64,000 nucleotides of DNA from Malus domestica. Taxonomy: Eukaryota > Streptophyta > Magnoliopsida > Rosales > Rosaceae. Position numbers and translations under genes: made by a program. Shown in pieces: positions 1 to 64,000 of the stretch (positions are counted from its first letter, which is position 1; each line of letters begins with the position of its first letter). The DNA lies in the NCBI RefSeq assembly GCF_042453785.1, contig NC_091661.1, forward strand, positions 29,255,501-29,319,500, in the 5' to 3' direction. The notes under the pieces were generated by a model. It was not told the DNA's origin. It did no database searches and worked only from the letters and a program-made list of their open reading frames with translations.

Positions 1-3000
1 CGGTTTTGTGCATCAACAGAATCACCTTTTTCTCTCGGTGATTTCTCTTGGTGTTCAAGATTCTAGGGTTTCTTGCTTCTGTTCGTCTGCTATTTTGGAG
101 CTGAATTGTCTCTTCTCTTGGTGTTCAAGATTCTAGGGTGTCTACATCAAGCCAAGATTCTTGATTTCTGGGTGTTTTTCGTCTGCACACAAGGTGTTTG
201 TTTTTTTTTTTCCATGCCATGGAAAGGTATTTTTTCGTTCAGCTTCTTCATATACAATCATGGTAACTGCTTCACAACTTCAGATTTTGCAATCTCCAAT
301 TACTTGGTTGATTTCCTATGTGTCAACTTCTGTGAATGTCAAATTAGATGAATCTAATTACCTTAATTGGCATTTTCAAATGGAATTAATGCTGGAGGGA
401 CATGAAATTATAGGGTTTGTTGATGGTTCGTCCCCATGTCCTCCTCGTTTTGTATCTTCTGGTTCTATTGCATTTGAAGTCAGTTATGGTAATTTATCTG
501 CTAATATTGAAAATGATGAATATAAAGTGTGAAAAATGCACGATAGTGCACTTATGCAGTTGATAACTGCTACACTGTCACCTGTAGCTGTTTCTTGTGC
601 TATAGGGAGTACTAGTTCTTAGGACATTTGGACTCATCTCAAATATAATTTTTCGACAGTTTCAAGAACTAGTATCTTTCAGATGAAGTGTGACTTACAA
701 ACCATTAAAAAGGGTTCAAATTCAGCATCTCGGTATCTACAGAGAATCAAAGAAGCTTGCGATTATCTCTCTGCTGCAGGAGTGTTTTTTGAGGAGGAAG
801 ATATTGCGATTTTGACCTTAAATGGATTACCTTCTGAATATAACACATTCAGATGTGTCATTCGTGGAAGAGAAAAGGTCATCCCATTGAAGGAATTTAG
901 ATCTCAATTGCTTGCAGAAGAAGCAATTGTTGAAGCAAGTATTAATACTCAGATGTTGTTTGCCAAGTTGGCTACCAATGTTCCTACTACTGACAGGGGT
1001 TCTAATGATCAATCATCTGGCACTTCTCCTAATTCTGGGTAATCCAACTATGGATTTAGGCAGTACAACAACAAATACAAAGGCAAAAGCAAGTTCAATC
1101 AAGGAAATAAATTTAACATGCCAAGGCAGTCATATCACACTCAAACTCGAGTGCTTCCAACTCCAAGTCTAGGTGTTCTTGGTCATGCACCTCAGCAAGC
1201 TTATTGTGGTTATCCTGATCCTTATAATACTTGTCAACTGTGCTATTAAGAAAGGCACACTGCACCTTTCTGTCCTAATCAGTTTAGGTCTAAGCCTAAG
1301 TGTTACATTTGTGGTCAACAAAATCACATTGCTCATTATTGTTTTCACAAGGATAAAGATCCTCGTTTTTTACAACAACAGTTTGGCATGTCTCATAATT
1401 CCTCTACTCCACCATACTCTATGCAAGCAATGAACATTGTGTTTTCTTAACCCTCACAGTCAATACATGGCATGTCCTCCACTCAAGTTGTTTCTCCTCA
1501 AGTTTGGATTGCTGACTTTGGTGCAACCAACCATATGACTGCTGATTTCAACAACTTGACCTTGGCTACTCCTTATCCTACTTCTGAAACAGTTCAAACT
1601 GCTAATGGTGAAGGTCTACGAGTATCTCATATTGGGAGTACAATTCTCAAACCTCATATTCATTCCATTAAGTTGAATTCTATACTATATGTGCCTCAAT
1701 TGTCTCAAAACTTGTTATCTGTGCATCAAATTTGTCTAGACAATAACTGTTAGCTAATATTTGATGCATATAATTTTTGGATACAGGACAAGGCCACAAG
1801 GATGATATTGTTCAAGGGAATTTGCAGTAAAAGGCTATATCTAATACCCTCACTTGCCAATCATCATTCTACAACTCAGAAATTGATTTTGTAACCAAAA
1901 GCTTTTCTTGGTCAGCTTGTCACATCTATTATTTGGCATAATAGACTAGGTCATTCATCAAACCCCATTGTGTCTTTAATGCTTAGTAAAGCTCAAATAC
2001 TTTGTACAAAATCTTCATTACCTATGTTGTGTCAAAGCTGCTTAGAAGGCAAGTTTAACAAATTGCCATTTCATTGTAGTGTCAATAAGGCTGTTAAACC
2101 TTTTGAAGTTGTTCACAGTGACATTTGGGGTCCAGCACCATGTTTTTATGCTGATAGTTTTAGATATTATGTAACATTCATTGATTGTTGGATGTTTCCT
2201 TTCATTAATAAATTAGATTTGTTTGACACATTTGTTGGCTTTTATTCATTTGTGTTGAATCAATTCTCAGTTTCCTTTCAAATGTTGCAAAGTGATAGGG
2301 GTGGGGAATACCTTAGTAACAGGTTTCAAAAGTTTCTTAAAGGAAAAGGCATTTCCCATCAAATATCTTGTCCTTATACTCTTGAGCAAAACAGGTTAGC
2401 AGAGAGGAAACATAGACATTTGGTAGAAACCACCATTACCCTTCTTCAAAATGTTTAGTTGCCACCCCAATTTTGGTCATTTGGTTGTCAAACTGCCAAT
2501 TATCTCATAAATAAGATGCCCTCTGCAATTTTGCAAAATAAGTCACCTTTTGAGCTTTTGTTTGGAGAGTTACCTTTAATCTCACACTTAAGGGTTTTTG
2601 GGTGTACCTGTTATCCTATTCTTAAGCCTTACAACAATACCAAATTGCAACAAAAAACAACCAAATGTGTTTTTCTTGGGTATGCTTCCAAATATAAAGG
2701 GTATATCTGTTATGAGGTGCTAAGTCAAAGGTTCTACATTTCTAGACATGTGGTTTTTAATGAATAAAAGCTTCCTTATTCAGCCTTATTGACAATAGCT
2801 AATTCTTCACCTAAGACACATACACATTTTTCTATAGCAGCTTCTTTTACATATCCATTACCTATCATTAATAGCCTTAATGAATTAGTTACATTTCCAT
2901 CTTATTCATCATCACATACATCTTCTATACCTATGTCACCACGATTATCATCTCATAGTCCAGTTGTTACACCATTACAACATCTTTCAATCCAACTTCA

Positions 3001-5016
3001 TCAGTACCCTCACACACAGTAACCCCAAGTCATGTATCTCAGTCCATTACTGTAGCTGCAAATTCCTATCCTGAGATCCATGTGGAACTTGATTTTAGTC
3101 TTGATAGTCTTCAAGTTGTGTTGCCAATCCCTCCACTAAATTTACATCCTATGCAAACAATGAGTAAGAGTGGAATTGTTAAAAAGAATGCACTCTTGAC
3201 AACATTTGATGAATTTACAAATGTTGATCTTTCTTTGGTGGAACCTGCCACTTACAAGTCCGCACTCAAGGTTCCAGTTTGGATGCTTGCTATGAAAGAG
3301 GAATTGGATGCATTGTATAAACAAGGGACATGGAGTTTGGTTTCTTTACCACTACAAAAGAACCTAGTGGGCTACAAATGGGTATTCAAGATCAAAAAAC
3401 ACTCTGATGGATCTATAGCTCGGCATAAAACTCGGTTGGTAGCAAAAGGATTTAGCAAAGAACCTGATTTAGACTATGGAAAAACCTTCAGTCATGTGGT
3501 GAAGCCAACTACTGTCAGGATAATATTGGCATTGGCAACTCAATTTGATTGGCCACTTAGACAACTTGATGTCAAAAACGCTTTTTTGCATGGAATTCTT
3601 CAAGAAGAGGTATATATGGCTTAACCTCTAGGTTTGTAAATGCTAATCATCCTGAGCTAGTTTGTAAGTTACAAAAGTCTCTCTATGGGTTGAAGCAAGC
3701 TCATCGGGCTTGGAATGAAAGGTTCACTACATTTCTACATTCTCTGGGGTTTCAAAATACCTATTCTGATTCTTTTCTCTTTCTCAAGCAAGCTAGTGAA
3801 TTTGTTGTGCTTTTATTGTTGTATGTTGATGATATAATCATCACAGGGAATAGTTTTGCAGCAATTACACAGGTCATTAACTCTATAAAGACTGAGTATG
3901 ATATCAAGGATTTGGGGCATCTACATTTTTTTCTGGGGATTCAAATTGCTAGACATACAAATGGTCTGTTCTTATCTCAGACTAAATACATACAGGATCT
4001 GTTGCACAAAACAGATATGATTGACTCTAAAGCTTGTGATACTCCATGTCTTCATTTTAATCGCCTTTTGAATGATGATGGTAAACCCTATAACAATCCA
4101 ACCATGTATAGGAGTATAGTAGAGGCTATTCAGTATCTTACATTCACTAGGCCTGATATTGCCTTTTCTGTTCATTAGGTGTGCCAGTTTATGCAAGCAC
4201 CCATGAATTCTCATTTTACAGCTAAGGATCTTAAGATACTTAAAAGGGACTATGCATCTGGGGTTAACATATTCCAAGGGTGATTTGAATCTCAAAGCTT
4301 TTAGTAATGCTGACTGGGCTGGAGACCCTAATGATAAGAGGTTTACAACTGGTTTAGTTGTCTTCTTAGGTACCAATCACATATCTTGGTCATTTAAGAA
4401 CCAACAAACTGTTTCTTGATTGTCTACTGAAGCTGAATATCGGGCAATGTCTTCAACAGCTGCTGAATTAGATTGGATACAACAAATTCTGGCATTTTTG
4501 CAGGTTTCCATTTGCTCTTCACCTGTGCTGTTTTGGGACAATCTTTCAGCAATTGCCTTATCCTTCAATCCAACTCAACATCAACGAACTAAGCACATTG
4601 AGATAGATGTTCACTTTGTTCGAGAGAAGGATGCCAAGAAGTAATTACTTGTTTAGTTTGTTTCTTCTCAAGAACAATTTGCTGATATTCTTACAAAAGG
4701 ATTTAGTGCTCATTTGTGTAAGGCTCATTGTAACAATCTAATGCTTGGTAGCTCCAAGCATGAGATTGCGGGGAAATGTTAGAAGTATAAGATTGTAAGG
4801 CTGTGATGATACCACATGTAAACAGATTAGCTGATCTATTATATTTGTTAGAAGAGTCGGTTGGTTATGACTAAAAATACTTAATCTTGTAATAGCTTTC
4901 TTATTAAGCAAGATATCAATTCAATCATTTTTTTCCTCCTATTTCTCTGTCTACAATTCTCTTTCTCTTTCTTTCTCTCTCTCTACATTCATAGAAACTG
5001 AGATACTTGGTTAACA
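1..5016 (+). mobile_element. Ty1/copia LTR retrotransposon, degenerate, 5' end outside window
   Basis: The domain order is that of copia. A gag (UBN2-like) region lies at about 340-1040 and a CCHC zinc knuckle (CX2CX4HX4C) at about 1297-1344. The protease is near 1505, where the active-site motif reads DFGA instead of the usual D-S/T-G-A. The integrase spans about 1930-2760, with pre-integrase HNRLGH, then the D, D and E regions (HSDIWGP, SDRGGEY, a downstream E). The reverse transcriptase covers about 3280-4180 and contains YVDD at 3822-3833. RNase H (STEAEYRA) is near 4425. Stops and frameshifts break it into at least ten segments (for example stops near 530, 1042, 1753, 2456, 2765, 3622, 4176), so it is dead. 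The leader at 1-140 repeats a 25-base segment. The 5' LTR and primer-binding site are not in the window. Confidence 0.93.
4777..5016 (+). repeat. 3' LTR of the copia element
   Basis: It follows the end of the RNase H region and a purine-rich tract (GCGGGGAAA at 4769-4776). It opens with TGTTAGAAG and closes with TTAACA, giving the TG...CA ends of an LTR about 240 bp long. The end at 5016 is inferred from the CA terminus only, because the 5' LTR is not available for comparison. Confidence 0.65.
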
Positions 5017-6869
5017 TACCTTACCAAAAAAAAGAAGCCAAAATTCATACACCTTGAAAAAGTGTCTTCATTTGTCTAGTAGTACACCTACCTTGGTGCA
5101 GGTCAAAGTAGCTGTAGAAATCTTTTCTACAAAACTGTTTCAGTGGGAAATTGTTCATTGCTTGTTTATATGGCTTCCACCCACAATAATCACACTATTT
5201 CAGTACGCAAGTGCTCTTGCAAAACCCACATGGTAAAAGCAACTTTGCGTGCTTGGTCACAACTCACAAGGTAAAACTTTAGGGTACATAAAAAGGGGTG
5301 TGATTCAACCAAAAAAGAAAAAAAAAAAAGTGTGATATCTACACACTTATTTTTACTTATCATACACCCTTTTAATTTTCAGTCGTCGGATCAGATGAAT
5401 TGAAGAAGATCAAATGATATAATAAATTAATAAGAGATGTGTAAGAAGTAGAAATGAGTGTATGGATAGCACACCTGCATAAATAAATGTACCAACTATA
5501 TATTTTAAGATAATTACGATATTCATTAGTATTACGAAAAAAATCGTAAAAAAGAGGATATGGCTATTATACCTTATAGCATCGCAGTTAGCCCAAAATA
5601 AAATCACCATAGCTGTACCAGTTGTGTACAAAACACTTACGTATTTCAAATTGTCGATCTTGGCTATTATACCTTATAGCATCGTATGTATTTCATCTCT
5701 GCAGTATGATCAGGCTGCAAAGTTCATTAAGCTAAAGCAATCGCAGGGCAACTCTCCTTTGGCAAGTCAATGAAAGTGATTGTAGTTGCATCATTCACCA
5801 GTGCCTGCCAAGAGGGAGGAGCCCTATGACTGATTTGCTTATTTGACAAGTACTTCTTCTAGCACAGATGCTTCTGGGTTTTCAACAACGGCACTGCCGG
5901 CACGAGTTATATAAGTTCTTTGATTTGGGGTCAAAGACTCTAAGTCGGAGAGATGGAATAAAAGCAGTGAGAAGAAACAGCATATCCAATGGATTATGCT
6001 TTGGGAACATCCAGGAAAAAAGTAGATGAAAAGAGATGCCTTTACCCTCCCCATTTTCTTATATATAGCATATTCATCTTATTCCTCTACTGTCTTTTTG
6101 TTTTAAGCGTTGTTTTTTTTATGTTTTATGTGTGATTACATTGGAGGGTTTCGAGCCCTGGACCTAACGGACATTTGCAATATATATTATTAGCATTTTG
6201 TGTCTTGAAGACAAATTCCCCTCACCCTTATGTTGAAATTAGCTCCAAATTTATTTGACTTTAGTAGTTTGCTACACCTGTGTTCATTTCAGTCTTACTC
6301 GTGCCAGTATGTATCTAACTCTTTCTAACCAAGCCATGATTAAGCGCAAGCCTGTCTTTATTTGGTAATAATTTTTCAAATCTTCCTTTTACCAGTCAGT
6401 TGTCAAAGTAATCACAACTAAGGAAAACAAGCCTAGCTAGCACTAGAAAAAACAACTTTCTTGAACGGGTCCTACATTTATGGTCATGTACTACTCACAT
6501 GAATCGCGATGTAGCAAATGTGAGATGCCAGTTTCATGAAGTTTTCTCGTAGATGACAGACCATATGAAGTATGAGCAGCCCTTTGGATCATCAAGTTCT
6601 AGCAGTTGTGTAATCCGCAACTCCTTGTTGCCTCCTATCTGGTCTCTTAAAACAGAATCGGAAATGCTTACCTTTTGGTCTTAGTGAACTGAATAATCAC
6701 ATGATGTTCCAATCTAACTGGAAATTATATATTTTGGTAGGAAAATAGAATATGACAACAAAAATATAGATTATTAACTCTTAAGGTTCCAATCTATACA
6801 ATATTCAATCAAACATCTATTCCAATAATCATTAATGGACTTTATCTTTGGGCAACAAAAGTGATCACA
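5017..6869. other. Intergenic DNA between the copia element and the GMC oxidoreductase gene
   Basis: No convincing coding sequence is seen. Short open frames lack recognisable motifs. The stretch includes one degenerate MITE near 5295-5475. A 25-base segment containing GGCTATTATACCTTATAGC occurs at about 5560 and again at about 5660, a small direct repeat. The rest is AT-rich unique-looking sequence. Confidence 0.6.
5295..5475. mobile_element. Degenerate MITE, GGGGTGTG family
   Basis: It shares its core (GTCGGATCAGATGAATTGAA) and a reverse-complementary end (ATAGCACACC) with the better copies at 15541-15688 and 38051-38198. An A-rich insertion lies behind the left terminus. It is called by similarity within the window. 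Confidence 0.6.
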
Positions 6870-9837
6870 TCAATTTTTCTTTTTCGATCCACGGAGTAAT
6901 CTGTCATGCAGAATCCTTTGTCCCATGTACCTGCACCAGATACAAAGCAAACATTAAAAATGCAGGTTTTATTAATTTTATATAACATTTTATTGAATAA
7001 CAAGACTATCACACATGTATATGTACTTACCTTCCGAGCATCATAACAGTAGCTTGAGGATTAGTACCCGGGCTGCGATAAAACGTCGATCCATCAACAA
7101 CCCGAAGAGAATCAATACCAAGAACCCTATATCCTTTATCAACAACCCTTCCAACTTGACAACCTCCATGATAGTGCCATATGGTCATCACAGTGTCTAT
7201 GCAGAATTGTTCCAAAGAAAATGTAGCGTTGGCATGCTTTCGCCTTCCGTTAACTGGTAAAGTCAACATCAGGTTAATGAGAGCTTCAACCGGCATGTTT
7301 TTGTAACGGAACTTTGAGTAGGCTTCGGAGTTCACAACATCGATAATGGTCCTCATGCCCTCAATGCACTTCCTTAAGTCTTCTGGTTCTTTGAAGTAGT
7401 TAAAGGTGACAAATGGATTGGCATCAGGGTTTGTGTTCCTCAGCGCAAGATGGCCTGTGGAGAGTGGACCCATGATTTTTTCAAGTATGACTCCGGCTCT
7501 GAGAGTTTTATTGACAATTCCGTTTACAGTATCAGCTGCCCAAGCCATGATTTTTGGTGAAGCTCTAAAAGGATGGTGCTCAGGCTGCAAATGTGAAACC
7601 AAATTTGAAATTGTGAATTGGTTCGTTTTTGTTATATCTCTATCTATTAAATAATCCACGTAATAAGTTATTCGGGAAATATGTACACACAGAATCTTTG
7701 CAAACATTTTATAAAAAAATAGAGCTAAAGTATACTAAAGAGATATTAATCTGTATAAACTATGATTTGAAGCCTGTTTATACAAGAGATTTTTCTGTGA
7801 CTGGAATACGGGATGTTACACCATGTATCCCTATACAAATTGTGGGATATGTGTGTCAAAAAGTTAATAACTTAAAAAATATAATTTCTAACCACTTATA
7901 TAAAAACACGTGGTGTACCACCCGTGTTTCGGTCACAATGAAAAATTTCTCCTATTTATACTATGTTTAGTTATGATTGGTTCTATCTATGTGTCTATAG
8001 TTACCAAAATCGTAAGAGCATCTTTAACAGCTCCCACAAATGTAACTCTTCAAAAACAAGTTTGTTGCATTACGTGGCAATTTGAAGATTAAAATTTGCT
8101 ACTTCACAATTTTGTTCTCCAATAGACTCTATAAATTTTAGTATTATAATATCTAATATGAAACAAAGTGGTCTTACGTTGTTTTGTTGTTGTTGAATTA
8201 ATTAATGGAATATCGTGAGAAAAGACACTTTATTGTAATAGAAAAAAATGTTTGAAGATTTGGTTAAAAACTCTCTAAATCTAGAGTGTAGTACAAATCC
8301 TAAATTTGAAGAATGAGTTAGCAACTCTCTTGGAGCAAGGAAATCCTACATGGCTCTACATATTTAGTTAAAGTGAATTAAGTTTTTGGAGATGCTCTAA
8401 CCCTACCTATGGTAATTGGGCCTGATGTTGCACAAATGTAGTTAAATGCTGAGCCCAAAAATGCATAGGCTGGCAAGACAAGAGAACAGAAGTAAGAAAT
8501 GGAAACCTGACTCAAGAAGTGCTTAAAGTGATTGGAAAGCCTATGAGCCAGAGGAATGGGAAGGGTCAATCCGCTAGCTCCTTCAATGTAGCTTTCAAAC
8601 TTTGTGATGCCCACAACTTGAACCAGGGAGACCTCAACTGGTTGAGGTGAGGGAATGAGCAGAAGATTCATTGGATTATCCGCCATTCCCTGGCCGACCA
8701 TGGGTTGGTCTGCTACCACCTTGATGCCGTGAGCTCGGAGATGGAAGGCGGGCCCCACGCCGCTCAGCATCAATAGTTGAGGGCTCCCAATCGCACCGGC
8801 TGATAAGATAATTTCATTCTTCTTGGAGTTCATTTTTAGGTATGCATAGTGCCTAATACCGTGTGCATCTCTATAAATCACACCATAAGCTTGTGGTCTT
8901 AGTCTTCCTGCATAAAAAAAAGTAGTCACACCATAAGCTAACTACTAAATAAAAAAACTATATTTTGCAATTTTTTTGTATAAATATATGATTTTTCTAA
9001 CATTATTGGTCAATAAACGCTTACCAGGAATGTGTCTAAACAAGATTTTTTGTACACGTGCATTCAAATAAACATTGATCTTTCTAGGGTCTGCATACTG
9101 AAGCAAATCTGCAGCTGTGTGTCTATGTCCATCTGCATCAAAAATACTCCCACCAACTTTAGTCCCATACAAATGCTCATAGGTAAACCTATTGTGAGGC
9201 AAGACTCCCACTTCAAGCAAACCATCTCTGAAAGCAGTCTCCCACTGCAAAATCTCCGGTTCAAAAGCCACCACTTTCTCAACCCATTCATACGACTGAT
9301 TGACCATTCTCTGGTTCCAACCTACTTCCTTGATGTAATGTGTGCTGGCACGCGTGTAAAACCCAGCATTCACTGCTGAGCCGCCACCCAGCACGCGTGC
9401 CCGGATGTTATAGACGCCATCCTCGGAGGTGAACTGCTGGGCTGGGGATGTGGGAGAGGTGTCCAAAAGAGTGGGGGCAAATTTGTCAATGTTGATTATG
9501 TTCGGATTGCCATAAGGCGAGCCGCCTCTTTCCAGGACTAAAACGGTGGCACCGTGAGAGAGAGTGGCCGCTAGCGGACACCCTGCGGTGCCTCCACCAA
9601 TGACTATGTAGTCATAGTGAACCACTGCTGGGGCTGATATTGCTTCTCTAACAAATGTATAGTCCGGAGCTGCACACAGATTTATAATAGAAAAGAAAAA
9701 TTAACTAAAATGCTCATTCATTTGTTTAATTTGTAACAACTTACGTGTACAATATTCATACCTTTATCCGAATAACAAATGGGAAGCAACAAGAGAATTC
9801 CAGCAAGAAGATAAGCTCCAAAAAATGTGGTACACAT
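6870..9837 (-). CDS. HOTHEAD / mandelonitrile lyase-like GMC oxidoreductase (FAD-dependent), 5 exons
   Basis: Exons on the minus strand are 9762-9837, 9025-9669, 8507-8907, 7031-7584 and 6870-6930. All junctions are GT/AG and in frame, giving 578 residues, close to the usual length for HOTHEAD-type proteins. Residues 1-23 form a hydrophobic signal peptide (core [11 protein letters not shown]), so secretion is expected. The FAD-binding GGGTAG is at 50-55 with the ribose-binding Glu near 72. GGGSAVNAG is at 120-128, the second GMC signature ([15 protein letters not shown]) at 278-292, and the C-terminal catalytic region has WHYHGG (510-515) and the NPQA stretch (549-552). Family members oxidise alcohols such as omega-hydroxy fatty acids during cuticle formation, or cleave cyanohydrins. 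The C-terminal sequence resembles the HOTHEAD branch more than almond-type mandelonitrile lyase. The substrate is not known from sequence. No lesion is seen. Confidence 0.88.
8016..8397. mobile_element. Tourist-like (Harbinger) MITE in intron 3 of the GMC oxidoreductase gene
   Basis: The ends are GAGCATC...GATGCTC, an inverted repeat, and both sides are flanked by TAA, the 3-bp target duplication typical of PIF/Harbinger elements. Length is 382 bp with no coding capacity. It lies entirely inside the large third intron (7585-8506), which explains part of that intron's size. Confidence 0.7.
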
Positions 9838-10960
9838 TGTGACCTCTAATATAATTAACTTTCCCCAGAGATAATAAAATTAATTTTGCAACATATATAT
9901 GACGATCTGGGTGTGTTCTTGAATTTAATTACCAAAAACCACACTAGCTACTCACCTTTAAATAAGCCTAAATCCCTAAGGTCCAGTGCCCTAACAAACG
10001 TTCTTTGTGCACAAAAAGAACGACCTAAAGATGTAGATACATTTTTAGTTGAACAACATAAATTTTCACCCACTCATGGAAAGAATCAATGCTCTTCATA
10101 CACACCATTTCCATTTTTGATCACTTGCTTAAACCCTAATTAGTCGCTTCCTTGCACACGAAGCACAGTCGTCGAAGTTATAAAATCTCAGATTCATGGC
10201 CCCATGCATGCAGAACATTAAGTATTACTGAAATTTGAGGAATATATAAAGTCGTCACGTAAAATCGAAATATTTATTAATGGTATGAATTTTGGATTCT
10301 ATTATTGTCCAATATATTCAACTGCGTGCACCGACCCAGTACTTGTTTTTTCATGCCTTGATCGAAAGTTTTTGGTAGCTAGGTCTAATTAAATGAAATT
10401 AACTTTTTTGAAGTAGCTCAACTGCACGGAGAGGTATTGGTTGAATCTAGTTAATTCCAAGATTATCAATGGAGGTCCTTTTGCGTAGTCAATTACCTGA
10501 GGACCTGACTTGGTTTCATTTCCAGATGTAAATTCTACTTCTGGATAAAAAAGTGAACAAAGAAGCATTATTTTCCTTTCTCTAGGAGGAAATTTTGTTG
10601 GACAGTTCATTGAGTTGTAAATATATGACTAATTGCAATGTTAGAATGAATCAATATTATCCTACTCATAGTCAACAATAACTCCGGCACATTCATTACA
10701 TGGCTTTGGGACGATGCATATCGAGATTATACAAAAAGTTTATTTTTTATTTTTTAAATTTATTCCAGAATAAAAAACGGCTAGCAAACCGAACTACACA
10801 TTAAAACGATTATACGGAATCTAGCCCCCAATTATCCTATATGCATTAGGAGTACATACAACTAAAAAGCATTAACGTAACGTAAAGGATTTGCATATAA
10901 TCCCTAAATGTTTGGCTTAGAGCTTGTTTTGACGAGAAAATTTGGGCATGCCACTTTCTA

Positions 10961-11235
10961 TGTTGAGAGTGTTATCTCACATTAAGAAAAGAAGGGACAT
11001 TGAATGTGCTTATAAGTAATTGTGATATTCCTTATATTGTCAATTAGTTTTATACTGAAATCCTAACTTTTTTTTTATGGTATCAGAGCAAATTGTCTTG
11101 CATATTAAGCTCAACAGCTACATGTGCTCCATGTTACCCCTTTTGTGTTGTCCATGTGTTAAACTTGAAAATTAGTTACACGTGTGGAGGAATGTTGAGA
11201 GTGTTAATCCACATCGGGTTTGCATGTGCTTGTAA
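10961..11235 (+). mobile_element. TRIM (terminal-repeat retrotransposon in miniature), 3' truncated
   Basis: The first LTR starts at 10961 with TGTTGAGAGTGTTA. It is followed at 11078 by TGGTATCAGAGC, the methionine-initiator tRNA primer-binding site. A second LTR start with the same TGTTGAGAGTGTTA appears at 11193 after a purine-rich tract, and both LTRs share the downstream stretch ATGTGCTTRTAAG. The internal region is only about 100 bp and codes for nothing. The second LTR stops near 11235 where a poly-T-led sequence begins, so a later insertion probably cut it. Confidence 0.75.
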
Positions 11236-11236
11236 G

Positions 11237-11510
11237 TTTTTTTTTTTAAATCTCGACGATACGAGGAGAATTTTATTGATATCGAAAAAAAGGTATACCT
11301 AGTCAGGGGAGAAATAAACCTAACCCCTCAAAATGCAAGAAAAAATGATAAAAAATATATGAAAAGAAGGGGAGACATCAACCTTAAACAAAAATAATAA
11401 AGATACAAGAAAAAGAAGAGGGGACATGAAACCTAACCCCTCTAAAGCCCAACCTAAAAGTCTAAACCTGCAAAACAAAACAAGCAGCATCACAAAGTTA
11501 AAAAAAAAAG
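11237..11510 (-). mobile_element. Probable LINE 3' tail inserted in the TRIM
   Basis: Read on the minus strand, the segment runs into a poly-A tract (poly-T at 11237-11247) just after ATCAATAAAATTCTC, which is how a LINE 3' UTR ends. A related tail-like sequence may lie at about 12770-12950. No coding part of the element is present, so the class is an inference. Confidence 0.4.
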
Positions 11511-11847
11511 AAAAAGATAAGAAAGTGAGACAATATAAGTAATTAAATTACTTTACATATTATAATTAATTTTATGGTAAAAACTCAACTTTTTATATGT
11601 TAAAAAAAATGGTCACCTGTTCAAAAAAAAGAAAAGAAAAGGTCACCTTATGAAGAAGCTCATTGGAGACGTTCTCCTTGAAAATGACTAGAGATAATAA
11701 AATCACCGATCGGTAATCCATGATAGCACTCAAGCTAAAGGTTGAGCTCAAATTGATTGGTTTCAAATCTATCCCAGATCTTATTATAAGCCCAGGGCCC
11801 GGTGTTGTTCAGAAATGTCCGCTTATGTGATCTGTTTTTGGGAAAAA

Positions 11848-12033
11848 GGATCATTTTCGAATCCCTTCCTTCTAATCCATTAAATCAGGAAATTTGTGCT
11901 ATTGAAATTTATCCAACAGTTGAAGTTATTATAACTTTTAAAATGAGCCATTGTTTGTAGCAGTTGGATCAAATTTCAATGATACGAATTCTCTAATTTG
12001 ATGAATTAAGAGGAAGAGATCCGAAGATGATCT
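11848..12033. mobile_element. Foldback MITE, GGATC family
   Basis: The left end GGATCATTTTCGAATCCCTTCC is mirrored at the right end by GAAGAGATCCGAAGATGATC. The interior shares ATCAAATTTCAA and its complement with the copies at 17380-17578 and 18255-18430. Confidence 0.6.
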
Positions 12034-14667
12034 ATTTCCTGTTTATTGGGACCATCTGTTTGTTTATTTAGAGCTTCCCCTCGCATCGAACCTTTTAAAA
12101 AAGTACTTCTCGGTAAAATCACTTGTTAGGTGCTTTAAAACTACAAATATATTTTGTTATTTATTATTATTGTTTAGTAATATTTATTTTTGCCTCTTAG
12201 AATATAAATGTATCGTCAAATAAAACACTCTTAACTACGTAAAAACACTTTGAACTATTATAAAAACACTTCTGCATAAAGCCTTTAACTTCGGAGGAAG
12301 TTTGGGTTGAGATCATAACAATCTTATTTTCTCTTATTTTTTAATTTGATTTGCTTGTTTATTAGTGTATACATTTGGTTATGGTATGTTGTATTTTTGC
12401 CTAAGCCAAGTCAACTTTATCCATACTGTACTTGGATGTTTCAAGTGCACAGCACGTCGTTGGTTTTGTTGAGATTAGGTCATCAAACATGTAACATGAT
12501 GACCTACCAAAACTAGATAAGATGATTAATTTACTGCAAAATCATCCACATTCCACACCCCCATCACCCAAATGAAACGAATTATAGGGTATGCAATATA
12601 CCCACGAAACAATCCACATTTAACACGTACAAATGATAACGTATGCTCAATAGTAAATTTGGAAGCAATTAGCAAGCAACCAAAGAATATATTTTGCATT
12701 ATGCATGTAACTATTATTTCTTTTTCTTGTTTTTTTTTCCAAAAATTTTTGTAGAAAATAATTAGACGATATTAGCTCTTCGTCAACAGTACGAGACACA
12801 AACTCTCTCCTGAACGAGAAAAGACAGTTGCACCTAAAAAGCCCCTCACAGCCCCCCTTTACTAGATTTTTATTAGAAGTACGAAGAAAAAGAAAAAGTA
12901 AACCAAGCGGTGTACTAGCCAATACCCACTAAAAACAACTAACAAAAACGACATGTTCTTGAATTGTTGAACGCTTCATCAAAGGTATACCTAAGAGATA
13001 AACAAGATACGAAAAAGACGTCTAATTGACAGCCAACAAGCGTTTCTCTGCTACAACGCCTAAAGTAAAGTGTGACGAACAAAGCAGTCGAGCGAGGAAG
13101 AGTTAACTTAATTGGTAATTGTTTTTTCCATAATTATTTCTTTGATGTTTATTACTTTATGTGCAGTTGCCTCTTTTGAATAACTGTGCTTGAAAGTCTC
13201 TTATCTGTTCTGTGGCGAGCGGCTTGATCTAGTTGGCAGTTTCCAAAGGTATAACTGCTTTGTAGTAAAGGTGGTCAACTCTAGTATCTAAATGTTGAGG
13301 CTTCCATCCATATAACCCAACTAATTTAACGCGTTCATGAATAGTATCCGTCGTTTTAATCTCTAATTACATAATTAAAAGAGATTTTCTATAGAAAGAA
13401 AATGAAAGAAACGTTTTTGCAAAGTGAAATAATCCTGCAATCTGTTCGACGGACATGTCAATTCACAGTTTTGGTCGATCAGATCTATGGCATGCATGTT
13501 GAAGCATATCTGACATCTAATGAAGTTAAAATATCTTTTTAGATAGAATAGTGCCAGTATCGCTTGTATCTAGGCATAGTATACCAAAATAAAAAAATTT
13601 GGTTACCAATGTATAGTTGCATTAACATGTGGCACAATAAGGAGCCGTCCTATATGAGCTAGGAAGTGTGTTAAAGCATGTTTCACATCGAAAACCTTAT
13701 GAAATAAAATCCTCTTATAGTGAATGGTTCTATTAATAATTAAGACCTTATTATCCTTCAAAAGAAACATTATTGATTTGGATTAGTAATGAAGGGTGTA
13801 TCTTAAATTTTGCCAATGCAAACCAAAATACAGTTATGCCTCTATTTCAAAATCCAAAAACATACTGCAATGTAATTACAAACACGTAAAAATATTTTGT
13901 TATTTTTAAAAAGTACGCACCTAGTCAGGTTGAGAAAAAAGCTTATGGTTGCTGTTGAGAGTGTTAATTCCTCAAGAAAAAAGAAAAAGAAATCTTACAT
14001 GTGCTTTGAAGTAAGTTGATATGTCTTTCCCAACTGCATGCCATATCTTTTTCGGCGTTACCTTACTCACCAAACAATTTAAAAATCTTTTAATTGTTTA
14101 AATTATTATTTTCTTATTCATAAAATTTGTTCTTTCTTCACCGCAAGTACTCAAGGACCTGTCGTCCCAATCAGAAATAGCCAAAGACAAGGGAACTAAC
14201 AGGAAGAAAACAAAAGGTCGTCAATTGATGCATATTAATAATTAAAATTAATCCAATTTTTTGAACAAAAAAAACTAATCCAATTTAAGAATTCAATTTT
14301 ATGACATAAGATTTCCTTATTAATGCAAAGAACAAAAGTACTAAATGTAAACAGTTTCAATTTCCTTGATATTTTTTCTTATACAGGATACATATTACAC
14401 GGGCTATCTGGGCTCATAGGACACCTGTGAGAGTAAAAATCTCGGAGCCTAGACACTTAGCCGTAAATGAAAACAAAAAATAAAAACAGAAGAGTATTTG
14501 GGTGCTTGTTTATCTGAATTTTAAGAAGAAATTGAAAAATCTGACAGAAAATTTAAACTATCCTAAGCAATGTTATCTATGATTTTCTATATATGTTACA
14601 ACTTACAAGCTGCTACTATGCTACCTGATGATCAAATTGAAAGCTTTGATTTAAATTGATGATCTAT

Positions 14668-14988
14668 CTATGCAGCTGATCGTTTGGTAGGAGTGATCTT
14701 GATGACTAGTCCAGGGAAAACATCATCCGGATCATGGATATGAGGGTTCCGCTCCACGATATACGGGTCGTCGCACTTGTCACTGATGGTGTGGAGGGTT
14801 TCACCTTCTCCGACGACATAAATTTCATCACACGGCCGGTTGATCATGAAGTCATTGAAGTGTTTCCCTCGAACCGAGTTGTTGTCCGGCGTAGAGTTGT
14901 TCTCTCTGATGGAAGCAAACAAGATCAAGGCTAATAGGGCTGTGGCGCAGTACCATGAGGCTGCGTCTGCCGCTTCTTCTGGTGCCAT
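14668..14988 (-). CDS. Small LysM-domain protein
   Basis: The single-exon frame encodes 106 residues. A hydrophobic segment at about 12-27 (core ALLALILFASI) could anchor it in a membrane or serve as an uncleaved signal. A LysM domain follows at about 57-100. It begins YVVGEGETLHTISDKC, contains the turn ERNPHI and closes with the DVFPGLVIKITP stretch. LysM domains bind N-acetylglucosamine polymers such as chitin or peptidoglycan. Short single-LysM proteins like this are common in plants, and most have no assigned role. No kinase or other domain is attached. The start is the first Met, and a TATA box sits about 90 bp upstream. The sequence looks intact and the ending TKRSAA is followed by a stop. 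Confidence 0.85.
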   Translation of the reverse strand: MAPEEAADAASWYCATALLALILFASIRENNSTPDNNSVRGKHFNDFMINRPCDEIYVVGEGETLHTISDKCDDPYIVERNPHIHDPDDVFPGLVIKITPTKRSAA

Positions 14989-15078
14989 ATAAATTAGGGT
15001 TTAGAGATGATAGAAGTGAAAAAGATGAGATATAAGGTGATGTGTTTTTTATGGAGCAGAAAGAGGTCTGAGTATTTG

Positions 15079-15087
15079 TATATATAG
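15079..15087 (-). promoter_or_regulatory. Putative TATA box of the LysM gene
   Basis: On the minus strand the sequence reads TATATATAC, about 90 bp upstream of the LysM start codon, a suitable distance for a plant promoter with a short leader. No transcript data support it. Confidence 0.45.
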
Positions 15088-15540
15088 GTATATGAATGTG
15101 GGGGAGATATATTTGTGTTTATATGCGAGGAAGAAAGACAGGTTTTTGGTTGGTTGTTTGCGTTGGGAGGATGTCGGGTTCAACGTGGACTTGGATACAG
15201 TCATCACCTTCCTTGGCTACTACTGATTGAATTAATGCAAAACGACATGATTGGTTTCTGAGGTTTTATTCATTTGGATTCTAATTTTTTAACATTTTTT
15301 TTGAATTTGAGAAAGAACCTTCCATTTGGTTAGGGCAATTAGAATAGATTTTTAGAGGGGCTGCAACTAAGGGGGTGAACAAGAAATATATGTGAGTCAG
15401 TGTGGATGCTAGATAACCATACGATTCTGCAAATATAAGGTGCTAAGATGAGAGGGATCAACGGTTCACAATTAAATATACTGATATTTTCTCTTAATTT
15501 TATCTTATTTAATTGTCAATTGTCTAATTAGAATCTTATA

Positions 15541-15688
15541 GGGGTGTGATATCCACACACCCCTTTTTACTTCTCTCACACCTTTTTTATTTTCAGCCGT
15601 CGGATCGGATGAATTGAAGAAGATCAACGGACAGAAATTAACAAAAGGTGTGTGAGAAGTAAAAAGGGGTGTGTGTATAGCACACCCC
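15541..15688. mobile_element. hAT-type MITE, GGGGTGTG family, well preserved
   Basis: The 148-bp element begins GGGGTGTGATATCCACAC and ends GTGTATAGCACACCCC, with long internal self-complementarity. It is flanked on both sides by ATCTTATA (15533-15540 and 15689-15696), a perfect 8-bp target duplication as made by hAT transposases. It has no coding capacity. Confidence 0.82.
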
Positions 15689-16068
15689 ATCTTATATTAT
15701 TCAGTAGAAGTAGCTATGAAATAATATTTCTATATACAAAGGGAAAATTTTATACATAAAGCCTAGCTAATTAAAAAAATAGTATTATGGGAGTTTTTGT
15801 AATTGAAAATTTTAATTTAATAATTAAAAGAATTAAAGAAAGGTAGTGGCGGAAAATGTGGGGTGACAAATAGTGTGGAAGAAAAAGGCAAATAGCGTGA
15901 GGAATCGGAGCCCTTCCCCACCCACCACCTATAAAAAACCTGTAACTATCAAGTCATCAAGCAACTAACCCAAAAAGAAAGCTTCACATTTAATGCTTTA
16001 CAATGACTAGGGAGTAGGAAGCCTTTGACATTTTTGCACCAAAAGGGTCCTTGAGACTTTTGGACTTA

Positions 16069-16443
16069 GACTGGTTTGGTAATGAGGTGCTTAAAAAAAA
16101 AAACACTCATAAAAAAAAGCTGTGAGGGTTTTAGGTATTTGGTAAATTGAAAAAAATTGGCTTATTTTGGAAGTTGCTATGAGAATAAGCTGAAATCAAA
16201 GGAAAAAACGGAAGCTGTTATTTGCAGCTTTGGAAAACTGGTTTTTTTTCAAAGCACACGGAGCTATAGTGCTCCTTTAATGAAAAGACCCACTATCAGA
16301 CTGCCTTTTTTTTCCAAAAGCACTTTTACAAAAAAGTTTACCAAACACTCTGCTGATTTATTTCACAGCCACTTATTCTCACAGCACAACCGCTTATTCT
16401 CACATCAGTTTTTTTTCAAAGCACAGCAATACCAAACCAGCCC
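16069..16443. mobile_element. MITE with CTGGTTTGGTA termini, probably hAT-like
   Basis: The left end ACTGGTTTGGTAATG and the right end AATACCAAACCAG are reverse complements. The interior is rich in self-complementary AAAAGC/GCTTTT motifs. CTTAG occurs just outside both ends, consistent with an eroded target duplication. Length is about 375 bp. The open frame inside (16157-16447) is a by-product of the repeat. Confidence 0.65.
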
Positions 16444-16761
16444 TTAGCCTCCTTGCGTGCTCCAAATTCTTGGCGTATTGGACCAGCTGACCCAGTCGCC
16501 TCCTCAAAGAAAAAACTTGTGAAAGGGTGTCTCGATTATGTCATTTATACATCACTTTTCATAAAAACATAATATTTTGTATATTTTGTTTCATTCAAGA
16601 TTAATATCACATAATCTTCACTTGATTTTAGAGTTGTCATATTCAGATAGCATTGTCGAACATATTCTTCTCTCCTCTATAGTATAATTACGAATGAGCA
16701 ACACAAGAGCCAAACTATATCATCTTTCTCTTTCTTTCGTTTTATTAGGGGGTGTGAACCG

Positions 16762-17100
16762 GTGAACCAATTTAAAACCATCATTCCCGATTTCCCGAAC
16801 CCCCAACTAAACCTAGAGAGGAAAGGTTTGACATTTTATACGGATGCTGTAGAAGCATCCATGAATACGATTGAGTTTTATCTGAGGGAATACAACACGG
16901 GATCATTTCCTCGCTTTGCATCAAAAGTTTACGTTCACAGTTGGAAAATGGGTACGATTAACTATGTAAGTTTGGCGATTAATTATGTAAACCCAGGAAA
17001 GCTAGCGGCTGGTAGTGTAAATATTCAGCCACAAAATTTATGGAGGGTTTATTTGTTTGGTAAAGTGGTGATCCTCATTCTATTTGAATTTGAGATTTGA
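16762..17100 (+). other. Unrecognised 112-codon open reading frame
   Basis: The frame runs from a Met at 16762 to a TGA at 17098-17100. Its composition is protein-like rather than low-complexity, with several aromatic residues and motifs such as GLTFYTDAVEASMN and YVHSWKMG. I do not recognise a family. There are no flanking introns or a promoter that I can point to, and the region around it is repeat-rich. It may be an exon remnant of a decayed gene or a viral-like or transposon fragment. Confidence 0.2.
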
Positions 17101-17379
17101 CTACAATATTTACATATATTGAATACAATCACCATCTCAATGGTTAGATGATAATTATATAAAATACATATAGTCACTTAAATATTTATGACCGGTAGAT
17201 AGTGATTGTACTAAACATGTAAGTATTGTAGTCAATCCAGCCAAATTGAAATTGAATAACAAATTTTCAATAGTTGGTAAAATATTAATTTGATTTTTAC
17301 GTTTTTCCTCTTCTCTCAACTCAATTGACAGGATCAAGATTAATAGTGAAGGCTAGTGAGCTATTGAGGCCCTTAGTAC

Positions 17380-17578
17380 GGACATGGTTCCTCTCCGGGT
17401 CTACGTATCCTAATCTACCAAATCCATGTATTTGAGCCATTGAAATTTGATCTAACGACTACAAACAGGGATTCATTTTAGAAGTTATAATAACTTTAGC
17501 TATTAGATCAAATTTTAATAGTCCGGATACATGAATTTGATGAATTAGGATACATGGATCCGGAGAGGATCCATGTCC
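17380..17578. mobile_element. Mutator-like MITE, GGATC family
   Basis: The ends GGACATGGTTCCTCTCCGG and CCGGAGAGGATCCATGTCC are inverted repeats. The flanks CCTTAGTAC and CCTTAGTCC form a 9-bp target duplication with one mismatch, as expected for Mutator-type transposition. Length is 199 bp. Confidence 0.72.
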
Positions 17579-18254
17579 CCTTAGTCCTACCAACTTCAGC
17601 ACATAGCAGTTCAATACAAAAGCAGCTAAATGATACTACTTTATCGCAGGACGATTTCTTAAAGAAAAAAAATGATTTCCCAGCTCATTTTTTGCGTGCT
17701 TAAGTAAAAGTAGAGTGAGAAAACCATTGCATATTTTCATTGAATCAATAAACAATTACATCAACGGTACATTCTCAATTTAGGTATGAAATCCAAACAA
17801 TGAAGAGGAAAAAGAGCTAAAAAATGGGCAGTATATATCCAGGACCATTCCAAGCTTTCAGTTACTTAAATAGCAACTCTAAATCAACAGGGAAGGGAAA
17901 CGTCTATTGTATGAAAGCCTTATTTTTACTTTGCAAAGAGACTATTTTTATGACTCGAACCTATAACCTTACAATGACAAATGAAAACATTATTGCTATT
18001 TAATTAGAAGTGAGTTCACGTGTGATTTGTTTAGTAAAATTACAGAGTATCAAGTATCAACAAGTTGCATTTGGACATAGCTTACTTTTGAGGGAACGTA
18101 AGTAAGGCGGAAGTCTCATGTATAGAAACCAGGGTAGCTTATCCTCCCACACGACATGGATATATAACTTTGTATATTCATGGCGGCCGTCCAACTTGGC
18201 AATCAAACAACCCATTGGACGATTCTCTAGAAATTGGTACGTCAAAAGGGAAAG

Positions 18255-18430
18255 GGATCCTCTCCGGATTCTTTTCCACCTAATTCACCTAGTTCAAGAT
18301 TCGGATCGTTTGAATTTGATTAAACGGCTACAAATAGAGGATCCTTTTAAAAGTGATAATAACTATAACCGTTGATCAAATTTCAACGGTTCGAATCCCG
18401 AACTAAATGAATTAGGTGAAAACAAATCCC
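18255..18430. mobile_element. Foldback MITE, GGATC family
   Basis: It starts GGATCCTCTCCGGATTC, the same terminus as the 17380 copy, and has complementary CACCTAATTCA / TGAATTAGGTG arms. The right terminus is eroded, so the end coordinate is approximate. Confidence 0.6.
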
Positions 18431-18804
18431 GTTAAAAGTCCTATATAGGGGCAAGTCGGACTAGAAATTTCCACCTCGATCTCAATAAACAAGCTGAATT
18501 ATATAACCACCAAATATTAGTTTTGTTTTATCCATAAACATAAGGATATGTTAATTTCTATTGTACACATAAAAATCAAAAGATCATTCAGACAGTATAT
18601 ATCATTAGCCAAAACTGATTAGTACATTTGGAACACACAATTAAAGTCTTTTAGCACGACGATAACAATTTCATTATAATATTATATTGATATAAATATT
18701 AAATAAGATGTTTTGAATAACAGTTATGATGTTCTCAAACTTCAACAAAACATAAAAGGCAAACTTGATCAAATTAATTGTCATCGTAGTCGATTTAGGA
18801 CGAT

Positions 18805-18970
18805 GAGAAATGCTAAAGAGGTTTTCTCAAAGTGAGGTTCTTCATGAATTCTCCGCCACCTTATATTTTTGACACAATTCATGTGCCAACATTATAAAAA
18901 TGTACCAAAAACATGAGATGGCGGATAGTTTATGGCGACTCCTACTTTGAGAGTCTTCTTAGCATTTCTC
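18805..18970. mobile_element. Mutator-like MITE, GAGAAATGCTAA family, copy 1
   Basis: The ends GAGAAATGCTAAAGAG and CTTCTTAGCATTTCTC are inverted repeats, and the flanks TTAGGACGAT and TTAGGGTGAT look like a decayed 9-10-bp target duplication. The interior contains CATGTGCCAACATTATAAAA, shared with the next copy. Confidence 0.72.
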
Positions 18971-19016
18971 TTAGGGTGATAGGTACCCTTATTTGGATTT
19001 GGTGTCATTCCCTAAA

Positions 19017-19178
19017 GAGAAATGTTTTTGGCACAATGTGTCTCTCTATGAACTCTTTGCCACTTCACAGTTTAACGTTAATTCTTGTGCCAACATTATA
19101 AAACATTGTGCTAAAAACATGAGGTGCTGAAAATTCCATAGAGAGCCTTACTTTAAGAGAATCCTTTTAGCATTTCTC
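19017..19178. mobile_element. Mutator-like MITE, GAGAAATGCTAA family, copy 2
   Basis: It begins GAGAAATGTTTTTGGC and ends CCTTTTAGCATTTCTC. Both sides carry TTCCCTAAA, a perfect 9-bp target duplication. It lies only 46 bp from copy 1, so two related elements sit side by side. Confidence 0.78.
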
Positions 19179-19289
19179 TTCCCTAAATCTGGTGTCACCA
19201 TCCACAATTATTTAGTAAATAATATCTTAGACATGACATGGTTATCCAATTGCAATCAAGTAAGTGATGGGACGCAATATAAACACATT

Positions 19290-19405
19290 TTTATCAAAAT
19301 CACATTTTTACACTAAAAAGTCAATCTTGATACTATTCATTTTATCTTTTTTTTTTCCTTATCGTTAAAACTCAAAGTTTTCAAGTTATTTTTATTAGTT
19401 TTCCT
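19290..19405. repeat. Dispersed AT-rich repeat, copy 1
   Basis: The stretch with CACATTTTTACACTAAAAAG followed by AAACTCAAAGTTTTCAAG is repeated at 44681-44841. Both look like fragments of one dispersed noncoding repeat. The class is not determined. Confidence 0.55.
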
Positions 19406-19650
19406 TTATATCAATTGGTGACCTTAGTCTTGATGTCAATTATCCTCCAAACATATTTCAACCACATTTTAGCACTAAAACAATATTGTGAAGTGACATC
19501 TTGGTATTAATCATTTCTATCTTCCACGACAGTATGACACAAATTTCCAATTGGTGTATAATTGCGGCTACCTAAATGGGTGACTGCTAGATTATATTTG
19601 TCAAAGCACAAGCCGCAGTGTCATGAATAAACCAGCGGCCTTAAAAACTT

Positions 19651-19809
19651 GAGAAATGATGAGAACATTCTTTTAAAAGTGAGATTTTTTGTCACTTTAT
19701 GTATTTGACATAATGTTTTGTAACGTTGACATATAAATTGACGTTAAACTGTGAGGTAGTAGAAGGTTTATGATAAATCTCACTTTGAGAGTCTTCTTAA
19801 CATTCTTCT
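19651..19809. mobile_element. Mutator-like MITE, GAGAAATGCTAA family, copy 3 (diverged)
   Basis: It starts GAGAAATGATGAGAAC and ends AGTCTTCTTAACATTCTTCT. The interior shares AACGTTGACATATAAATTGACGTTAAA-type sequence with the other copies, but the termini are more decayed. Confidence 0.6.
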
Positions 19810-20620
19810 AAAAATTTTGTTGCATTATATATAATGTGGTTTATGGAAGATGATAAAAGATGGAAGTAAGAAATTTTGTGTTATGCACCATGTTTATAAT
19901 TTTGAGGAGATCATAATGTATAAGTTTCTTTAACAAATAATTCATTTTCCAGTTTGATAAAGTTCATAATGGTAGTTCATCATTCCGAAATCGAGAAGAC
20001 ACTGAGGCATTTCAGTCTCTTTGTGGCCACCATCGTGTGTTCACTAACATCAGAAATCGAACCCATAATGTGCCATATGAAATACGAGCCTGAAATTTGT
20101 CAACCACTAATCACCCCATGGTGGTCCATTTATTTCTTCATTCAACAAAGTGGAGTGGTATTGTGTATATGACGCTATACCTAGTCTAAGTCGCATAGAA
20201 AGGGGCACCAACATGGTACTCTTATCAGTGGACATGTATTATGATACTTTCTGTTACATTTTTTTTATTGAAGCAATATCTTATTGTTAATGTATTGATA
20301 ACATGTACGTACAATTTTTACATTACAATGATGTAAAGGGCATATCGACTTTGTGTTTCATAACTTGGATATTTCAGCCTATCAAGTTGGTGGCAGCAGA
20401 GAGGTCCATGGCATGTAAACAAGCACCAGCCCATGGTTTATAGTAGGGGATCTTGCTGGGCCAAGTTTGGACCCAAATATGTTAATTAATTGTTAATCGG
20501 TCAATATATTAAGCCCAAGCTCAAACAAGATGGAAACACCACTGGCGGCAAGGTCGATGAACAACTTCGACTTTTGCCTCTAATCCGATTCAATTTTAAC
20601 CAAAACCAACGCCGATACTC

Positions 20621-22403
20621 ATGAAACTCGCAGCACTCATTACGCGCCACTTCACCACCTCTACGGCGGTTCAAAAATCAGAGCGAGTGGCCACCGGACC
20701 AAGCACTTTGAGCTCAACCAAAGAGCTTCACGCACACCTTATCAGAACCCACCTCCATAATGACCCATCATCTTACATCTCCGCCGTATTTAAACAAAGC
20801 CCATTTAGTATTCGATCAAATTGAGCGGCCCACATTCTTGGTTTGGAATTATATGATCCGTGGATGGATTGTCACAGAGTGAGAAACCAGGTGAAGCAAT
20901 TCACATGTCTCATAATATGTACCTTCAAGGATTGGCCGGGAATCCTGTGACTTTTATATTCATTTTCAAGGCTTTGTGCTCGAGCTTCTGATATTGGAAA
21001 TGGGAAAAGGGTCCATGGCCATGCGTTCAAACTTGGGCTCGAAACGTATCTTTTTGTATCCAATGCATTAATTCACATGTGTGCGTATTGTGGTGGTTTG
21101 GGTTTTGCGCAGAAACTGTTTGATGGAATGTGGGAGAGAGATTTAGTCTCTTGGAATTCTTTGATATGTGGATATAGTCAGTGCAATCGGTTTAATGAGG
21201 TTTTGGGTCTATTTGAGGCAATACAGGCAGCGAATGTGAGGGCTGATGCGGTGACGATGGTGAAAGTTATTTTGGCATGTAATTACTTGGGTGAACGGAA
21301 ATTTGCTGATTCTGTGGTTAAGTATATTGAAGAAAATATGTTAGGATTGATGTTTACTTGGGAAGGCGTGATTTGGCGAATTTGGCTCGGGAAGTATTTG
21401 ATCGGATGGGTGAAAGAAATATAGTTTCTTGGAATGCCATGATCACAGGATATGCGAAAGTGGGAAACTTTGTTGATGCAAGAAAGCTTTTCAATGAGAT
21501 GCCGAAGAGGAATGTGGTGTCTTGGACTTCCATGATCACTTGTTACTCTCAAGCTAACCAACATTCTGAGGCGGTGAGTCTTTTTCAAGAAATGATGGCA
21601 GCTAATGTGAGACCGGATGAAATAGCCGTGGCTAGTGTGCTTTCTGCTTGTGCCCATGTTGGTTCACTTGATGTGGGAGAGACTGTCCACCACTACATAA
21701 AAACGCATGGTGTGAAAGTAGATGTTTATGTCGGAAACGCTTTGATAGATATGTATTGCAAATGTGGGGTGGTTGAGAAGGCAATGGAAGTGTTCCAATG
21801 GATGGAAAAGAAGGACTCTGTCTCATGGACTTCGGTAATTTCAGGCCTTGCTGTCAACGGTTTTGCAGATTCTGCACTCGAATGTTTCTCGCGGATGTTG
21901 AGAGAAGGTGTTCAACCAACTCATGGAACGTTTGTTGGGATTTTTTTAGCTTGCGCTCATGTGGGATTGGTAGAGAAAGGATTGGAATAGTTTGAAAGCA
22001 TGGAGAAGATTCATGGACTGATGCCAGAATTGAAACACTATGGATGTGTTGTGGATCTTTTGAGCCGCTCTGGCAAACTAGACAAAGCATCTGAGTTTGT
22101 ACAAACTATGCCTGTTGGACCAGGTGTTGTAGTATGGAGGATATTGCTGAGTGCATGCAAGATTCACGGGAATGCGGCCCTAGCTGAGATTGTCACAGCC
22201 AAGCTTGTAGAACTGGATCCTTCCAACAGCGGAATTACATTCTCTCATCGAGTACTTACTCAGGTTCAGATAGATGGGATGATGCTATGAAAATGATAGA
22301 ATTGATGGGTGAGAGAAAAGTGCAGAAGCCATTTGGTCGTAGTTCCATCAAAATAGATGGCATATTTTCGAACAACCCTCAAGAGTCGGGACTGATCACC
22401 TGA
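20621..22403 (+). pseudogene. Pentatricopeptide-repeat (PPR) protein pseudogene, PLS-type
   Basis: The conceptual product has tandem 31-36-residue PPR units with hallmark phrases such as RDLVSWNSLICGYS, RNIVSWNAMITGYAK, NALIDMYCKCG and SVLSACAHVGSLD, and the E-motif region (HYGCVVDLLSRSGKLDKA) near 22030. PPR proteins of this class act in organelle RNA processing or editing. The frame is broken: a frameshift near 20820 follows the N-terminal segment, another lies near 20980, another near 21345-21360, a TAG interrupts at 21988-21990, and a further shift near 22235 precedes the last readable segment ending at 22401-22403. The C-terminal DYW domain is absent. At least five lesions make a functional product unlikely. 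Sequencing error cannot explain that many. Confidence 0.88.
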
Positions 22404-23899
22404 ATGCATATGATTATTAGCATTATCAATTATGTGCTCAGCATCGGATTGACACGGTTGGTCTTGGAACAGAAGAGAGGCAAGAAACCATTGTGTACTA
22501 TTTACACCTTCATGAGATCTCGGCTCCACAGAATAGTAGCAGCTATGCGGAAACGACAGTATGACTGACAGCATATGTCGTGTGGAGGACATTATAATAG
22601 ATGCATAGTCATATGCGAACACCCTTCACCTGTGGTATTCATTAGTGGGTGTTTGCTTACGTCTATACATTCATATTATAACACGTAGATTAGTAATATT
22701 GTGCGGTGATGAAAAAAATGTTGACATATAAGTTAGCCTTAATTACAACCAATCTAGAGGTTTTCAATGCATACGGCTTGTCGTATGCGCTCATATTATT
22801 CTCATATTGTTCCATACGGTTGTAAATATTATAAAGAGAGATTAATTTGTCAATTTAAAAGCTTGCTATGTTAGATGACAAGCCTTTATCATTCCCTCCT
22901 AGGGCCACCTAGGTGCTAGGGGGCTGGTCGTCGTCTCGATTAATCTCTAGGCTTCTGAAAATTAAGAAATGACACCTAGACCTGCCTAAGCACTCATATA
23001 GGTTGAGACTCACCTAGATAGACAGATAACTTTCATTTTGTATTTTATTTTTTCAATAAATAAACCAACTAATCTATATGTGTGTTCCTATGTTTTCAGT
23101 ATGTTCCAATACCTCATAATCTATATGTCATTTTATATTGCAATTTATATATCACAATACAATTATGTACTTTTTAAGTATAATAAAATATTAATTTTCA
23201 TGTTATATAATATATTAATTAAAATTAAAAAAAAACCGTCTACGTCCCACCTAGATGCCTAGGCGTTAAATCTTTGCTTGCCGCTTGACTAACGTGTTTT
23301 AGAACCTGATGAAATTGCATGTGAATCATTCTTCACCCTTATGCCTTTTGTTCTTTTCTTTTAATAAGTCAATGTCCATTTCATATCACAAAGCTACAAG
23401 AACCATAATTTATTAATAATTCAGAAACTTAGCGTAGTTCCTATCGTATCATAAATTGCCGTATACCTATCTTAGACAACTATTATAAACCGACAAGAAC
23501 AATAAGCTATCAGAAATTGAGCCGAACAACGTATATCAAGATAACATATATTCTGCAAGATATATACAATACAACAATGAATAGACCTCGCATAAGGTGT
23601 TAAAAAATAAACCAACTATATATGTCACGCCGCTGCACTACGTCTACCAACTAATTATTAAACCATATAGTAGGAATCCTTAAACACATTTGACTAATAA
23701 TTAAGGTTACATCATTAAGAAAAGGCAACAAAACGAGCATTATCTCATAAGCATGCATCCTTGCTTCCACTCAAAGTAGGGCATTTGAAATATTATTATT
23801 TAGGGTTTGGCATCATGAGAAACAGTTGGTGCCGACTCGTATCTGACTAGACACTAGCGTGGCATACATTACCCCTTATTATTGTTATTTGTGGAATCC

Positions 23900-24060
23900 A
23901 ATTATTGACCGTACTATGACAGTTTTGCAGATTTAAATCTCCCAATCTTCGGGGACCATCGTGTGGGTGGGATTCAACTGTTTCAGAATATCATCCCATA
24001 TATTATTCACGTGGATGTTAGTCAGTGCGAGGTGTGCCGCAAAACCTAGGCTGGCAATAG
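23900..24060 (+). promoter_or_regulatory. Distal conserved upstream block of SDH-A
   Basis: The segment begins with AATTATTGACCGTACTA and ends with CACGTGGATGTTAGTCAG and GGCTGGCAA. The same succession, diverged, appears at about 34286-34480 (SDH-B), 43015-43140 (SDH-C, partial), 49570-49745 (SDH-D, partial) and 57967-58140 (SDH-E). A regulatory role is inferred from conservation only. Confidence 0.4.
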
Positions 24061-25077
24061 AAGGACTTATGGGTGAAGAATGATTTGTATATGAAACGAG
24101 AATGTAAAACTAGTTGTATCTTAAATCATGCATACATTGCCATGTAGAAAGACATGCAACGCCATATAGATGACATACAACTCCATGTAGGATACTCAAA
24201 TCACGAAGCGTATTATTTTTTTGGGATGTTACATGAAAAATCTAAAATAAATGATTTCCAGGATGCTATGATGACATTTTAAAAGAGAAGGAATTATAGA
24301 AAACAGAAATGTGTCAGCACCTGAGAGGCCATTCTCGTGTTGAGTTTGTTGAATCTTGTGTTGAGTTTGTTGAACAAACGAAATTATCTACATTAAAGGA
24401 GAGATGATGGGCTTAGCCTCACAATGAGTTAGCAATAATGTGGTTTAAATTAGTCTTTGTCGATAATCAAACTTAAGACCTCTCACTTACAAGTGAAGCG
24501 GAATACCATAAGACCGTAGTACTAAGTAGCTCTCGTGTTGAGTTTGTGACACTACTGAATCGCTCTCATTTCAGACATTCTAGCTGGCTAGGGTTTCAAC
24601 TTTACCTAAGCAACTCCCCCCTATAAACCTGGCAGCAGAGAGAAAACATCGATCGATCTATTGGATATAATGAAAAAGTTAATTTTCTTGTTTGTAATTA
24701 AAGAGTTGATATTGGATAATTTGGTGATAGCATCACTAGTTAAAGAAAAATCAGGATTATTAGGATAATTAGGCCTAATTAGGTGAAATATTCAAATTTG
24801 GGTCAAAGAAAAATGAGGTATTTGATTTGTATCCTTTTTTCTTAGAAGAAGCGATAACGGTATAACGTTAAGAAAACATACAATCTTTAAGAAAGACATT
24901 ATAGAGTAACTTTGGAGTTAAATTGGTGAATCAGCATGTTTTTTCTCATTGGATAGTTTTTGGATAACCATTATATTTAATCAATAAAATTCTCCCTTTT
25001 TGTTCCAAAAATTAATAAGAGGACTATATTGCAATTATCCTAAATGATCTCACATATCAAATCATCCCATATTTGAG

Positions 25078-25264
25078 GTAATTACTTCAAATATGTTTCT
25101 TGTTTTGGTTGCATCATCCAAATCATCTTTCAAAGCTATTAAATTACTAATCAAATTAAGTTCTATGTGGGGACAACATGCAAGGATGATACAGACGAGA
25201 ACTTACGTGAATCTGACTCTGCATTTCGTGGAATACACTCACCAGAGTTCTGAATATCCGTTGA
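25078..25264 (+). promoter_or_regulatory. Proximal conserved upstream block of SDH-A
   Basis: It contains AATCTGACTCTGCAT, CGTGGAAT and AATATCCGTTGA in fixed order and spacing, preceded by AATTACTTCAAATATGTTTC. Matching blocks occur upstream of B, C and D. It lies about 1.7 kb before the start codon. Function is not shown by sequence; it could be an enhancer or the remains of an ancestral transcript. Confidence 0.5.
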
Positions 25265-25354
25265 GGAAAATCATGCATGCATATTGTGCTTGCCTTAATT
25301 CAGTTACTTCCAAAAAGGCACAATTTTATCCTCGTTTTTGTGTACTCTGGAAAA

Positions 25355-25915
25355 ATTAGTTATGCTTATTTTTAGCTACACCATCTAGCACACGATTCAA
25401 TCTTATTTTGTTATATGTAACTCAAAAGTCACAATTTTATTATCTGAATCTCAAAATTCGCTTCACTTTACCTTCTGAAATTTGATTTTGATCTTAGTTT
25501 GCCTCTTGAAACTTGCAGTCGTCTCTAGGAAACTCAAAATTCGCTCCACAATGCCTTAGATCTGTTAGTTTCTTATGTGGGTATGACTTGGATGAGCTAG
25601 ACTAATCAAATTTTATTTTATTTTCTTCATCTCTTCAATTTCTTTTAAACTGAATATTCTCTGATTGTTTAATGATGACGCGTAATGGAGGTTTATAATC
25701 AAATTTATTGCACATGTGACATAACTTATTGGGTGTTGGATCTCATGTATGTTTTAGGAGGCAACCTAGAAGTTTTAGGGAGAAGAGAGAGTCGACAAGT
25801 CAAAGTGGAATGAATTTTGAGTTTCAAGGAGTAAAGTGGTCACTTTTAAGTTACATGGGGTAAAGTCAGATTAAAAAGGAATTTCAGGGGACATAGCTAA
25901 AAATAAGCCAATTAG
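25355..25915. mobile_element. MITE with TTATTTTTAGCTA termini
   Basis: The left end TTAGTTATGCTTATTTTTAGCTA is mirrored by TAGCTAAAAATAAGCCAATTA at the right end. Inner arms also pair (CTCAAAATTCGCTTCACTTTA versus AAAGTGGAATGAATTTTGAG). Length is about 560 bp with no coding capacity. It sits between the proximal block and the promoter of SDH-A. Confidence 0.65.
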
Positions 25916-26179
25916 TTACTACTTAGTGGTATTTGTGGGAAATTTTTCTGTGTAACTGTAACATAATTTGGTGTAGCAATAGTTATATTCGTATTGTGTA
26001 TGAATAACATCACGTGACTGTAATACTCGAAATTTCTTGTATGTGAGGCATAGGAAAGGAAACTATGATCCCAAATTCGTTGCCCATAAATGAGGAGTAT
26101 ATGCAAACTGTGATGTAACAGTCTAACAATGGAGATCCCATTTTGCAAAACTATAATATCCATGGGGTTCTAGTTTTAC

Positions 26180-26418
26180 GGGAGTGCTAGCAACTTTTGC
26201 ACTAACCTTTGTAATTGGATCATTTCACTGTACCTATCATTTTCTTATGGAAAAACAAAATGTTAATGCGTATGTGTCTTTGACAAAGAATTAATGATGA
26301 AAAATAAAAAAATAAAATCTCAAATACATTAAAGGTCTTGTTTTTGTGTAAAAAAAAAATACACTTGTTACTTGAAAAATGAAAAGATTCAAATACAAAA
26401 GTTGCTAGAATTTCTCTT
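26180..26418. mobile_element. MITE with GCTAGCAACTTTTG termini
   Basis: The ends GGAGTGCTAGCAACTTTTG and CAAAAGTTGCTAGAATTTC are inverted repeats. About 239 bp, AT-rich, noncoding. It is about 430 bp upstream of the SDH-A TATA box. Confidence 0.62.
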
Positions 26419-26846
26419 CAATTTACACCTTATTTTGAGACAACTTTCAAAATAGCAAATGTAGCGATATCTCAAGTTTATATCGTGCTATTATGTCGTT
26501 AGCATTATCCACATAAGGGTTGAAAATTCATGTCCGGGAGAAACTTAGGTCCAAAATCCCAATACGGATGAAAATTCCCCAAGAAATAGACGAATATATC
26601 CAAAAAGTGTGATTGTATGCTTTTATTTATGGCAAATTTGTGCATTCGATGAGGACGAATCACCTACGTATAAATCCAAAGTAGATAATACTTTGGTTTT
26701 GGATTATTCTCGATAGTGGGTATAAATATATGCATAATTAGAATATACCGTAAATGTATTTATTGGGTGCTCTATAATTTCTATATTGCAACTTGACACG
26801 AAATCTTATTTTATAATTCCATAAGCTTGCTTGCTTTCAACCCTAG

Positions 26847-26854
26847 TATAAATA
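26847..26854 (+). promoter_or_regulatory. TATA box of SDH-A
   Basis: TATAAATA lies 125 bp upstream of the start codon. The same octamer stands 121-165 bp before the start of each of the other four SDH genes. Confidence 0.7.
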
Positions 26855-26971
26855 TTACACCAAGAACCGCTCTGTTCCCACACAAAAAAGAAACCTCTCC
26901 GTGCCTGCCTTCTTTTATTTTGGGTGCAATTTACTCTGTATATTTCAATCACATAAAAAAGCAAGCAAAAA

Positions 26972-28679
26972 ATGGGTAAGGGAGGCAAAGCTGCTGAGCC
27001 AGAAAACATGGGTGCTTGGCTTCTTGGTGTTAACAACATCAAGATCCAACCTTTCAAGCTTCCCAGTGTTGGTATGCGCCTTCCCTAAATATTTTAGTTT
27101 CGTCATAGTGTTCTTTCGGTTTTTTGTCTTCAGTCGAGATATTTATGATCATAATGACTTACATCTCGCACCATTTTCTTGGGATTTCTTAATTTAGGGG
27201 TCCATGATGTTCGAGTTCGGATCAAGGCTGTCGGCATTTGTGGAAGTGATGTTCACTACCTCAAGGTTCATCTCCCTTCCATGTCCTTTCCCCTGTTTTT
27301 AATATCTATGGATTTTTAAAATTTTATTTTTGTTCGTTTTAGATGGCATTGTTCATTCCTGAAATAACAATGAAACCAAAGTAGGAACGTTGATAATTTT
27401 CTCTGTTATATCCAACAGATCAGTACCTAATCACTGTGTTTTTTTTTGGTTTTTTTTTTTTTTTTTGCAGACCATGAAGTGTGCAGATTTTGAAGTTAAA
27501 GAGCCAATGGTAATTGGCCATGAGTGTGCTGGGATCGTTGAGGAAATCGGGGCCGAGGTGATGCATCTCGCTCTGGGCGATCGTGTGGCAGTAGAACCTG
27601 GAATCAGCTGCACACGGTGCCAGCAGTGCAAAGGTGGAAGGTACAATCTTTGCCCGGACATGAAGTTTTTTGCCACCCCTCCGGTTCATGGTTCCTTGGC
27701 AAATCAGGTAAAAATGTACACAATAATAAAATTTTATAGGCTTTGCGCCAGATTGATATTGTATTATCACATGCATTAATTAGGCTTGTGTAATAACCAT
27801 TTCGTTTAACAGATTGTGCATCCTGCGGATCTGTGCTTTAAGCTCCCGGAGAATGTGAGTTTGGAGGAAGGGGCAATGTGTGAGCCCTTGAGTGTTGGGG
27901 TTCATGCTTGCCGGAGAGCCAATGTGGGACCGGAATCAACTGTCCTGATCATCGGAGCCGGCCCCATCGGTCTGGTTTCGGTGCTGGCTGCCCGTGCATT
28001 TGGGTCACCCAGAATTGTCATTGTGGATATGGATGACCAGCGTCTAGCCATGGCGCAGTCTCTCGGTGCTAATGACACTGTCAAAGTTTCGACAAAAATG
28101 GAGGATTTGGATGATGAAATTGCCCAGATTAAGACAGCCATGAAATCCAACGTGGATGTGAGCTTCGATTGTGTCGGTTTTAACAAAACCATGTCAACAG
28201 CTCTTGGTGCCACCCGTCCCGGCGGCAAAGTTTGCCTTGTCGGAATGGGACACGGCACGATGACAGTCCCACTTACTCCGGCTGCTGCCAGGTACAAAGC
28301 GATTCCATTTCCTGTCCTTTTTTCTAGCTTTCTCGATAAAATCGAATCGACCCCTATCTTGTCCTACATCAATAACTTAAGTTTTTAGGCATTGTGGATC
28401 AAAAGTGTAACTGCAAGTATACGCTTATTAGATAATTAGGGTTTTCTCGCCTTATCTGATATTAGAGTTTTGTCTTTTGAACACAGGGAGGTTGATGTTG
28501 TTGGAATTTTCCGGTACAAGAACACATGGCCTCTTTGCCTCGAGTTTTTGAGAAGTGGGAAGATCGACGTGAAGCCGCTCATTACGCACCGCTTTGGGTT
28601 TAACCAAAAGGAGGTGGAAGAAGCATTTGAAACCAGTGCCCGTGGGGGAAATGCCATTAAGGTCATGTTTATTTTGTGA
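26972..28679 (+). CDS. SDH: NAD-dependent sorbitol dehydrogenase, SDH-A, five exons
   Basis: Exons are 26972-27071, 27198-27265, 27471-27707, 27813-28291 and 28487-28679, all with GT/AG introns, giving 358 residues. The enzyme oxidises sorbitol to fructose with NAD in the cytosol of sink tissues. It belongs to the zinc-dependent medium-chain dehydrogenases. Catalytic zinc ligands are Cys48 (GICGSDVH), His73 and Glu74 (GHECAG), with Glu159 in [10 protein letters not shown]. The structural zinc lobe is CTRCQQC plus a fourth Cys seven residues on. GAGPIG at 183-188 binds NAD, followed by the Asp of IVDMD that favours NAD over NADP. It differs from the other four copies in keeping four introns and in an N-terminus ten residues shorter. 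It also differs around [18 protein letters not shown]. It is probably the least altered copy of the array. Confidence 0.95.
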
Positions 28680-28815
28680 AAGATGAGTCACGAGTTGGTG
28701 AATTTCGGACCCTTGAGAGGACAAGTTGTGATGGCTCGGAATATCGGAAGTTCATCAATCTCTGATGAGAAATGGAGATGCAAAACTTGTTGATGTACAG
28801 AGATCATATACCTTC

Positions 28816-28821
28816 AATAAA
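28816..28821 (+). terminator. Polyadenylation signal of SDH-A
   Basis: AATAAA occurs 137 bp after the stop codon, followed by a T-rich stretch. It is a canonical near-upstream element, assigned by position only. Confidence 0.5.
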
Positions 28822-29679
28822 CCTCAGCTCCGCTAGTGTTTTTTTTTTAATGTTTTAATTTTTTGTGATCTTACTTTTTACATGAGTCTTTCAATACCTA
28901 TGAACTATATATGTAAGATGATGCCTAAAGGTTCTTAACTACGAGGCATATTATTATTATTTTTTGACACAAATGGTTTTATTTAACACAAGGCTCATGG
29001 TTGTGGTGTAGGGCTTCTCCCATTTCTTTGAATCCTAGATGTTCTACAAAAATAGCCACATACTCTTGGCCACATTGTTGTTAACATATAAATATCATTT
29101 AACTCGTCAAGGAAAATGAGGAATTCAAAACTTTGGACTTCTTTCAGCATTAGGAAGAAGAGAACCATCAAGCTAAGAGTTTGTCGGTGCCTCGCATTTT
29201 AGTTGATGATAAACCTCATTCGTGAATGGAGGATTATGGGGTAACCAAATGTGACTTATGCGCGAGTTAGGTTAACCAAAATGCAATCTATATTAGCATT
29301 CAAAGAGACTTGGCCGCAGTGATTTTAATTGATAAATATAAATGAACTTGTCCATTTAAAATTGTAGTATTTTTATCAACAAAAAAGGACGAGTTCAAGT
29401 TCTGGACCTCTTCTAATATTACGAATAAAAGTATCACTAGACTAAAAGTTAGATGGTACTTCGTGTTTTATTTTTTGGTCAAGTGGCTTCATACATAGAT
29501 GCATCGTGAGGAGGATTATGAGAGATACTTACAACGCGATCGAGGAGGATTATGAGAGGTACCAATAACGTGACCCATGCACAAGTTAGGTAAAGAAAAG
29601 GTAATAAATGATGTAGAAAGAAAAAAAATTGAAAGGGACCCTTAAATAATATCTCCCAGCTAGGATATGTTGTAGATGC

Positions 29680-29897
29680 AGGAGGATCCTTGCCGGATCT
29701 TCTTTGTGAGAATCTTAAGGATCATTTAATCACATCCGTTCATCGTATATCATCCAGTCAGAAATGATTGTAAATTTTTTTATTTAAATTTGAATATAAA
29801 CAGTACCTGACAAAAACTGACGCATAATGTACGATGAATGGATGTGATTGGAGGATCTCTAGGATCCTTACAAAGAGAATCCGACGAGAATGCTCTC
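29680..29897. mobile_element. Foldback MITE with GGATC arms
   Basis: Complementary arms pair across the element: AATCACATCCGTTCATCGTA on the left with TACGATGAATGGATGTGATT on the right, and outer GGATC-rich segments. Noncoding. The termini are approximate. Confidence 0.62.
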
Positions 29898-30643
29898 TCG
29901 TTGCAGACATGCTCAAAATAACTTCCAACTTCCAACTTCCAAGCAAGAAAAGTGACAAACCATGTAAATATTATAATGCGGGACTTTCCCTAATTGTAGT
30001 AGATCATATAATGACTACTCACCATCCTTCATCTTCAAAACATGGTGTGGACATGACATCTAAGTCTTTCCCAAGCCTGAGGTAAATATTTTTAGCAAAT
30101 GTGGTTACATGTCTTTTCAAGCATTGTAAGTGTTTTTTTAATTTTTCGGTTAGTAAAAATATACTTGGTCTCTTGCATTGGTAGAACTGTATAGATATCA
30201 TCAATGCATTTCTTGTCAGATGACACTTGATATTCATCAAGCTGCAAAACAGAACCATTTCATCTGTAAACTTCCAAATGACATGGATTAGCTGTGTACT
30301 TTGAAGCAACGCCACTTCGGGAAAAATTGAAGAAAATTTCATCATCACAACTCCGTTTCTTAATTCAAACACATCCATTCACATGTATATTTTGTTTGAG
30401 CTGGTCATTGCAAGGGACTCCAAGCATTTTATCAGTCATCCCAGCTATCCCAAGTAATCTCAGTAATTCAAGAGATCATGTGCAATGTAACCCTCAACCC
30501 TGCGTAATTAATGGCTACTACCCAACGCAGATTGACACGTACACACCATGCCATATATGTGTGTGACCGAACACGATAGGAAAACAGCATCAGTAGTCAT
30601 TTACACAAGATGAGGTGAATAAAGCATTTAGCCACCGATACTT

Positions 30644-30934
30644 GTGTTCGTGCATGGTGCATGTTACTTAGATAATGCTTCAAAATCTCCGGGTGTTGAA
30701 GAGAACCTTGATACTAGCTCTTTACGAGTTCATGATGCTTCTCTTCAATGGTTTGTGCAAACTCAAGATTTATCTACTCCATATGCCGGTTCAATGAAGG
30801 GGCAGCTAGCCTGTAAGGCGATTCCCGGCATAATATATATTGATCTCTCAACAATCCAAAAGCAGCCAGAGGGAAGGGTAGGAGATGACAGTTCCAATGA
30901 CCCATGGGATATCCAGCAAGAGAGAGATATATAA
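30644..30934 (+). other. Unrecognised 96-codon open reading frame
   Basis: The frame continues without a stop from 30644 to 30934 and has protein-like composition with no low complexity (for example SLQWFVQTQDLSTPYAG and KAIPGIIYIDLSTIQKQ). I cannot assign a family. The sequence just after it (ATATAAGGTCTCTTATGAAGG, then a CT-rich and GA-rich tract) resembles the end of a mobile element, so it may be a transposon fragment. Confidence 0.25.
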
Positions 30935-31374
30935 GGTCTCTTATGAAGGAGGAGGATTATCTTCCTTCCTAATCTCTCTTTCCTTCCCTCATTTCCTATT
31001 TAAACGGTTATAATTAAACCACGTCATCATCTTGTATTGATTTTTTAGAGAGAGAAAGAAAGACAAAAAAAAAACGGTGAGAGGAAGAGTGGGAAGAAGA
31101 TGAGAGAATCCTACTCTCTTAATTTGAATCAGTCTTGCCCTCACTATATTTTCATAGCCTTAGGAAAATGTAATTTCTCTGCTCCAAGTCAGCTGCTTCC
31201 ACTGTTTTTGTCTTCCACTGTGATCAGAGAGTATGAGTTTTGTAAGTTGCAACTTGCAAGTGACTTTGTTCCTTTCGTTTTTATATATACATATATATAT
31301 TTGCCCTACATCATCAATACATTAACATCATAAAACTACAATATGCCTAGTCATTTTCTTATCAAATAAATAAT

Positions 31375-32595
31375 TTCATAAAACAAACTCCAACGTTACA
31401 TTAAAGTCATCTGCAAGACCAAAACACACACTAAGAGTTCAACAACACAAAACTATTGGGAAAGACAACCACATCAACTAAACAACACGCGCGCATAACC
31501 ACAACTAATTTTAATCACTAACCAAGCCCAAGAAACCCAAAACCCTAAAACAACCCATAAATATCTAAAGCAAATTTCCGCCAACAAACCAAGGAAAATT
31601 AGTTGAGCCGGGTGCAATGGTGTAAAAAAGTCTGCCCAACAACCCTAGTCATTGGTCATCCAGAAATTAAACCTAAACCTTACCTTATCTTAAACTGTCG
31701 TTATGTTTTTTCACATTACCAAACGTCAATGAGAAGAGAGGGTCTTCTATACGTACGGCACCTGGAATCCTTGTAAGAGAGGGTGAGATAAAAAATGGGC
31801 CAAAATTAGCATGAAAAATCAGGAAGGGTGGAGTAAGCGAGTGTTGTTTGTGTATGGAGTGATACATATATACACGTGGTCTGGTTACTGAACCTTAGAA
31901 TTTCTCTAATGAGAAAGCCATTTGAATCACCAATAAAGGTTCTTTAGAATGAAAAGGCTAACAAGAGTAGCATATTCCACCTTATATAAATTGCACCATT
32001 CAAGTTATTGCTTAAGACTTTTGACTTCAATTTCTCATAATGATGTAGTAATAGTCTCATGCATATAGGAACCATCAAATATATTTAATTGAGTTTTAGA
32101 GCAACACAAATAATTAAGTAGTCATTTAAGAACATTTTAAATATTTTTGGGGTAGATCAAAAGTCCAATTCGGATTAGTGTTTCATTGTGTTGTATTCCT
32201 TACAAATATATGTACTAAACCCTTGAGAAAGGAGACTTGAATGAATTAAAATATAATTTGCTTAGTGCAATCGAAGTGAGTTGTTTCTTCTTCTAAAATC
32301 AAGTTTGAGACTTGGTTATGTCGAGTGAATCCACAATTAGCAACGTGAGTGATTTTCGTTGCCCCTGATTGAGTGATTCACAAGTATCTATCTCTCGTTC
32401 TTTCTATTTTCCTCGGTCCCAATTTAAGTACTTTTGTCTATACAAATAGATCACTTTCGCTACATCTTGAGAAACTTATCTCACACTGTTTTAATTAGGG
32501 AAAATATATAGGATCAAAGGCCAATGGAAGATGGTGAGTGCACTCCTTCGGCAAACCTAACCCACATAACATATGCCTTGAAATAAAATATAAAA
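31375..32595 (+). repeat. Diverged tandem duplication, copy 1
   Basis: Landmarks in order are ATTAAAGTCATCTGCAAGA, CCCAAAACCCTAAAACAAC, AACAACCCTAG, TATTCCACCTTATA, GATCACTTTCGCTAC and AAACCTAACCCACATA. The same landmarks recur in order at 32650-34123. Noncoding. Confidence 0.7.
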
Positions 32596-32649
32596 TAATT
32601 AATTGATACCAAAATCACAATAACCCGTAGTAATTCTTTTATCAAAATA

Positions 32650-34123
32650 AATAAAGATAAACGTCAACATGACATCAAAGTTATTTACAAGATGAATACA
32701 CACCAACCAAAAGGACAACATCACACTCACAACAGGCAACAACCTCATCGACCACTGATTAAATATCACACATAACCGAAAGAAGCTTAATCAGTAACCA
32801 AGCTCAAAGAACCCAAAACCCTAAAACAACTGATAAGGCTAAAGCAAAACAACTATGGCCACCATTTGAAAAGAGTGCCGGCATCAAACTCGATGCATCT
32901 AACTGAAAATATTTTGTGTAACAACGGGAATCATTCAGTCCAATAACCCTAGTTAGATTTAGATATGGTGATCGTTTCGTGTTTATCATATTTGTGTTGT
33001 TTTCGTGACATACTTGATGTTTAAACGGAATGTGTCTTGTCAAATCCATTAAAATGAACTGGTAATATGACCCGACTCAAACTCAACTTGTTAAAATTAA
33101 CAAGTATTATGACCCGACCAGTTACGTATTAAAAAATATATATTTTGCTTCAATAAATAACCAAATGAAAAACGTTATACTAAATTAGTATTTACATACC
33201 ATGTTGTTACTAAATTATATCTACATACCCTAAATCTTAAAATCCTAAACCCTAAACTCTAAAATTCAAACAATGATGTAACCATCATCAAAGCATAAAG
33301 AATGTGATCACGAATGTTGACAAAAAAAAATTTCACATTTTTCGCACTTGTAAATTAATTTTTATGAATGTTTTGATGTGCTTTGGTATTTTGTAGGAAA
33401 AGTCAATTTACTTTAAAAAATTCTTCATGAGCGGTCAAAGTTGACCACCCATGATTGTTGATCATCGTTGACCGACGTTGACTGTTGACCACTCATGGTC
33501 AATGATTAACGGAATGATCCAATAATAGCCTGATTATTTAATGTGTTGACCATAAATCCGATACTTTCGGGTCGAATTAATGGGTTGTGCAACAAATTCT
33601 TAGGTCTAGTCAAATTATAGTCATCCGCAATTCCCTAATTAAGCATATTCCAAAAGGAAAAAAAAAACTAATATATGAATATCTACCATATTAAGGTATA
33701 TTCCACCTTAATTATAAAATTGCTCTATTCCAGGTTACGATTTAGACTCAAATTTGCTCTTAAACACTTTCGACCAAACAAAGAGTAATACTAGAGATAC
33801 TCAATTTGGAAATTAAATTTTAGAAACTAAAGGATATAGAAGTTGATGATTGATTTATTACTTAAATATTGATAGACGTGCTCATTTCTAATTTCTATTA
33901 GATACATTATTTAGTTTACAATTTTAGTCTTCAAATTTAATCTTCTTAACATTACTTATAAATATATAGATCACTCTGGCTACTTCAGTAGAAATTTCAT
34001 CCAAAACTAATTTAATATATTTCCACTCTGTTAAAATAAGATGAAACCCCAATGGACGATGGTGAGCACACTCCTAGGACAAACCTAACCCACATATATC
34101 ATATGCCATGGAAATAAAGAAAA
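32650..34123 (+). repeat. Diverged tandem duplication, copy 2
   Basis: Matches copy 1 at the landmarks CATCAAAGTTATTTACAAGA, CCCAAAACCCTAAAACAAC, AATAACCCTAG, TATTCCACCTTAAT, GATCACTCTGGCTAC and AAACCTAACCCACATA. It is longer because of extra sequence at about 33050-33650, which includes a cluster of GTTGACC/GGTCAA motifs near 33430-33500. Confidence 0.7.
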
Positions 34124-34285
34124 AAAACTTGCATAAACGAGGATCGTTCGTTTCATGCATGTTGGATAATACATGATTACAAACAGTTGTTTCCTACGCG
34201 TAGCTGACTGTATATCGGCGTGGAGTCATCATCCCTGTCCTATTGCTGTTACTGTTCGCTGGAGGAGATCGGGATTCGGGAGGTA

Positions 34286-34480
34286 TCCAATTATTGACCG
34301 TACTACTACAACTACTACGGCGATTTTTGACTTGACATGCTGCATATGTTAAACAACTTTGGGGACCAGTTGCAAATTCAGCGGTTGGAAAAATCTATCA
34401 CACATATTTTTGACGTGGAAACTAGTCACTTGATGTATGATGCTTGCCAGAAAACATATAGGCTGGCAACCACAGAGAGA
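34286..34480 (+). promoter_or_regulatory. Distal conserved upstream block of SDH-B
   Basis: It shares AATTATTGACCGTACTA with SDH-A and, further on, CACACATATTTTTGACGTGG, GCCAGAAAA and GGCTGGCAACCACAGAGAG with the blocks of A and E. It lies about 2 kb upstream of the start codon. Confidence 0.4.
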
Positions 34481-35207
34481 GAGAGAGTGACCATCTAATT
34501 TAACATAGCAAACTTTGAGAGTCCATCTTTTTTTTTATATATAATTAAATTCTATTTTTGTCGGTAATTTATGTGAAATAATTAACATTAGATAATTAGG
34601 ATTAGGATGTAATTTTTTTTGCCGGTAATCAGACATTTACAAACCCAAGAACAAGAAGATAAATCTAAGCAATAGTCGATTTAGGACAGTACTTGCAGTG
34701 TACCCATCCTCCTCATTCACTTAGGGATTTTCGAGTATCAACCAGAACATAGTATGTGGTGGGATTCTTAGTTGTTGAATCCTTAGCTGGTAGATGCTTG
34801 GATGCACATTTATTTGTTTATTTACACTGTCTACGATATGCGGGGGTTTATTATAAAATTTTCGCACCCAATGCATCCACCTCATAGGTAAATCTATTTG
34901 ACCTCCTAAAAATTTTGTTTCTTAATCATCGTCTAAACTTCATTTGAATTTAAAATCTTAAATTGCTAACCAAGATAAATTGTTTTTTTTTTAACGTTTT
35001 ATGTAACTGTGTCTAAATCAAAACGCCCCTTTTAATTTCCTTATGCGGCAAGTAATCCGAAGTTGTCGTAATTTTTGAAGGTTTCCTATTCATATATAAA
35101 GATTATTTGGGTAAGTATTTGATAATCAACTATTGAATAAGGATTTGCTTTTGGGTCAAAATGTGAATGAGATTTTATCCGATATGATCCCTTGTACCAA
35201 CGCAGGT

Positions 35208-35392
35208 AATTACATCAAATGTATTTCTTTTTGAGTTGCAAAGAACCTTAATCCTAATTTATCCTTTAAACCTACCCAACTACAAATGGAAATTAAATAA
35301 TTAAGATGTGGGACCACAAGGGACGGTTGCTACGTGTATCTGACTCTGCATGTCGTGGAATCGATTCAGCAAATGCATAATATCCGTTCATT
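35208..35392 (+). promoter_or_regulatory. Proximal conserved upstream block of SDH-B
   Basis: Contains AATTACATCAAATGTATTTC, GATGTGGGACCACAAG, TCTGACTCTGCATGTCGTGG and ATAATATCCGTT in the same order as in A, C and D. It lies about 1.1 kb upstream of the start codon. Confidence 0.5.
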
Positions 35393-35491
35393 CCGGCCCA
35401 CGCCTACTCTTTTCGTAATTGTGACTTCGATTCGGCTGCTTCCAACAAGCTCGTAAATATCAATCCCCAAATATTATTCTGTTTCTTTACC

Positions 35492-35523
35492 AAAAAAAAA
35501 AATATATATATATATATATATAT
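35492..35523. repeat. A-tract plus (TA)n microsatellite
   Basis: Eleven A residues are followed by about ten TA units. A poly-C run of about a dozen bases next to a CT-rich tract also stands at about 35800-35840. Confidence 0.85.
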
Positions 35524-36281
35524 TTATTTATGCTGTTTAGAAAAAGAAAAATGCTAATAAGACTTCTTCAAAAGAGTTTTTTTATAGACTTTCCGTCATT
35601 TCATATTTTTATTAATTAATGAAATTTTTTTTGTCAATAAAAAAATGATGAAAAAACAAATTAATCTTCTATCACACACAAAAAAAATGATAGACAATAA
35701 TGTAACTTCATAGGTCCAAATTTTGCTTTTTTTATTGAAGCCTCACAAGTGATGTTAAAATACCTCCAATATTAAAAAAAAAAAAAAAAACTCTCACTCC
35801 CCCCCCCCCCCCAACGTTCTCTCTCTCTCCCTCTCTCCTTCTAATTTTCTAAAAAAATTTGTAGACAAATACTAGTATTTTATAAGTAGACTTTTTTAAA
35901 AGCAGATTGTTTAAGTTTGATTTTTACCAAATGCAAATTTGAACTATATTATTACTAATTCATTATGAGGTTGAGCCTATCCCCTCTCCTTAGGATAGAT
36001 AATACCATTTCTTAAAAAATTATATATATAGTCTCTTTAACATCACTGTAAATAAAAATTCTGCAATTATACCAATCACAAAAGGACTTTTTTTTTTATA
36101 TTTTAGATGACTTATTTCTTCCGTATCAAAATATAATTTACAAAAATACTTTAACTTCTCGGATCATTGTTAAATGGTAATATGGATACTTCTCCTTTTC
36201 CGTAAAGTAATTGGATAATACAGTTTGGTTTTGGATAGCTGTATAAGGGCAACTTGACCAAATCACACTCCTCCAAACTCA

Positions 36282-36289
36282 TATAAATA
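36282..36289 (+). promoter_or_regulatory. TATA box of SDH-B
   Basis: TATAAATA, followed by ACCATCCCGCATCCACTC, a stretch shared with C and D. It lies 165 bp before the start codon. Confidence 0.7.
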
Positions 36290-36446
36290 CCATCCCGCAT
36301 CCACTCTATTTCCATCAACAAATCAAACAAGTCCGTGTATTCCGTGTATTCCGTGTCTTCTGTGTCCATTTTATTTGGAGAAGAAAGAAGTTTGTGTCTT
36401 CTAAACACAGATAAACGCCCTAGAAAAAACCAGAGAAGAGTAAAAA

Positions 36447-37695
36447 ATGGGCAAGGGAGGCCAATCCTGCAATGGCATGGTTAGAGATGTCAAACCTGTG
36501 GAGAAGGAAAACATGGCTGCTTGGCTCGTTGATGTTAACACCATCAAGATCCTACCTTTCAAGCTCCCCACTATTGGTAATAATCTCTCTCCTTTTTAAT
36601 TTCGTTGTTGTTCTGTTCGGTTTTTAGTTTCAGTTTGCAGTTCTATATTTTTTTTTGTTTTCTTGGATGTATAGCTAACTTGTTTTTCCCCTATTTTGTT
36701 GGGATTTCTTTATTTTAGGACCGAATGATGTTCAAATTCGAATTAAGGCTGTCGGCATTTGCGGAAGTGATGTTCACTACCTCAAGACCATGAAATGTGC
36801 GGATTTTGAGGTTAAAGAGCCGATGGTGATCGGACATGAGTGTGCTGGGATCGTAGACAAAGTTGGGAGCGAGGTGAAGCATCTGGTGCCCGGTGACCGA
36901 GTGGCGGTTGAGCCCGGCATCAGCTGCGCACATTGCCAGCAGTGCAAAGGAGGCCGCTACAATCTCTGTCCCGACATGAAGTTTTTCGCCACCCCACCGG
37001 TTCACGGTGCCTTGGCTAATCAGATTGTGCACCCTGCAGATCTGTGCTTTAAGTTGCCGGAAAATGTGAGCTTGGAGGAAGGGGCAATGTGTGAACCCTT
37101 GAGTGTTGGGGTTCACGCTTGTCGGCGAGCCAATGTTGGTCCTGAAACAACTGTTCTGATCATCGGCGCAGGGCCTATTGGTCTGGTCTCAGTTTTGGCC
37201 GCTCGTGCTTTCGGGGCACCAAGAATTGTTATAGTGGATATGGATGACAAGCGTCTAGCGATGGCAAAGTCTCTCGGGGCTGATGACACCGTCAAAGTTT
37301 CAACAAAAATGGACGATTTAGATGATGAAGTTGCCGAAATTAAAAAAGCCATGATCTCCGAAGTGGATGTGACCTTCGATTGTGTGGGTTTCAACAAAAC
37401 CATGGCGACCGGCCTCAATGCTACTCGTCCTGGCGGAAAAGTCTGCCTTGTCGGAATGGGACACGGCCTGATGACAGTGCCTCTCACCCCTGCTGCTGCT
37501 AGGGAGGTCGACGTTGTTGGAGTTTTCAGATACAAGAACACATGGCCGCTTTGCCTCGAGTTTTTGAGGAGTGGGAAGATCGACGTGAAACCGCTTATCA
37601 CGCACCGTTTTGGATTCACGGAGAAGGAGGTGGAAGAAGCGTTTGCAACCAGTGCTCGTGGGGGTAATGCCATCAAAGTAATGTTCAAATTGTAA
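36447..37695 (+). CDS. SDH: NAD-dependent sorbitol dehydrogenase, SDH-B, two exons
   Basis: Exon 1 is 36447-36576 and exon 2 is 36719-37695, giving 368 residues. Catalytic zinc ligands are Cys58, His83 and Glu84, with Glu169 nearby. The structural zinc cysteines are 113, 116, 119 and 127. GAGPIG is at 193-198, and Asp217 fits NAD specificity. The start is the first Met ([10 protein letters not shown]), in the same context (AAAAAATGGG) as C and D. Only intron 1 remains; the positions of introns 2, 3 and 4 of SDH-A are joined exactly, without extra or missing bases. Substitutions such as VHGALANQ and the ending VMFKL distinguish it from its neighbours. The 5' leader repeats TCCGTGTAT three times. 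The 3' UTR is G-rich. Confidence 0.95.
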
Positions 37696-37740
37696 AGACA
37701 GTGACAAGTTTTGTTTATCAAATTCTTAGTAGAATGTAGA

Positions 37741-37792
37741 GGGTGGGTGAGGGTGGGTGGCGGTGGGGCTCGCGATGGGGGTGGGGGTGGGG
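37741..37792 (+). other. G-rich tract in the SDH-B 3' UTR
   Basis: Starting about 45 bases after the stop, the transcript strand has many GGG and GGGG runs separated by one to a few bases (such as GGGTGGGTGAGGGTGGG). That is the pattern of a G-quadruplex. SDH-C, whose 3' UTR is otherwise similar, has only a weaker G/A tract here. Confidence 0.7.
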
Positions 37793-38050
37793 AGATATTA
37801 TTTACGTCATCACAATAAGCACGTTCCATTCCATTGTATGGTTTTTTAAGTAATGACAGTATTACTTTTCGTGGGCTTCTCGTTCTGTTTGTTTTGTATA
37901 TTAGTCCTGCAACTGCAAAGCTTAACAAAAGGACTCCTTACCTGTTTACTAACTTAACCTTTGAAATAGAGTGCTTTAGATCCATTCCAACGTTCTATTT
38001 TTTCATCCATGGTGATATCCGACTGACCATAAACAGTGGAAAAAAATTAA

Positions 38051-38198
38051 GGGGTGTGCTATCTATACATCTCATTTTACTTCTCACACTCCTTGAACAT
38101 TTATGTTTGTTTATTTTCTTCAATTCATCTGATCCAATGATCGAAAATTAAAAATATGTGTGAGAAGGAAGATGGGGTGTGTGTGGATATCACACCCC
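38051..38198. mobile_element. hAT-type MITE, GGGGTGTG family
   Basis: Same 148-bp length as the copy at 15541, in opposite orientation. It begins GGGGTGTGCTATCTATAC and ends GTGTGGATATCACACCCC. The flanks both contain AAAATTAA. It lies about 350 bp downstream of the SDH-B stop. Confidence 0.78.
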
Positions 38199-38423
38199 TA
38201 AAATTAAAATGTTATTTTGCCACCCATTATTAACAAAAGCGAGATAAGCCATATGGTTGTTCCCCAATAATTGTGGGTATTGAACAAAAATGCCACGGTT
38301 GGTAAGCCGATGCCTCAATATTCGTGGCTATAGCTTAATTTTTTAATAGTTTTTTAGAATAGTAAGAAAAGAAAAATACCCTTGTTCTTAAGAGCATTTT
38401 CAAATGAGATGTCAAAAAGTCCA

Positions 38424-38904
38424 TGTAACATCCCACATCAACCAACGGAGAGGGGGTGATGTGCCTTATATGTACATGCCCACCTCCATATAGCACGAGG
38501 CCTTTTGGGAGCTCACTAGTTTCGAGTTCTATCGGACCTCCGAAGTTAAGCGAGTTTGCGCGAGAGCATTCCTAGGATAAGTGGCCCATTGGGAAGTTCT
38601 CATGTGAGTTCCCAAAAAATAAAACCATAAGGGCGTGGCTGAGGCCTAAAGCGGACAATATCGTGCTACGGTGGAGCCGGTCTGGGATGTGATAGAATGG
38701 TATCAGAGCCACTTTGCCGTTCGGTGCGAGTGTGCGGACGAGGATATCGGGCCCCTAAGGGAGATGGATTGTAACATCCCACATCGACTAACGGAGAGGG
38801 GGTGATATGCCTTATATGTACATGCCCACCTTTATATAGCATGAGACCTTTTGGGAACTCACTGGCTTCGGATTCCATCGAAACTCCGAAGTTAAGCGAG
38901 TTCG
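38424..38904 (+). mobile_element. Cassandra TRIM element, second LTR truncated
   Basis: The first LTR is 38424-38694, opening TGTAACATCCCACATC. Positions about 38510-38606 are recognisably 5S rRNA-like (CTCCGAAGTTAAGCGAG, GCGAGAGCATTCCTAGGAT, TTGGGAAGTTCTC), the hallmark of Cassandra. A primer-binding site TGGTATCAGAGCC is at 38698-38710. After only about 60 bp, a purine tract leads into a second LTR at 38770. That LTR breaks off at 38904, inside the 5S-like part, where an unrelated sequence begins. No protein is encoded; such elements move with enzymes of other retrotransposons. Confidence 0.9.
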
Positions 38905-41171
38905 TCACTATGAGCGCATAGGCGGAAGCCGTTTGCAAGTCCGGATTATAACGGTATAGTTATAGAAGTTTGAAATTGGTTATTTACATTTTAGATTATA
39001 AATAAATTGAACTCCCATCTTGTGGAAAAGAAGCCAATCAGATTTAAGCAAGAAAATAAGGGACCAAATCAATTAAAGTAAGGGAGGACCAATCAAAAAA
39101 TTTGAAAAAGAGGGAGTTAGCCAATGAGGAGATGAGAGAGAGAAGCTCTCAACTTCCCTTCCCGTAGCCCTTCACACGCAGAAACCTGATTTTGACCCGA
39201 AGTGGTTTCCGGCGGTCTTCCACCATTTTTCAGGCGATTCATTCACATCCAACACCTGCAACTTCTTCCATCACTTCCCATCTACCATTTCCGCCCAAAA
39301 TTGAAGGGTTTTAGGTCCATTTTTGTGTAGAACTTCACCAGAGAACCCGGAGGTCCTCGATGGCGATTCGTCGATCCGGCGAGCTGCACCACCCTTAATC
39401 AATTTCCCTTGGACCCAAGAACAAGACCCAACCAGTGATAGGGGCATTGGAACACCGAGGAATGAGAATCGAAGAACACCCACCTTAGGTTTCCGGTGGG
39501 TGCGAGCTAAATTGGAGTTTTTCCAAGCCAAATTGGACTTGGCCACAGGTATAAAACTTTCTCTACTCATTGAGATCTTCATTTCTATGAAATTTGAGAA
39601 TTTTTAGAAACAGTTGATTTTTCCGGCGAGTAGGGACGGCCGACCATTATGTACGGCAGTGAATGGGCCGAGGTATCCCCTAACCTTCCTAGGCTAAATT
39701 TGATACCCCAATTCCATATGTGAAGTCCGATTGATGGAATTTCATCGTTTGAACATAGTTATGATACAAATCGTTACTTGATCCTTATATGAATTGACGA
39801 TCCGACCGTTGGATCGTCACCAAACTTTAATACATTATAATACATAATATTTGAGGACAATAGAAACTAACGGATTGGGAATCCGACAAACGGATCTTCC
39901 CGAACTGGATTTGTAAGCTCGTAAAATGAAACGTCGGTCGCCACTTAATTCTAGCAATTGGCGGAAATCCGACCGTTGGATCGTAATGAAATTTTAGTAT
40001 GATGTTCTAGAAGCATAATGTGTATCTTGAGGATGTATTTTATGTAAATTACATGTTCTAGTGATAAGCATTCTAAGACGTTATTTGATAATTGTTCTAA
40101 GCGATGATGATTCGTGATGCCTCGATATTTGTGCTAGGGAATTGTAGCACGGACTTCAGTTGAGTGAGTCTTTTCCTTTTTATAGTATATATATGATTGA
40201 TAGTTCAACAAATGCTTTTAAATTGATTTAGGCATTTTATGCCATGTCATATATATATATATATATTTTAAATACTATCATATGGTTGAGTTTTAAATTG
40301 CATCATGGCATATCCATATGCATATTACCTGCATATAATTGTTGTGAATGCTTGGAAGTGTTAAGGTGAACGCGGGACGCTCAAGTAAGTTCAGGTGAGT
40401 TTATGGTGTTATTTGAAATGATTGAGTTATGGCATGACTATATTTATGCTTTATGCAACTCCAACACTGTCGTACAGGTTGCAATAATAGGCAACTCCGA
40501 CCTTGTCGTACATGTTGCAATAATAGGCAACTTCAACATTGTCGTACATGTTGCCTATTGAGTAGTACAAGTTGCCTTAGGCAACTCCGACTCGTGTGTT
40601 ATCATAGATTGATTTATGAGTCGTATAGGTTGCCTTAGGCAATTCTGACTCATGTGTCAGCATAGATTGATGAGCACCTGATTTTATTATACCGCTGCTG
40701 ATATGTAGTGATTTGGAATATTTCTGGATTTACTGTTGAGTTGCATTTGATTTCATACTTATATGTAGTATGATTTTTTGGAAACTATACAGGTTTTACA
40801 ATAATGGGTTATAACATTTTCAAAAGGTTTTTATTAGAACTTTATTTTCAGGCCCACTCACCTTTGTTTTTTCCCCATCCAGGTTTTAATAGCTGAGCTT
40901 TCTTATTGACGAGAATTCGTGGCAAATCTTGGTATTAGAGATTACCTTTTATGGTACGATTCTCAATCTACTCTACTGTACTTTACTTATACTCTGACTT
41001 CACGTGTGAAATGCGTTCATTCATGCTCATAGCGCACTCTTCTATTTAGGCACTTTTAGGTTTAAATTCATTCACATTTTCCACATCACTACACTTTATG
41101 GCTTCGCCACCTTCCAGGTGTCGGCCAACACAACTTGATTCGGAGTCCTAGTGGACAATCCAGGTCGGGAT
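38905..41171. mobile_element. TE-derived block inserted between Cassandra sequences, possibly a long LTR
   Basis: It starts where the Cassandra second LTR is broken and ends where an inverted Cassandra LTR begins. There is no coding region. It includes a CT-rich leader, GATCCGACCGTTGGATCGT twice, the tandem repeat at 40455-40676, and a stretch with CCCACTCACCTTTGTTTTTTCC near 40855. These features resemble long LTRs of Ty3/gypsy elements, but I cannot see matching ends, a primer-binding site or a target duplication. Confidence 0.35.
40455..40676 (+). repeat. 36-bp tandem repeat and following 58-65-bp repeat with palindromes
   Basis: Three 36-bp units start GCAACTCC/TTC and contain TTGTCGTACATGTTGC. 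They are followed by two longer units that share GTTGCCTTAGGCAA, GACTC and CATAGATTGAT. AGTTGCCTTAGGCAACT is a perfect palindrome apart from its central base. Each unit can pair its GCAAC and GTTGC ends. Confidence 0.8.
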
Positions 41172-41383
41172 GTGTCCATGCCCTCACGGTTTTATTTTTG
41201 GGAACTCACACAAGAACTTCCCAGTGGGTCACCCATCATGGGATTGCTCTCGCGCGAACTCGCTTAACATCGGAGTTCCGATGGAACCCGAAGCCAGTGA
41301 ACACCCAAAAGGTCTTGTGTTATAGGAGGTGGGCATGTACATATAAGGCTTAGAGGATCCACTCCCCTGGGTAGTGTGGGATG
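41172..41383 (-). mobile_element. Cassandra LTR, inverted and partial
   Basis: On the minus strand it reads through the same LTR: TTACATCCCACACTACCC, CTTATATGTACATGCCCACC, then the 5S-like GTTAAGCGAGTTCGCGCGAG and GGGTGACCCACTGGGAAG. The LTR 3' end is missing at about 41172. It directly abuts the plus-strand LTR at 41393. Confidence 0.85.
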
Positions 41384-41392
41384 TAATAATAT

Positions 41393-41686
41393 TATAACAT
41401 CCCATATCGACCAATAGAGAGGGGGTGATGTGCGTTATACGTACATGCCCACCTCCATATAGCACGAGGCTTTTTGGGAGTTCACTGGCTTCGGGTTCCA
41501 TCGGAACTTTTTAGTTAAGCGAGTTCGCGCGAGAGCAATCCTATGATGGATGACCCACTGGGAAGTTCTCGTGTGAATTCCCAGAAACAAAATCGTGAGG
41601 GCATGGTCAGGACCCAAATAAGACAATATCGTGCTACGGCAGAGTCGAGCTCGGGATGTTGTGGGGGCCCGGGCCGGGATGTGACA
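41393..41686 (+). mobile_element. Cassandra solo LTR
   Basis: It runs from TATAACATCCCATATCGACC to GGGCCGGGATGTGACA, about 294 bp. The 5S-like middle has TTAAGCGAGTTCGCGCGAG and GACCCACTGGGAAGTTCTC. No primer-binding site or internal region follows, so it is a solo LTR. The canonical TG start has changed to TA. Confidence 0.85.
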
Positions 41687-43014
41687 GTCTACATCAACAA
41701 TAACAGTAATAAAAGACATCACTAGTGTTTTCCAACCAAAATACAAATTCCTATGTGACATGACATAAAAATGCAGCAGATAAAGTTGCTGTCAAATTTG
41801 ACAACATCTTCAAATCTATTTTTAGTAATTAATAAATACCTTTTATAATTTTTTAATAGTTATCTTTTGTTTTAAAATACTAATTACAACTATAAAAAGT
41901 AAATAATGTAATAAATAATAGTTTAAATTTGACATATCGGTTGGAGAACAGAATTGATACAAAGATCGATGGGCCACATAAGCCTTCAAATTTAAATTTG
42001 TGTTTAAATTTTGACATCTCCTTTAGATGGTCTAAAGCATTCTTACCTAACAGGCTACCTCCTTTGCTCTACCGAATACTCTTGAGCAGTTTTTCTACCC
42101 TGCGCATTACCCACATGCAAATGCATTGCTCATCAACTTCTAAAACCTGATCACGATCACTTGTTTTCATTTTAAAAAAAAAAATGAAAGGCCAAGATTT
42201 GATTAAGTGAGCTGATGCTCAATTTCTGCGCCCATGTAGGTGATGCGCATGAGAAAAATTGTACTCTTTAGAGCAAATTTTTGTTAGGCTTTTTGGGATG
42301 CAAAGGAAGAGGTCTAAGACTCTAAGTTACAGTTCATGTTCGACAAAAAAATTGTACTATGGATGGAATTATGCAACAATAAGAATATATATATTTTTTT
42401 TTGTCAAATAACAATAAGAATATAAGATAGTGTTAGGAATGTGCAACCGGACAAAATAAAATATCTTAAAGCAAAAAGGGTTGACATGGACTCAAAATAT
42501 AAGTGCAAAAGAGCTATTTTATCAGTGGAGGGCATTTTCAATATGTGACATGGCACAACTAGAACAAAAATAAAACCGCGTCGAGAGAAGAATGATGGCG
42601 GGATTTAGACCGGAATTACTCGTAAATCGGCATAGACCTCCTAAAGTGAAGATTTAGGACAATTTTGAACAAAGTTTTTGGGAGGACTAAAGTATAGTCT
42701 AATTTTGTTGTAAACATAATCAAACTCAAGCGTAAGCTGGTGGATCAGTTTAATTGTAACCACGAACATAGTGAAATTCTTCATAACCTTTCCAAGCCTA
42801 AAATGAGTGGATAACCGTAGTTTTCCATCAGTTGTTTTCTTTTTTAACAAAATAAAAAATGCAAGATAGAGTAAGCTTATTGACTTGTTCAAGTGACTTT
42901 ACTCACATCTACTATAAACCCTTCATTCAACACATATGACCAGTTGTTGTTGAGGCGGGTTTGAGTGTGTATTGCCGTGGCATTTGTTATCCAACTGTTA
43001 TTATAACTAGGGTT

Positions 43015-43140
43015 CGAATTGTTGACCGTCTAGCGGCCCTCTGACATTCATACTCCACTTCGAAGAAACTTCATCACTGATCTTTGATGCGCCGAGTTGG
43101 CAACAGAAACCCCAAAGGACGGTTAATCTGACGGTTATTA
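43015..43140 (+). promoter_or_regulatory. Distal conserved upstream block of SDH-C
   Basis: Shares AATTGTTGACCG, CTGACATTCAT-like sequence, CACTTCGAAGAAACTTCATC and GATGCGCCGA with SDH-D (49570-49745), and the TTGACCGT start with A and B. About 2.6 kb upstream of the start codon. Confidence 0.4.
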
Positions 43141-43593
43141 TTTAATGAGTTTTCTTTGGTCCTTGGGATGTTCACATTGCAACATTTATGAGTAATTTAG
43201 TCGTTTGACAATTTAGTTTGCCGACCAAAAGAATTGATAAATAGATCATACATTTTTATTTGATAAACTTCATGTTTATACCATTCGCTAAAATAAATAA
43301 GACTAACTTGCATCTTTAAATGGTGGCCAGGAAAAAGCTAAAATGTCTCTGTGAGTCTTCACAGCCTCAAGAATAATGGTTTGCCGTGGCAAAGCCACCA
43401 ATTGGTCCATTTTGATATAAAATAATATATTTTTAAATAGTAAATTATGTTGATTGATTTTAACCAATGCGTCTTAAATTCAAACACTACCATCTTCTCA
43501 AAGTCTAAATGAATTTAGTCGCCAAAATAAATAAAAGATTTATTTGATGGATCCCACATATCAAATGAGTTTTTTTTTTCCAACATCAAATGA

Positions 43594-43780
43594 GGGAATT
43601 TCTCCAATTATGTTTGCTTCTTGCAACCCTAATCTTAGTTTATGATCAAAATTGCCAAGCTATCTACCAAAAAATTGATTCGACGTGGGACCCACGAGAT
43701 GGGTAAAGAGTATGTTTGCTACATCAATCTGACTCTGCATGTCGTGGAATCCATTCAACAGTCCCTAATATCCGTTGATT
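43594..43780 (+). promoter_or_regulatory. Proximal conserved upstream block of SDH-C
   Basis: Contains CCAATTATGTTTGCTTCTTG, CGACGTGGGACCCACGAGAT, ATCTGACTCTGCATGTCGTG and CCTAATATCCGTTGATT, in the order of the A, B and D blocks. About 1.9 kb upstream of the start codon. Confidence 0.5.
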
Positions 43781-44239
43781 ATTTGTTTAGGTGCGCCCCT
43801 ACACAGATGGTTAAGTTTCAACTTTGTCTCTCAAATATTACAAGTTTGAGACCTAATTATGATCAATAGTTGTGTGACAATTTATATTTATATTTTTTAG
43901 TATTATCATATAAAAAAATATAATGCAAGAGAGACTTTGTTTTATAGATCACATTTAAATGAGTAATGCAAGATAAATTAAATTTGTAGATTAAATGATA
44001 TGTTGCTAATAAAAAAAATGAAACATTCATAAAAATGGTTTGGCCTAAGTTTATCTTAACAAAAAAAACCATGTTATACCTTTATTTAATGAAAAGACTT
44101 AAATTTTAATGAAAAACCCTTAAACTTTAATAAAAAATAAAAATAAAAAAACTAAGATTTTAATGAAAAAAGACATAATTCTAATATTAAAAAATATTTT
44201 TAAAAAAAAAACTGACGCACGAGACCTGCTCATCTCACA

Positions 44240-44428
44240 CATACTGTTTATGAAACTTACTATATTGTTTATAAAACTTAACGGTACTACATTGTTTCTG
44301 AAACTTACTATATTGTTTATGAAATTTACTACACTGTTTATGATATTTAACGGTACTATACTGTTTATGAAACTTACTACACTATTTGTGGAATTTAACG
44401 GTATGATACTGTTTATGAAACTTAACGC
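44240..44428 (+). repeat. Minisatellite of about 22 bp
   Basis: Eight or so units on the theme TTTATGAAACTTACTACACTG, some replaced by TTTAACGGTACTA. The periodic open frame over it (44163-44435) is a consequence of the repeat. Confidence 0.75.
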
Positions 44429-44680
44429 GCACTAGGCACACATGATTTTATTTTATGTTTTTTTTTCTTTTTGTCCTTATCATTAAATAAAGTTATTAGA
44501 TGGTTTTTGGTTAAAATGCAAAGTATTGAAGTCATTTTCATTCATTTTCCTAAAAAAATAAGCATGTTAATCAACATTTAAGTAATAATCAAATTATCAA
44601 ACTTCCAAGTCATTTAGTTTACACAATTTAATCTACAAATTTAGTCTCCTAACATTACCCATTTAAATTATCTTTTTAAT

Positions 44681-44841
44681 AAGGGAACTTTAACGAAAAG
44701 TACCCGGTACTGTTCACTTTAACGAAAAACCACATTTTTACACTAAAAAGTCAATCATGATACTATTCACTTTACCCTTTATTTTGTCCTTATCATTAAA
44801 ACTCAAAGTTTTCAAGCCCTTTTCATTAATTTTCCTTTTTA
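44681..44841. repeat. Dispersed AT-rich repeat, copy 2
   Basis: Starts AAGGGAACTTTAACG and ends TTCATTAATTTTCCTT. It contains CACATTTTTACACTAAAAAG and AAACTCAAAGTTTTCAAG, shared with 19290-19405. A further partial copy may begin near 44470 (TTTGTCCTTATCATTAAA). Confidence 0.6.
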
Positions 44842-45515
44842 ATAATCGTAAGGTTCATAATAGAAATAAGTTTCTACCTCCAACAAAGAGATGGAGCATT
44901 TTCCAAACAAACTCGTAAAATCTAACTTTAAAATTTTATTTGTGGTTTCAAAATTACAAATTGGTTGGGCTTCTGAGATTGAGAACCGCATCTCAGCCAA
45001 TTACGTGTGATATTCCAGATGTAGACCAAAGTTTCGTTCCAAAGGAGATACCACTCCCAATTTCAATAAGACGCACTTAAATCTAAAAGTGTGATTGTAA
45101 CCAATGAGGGTCATATTTCATAAAAAAATTACCTATCCATTCTACAAACGATGTTGTTAGGGGGTTAAATTATTAAATGTTAGGGAGGGAAATCAGGGGG
45201 AAACGAAACCGCACTAAAGTGCATAGGCATTATTCATTTCCATCGCTGCAATAAAGCATCATATGCGATTATCATATTATTATGTGTGTTATTAATTTAT
45301 GTATTATAAATATTAGTAGATTATATTGCTAATATGAGTCTACAGCAGGGATTAACTAGTATACACACATGTTATAACAATAATTTATATATAACAACGT
45401 GACAATGAAACTGGACAATTCAAAATATGTATAAATAAATCAAGTTGCCTAGTTTTATACAGCTGTGACAACCACAACCAGGTGATCTTGTATCTTCACG
45501 GGCATCCTAGACTAA

Positions 45516-45523
45516 TATAAATA
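45516..45523 (+). promoter_or_regulatory. TATA box of SDH-C
   Basis: TATAAATA followed by CCACCCAGTAGCAACGC, aligned with the B and D promoters. It lies 162 bp before the start codon. Confidence 0.7.
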
Positions 45524-45677
45524 CCACCCAGTAGCAACGCTATTTCCATCAAGAAATCAAAGTAGTCTGTGTATTCCGTGTATTCTGTGGCTTCTGTGTC
45601 TATTTTATTTGGAGAAGAAGTAGTCTGTGTCTTTAAAACACACAAAACACTTCAGAAAAAACAGATAGTAGTAAAAA

Positions 45678-46913
45678 ATGGGTAAGGGAGGCCAATCCTG
45701 CAATGGCGTGGTTAGAGAAGCCAAACCTGTTAAGCAGGAAAACATGGCTGCTTGGCTTGTTGATGTTAACACCATTAAGATCATGCCTTTCAAGCTCCCC
45801 ACTATCGGTATTAATCTGTCTTCTTTTTTTGAATTTAGTCGTTGTTCCTTTCAAATTTCAGTTTTTAAGTTTCCGTGCTCTCTGTTGTATTAGCTAACAT
45901 GTTGCTCCCTATTTTGTTGGGATTTCTTTATTTTAGGACCGAACGACGTTCGAATTCGGATAAAGGCCGTTGGCATTTGCGGAAGTGACGTCCACTACCT
46001 CAAGACAATGAAATGTGCGGATTTTGAGGTTAAAGAGCCAATGGTGATCGGACACGAGTGTGCTGGGATCGTAGACAAAGTTGGGAGCGAGGTGAAGCAT
46101 CTGGTGCCTGGTGATCGCGTGGCGGTTGAGCCCGGCATCAGCTGTGCACGGTGCCAGCAGTGCAAAGGAGGCCGCTACAATCTATGCCCCGACATGAAGT
46201 TTTTCGCCACCCCACCTGTTCATGGTTCATTGGCGAATCAGATTGTGCACCCCGCGGATTTGTGCTTTAAATTGCCGGAAAATGTGAGCTTGGAGGAAGG
46301 GGCAATGTGTGAGCCCTTGAGTGTTGGGGTTCATGCTTGTCGGCGAGCCAATGTTGGCCCCGAAACAACTGTTCTGATCATCGGAGCAGGGCCTATTGGT
46401 CTGGTTTCAGTTTTGGCCGCTCGTGCTTTTGGGGCACCAAGAATTGTCATTGTCGATATGGATGACAAGCGTTTAGCCATGGCAAAGTCTCTCGGCGCTG
46501 ATGGCACCGTCAAAGTTTCAACGAAAATGGAGGATTTAGATGGCGAAGTTGCCAAGATTAAAGAAGCCATGGAATCCGAGGTGGATGTGACCTTTGATTG
46601 TGTGGGTTTCAATAAAACCATGTCCACAGGTCTCAACGCCACTCGTCCCGGCGGCAAAGTCTGCCTTGTCGGAATGGGACACGGCATGATGACAGTGCCT
46701 CTCACTCCTGCTGCTGCTAGAGAGGTTGATGTTGTTGGGGTTTTCCGATACAAGAACACATGGCCGCTTTGCCTCGAATTTTTGAGAAGTGGGAAGATCG
46801 ATGTGAAGCCGCTTATTACACACCGGTATGGATTTACAGAGAAGGAGGTGGAAGAAGCCTTTGCAACAAGTGCTCGTGGGGGCAACGCCATCAAAGTCAT
46901 GTTTAATTTGTAA
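45678..46913 (+). CDS. SDH: NAD-dependent sorbitol dehydrogenase, SDH-C, two exons
   Basis: Exon 1 is 45678-45807, intron 45808-45936, exon 2 45937-46913. The product has 368 residues with all catalytic and structural zinc ligands and GAGPIG in the same positions as SDH-B. Distinguishing changes include VREAKPVKQ near the N-terminus, ADGTVKV where B has ADDTVKV, HRYGFTE in place of HRFGFTE, and the ending VMFNL. The 3' UTR (AAAGACAGCTACATGTTTTGG) is clearly related to that of SDH-B and not to those of A, D and E. B and C therefore look like the youngest pair. The frame is intact, and nothing suggests loss of function. Confidence 0.95.
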
Positions 46914-47349
46914 AGACAGCTACATGTTTTGGTTAACGAATTCTTATTAGAATGTAGAGAAAGGGAGAGGGGGATTATTTGCATGTCATAACTCAATAAG
47001 CAAAGTTCCATGTTTTTTTTAATCTGTTACGATGAAGCTTAATAGAAACCGCTTACTCATTTACCAAGAGCGAGAAATTCCAGGGTTATTGCCCAAGAAG
47101 GGTGGCTATTGAACCAAAATGCCACGGTTGGTGAGCCGCGGTCACAACATTCGTTGCCATAACCGAACTGTAGGAAAGAGCACGAAAAGAATGGTCTTTT
47201 CGGTACTCTACTTGAATCAAACTTTTTAAACTGAAAAATAATTTTTAAAGTTTTAGGCCTTAAAAACTTATTTAGTAGGACTATTTTAAAAAACTGAACT
47301 TAAGTTCTCTAAAAACATAAAAAGTGAGTTTTTAGAGTTTTTAAACTTA

Positions 47350-47630
47350 AACTCACTCATTTCTTTTTTCTTCCTCCCCTCTCACTCCAAATCTATCTCT
47401 ATCTCTTTTCTTCTTCTATCTCCTCTGTTTTTTTTATACATTTTTCGTCTCTCCTCTAATTCGCTCTCTTCATTCTCTCGGTTCTTTCTCTCACTGTTTT
47501 TCCTCTCTATCTCGTCTGATCCTCTCACTTCTTTCTCTTTCCTTCTATCATCTCTTACTTTCTTTCCTTCTCTCTCCTCTTACTCCCTCTCTTGCGACTC
47601 CCTCTCTTGCGGCCCCCTCTTTTTAGATCT
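47350..47630 (+). repeat. Long C/T-rich tract
   Basis: About 280 bases are almost entirely pyrimidines (TCTCTTTCC-type). It is flanked by AT-rich segments with partial complementarity (CTTAAGTTC... and ...TTCTTAAGAA) and by ACCAAACAAACCC. It may be the centre of an unclassified foldback element. Confidence 0.75.
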
Positions 47631-48369
47631 CTTTGTTTAATTTAAGTCGTAAGATTTAAAAATTTTAAATCACAAACCAATCAAGTTTTTAAGTGTTAAA
47701 GAAAATTGTTTTTAAGAAATGTTCTTAAGAAATGTTTTGAAAAATGATAAAAAAAAAATTACAAATAAGATACCAAACAAACCCGAATATTCTTCAAGGT
47801 TTTGATTGAATAATATGAAAGACAACGCCATATCACCAGGGAAAAAATGGTTATATAGTTTACCTAAAACCAAGACTTGCTAGGAATCCTATGTGAAACT
47901 TGCGAGAAAAATAACAAAACTACATAATATCCTCAAAACTAAAAATCCAAATTTGACATAGCAAACAAAGGAATTTAACCTATAAAACCCATAGATCACA
48001 AATTATCAGTGAGTTTGACACGTGACACCGTTTTCGAAGAGAAAAACATATTACGGGCCTAAATCCGAGTTGAGAGCCCAAACCTATGTTGTGTGGACCT
48101 TGATGTTCTATTTAGGCTTATCAAGTTGATCTTCGATGTTGGAACTAAATTCGAGCATATCTGCGGACGAAGACAGTGTTCAATCGGAATGACCCATGAA
48201 CTCCGTAGAAGGGTGAATGGGGTTGATTATGGGTGTGATTGATTCCATATCGGATTGCCTACATATCTCTGGGATTATCAAATCACTATTATTGTTGAAG
48301 AAATGAGTATCTATGATGTGTACGACATCAAAACACATCATTGACGAAGGTGCCTTGGCTTAGGTGCGT

Positions 48370-48435
48370 AAGAGATGTTTTTCCATGTCTACGCGTAGAC
48401 GAAGGTGAGCAAGAGATGTCTTTCCATGTCTACGC
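48370..48435 (+). repeat. 41-bp direct duplication
   Basis: AAGAGATGTTTTTCCATG... at 48370 is repeated as AAGAGATGTCTTTCCATG... at 48411, both followed by TCTACGC. Confidence 0.8.
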
Positions 48436-49569
48436 CTGAGAGAATATGTGCGGAAAGAATGTGTGTTATAGCTATTAGATGATCAGAGAGAAGTCCCAAA
48501 TAAATACACAGGGTAAGATATTTATGAGATATTGAGGGAGCAATCCCTATTTAACAGAAGAGACTATATAGGAGGAAATCTAGGATAAGATATTCAGTTA
48601 TCCTAATATTATGATTACATTGCATAATCCACAAGATATCCTTATTTGACTTGAATTAGGGTTTCCTTACTTTGGAGACAAGTAATATATTTAACGGGCT
48701 TAGAGCTAATGGAGTTGTGAAGGATTACCTTATCATGTGGTAGTCTGATCCGGAATACCCCGTGTAGCTATGATCTCACTTTGAGGACTTTCGAGTCATT
48801 CTAACCACCCTTGTCTCATGAGCCTAGAAAAATCATGATCCCACGTTCAAGTTATTCTGCCATCTATTGTATCCAATATCATGTCGTTCGAAATCAATCC
48901 TTTTTTTTGTCTCTATCTGTGCTCTTAGCATCGGTTTAGCCACACTGCTATTGCTATATGGGAATCATGAATCATTCTTTAGTGCTAGCACTAAGTAAGC
49001 AATTTTACATCTCCCTATGATCGAGTAATCAAACTACCTCTCTCTCTTCCTCAACAAGATCTAGGCTTCGCTTGTCCTGATCCTTAACTAATTTCAAAAC
49101 TAGAATTGCTTCTTTTAAATTTTGAATTTGAGTTTTAATTTTTTAATTTCTTTTAAAACTCAAAATAATTAACAAACCAAACCAAACCAAACGACTTCAG
49201 ATATACAAAAAAAAATTGATTAGTAAAATCTTCTTCGATTCTCATGGTATTCCTCTTCACTTGGAAGTGAGACGTCTTATATTCGAATATCGTAGATGAC
49301 GAATTCAATACCAAATTAGATTGCTCATTGTGTGGCTTAGCCAAACTCCTCATTTCCTTAATGTAAAAATATCGATGTATTAAAAAAAAAACTTCTTCGA
49401 TTCAATTTTTACCGTAAGTACATCGAATCGGGGATCGATTTGAGGAGAAAGACGGAACGCGAGACAGAAGCTGTGGCTGGTGTGGTGGCTTATGGTGCCG
49501 TATGGTGGGCGGGGGAGCCTCATTAGCGACAGTTGTTGCGTTGGCGTATGTTATTATGATTTCTGGGAT

Positions 49570-49745
49570 ACAATTGTTGACGGCCTCTTTGACTTTCATG
49601 CTGGACTTGAATTGATAAACTTCACAAGCTGATGCTGCACTTCAAAGAAACTTCGTCATCTTTCATGCGCCAGAAAATTAGGGTTGCAAACAGAAGAACC
49701 CAGTTGACCGTTTATTTTGTTTTCTGGTATATTATCCGACGGTTA
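49570..49745 (+). promoter_or_regulatory. Distal conserved upstream block of SDH-D
   Basis: Contains CAATTGTTGACGGCC, TTTGACTTTCATGC, CACTTCAAAGAAACTTCGTC and TTTCATGCGCCAGAAAA. Matches C closely and shares the GCCAGAAA element with B and E. Confidence 0.4.
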
Positions 49746-50569
49746 TTAGTTTAAGAGTTGGTCGGTAGGGTGTTGACATTGCCATTGCAAAATTTTGGGA
49801 GAAATATTTTAGTAATTTGACTATATTGATTTTATTAATCAGTCTTTTGCCGACAAAAAATTAGATAAATAAATCATACATTTATTTCATTGGCTAAAAC
49901 AATTATTATTTTATTTTTTTAACCAAAATGGTTCATAAGATTGGCATAACTTATGTATGGTCATTGAGATTGAAAATCGATAGAAGTGGTAACTAAATTT
50001 GTCCACGGTCTATTATTTTGGTCATTATGTGAATTTGAGAGTGTTTTTGTCCAGTCAACACCTCTACTTGTTTTTTCATTTAGCAGAGATTTTTTACGGA
50101 ATGACAAAATGATTGACAGTCTACAAACCAAAGCGCAATTTCTATCGATTTTCAATCTGAATTACCAAAGTGAAGAGTTATGTTAATCTCATAGATTATT
50201 TTGATTAAAAAAATTAATAGTTCTCTAATTCGATATTATCTACACTACGAGTGGGAGATTTAGTTAAATCTCATAATGGACTAGTCATATTTCGATATTC
50301 TACACAAACGAGTGAGGAAGTGTACTAAACCTCACAACAAGTTAGTCATAATAATTCAACAAAATTTAACATAACACATTTTTCTTACAAATGAAAACAA
50401 ATACAAATAAACTGTAGTTCTAAGCAATGGCTGGTACAAATATTTGTGATAACCTAATCAACAAATAAGACTTTCTTTTACCAAAAAAAAAAAAAAAAAC
50501 AAGTAAGACTTTCCTTCCAAAGAAGAAAAAAGGAATATTCGATCTGATTCCATATCAAGATTCATGGGG

Positions 50570-50760
50570 GTAATTACGCGAAATATGTTTCCTGATGGGG
50601 TTACAACGCTAATCTTAATTAAGCTCGAAATTACTCAACTACCTACCCCAACTTGAATCGACGTGGGACCCAACTGATGGATAAAGAGGACGAATCCACG
50701 TCAATCTGACTCTGCATGCCGTGGAATCGATTCAGCAGTCCCCTCACATCCGTTGATTCT
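50570..50760 (+). promoter_or_regulatory. Proximal conserved upstream block of SDH-D
   Basis: Contains AATTACGCGAAATATGTTTC, CGACGTGGGACCCAACTGAT, AATCTGACTCTGCATGCCG and CACATCCGTTGATTC, in the order of the A, B and C blocks. About 1.3 kb upstream of the start codon. Confidence 0.5.
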
Positions 50761-51564
50761 AATGTAGGTGGTCCCTACACCAACACCATCGCGCATCTTG
50801 CACTCCACTTGATATTCGGCTGGTTTAGTAGTTGACATTGTGTTTAAATGATATTTCTCTTCGTAATAATTGTAAAAAAGAAGTTTTAAATTGAACTTGC
50901 ATCGTTGATGAGGCGAATTTAAAAATAGATTTATTTTATAAATAAAAAATTTGACTGCTTTCAAGTTCCAAAAAGCTAGGCGAAAATTTATCTCGAATGT
51001 TATTTTGTGGTTGAAAAAATATAAACTGGTTAGGCTTCCAAAATCGAGAAGGGCGTTCATGGCACACAATAACGGTTGTTGTTTAAAATATCAATATATC
51101 GATGTCAGTTATCTTTGATAGAATTCATGGTAATTTATAATGCGATGAGTGTTTAAACTTATTCTTATTTAGTCAAAATTAGAGAAAATTTTCTTTAAAA
51201 GTTCAAAAGTTTTAAATCTGTAATGGGTTCCGGTAAAATTTATGTACTGAATCATATATCTCGCTGATATATAGTTAGGCATTTCACTTTCTCTTTCCAT
51301 ATTGATCCTAATTTTTCGAATAAGCTGCATATGAAGCCAATTTAGGAATGACATTTGAGATGCACAAAGTAGTTTCTCTCAAGAGGAGATACCAATCCCA
51401 ATTCAAACAAGAGACGCATGTATCCAAAAGTGTGTTTGTAACTAATGGGAATATTCTTGAGAACAAATCGCTCCGTCCAAATCCAAATTCTTGGGGTGTG
51501 ACATTCATACCATCACGTTATACTATTAATTTATGGATTATAACATGCGTAGATGACATAATTA

Positions 51565-51771
51565 TGATAAATATACACGTATTATGATAAGAATGAATTA
51601 ATTTCTCCACGTAATAATGTGACAATTACAATGAAAATTTCCTATAATTATCCAAAATACACGTTAAATGATAAATATATACACGTGTTATGATAAGAAT
51701 GAATTAATTTCTCAATGTAACAATGACATTCACGAGGAAAGATTTCAGAATAATTCAAGATGCACGTTAAA
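51565..51771 (+). repeat. 104-bp tandem duplication upstream of SDH-D
   Basis: Copies at 51565-51668 and 51669-51771 both contain ACACGT.TTATGATAAGAATG and end with CACGTTAAA. They have diverged somewhat, so the duplication is not recent. It lies 110-310 bp upstream of the TATA box, and each copy carries an ACACGT motif. Confidence 0.8.
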
Positions 51772-51878
51772 TTAGGTTCCCCAGGACACGGCTGTGACAA
51801 CCACTACTTGGCCATGTGAGATAGATTCTATAAACTTACAGCAGGTGATCTTGCAGCTTCACAGGCTTCCTAAACTAA

Positions 51879-51886
51879 TATAAATA
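51879..51886 (+). promoter_or_regulatory. TATA box of SDH-D
   Basis: TATAAATA followed by CCACCCCGTAGCCACTC, shared with B and C. It lies 160 bp before the start codon. Confidence 0.7.
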
Positions 51887-52038
51887 CCACCCCGTAGCCA
51901 CTCTATTTTCATCAAGAAATCAAACAAGTCCGTTCATTCCGTTTATCCGTGCCTTTTGTATTATCTGTGTCTATTTTGTTAGGAGAAGTAGTAGTTTGTG
52001 CCTTAGAAACACACTTTAGAAAAAACAGAGAGTAAAAA

Positions 52039-53278
52039 ATGGGTAAGGGAGGCCAATCCTGCAATGGCGTGGTTAGAGACGCCAAACCTGTTGAGCAGGA
52101 AAACATGGCTGTCTGGCTAGTTGATGTTAACACCATCAAGATCCTACCTTTCAAGCTCCCCGCTATTGGTATGTACTTATCTCCCTACTTTTATTTTCAT
52201 CGCTAGTTTTTTTTTTCGGTTTTTGATTATCAGTTTTCAAGTTTCGTTGAAGTATTGGCTAACATCTTGCTCTCCTGTTTATTGGGATTTCTTAATTTTA
52301 GGACCGAATGATGTTCGAATTCGGATTAAGGCTGTTGGCATTTGCGGAAGTGATATTCACTACCTCAAGACCATGAAATGTGGGGATTTTCAGGTTAAGG
52401 ATCCGATGGTGATCGGACATGAGTGTGCTGGGATCGTAGACAAAGTTGGGAGCGAGGTGAAGCATCTGGTGCCTGGTGACCGTGTGGCTGTTGAGCCCGG
52501 CATCAGCTGCGCACATTGCCAGCAGTGCAAAGGCGGCCGCTACAATCTATGCCCTGACATGAAGTTTTTCGCCACCCCACCTGTTCATGGTTCATTGGCG
52601 AATCAGATTGTGCACCCCGCGGATCTGTGCTTTAAATTGCCGGAAAATGTGAGCTTGGAAGAAGGGGCAATGTGTGAGCCCTTGAGTGTTGGGGTTCACG
52701 CTTGTCGGCGAGCCAATGTTGGTCCCGAAACAACTGTTCTGATCGTCGGCGCAGGGCCGATCGGGCTGGTTTCCGTGCTGGCTGCTCGTGCTTTCGGAGC
52801 ACCAAGAATTGTCATCGTAGATATGGATGACAGGCGTTTAGCCATGGCAAAGTCTCTCGGCGCCGATGGCACGGTCAAAGTTTCGACAAAAATGGAGGAT
52901 TTAGATGACGAAGTTGCCAAGATTAAAGAAGCTATGGGATCCGAAGTTGATGTGACCTTCGACTGTGTTGGCTTCAACAAAACCATGTCTACGGGCCTCA
53001 ATGCCACTCGTCCTGGCGGCAAAGTTTGCCTTGTCGGAATGGGACACGGGGTGATGACGGTCCCTCTCACTCCGGCTGCTGCCAGGGAGGTTGACGTGGT
53101 TGGAGTTTTTCGTTACAAGAACACATGGCCGCTTTGCCTAGAGTTTTTGAGAAGCGGGAAGATCGACGTGAAGCCGCTTATTACCCACCGGTTTGGTTTT
53201 ACCGAGAAGGAGGTGGAAGAAGCTTTTGCAACCAGTGCTCGGGGGGGCAACGCCATTAAAGTCATGTTTACTCTATAG
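52039..53278 (+). CDS. SDH: NAD-dependent sorbitol dehydrogenase, SDH-D, two exons
   Basis: Exon 1 is 52039-52168, intron 52169-52301, exon 2 52302-53278, giving 368 residues. The zinc ligands (Cys58, His83, Glu84; Cys113, 116, 119, 127), Glu169 and GAGPIG are all retained. Changes near the active site set it apart: GSDIHYL for GSDVHYL, and [10 protein letters not shown] where the others have [10 protein letters not shown]. They might alter substrate handling, but that cannot be told from sequence. The intron state equals B and C, but the 3' UTR (GAATTTCGGATTGTTTGAG) is of the A/E type, so D looks intermediate. The downstream flank matches that of SDH-E over more than a kilobase once an inserted transposon is set aside. 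Confidence 0.95.
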
Positions 53279-53677
53279 CAAATCAACCATGAAGTTGCAG
53301 AATTTCGGATTGTTTGAGGGGGCAAGTTTGTGATGGTTTGGAAATTTGGAAGTCATCATCTCGGATGAAGAATGTTCTTGTTCTAAAGTTCGTGGAAACT
53401 TGTTGTACAGGGACCATTGTATACCTTTATTAGATCTCGGCATGCACCAGTGTAGTAGCTTCCCGTATTTTTAACATGAGTCCGTCAATATATATGAACT
53501 ATGTATGTAACTAAAAGTTCTTCAATATAAGTCTTTTTTTCCGCTGAAGTTGTTTTCATTTGACACGAGTCTGTTGGCCTTGCTTCAGTTCCTTTGGACC
53601 ATCGAAGAGAGTACTAGACACATCGTGATGGAGAAATATAGACGTACTTCTATTAGTGTAGAAAATATATACCTTGA

Positions 53678-53788
<111 letters not shown>

Positions 53789-53849
53789 TAACAATTTTAC
53801 AAATTATCACAAACCCAACTTATTAAGTTAGAGAAATTGGTCACAAGAT

Positions 53850-56060
53850 GAACATTCTTTATCACTTAAATTGCAAGTTACTCTTTCCTCTCTCTTTTTC
53901 ACCCTAAGGCATTTTCTTTTCACCCTAAAGTTGTAAACCTAATACTTTTGTGTTAACGATGGTTGTCCAAATACTACTTTTGAGGGTTAATAGAATCTAA
54001 TATTTCTTTTCTAAAACGAAAAATAGTTAAAGAGCAAAGCATTTAGAGCAATTCCACCCCTAAGACTTTACGCCAGCACCCAGCGCATTTATCCACTCAA
54101 GTGAACAGTAATAAACCCCAGTGAATAGTAATAGGTCAAAGCATCTCCACCCCTAAAAAAATGCGCTGGCACCCAGTCTAAAAATGTGTTGGCACAAACG
54201 ATCTTCAGCCTTACAAAATGCGTTGGCACCCAGCCCATTTAAAATTTTTTAAATTTTTTTATAAAAGAATAAATAAATAAAATAGTTTTAATTTCGGATA
54301 AGATTTTTTAACCAATCTTGTAACGCCATGTGTCATTATCCGAACGTACTATTTTGTGAATAGATTTCCTCTAAGATTTGCAACCAATCCCGATGCGCCA
54401 CGTGTCACTATCTTCTTTTTTTTAAGTTTATATGGTGAGGTTATGTAATTTTATGTGGTGTTTTTTTTTTTTGTAAAGTTTATTTGGTGAGTTTAATGTA
54501 ATCTTATTTGGTGAGTTTATGTAATCTTATTTGATGTGTTTAAATAAAGTACAAAAAATAAATTTGAAATTACATAAAGTTCTAAAAATAAATAAGAAAT
54601 TACATTAAAAATTACATAAGAAATTAAATAAAGTACTACAAAGAAATACGAAATTATACAAAGTCAGTGGAGCTAGGATATGTGGTGCTAGGATCTTCGT
54701 TGCTAGGATTTCTGTAGCTAGAACCCCTCGACTTGTTTCCGGTATCAGGGTCATGAGTAGTGTGAACCCAACATTCACACAACGTAACATCTTCAATGTT
54801 CTTCCACGAAGAAATTTTTTTCTCTCAAAGTGTAGAAAATATTGAAATGTAGATAGTGTAGAAAGTGTGGAAAATATTGAAATGTGGTGTAAGGTGGAAG
54901 ATGAGGGTTATGTATTTATAGAAAAATAATAATTATTTTTTTGTATTTTTTTATAATTTTTAATAAATTTTAATGTAGCTAATTAATCTGGGCCGTTGGA
55001 TTTGAAAAATATTCAAATCCAATAGCCTATAAGGTGCCACGTGGCCAACGGTCATAATTCTGTGGGTTGAAAAACGTGGACCGTTGATCTGTAATCGAAC
55101 GGTCCAGATCAAAATTATAATTCAAATTTTTTTGACCGTTGGAAATCCAACGACATATAGTGGGCCACGTCGCAAGCTCGGGTGACAATTGAGTGCGCCT
55201 GTCAGCGGGCCCCGTCGCTGAATTGATGTCTGCTACTCGCGCCCACTCGAGCGTGAGTGCCATGCGCCAGGCGCAAAAAAGAAAATGGGCCTGTCCCTGG
55301 GTCAGTCAATTTTAGCATGGCCTGGAGACTAGCATGGGCTGGGTGCCAGTCTATTTCACGGGGACAGACCCCTAGCTTGGTTTTTTAACTGGGTGCCAGC
55401 ACATTCGCCCTCCGGTGGAAGTGCTCTTATGTACAAACGAAGTCTAAAAATAATGCATACCTAGCACAACTAGAAATCTAAGAATGATCACTTAGTGTCT
55501 TTAGTGAGTCAAAATATTTGCAACAAAGTTCGGCTCACTCCAAACACGAATGGACTCAAAGCCTTTTGGCTTGTAGAACACATGTATGAAGTGTTGAGGC
55601 TTCATCGATTGGGGCGAAGTGTGAGCCCTTGAGTCTTTTCGGCCTCCGAAATAATGGAATGTTTTAACTTGACCAGCAACTGGTCCCTTTTTTTATTTAA
55701 GAAAATGTGAGTTTCAATTAATTTTATAAACAATTTTAAATGTTAAACTCATTAGTACTTGTGGCAATGACTTGATTACATGTTAGCGAAAAGTAGCTCA
55801 CATAGATGACATGTTATAAAAGTTAGTAGCGTATTTGGCGAAAGTAACGAAACAAGATAAAGTGAGACATAAAAATTGAGTTAGTAGAGTTAGAGCTAAG
55901 TGACACGAAAATGAGTTTATAGTGACATAGTGAGTTTCACTCATAGTTTAGGAGATATCAAATTAAACGATCAATATTTTCACCTTTTTAAATTACAAGA
56001 ACCCTAATTATATTCTACAAATTAAACATTAACCCTTACAATTTTTATTTGGACTAACTA
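53850..56060 (+). repeat. SDH-D downstream flank homologous to that of SDH-E
   Basis: Segments 53850-53960 and 55690-56060 match 62110-62240 and 62270-62700 in order. Shared landmarks are CACCCTAAGGCATTTTCTTTT, CACCCTAAAGTT, AATCAATATTTTCA-like sequence and ATTAAACATTAACC. The middle is occupied by the Harbinger element. Confidence 0.6.
54046..55426 (-). mobile_element. Non-autonomous PIF/Harbinger element with ORF1 remnant
   Basis: The ends GAGCAATTCCACC and GGTGGAAGTGCTC are inverted repeats with one mismatch. Both sides carry TTA, the 3-bp target duplication of Harbinger. Subterminal motifs (CTGGCACCCAG and its complement CTGGGTGCCAG) recur inside. On the minus strand, about 54810-54655, an open stretch reads WKNIEDVTLCECWVH and continues with a DPDTGNKSRG phrase. 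This resembles the Myb/SANT-like ORF1 protein of plant Harbinger elements, here reduced to some 55 residues. The DDE transposase is missing, so it cannot move by itself. Confidence 0.8.
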
Positions 56061-56154
56061 GTTGCCAAACCACAAAGATCCGGCCCAAATCCCGTCCATC
56101 TAATCGCCTCACGCCAAACTTGAACTTCACTTCCTCCCACTATGATCTCTTATA

Positions 56155-57057
56155 TACATATTTTAGGGAACTTGTAGAGAATCGACAAAAATGTATTTTC
56201 ATGTAGCCTTGCTTAGCCAATATGCTCATCACTGAGCTATCCAATATATCGCCGACATTGATGCATCGACAATATTGACAAAGACCGTCTGTGATCTTTG
56301 GGAGAGACAATCAACTTGTTCTTTGTTAATATCGTCGATGTGTTGATATTCCTTGTCAGTATTTTCAAAATGGTAATGAGTTCTATTGATGTTCAAAATG
56401 GTAATAAGTTCTATTGATGTTGTTGATATTTTCACTTGAGAAATGTTAAGAAGATTTAAAAAAAAAAACGAAACTCTTTATGAACTATTTGCCACATTAT
56501 ACTTTTGTCACAATGTTTTATAATGTTGGCATTGAAATTAACATTAAACAGTGATGTGGTAGAAAGTCCACAGAGAGTCTCACTTTGTGAGAGTCTCTTT
56601 AGCATTTATCTTTTTACTATATTGAGTTTAAGTGGTGGATTCTCTTGATGGTTAGGGTATTTCTCTTCAACCCATTATATTATCCGGTCAAAAATCCTAT
56701 CATTTTGGAGTAAATTAGTGTAGAACATCATTTGTATGTTGCATATATGAAAAAAAAAAATATTTGCTCACCGCCCTCACATAATGATAATACTCACCAA
56801 CATAATTCGAGATATATATACTAGATATAACTTTCAAAATTTAAGTTTATCCAACAAAGATAAATATTATCAGCACTTGAGGGCCACGATAAAAAATACA
56901 CCCATACGAAAAGACGGTGTAAATGAGAGGAGAGATTTTGTAAGAGGGGCCACTAAAACAAATTTTCCAATATATTATGCTTCATACGCGTGTGTCTAAC
57001 TGTACACCTTGTACGTGGCACCTCATTATCCATTGTTGATGTACCACGGCTCCCTTG
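56155..57057 (+). repeat. 0.9-kb tandem duplication, copy 1
   Basis: Begins TACATATTTTAGGGAACTTG and ends CCACGGCTCCCTTG. It has the same content as copy 2 with few substitutions, so the duplication is young. It contains a MITE (56438-56610) and two 27-bp units of TTCAAAATGGTAATAAG type. Confidence 0.93.
56438..56610. mobile_element. Mutator-like MITE, GAGAAATGCTAA family, copy 4
   Basis: Starts GAGAAATGTTAAGAAG and ends GAGTCTCTTTAGCATTTATC. The interior (CACAATGTTTTATAATGTTGG) matches copies 1-3. It was carried along in the tandem duplication. Confidence 0.75.
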
Positions 57058-57987
57058 TACATATTTTAGGGAACTTGTAGAGAATCGACAAAAATGTATT
57101 TTCATGTAGCCTTGCTTAGCCAATATGCTCATCACTGAGCTATCCAATATATCGCCGACATTGATGCATCGACAATATTGACAAAGACCGTCTGTGATCT
57201 TTGGGAGAGACAATCAACTTGTTCTTTGTTAATATCGTTGATGTGTTGATATTCATTGTCAGTATTTTCAAAATGGTAATAAGTTCTATTGATGTTCAAA
57301 ATGGTAATAAGTTCTATTGATGTTCAAAATGGTAATAAGTTTCTATTGATGCTGTTGATATTTTTACATGAGAAATGTTAAGGAGATTTAAAAAAAAAAC
57401 GAAACTCTTTATGAATTCTTTGTCATATCATACTTTTGTCACAATGTTTTATAATGTTGGCATTGAAATTAACATTAAACAGTGATATGGCAGAAAGTTC
57501 ACAGAGAGTCTCACTTTGTAAGAGTCTCTTTAGCATTTCTCTTTTCACTATATTGAGTTTAAGTGGTGGATTCTCTTGATGGTTAGGATATTTCTCTTCA
57601 ACCCATTATATTATCCGGTCAAAAATCCTATCATTTTGGAGTAAAGTAGTGTAGAACATCATTTGTAGGTTGCATATATGAAAAAAAAAAAATTTGCTCA
57701 CTGCCCTCACATAATGATAATACTCACCAACATAATTCGAGATATATATACTAGATATAACTTTTAAAATTTAAGTTTATCCAACGAAGATAAATATTAT
57801 CAACACTTGAGGGCCACGATAAAAAATACACCCATATGCAAAGACGGTGAAAATGAGAGGAATGATTTTGTAAGAGGGGCCACTAAAACAAATTTTCCAA
57901 TATATTATGCTTCATACGCGTGTGTCTAACCGTACACATTGTACGTGGCACCTCATTATCCATTGTTGATGTACCACGGCTCCCTTG
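57058..57987 (+). repeat. 0.9-kb tandem duplication, copy 2
   Basis: Directly follows copy 1 without spacer. It is 27 bp longer because the TTCAAAATGGTAATAAG unit is present three times rather than twice. Confidence 0.93.
57370..57541. mobile_element. Mutator-like MITE, GAGAAATGCTAA family, copy 5
   Basis: Duplicate of copy 4 inside the second unit of the tandem duplication: GAGAAATGTTAAGGAG to CTCTTTAGCATTTCTC. Confidence 0.75.
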
Positions 57988-58140
57988 ACTTTATCATGCA
58001 CATTAAAGCAAGAAACTTCAGGAGGGTTGCAACTCACCGGTCACCGAATTCGATCCCACATATTTCTGACGCGGGAATTAGTCAGTCGTCACCTACCTTG
58101 GACGCGTGCCAGAAACCCTAAGGCTTGCTGGCAACACAGA
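57967..58140 (+). promoter_or_regulatory. Distal conserved upstream block of SDH-E
   Basis: Contains CCCACATATTTCTGACGCGG, AATTAGTCAGTC, GTGCCAGAAACCC and GCTTGCTGGCAACACAGAGAG, matching the B block and more weakly the A block. About 2.3 kb upstream of the start codon. The start overlaps the end of the tandem duplication. Confidence 0.4.
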
Positions 58141-60238
58141 GAGCACATCTCGTGTTTAAGCCTGGCTACACAGGGACCAACCAACTGTTACTAAATAATT
58201 AGGTTTTTGGTCGGTTTTTGTTGGTTGATAATGGATGGTGGGAGTCATTACTGCACAGAATGGCTAATAGATTATGCTAACCGACCAAAAATATATTTAA
58301 TTCAGGCGTTAAAGGAATCCCATGAAAAGTAACAAAAGAAAAAGATAACTTCTAAAACAAGATTATTATTATTATTTTAATTTACTATTATTAAGAGGAG
58401 GGGGAGATTTTTTTTTTTATCTTTTGGGGAAGATATTGAAACGACTAATTACATTAATTTAGAGAACATGAGAGTTTTTAATCCTGAGCTATATATGTAT
58501 ATAAACTCAACGCTCTATCAATTAGAATATTGAATCACATAAAAGAAATAAAATGATAATTTTGGCCCCTTACTCAAATTTTTAGCCACATCTCTCACCT
58601 ACTTGATCCAAAAAGAAAAAAAGCATTATTGCGTGCTTACCTGCTTGTTAGCTCTACCGACTCGTTCGAGCAGATTATAGTCAGGTATTTTGGGGATGCC
58701 AAGGCTAGGGTTTACTCGGATACTAAGGTAGATGAAAATAATGCCCAACAACAATTAAAATGGTGTTAGGAATGTTGAATAGGACCACATAACCAGGACG
58801 TTAAAATGATAGTATCATGTGTTATTAAGTGTTTTTTATAATACTGTCGTTTTGTCCTATTACCATGTAATTTAATTTTTCAGTTTGCTTCCGTTCAACT
58901 ATAATGTTACCTTCTTTTTTTTTCCTGTCGACAATTTTGTTTACTCCAAAGTTATGAAGTCAAGGGAAGGAAGCCCTTGACATAATCTCCAAAATTATTT
59001 GAATCTCTAAGTATTTGCTGTAAGGATAATTAAACTGTTTGGAATAAACTGAAGGAGGACAGCATATTCCAGATTCCACTTTGAGTAAACCTAAACCTAA
59101 CATGGGCATGACTAACAGCAAAACCGTGTACATAGTACATACTCAAACTTAGATCGTCAAACTTAAATATTGTTACAACTGTCTTGATTTGGATAACGTT
59201 TGATAATCTCACTTTCAGCGTCCAAATATTTGGATAATCCAATTGGAAAATTCCTGCTAGCAGCTTAGGAAAATGGATGCACCGTCCAAGACTAATGGAG
59301 GACGGCATGTGGTAGAAGCTTTTCTACGCTAAGTGTGGATTAGACTTGTTAATTGTGGATAACGCTAGAATTCCGGCGAAATTCAGTGTCAAACATGTGG
59401 GGCTGGGGTGGGGGATGGTGGTGGTGGTTTGTTCATTGCTTTAAACCTAGTCATAGAAAAATGTGTAAAGTGACTATTATTTTATTTTATACAAACAACT
59501 TTAGAGAAAGGGGATTGAAAACACATGAGTTTGAGTACATAGAAAATGCTTTAATCACGATTACAAAAAAAAATGCTTTAATCACTCAAGTTACCAGATC
59601 TCGGTTATAATATGAGTTGATTCTGTTTAGAATTGATGCTGATTTGCAGTTTATGTGATCGTTAACTATGAAGAGGGATTGAAACACACATAAATGTTTT
59701 AATCACTAAAGTTACAATATTTTGATTATACTCTGAGTTGATTATGTTGAGAATTAAGGCTGATTTACAATTTATATGATCCTTAATTACGAAGAAAAAC
59801 TTGTGTTTGACTAACCATAAACGACCTAAAAGATTAATAAGTGAGACAAATTGTTAGGATCACATATAGCTCTCTATGCGTCCGGTGGATCATGGTTGCA
59901 CTTGTAGGTTTCTTGATACACCCCCTCTCCCAATCTGTCATCGCTAGTCTTCTTGATGACATATAAAGGGCTGTTTGGAAAACAGTATTAAAAATGGAGT
60001 GCTATGCAGAAAAGCACTCTTGGTAATTATATAAAACGAAACTTTTCAATTTTTTTGACTTATCTAGCATATGTGTCAACAATTTGTAAGAATGTGAAAG
60101 TACTCCTTCTGGGAAACATCCAGGCAATGTCCCACAATTAAATACATTTATTAATTTCTAAAAATAATTAGATAATGTTCCAGGGTTGGCTTATCCAACT
60201 TACAAACCAACTTTACCAAATCAGACTCTCAAGTTTGC

Positions 60239-60246
60239 TATAAATA
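60239..60246 (+). promoter_or_regulatory. TATA box of SDH-E
   Basis: TATAAATA followed by CCACACCCTAGCCAAGC, alignable with the B, C and D promoters. It lies 141 bp before the start codon. Confidence 0.7.
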
Positions 60247-60379
60247 CCACACCCTAGCCAAGCTTGCTCCATCAAAAAACACAACTATTCTGTCTTTCAA
60301 ACACAGAAGACACAGAGCAAACAGCGAAAGCAATACACTTCAGAAAGAAAAAAAACAGAGAGCAAGTATCAAAAGCATT

Positions 60380-61690
60380 ATGGGTAAGGGTGGGCAAAAG
60401 ATTTATGGATTGGCTAAGAAAGCCAAACCTGTTCAGCAAGAAAACATGGCTGCTTATCTTGTTGATGTCAACACCATCAAGATCCTACCTTTCAAGCTCC
60501 CCAGTATCGGTATTTACTTCTCTCCCTTCTTTTAAATTCATCGTTATTTTTTTTCGGTTTTTGGTTTTCACCGTTGTAGTGATGCTAACATGCTGCTCCC
60601 CTGTTCTCTTGGGATTTCTTAATTTTAGGACCCAATGATGTCCGGATTCGGATTAAGGCGGTTGGTATTTGTGGAAGCGATGTTCACTACCTCAGGACCA
60701 TGAAATGTGCGGATTTTGAGGTTAAAGAACCGATGGTGATCGGACATGAGTGTGCTGGGATCGTAGACAAAGTTGGGAGCGAGGTGAAGCATCTGGTGCC
60801 TGGTGACCGGGTGGCGGTTGAGCCCGGTATCAGTTGCTCACGGTGTCAGCAGTGCAAAGGAGGGCAGTACAATCTTTGCCCCGACATGAAGTTTTTCGCC
60901 ACCCCACCGGTTCATGGTTCCTTGGCAAATCAGGTACAAATTTCGACTTTCTTAACCTTTGTGACATATGAATTCTATGGCATCAGGACCGTAAATAATG
61001 ACCATCTGTTTTTAACAGATTGTGCATCCTGCGGATCTATGCTTCAAGCTGCCAGAGAATGTGAGCTTGGAGGAAGGGGCAATGTGTGAGCCCTTGAGTG
61101 TTGGAGTTCATGCATGTCGGCGAGCCAATGTTGGTCCCGAAACAACTGTTCTGATCATCGGAGCAGGGCCTATTGGTCTGGTTTCAGTTTTGGCCGCTCG
61201 TGCTTTCGGGGCACCAAGAATTGTCATTGTGGATATGGACGACAAGCGTTTAGCCATGGCAATGTCTCTCGGCGCTGATGGCACCGTCAAAGTTTCAACA
61301 AAAATGGAGGATTTGGATGACGAAGTTGCCAAGATTAAAGAAGCAATGGAATCCGAGGTGGATGTGACCTTTGATTGTGTGGGTTTTAATAAAACCATGT
61401 CGACGGGTCTCAACGCCACTCGCCCCGGCGGCAAAGTCTGCCTTGTCGGAATGGGACACGGCATGATGACAGTGCCTCTCACTCCAGCTGCTGCCAGGGA
61501 GGTTGATGTGGTTGGTGTTTTCCGGTACAAGAACACATGGCCACTTTGCCTCGAGTTTTTGAGAAGTGGGAAGATCGACGTGAAGCCGCTTATTACTCAC
61601 CGGTTTGGATTTACCGAGAAGGAGGTGGAAGAAGCCTTTGCTACCAGTGCTCGTGGGGGTGACGCCATCAAAGTCATGTTTAATCTATAG
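60380..61690 (+). CDS. SDH: NAD-dependent sorbitol dehydrogenase, SDH-E, three exons
   Basis: Exons are 60380-60509, 60629-60933 and 61019-61690, giving 368 residues with the zinc ligands and GAGPIG intact. Its second intron (85 bp) sits at exactly the place of intron 3 of SDH-A (after AATCAG, before ATTGTG), while the sites of introns 2 and 4 of A are joined. That makes it an intermediate between A and the B/C/D structure. The N-terminus [17 protein letters not shown] differs from B, C and D. The structural zinc lobe has [15 protein letters not shown], with Gln where the others have Arg. The ending is DAIKVMFNL, again unlike the others' NAIKVMF. The 3' UTR is of the A/D type. Confidence 0.95.
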
Positions 61691-63889
61691 AAAGTTAGCT
61701 ATAAGTTACGAAATTTCGGATTCTTTGAGACGACAAATTGTGATGGTTCGGAAATCTTAGATGTAAATTAGCTACAGTTTATTTTTTTATTTTTTTGTAC
61801 AATGTTCTGGTTTCTACTGTTGGGGAAAGCCTTATGGTAGAACCTAAGCTTGTTCATGTACAGAGTTGTAAATTGATTTATTTGACATTATTTCCTTCGA
61901 GAAATATGAACTATGTAATGTTACATTATTTGGAAAGATACTTCAATCAATATATGACTTTTTTTTTTATCACAAGCTGTGTTTATTTAACACAAGGTCT
62001 CGGTCGCTCTTCCATTTGGAGCATACATAAGTATTACAAGTACACAGTCGAAATTAAATCATCTCAACTTATTTTGTGTGTGACCTTTCGTTTACTTATC
62101 AATCCACATGGTGTTGTTTAAGATGAAAGCCTTCATTGCTTTTGCAGCAAGTTACTCTTTTTCTCTCTTTTTCATCCCAAGGCATTTTCTTTTACCTTTT
62201 TTCACCCTAAAGTTTTAAACTCTAAATATTCTTGTGCTAGTGAAGCCAGATATAAAGAGGTGTTAAAACAATTTCTATTCAACTAATAAATATAAAGATT
62301 TTGTGAATATTAAACTTATTGGTACAAGTAACTTAGCAAAAAAGTAGGTCTTACATATTGCGACGTCCAAGAAGCTAACAGAGTATTTTGACAAAGTTGA
62401 GTTCAGGAGGTTAAGTGATACAAAAATGAATTTCAAGGGAGCAAAGTGAAACTCAAACGATAGTTTTGGATTTATATCAATAATTATGCAATCAATATTT
62501 TCATCTTATAATACTATAAGAATTTGAGTAGCGCTACAGTTACTAGCTATTTTTATCATCATTTGTACCATCTATGTAATAAAAATTGGTACAAATAATG
62601 TTACAAATAAATGGTATAAATAACATTTTTATAAGAACTTTAACAATTATGCATTTAGAAATTAAACATAACCGTTATCAATTTTTATATTGATTTTCTA
62701 TGGACACTTTAAAGCAAATAGGCTATTCTCTCAATTGAGTTCTTTATTTTAGTTGTCGCCTGATGCAAATGACTAAAAACTCTCTTACATGAAACAGGTC
62801 CTAGAGCTGTGAATTGGGGCAAATAAATGCGGATTGGGGCGGGTCCAACTATTAGAAACATACAATGGGGTGAGGCGGAGCGGGTCCAAATGGATGAGGA
62901 AACAGGACCTGGACCCGAACCGTTTCTAGGGTTAACTTATAGATGGAGATTAAATCTCCACTATTGAGTGTCTATCTAGTCAGCTCCCACAGTTGGTTTT
63001 TAATGTAAGATTCTCTTTGTCTCTGTTGCTGTGTCTCTCTCACTTAAATCAGTCTTTATGTCGAACTCGAAGGGACGAAATCACGCAATCCAACAACTCG
63101 AAACGACGATAGCAGTATTAGTAATCTCCTCCGTATGACTGAGTCGACACCTTTACCTTCAACTTTAAGGTATTATGATTTAGGGATTTAGGATTGAAAA
63201 TAAATTAGGGTTTTCTAGTTTCAGACTTTTTTAGATTTAGTTATTTATATATCTCCTGTGATAGTTTTAGTCTTTCATACTTGGTTCTGTTTCAGGATTG
63301 TGAAGAATTTTAATTATGCTGCTGGGAATTTGCTAATTTGTTGTTTGTGTGATTTGGTTGGGATTGCATAATGACTTGGGTTTCTAAATTAGGAGTGTGC
63401 AATATTCTTTTCTCCTAATTAGACTCTATACAGGGCAAGGTTTACAAATGAGAAGCAGATGTTGCAGTGGTACTTACACCAATTTAAATATTCTGTTATG
63501 AAAAAAAAAACATAAATAGAAAAATAGCATAAATAGTCCCGTTACATTTTAAAACATGTATAATCCGATCACTTCAATTTAGTCCTAACGCGACCCTTGC
63601 CCACCCCCACATAAAACTCTCTACCCTCCTATCTATCTATTATGTAAAAAAAAAAAAAGGCACTAAAAACTAAAATTGTAATTTAGTAACCCTCTAAATT
63701 CCCATAAATTGCAAATTTCATCCATATGACACTGTGTCGTCGTCAACCATCATTTTTACCAAGTAAAACAAGACCAGCCATTATCATGTCCAAAAGGCCA
63801 TATTTGATTGCCGGTCAAAAGCGGGAGACGCCACAATTCTACGATTGCAACTCTTATTAATATATTGTATTATTCAACTTGCTTGATTC
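61691..63889. other. Region downstream of SDH-E
   Basis: The SDH-E 3' UTR is followed by the flank homologous to that of SDH-D (about 62110-62700). From 62800 the sequence becomes locally GC-richer (GGGGCGGGTCC repeated with variations near 62840-62920), then CT-rich near 63015-63050. I recognise no gene. Short frames lack motifs. Confidence 0.5.
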
Positions 63890-64000
63890 ATGTTTGTCCC
63901 AAGAGACATTCTTTGGAGGATTTTAGAGAAGAAAGGAGTACGAGTAGCATATATCCAAGCTATAAAGGATATGTACGAAGGAGCAAAGACTGCTGTAAGA
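63890..64000 (+). mobile_element. LINE (non-LTR) reverse transcriptase fragment, cut by the window edge
   Basis: The open frame begins after a TGA at 63884-63886 and reads [20 protein letters not shown] and then the [13 protein letters not shown] phrase, running to the window edge. This is the stretch of plant LINE reverse transcriptases that follows the first catalytic Asp region. The Asp-containing part upstream is not readable in frame, so the copy is 5' truncated or decayed. Confidence 0.8.

Follow-up and report, generated by a model that had tools for sequence, protein, structure and literature searches.

SDH genes in the window and their introns

The window, a stretch of 64,000 nucleotides of apple (Malus domestica) DNA (NC_091661.1, positions 29,255,501 to 29,319,500), holds part of a sorbitol dehydrogenase (SDH) gene array, and five copies, all on the forward strand, were modelled there (SDH-A to SDH-E). 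SDH-A (26972..28679, span 1708 bp) has five exons (26972-27071, 27198-27265, 27471-27707, 27813-28291 and 28487-28679) and four introns, placed after codon 33 (intron 1, 27072..27197, phase 1), codon 56 (intron 2, 27266..27470, phase 0), codon 135 (intron 3, 27708..27812, phase 0) and codon 294 (intron 4, 28292..28486, phase 2). SDH-E (60380..61690) has introns 1 (60510-60628) and 3 (60934-61018). The single intron of SDH-B (36447..37695; intron 36577-36718), SDH-C (45678..46913; 45808-45936) and SDH-D (52039..53278; 52169-52301) is intron 1. Introns 2 and 4 are thus exactly missing in B, C, D and E, and intron 3 in B, C and D. Positions and phases of the introns present are identical among the gene models, all have GT-AG borders, reading frames are intact (358 aa for A, 368 aa for B-E), and the junctions at missing introns have gained or dropped zero bases. 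These models bear out a first-pass annotation that had described a 4, 2, 1, 1, 1 pattern in A, E, B, C and D with exons joined precisely at the former splice points; the last site in A, put there at about codon 295, lies after codon 294. The interval marked in that annotation, 27072 to 61018, runs from the start of A intron 1 to the end of E intron 3.

The array as first described holds for the five window copies but is incomplete in scope, as it extends 3' on chr1 and has a partner array on chr7. Beyond the window lie F and G, with introns 1 and 3, and H, with four introns, so that the intron counts on chr1 read 4,1,1,1,2,2,2,4 in order; those on chr7 read 4,1,1,1,3,4. A, A7, H and H7 have introns 1-4 at identical sites, and the chr7 copy E7, with introns 1, 3 and 4, represents an intermediate state. 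Among all 15 genes modelled (14 class I array copies and a class II paralogue, O), none lacks intron 1. By subtraction of coordinates by hand, 11 array spans equal those of class I models in Table 2 of PMC4404067, including MDP0000123910 for A, MDP0000250546 for B (1249) and MDP0000874667 for D (1240). Class I residues (Y and A,T) are found in 13 of 14 array copies where O has H and G,S; the other copy, C7, carries a frameshift and its A,T site is unreadable. Class II residues are given as 42H, 112G and 113S in PMC4404067, whose site numbers we follow, and O has H and then G,S 70 and 71 residues on, which is the published spacing; O is therefore assigned by residues and spacing rather than by alignment to grape.

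As an outgroup from the apple genome itself, O indicates the direction of change. It has introns 1-4 at the class I sites and phases, plus one extra intron, and the direction is therefore loss. The first-pass annotation had preferred loss over gain and had named outgroup genes without introns 2-4 as evidence to the contrary; O retains them and shares introns 1-4 with A, A7, H and H7. The four sites are best explained as ancestral, probably predating the split of class I and class II SDH. Chance is ruled out by the same site and phase in all copies and by E intron 3, which in alignment is 58-65% identical to its counterpart in A, A7, H and H7. We found no support for the reverse scheme, in which A, E and H gained introns at matching sites. 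It is rejected as wholly implausible, as it would need parallel gains in O at all four sites and phases, and intron 3 of E, F, G and E7 aligns with that of A and H. A search of genome contigs for SDH gave, among the matches listed, two loci, both bacterial (40% and 28% identity), and no plant locus; a search of viral contigs found none.

Captured SDH-A mRNA and a likely route of intron removal

A spliced exon 1-exon 2 piece of SDH-A mRNA is present at three loci of the same genome. Its source is the 5' leader and exon 1 (26880..27072, forward strand) and the first 40 nt of exon 2 (27197..27237, forward strand), with intron 1 absent from the captured copies, which are nearer to A (91-93%) than to A7 (86-88%). 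At two of the three loci, LTR pairs and a primer-binding-site-like motif flank the piece: L035 has LTRs at 4507-4884 and 7943-8303 (83.5% identical) with the motif at 4887, and L037 has LTRs at 4339-4729 and 7352-7732 (72.5%, by a relaxed search) with the motif at 4732. Neither an LTR pair nor such a motif was found at L036, and a Pfam scan of one frame of L035 returned no families. Given a spliced piece at three loci, with LTRs at two, we conclude that mRNA of A has undergone reverse transcription in this lineage; for SDH-A mRNA, then, reverse transcripts of the family's spliced mRNA have been present in the germ line. Capture of host mRNA by LTR retrotransposons is known, for example in maize Bs1, and the apple element is similar in having a piece of spliced host mRNA between the LTRs of a multi-copy element; it differs in that exon 1-exon 2 of SDH-A occurs at three places and the 5' leader alone at 15 more. 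Pieces of SDH-A exon 4 at seven places end at the end of that exon or within a few bases of it, an ambiguous signal of splicing. Among the captured pieces examined, the 2|3 and 3|4 junctions are absent and no clear 4|5 junction is seen, and with the exception of unspliced SDH-B pieces they do not derive from the intron-losing copies. Those SDH-B fragments (on C13, C16 and C17) were considered as intron-lacking copies and rejected; they contain intron 1 and are therefore DNA-level captures.

Reverse transcription is a likely cause of the losses, and recombination of the array genes with cDNA, in the series given below, is the account of the exact and recurrent loss that we favour, at a probability of about 0.55. 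Local DNA duplication would have built the array of class I copies, as the promoter-side DNA that B7 and C7 share with E7 (9e-15 and 7e-16) indicates, and introns would then have been removed in place, exactly. A single loss of intron 2 would date to the common ancestor that B-G share with E7. Before the chr1 and chr7 arrays arose by duplication, the B/C/D-type ancestor would have lost the neighbouring introns 3 and 4, presumably in one event. In the E/F/G ancestor, intron 4 would have been lost again, after the array duplication (E-E7 dS 0.29) and before the E-G split (dS 0.16). Short cDNAs, reverse transcribed from spliced SDH mRNA and recombining with the genes, are the most likely agent and would have served as template at the array genes; since an LTR family of this genome carries spliced SDH-A mRNA, the enzyme probably came from an LTR retrotransposon. 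Every absent intron was removed exactly at its splice sites, as is expected of cDNA-mediated loss, and the neighbours 3 and 4 are both missing in the B/C/D type; intron 2, and intron 4 in its second loss, went singly. The 5'-most intron is kept in every gene, yet the earliest loss is that of intron 2 with 3 and 4 kept, and such a loss near the 5' end, first and alone, fits 3'-primed cDNA poorly. The partly spliced cDNA proposed in the first-pass annotation is plausible, with backing from the spliced A mRNA in LTR elements, but is weakened by this early loss of intron 2 and by short repeats at the lost introns.

These repeats are microhomologies of 2 nt at intron 2, 3 nt at intron 3 and 4 nt at intron 4 in A, A7, H and H7 (3 nt at intron 4 of E7), which would allow exact deletion by end joining. 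Genomic deletion, with double-strand breaks at splice-site AG or CAG(G) repeats mended by microhomology end joining and with no RNA involved, is the strongest competitor, and we regard it as possible but on the unlikely side. It agrees with the longest microhomology being at intron 4, the intron apparently lost twice, with the isolated loss of intron 2 in the 5' portion of the gene, and with the lack of 3' bias reported for plants in PMC4256211. However, every absence is exact, with no imprecise remnant in 14 copies, one and the same lineage lacks both neighbours, 3 and 4, and the 2 nt at intron 2 do not exceed the microhomology at intron 1, which was never lost.

Order of losses and a probable second loss of intron 4

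The whole-gene tree supports a B/C/D clade (96.3/85), a clade of E, F and G with E7 (95.6/93) and the union of both (99.6/100). E thus stands beside B/C/D; a position nested within B/C/D is what the first-pass annotation had said would speak against its scheme. Mapped on this tree, losses number zero for intron 1, one each for introns 2 and 3 and two for intron 4, in line with the earlier proposal of loss at least twice; on the tree intron 2 went first and introns 3 and 4 later. Placing E and F with C is rejected (p-AU 0.0001), and exon 4 alone leaves the placement of E relative to B/C/D ambiguous. The genes have a mosaic structure. B/C/D are split up in the trees of exon 3, exon 5, intron 1 and the 3' flank, and support for EFG+E7 is weak from intron 1 (0/32) and the 3' flank (42.7/70). 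Intron 4 of E7 has 65-68% identity to that of A/A7 and 70-72% to that of H/H7, and this roughly equal distance indicates that it was inherited. Two independent losses of intron 4 are, from these trees, likely but not certain, and the order on the tree together with the second loss is supported but not settled.

A single ordered series, in which E7 splits first, intron 4 disappears once, from the shared ancestor of E/F/G and B/C/D, and intron 3 is then lost from B/C/D, saves one loss and is preferred by exon 4 alone. The corresponding tree with E7 outside is not rejected by the full CDS (p-AU 0.095) or by exons 1-3 plus 5 (0.058), and is narrowly rejected (0.0485) when the C-like tract described below is removed. 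Against it, the 5' flank tree joins EFG+E7 (98.8/99), non-coding data reject it (p-AU 0.0002, although their own best tree differs from the CDS tree), and the E-E7 dS of 0.29 is within the range of the other partner pairs (A, H, D and B, 0.19-0.29), with chr1 and chr7 copies collinear in position. We consider this series unlikely.

The one-intron type may instead have arisen once, with B/C/D-type donors passing the intron-4-less state to the E/F/G ancestor by gene conversion. In its favour, exon 4 of SDH-E contains a C-like tract (61060..61480, forward strand, alignment columns 498-918, converted by hand; permutation P 0.00045, uncorrected for 12 tests), with similar runs in F (P 0.00085) and G (P 0.0042) at columns 534-918, and exon 3 contains B-like runs in E (222-348, P 0.010) and F (201-348, P 0.003). 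Sequence exchange between paralogues is evident from exon 5 of D/D7, which clusters with the E type (97.9/91). However, the tract in E ends before the lost intron 4 junction (61497/61498), at a distance of 12-24 nt on its 5' side, and the flanks of that junction match neither kind of donor: E/F/G are unlike C, B, B7 and C7 at -12, -3, +13, +28 and +46, and unlike D/D7 at -24, -12, +10 and +46, although D/D7 have the E/F/G bases at -3 and +13 and position -12 is hypervariable. The +46 base of E/F/G is common to E7 alone. Outside the run, grouping E/F/G with C is rejected (p-AU 2e-6); inside it, EFG+E7 is not rejected either (p-AU 0.114). Conversion of E/F/G intron 4 by a one-intron paralogue is weakened by the flank mismatches and the tract end, and seems to us improbable.

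Within the preferred cDNA account, the second intron 4 loss and the adjoining C-like tract could, as a speculative and quite improbable refinement, be one chimeric-cDNA event. Having copied spliced E-type mRNA through the junction of exons 5 and 4, reverse transcriptase would have moved to a C-type mRNA template within some 24 nt. Recombination into the E/F/G ancestor would then have deleted intron 4, leaving the gene's own flanks, a C-like exon 4 and intron 3. If true, this would be a natural trace, in a plant, of template switching in cDNA-mediated intron loss.

A retrogene can form from a partly spliced transcript, as in the rodent insulin I gene, and the single 5' intron of the B/C/D-type genes would suit such an origin with intron 1 retained. 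We judge it highly improbable, as orientation within the array is uniform, B7 and C7 share with E7 a stretch, probably promoter, that lies 149-254 nt before the ATG, and D shares DNA with E7 to +677, although the D 3' end may be an exchange product; this flank homology weakens a retrogene origin.

Comparison with known systems

How introns disappear exactly is an old open question, argued mainly on genome-wide statistics. The arrays hold the starting state, intermediates with three and two introns, the end state with one and a five-intron paralogue in one genome, which also holds retrotransposon-borne spliced mRNA pieces of the same family. SDH is also relevant to fruit sugar: PMC9330611 reports an effect on fruit fructose of an MdSDH2 promoter variant located on linkage group 1. 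Our literature search found no paper pairing 'sorbitol dehydrogenase' with 'intron loss'. For pear, PMC4490486 reports 14 expressed SDH genes with 5 (1 gene), 4 (3), 3 (1), 2 (3) and 1 (6) introns, close to the 1, 4, 1, 3 and 6 genes with these counts among the 15 modelled in apple, a likeness of intron counts alone and not of positions, order, cause or gene-by-gene matches. Exact recurrent intron loss is of a kind already known in plants: in grasses (PMC4256211) losses are exact, take neighbours together, strike the same intron repeatedly and show no 3' bias. The apple SDH losses are likewise exact; introns 3 and 4 are both gone in the B/C/D type, intron 4 was likely lost twice, and intron 2 went first with 3 and 4 kept. 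Compared with the grass losses reported there, those of apple SDH are distinct in lying in one tandem array and its partner, with intermediates side by side, and in that the genome also contains captured spliced mRNA from a member of the family.

Intron content of the two SDH arrays

Gene models built from the window place SDH-A at 26972-28679 on the plus strand, with introns at 27072-27197 (site 1, phase 1), 27266-27470 (site 2, phase 0), 27708-27812 (site 3, phase 0) and 28292-28486 (site 4, phase 2), and SDH-E at 60380-61690 (plus strand), whose two introns, 60510-60628 and 60934-61018, occupy sites 1 and 3. SDH-B, SDH-C and SDH-D have a single intron each, at site 1, and the five reading frames are open throughout (358 aa for A, 368 aa for B-E), confirming the intron pattern described in the first-pass annotation. 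When the search covered the whole genome (651 Mb, 19 contigs, with the window at C1:29255501-29319500), the array was found to extend 3' beyond the window and to have a collinear partner on the chr7 contig. With intron numbers in brackets, the chr1 array reads A(4), B(1), C(1), D(1), E(2, sites 1 and 3), F(2), G(2), H(4), and the chr7 array A7(4), B7(1), C7(1), D7(1), E7(3, sites 1, 3 and 4), H7(4). Eleven of these genes (A, B, D, F, H, A7, B7, C7, D7, E7 and H7) have, to the base, the span of a class I model listed for apple in Table 2 of PMC4404067, and on this ground we take the genome to be apple.

Several irregularities were seen along the arrays. A lone E-like SDH exon 1 lies between E and F (C1:29326622-29326751, L009), with GA instead of GT at its intron donor, and intron 3 of H (chr1, L010 to L011) has the donor GC, possibly as a GC-AG intron. 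Exon 3 of gene C7 (chr7, L015) is one base shorter than in the other copies and its frame is shifted, reflecting either a pseudogene or an assembly error; by its span in PMC4404067 this gene is MDP0000188054, reported as expressed (PMC9284748). The window also contains a tandem duplication of ~0.9 kb (56155-57987, 93% identical) and ~430 bp matching its own reverse complement at 84% (41173-41609), perhaps a small inverted-repeat element.

Direction and order of the losses

Gene O, an SDH paralogue on the minus strand of chr1 (C1:22287001-22289172), carries the residues H, G and S that PMC4404067 gives for class II at three positions, and we take it for the one class II gene which that study describes in apple. 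It has a counterpart, in site and phase, of each of the four introns of A, and one more intron within exon 4; A7, H and H7 have the four as well. Because these five genes share the introns and PMC4404067 places the class I/class II split in the core eudicot ancestor, introns 2-4 are ancestral and the change is a loss, the direction originally proposed. For P. mume, Table 2 of that paper gives the class I gene a span of 1737 bp, near the 1708 bp of A, an indirect hint that this gene has four introns.

A maximum-likelihood tree of the 15 coding sequences recovers the B/C/D type as a group (support 96.3/85), joins E7 to E/F/G (95.6/93) and unites these two groups (99.6/100); A/A7 branch next to the joint group and H/H7 lie outside. 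On this tree intron 1 was never lost, introns 2 and 3 once each and intron 4 twice. The absence of introns 3 and 4 from D, D7, B, B7 and C7 alike dates their loss, on these comparisons, before the chr1/chr7 duplication. Intron 4 is kept in E7 and absent from E, F and G. Partner pairs differ by dS of 0.19 (A-A7), 0.22 (H-H7), 0.27 (D-D7), 0.29 (B-B7) and 0.29 (E-E7), and E-G by 0.16, and the last two values would bracket the second loss of intron 4; C and C7 (0.42) are not partners, since C7 groups with B7. Intron 4 of E7 appears inherited rather than imported late, because it is about equally distant from A/A7 (65-68% identity) and H/H7 (70-72%).

The weak point of this order is the placement of E7: were it outside E/F/G plus B/C/D, a single intron 4 loss would suffice, a question of order and not of agent, so that its odds overlap with those of other readings. 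Such a tree is favoured by exon 4 alone and is not rejected on the full CDS (p-AU 0.095) or on exons 1-3 plus 5 (0.058), but is just rejected when a C-like tract in exon 4 of E, F and G is left out (0.0485), and rejected by flanks plus intron 1 (0.0002). The best non-coding tree itself differs from the coding tree (p-AU of the latter there, 0.062), support for E/F/G with E7 is 98.8/99 in the 5' flank, 42.7/70 in the 3' flank and 0/32 in intron 1, and B/C/D do not form one group in trees of exon 3, exon 5, intron 1 or the 3' flank. We read the array as a mosaic, for which any single tree is an approximation.

Exchange between copies and a likely second loss of intron 4

The C-like tract spans columns 498-918 in E (permutation P 0.00045) and, nearly equal, 534-918 in F and G (P 0.00085 and 0.0042), and B-like runs occur in exon 3 of E (P 0.010) and F (P 0.003), all values being uncorrected for 12 child/donor tests. 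Derived bases in the tract are common to E/F/G and C, at several sites also to D and D7, and not to E7. Taken alone, the tract yields a best tree of E/F/G with C but does not reject E/F/G with E7 (p-AU 0.114), whereas sequence outside the tract rejects E/F/G with C (p-AU 2e-6).

A one-intron paralogue could in principle have donated the intron-4-less state to E/F/G along with this tract, but that is unlikely, because the intron 4 flanks fit neither candidate type. The final shared derived base lies 24 nt 5' of the intron 4 junction, and E/F/G differ from C, B, B7 and C7 at -12 (hypervariable), -3, +13, +28 and +46; D and D7 match E/F/G at -3 and +13 and differ from them at -24, -12, +10 and +46. 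At +46 the E/F/G base is common to E7 alone. The simplest view is that C-to-E conversion ended where intron 4 still stood, and that the intron was lost afterwards; a bolder one is that a chimeric cDNA gave both tract and loss together. Exon 5 and the 3' flank of D/D7 group with the E type (97.9/91), and the whole-gene tree puts these genes with B and C, pointing to an old exchange between paralogues at their 3' end.

Retrogene origin of the one-intron copies is countered by flanking DNA shared with E7, 149-254 nt upstream of the ATG in B7 and C7 (9e-15 and 7e-16; probably promoter) and downstream to +677 in D (3e-18), whose 3' end may itself have been exchanged. Most likely, the copies arose by DNA duplication and their introns were lost in place.

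Captured SDH sequence and the agent of loss

Pieces of SDH-A beginning ~90 nt 5' of its start codon and ending 40 nt into exon 2 were found on contigs C10 (L032 1511-1739), C9 (L033 1853-2083) and C15 (L034 2039-2269), with exon 1 joined exactly to exon 2 and intron 1 absent. At the DNA level this piece has at least 26 matches: these three, the 5' portions of A and A7, 15 further places with the leader only and six short hits to SDH exons. At two of the three places (L035 and L037) the piece follows a TTTGGCGCCGTCTGTGGGA motif and lies between LTRs 83.5% and (relaxed search) 72.5% alike; around it at the third (L036) no LTR pair or TTTGGCGCCGTCTGTGGGA motif was found. Spliced A mRNA was thus reverse transcribed in this lineage. 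The motif also stands upstream of the leader in five of six leader-only places fetched (of the 15), with one base changed in two of the five. Identity of the pieces is 91-93% to A but 86-88% to A7, with A and A7 themselves 90.5% identical over this interval, so that the A/A7 split probably came before the capture. Seven places (L025-L031) hold a piece of A exon 4, flanked by direct repeats ~94% alike in the two examined with wider surroundings (L038 4853-9740, L039 3424-8149). Junctions 2|3 and 3|4 are absent from every captured piece examined, as is any clear 4|5 junction. The genome-wide protein search through which the fragments came to light listed 92 matches, with no intron-free full-length SDH copy among them. 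The pieces thus show the means of loss and not the act, A itself having lost no intron.

In a separate set of matches, the 5' part of SDH-B, intron 1 included, occurs at 92-93% identity on contigs C13, C17 and C16 (L022, L023 and L024), adjoining partly tandem repeated sequence common to all three.

We give a probability of about 0.55 to the whole statement that introns were lost stepwise in the array with cDNA as agent, in which cDNA from spliced SDH mRNA would remove introns at array genes. The partly spliced cDNA invoked by the first-pass annotation gains from the exactness of the losses, the captured spliced mRNA, E/F/G's own flanks at the second intron 4 loss, the joint absence of the neighbouring 3' introns 3 and 4 from the B/C/D type and the retention of 5' intron 1 in 15/15 genes; against it count the loss of intron 2 first and alone, and the 2-4 nt of microhomology that the lost introns have, longest at intron 4. 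As agent, cDNA is plausible but unproven.

Among the 14 expressed pear SDH genes of PMC4490486, 5, 4, 3, 2 and 1 introns occur in 1, 3, 1, 3 and 6 genes, close, as counts, to the 1, 4, 1, 3 and 6 of our 15. Since these nearly agree, the intron states are probably older than the apple-pear split. The finding is thus real, in the direction first proposed and wider than the window, and is a well-preserved example of the recurrent exact intron loss already reported in plants (PMC4256211); our search found no literature linking sorbitol dehydrogenase with intron loss. PMC9284748 reports four apple SDH genes whose expression follows fruit maturation; by span these are B, D, B7 and C7, all with one intron, a pattern that may be due to chance.
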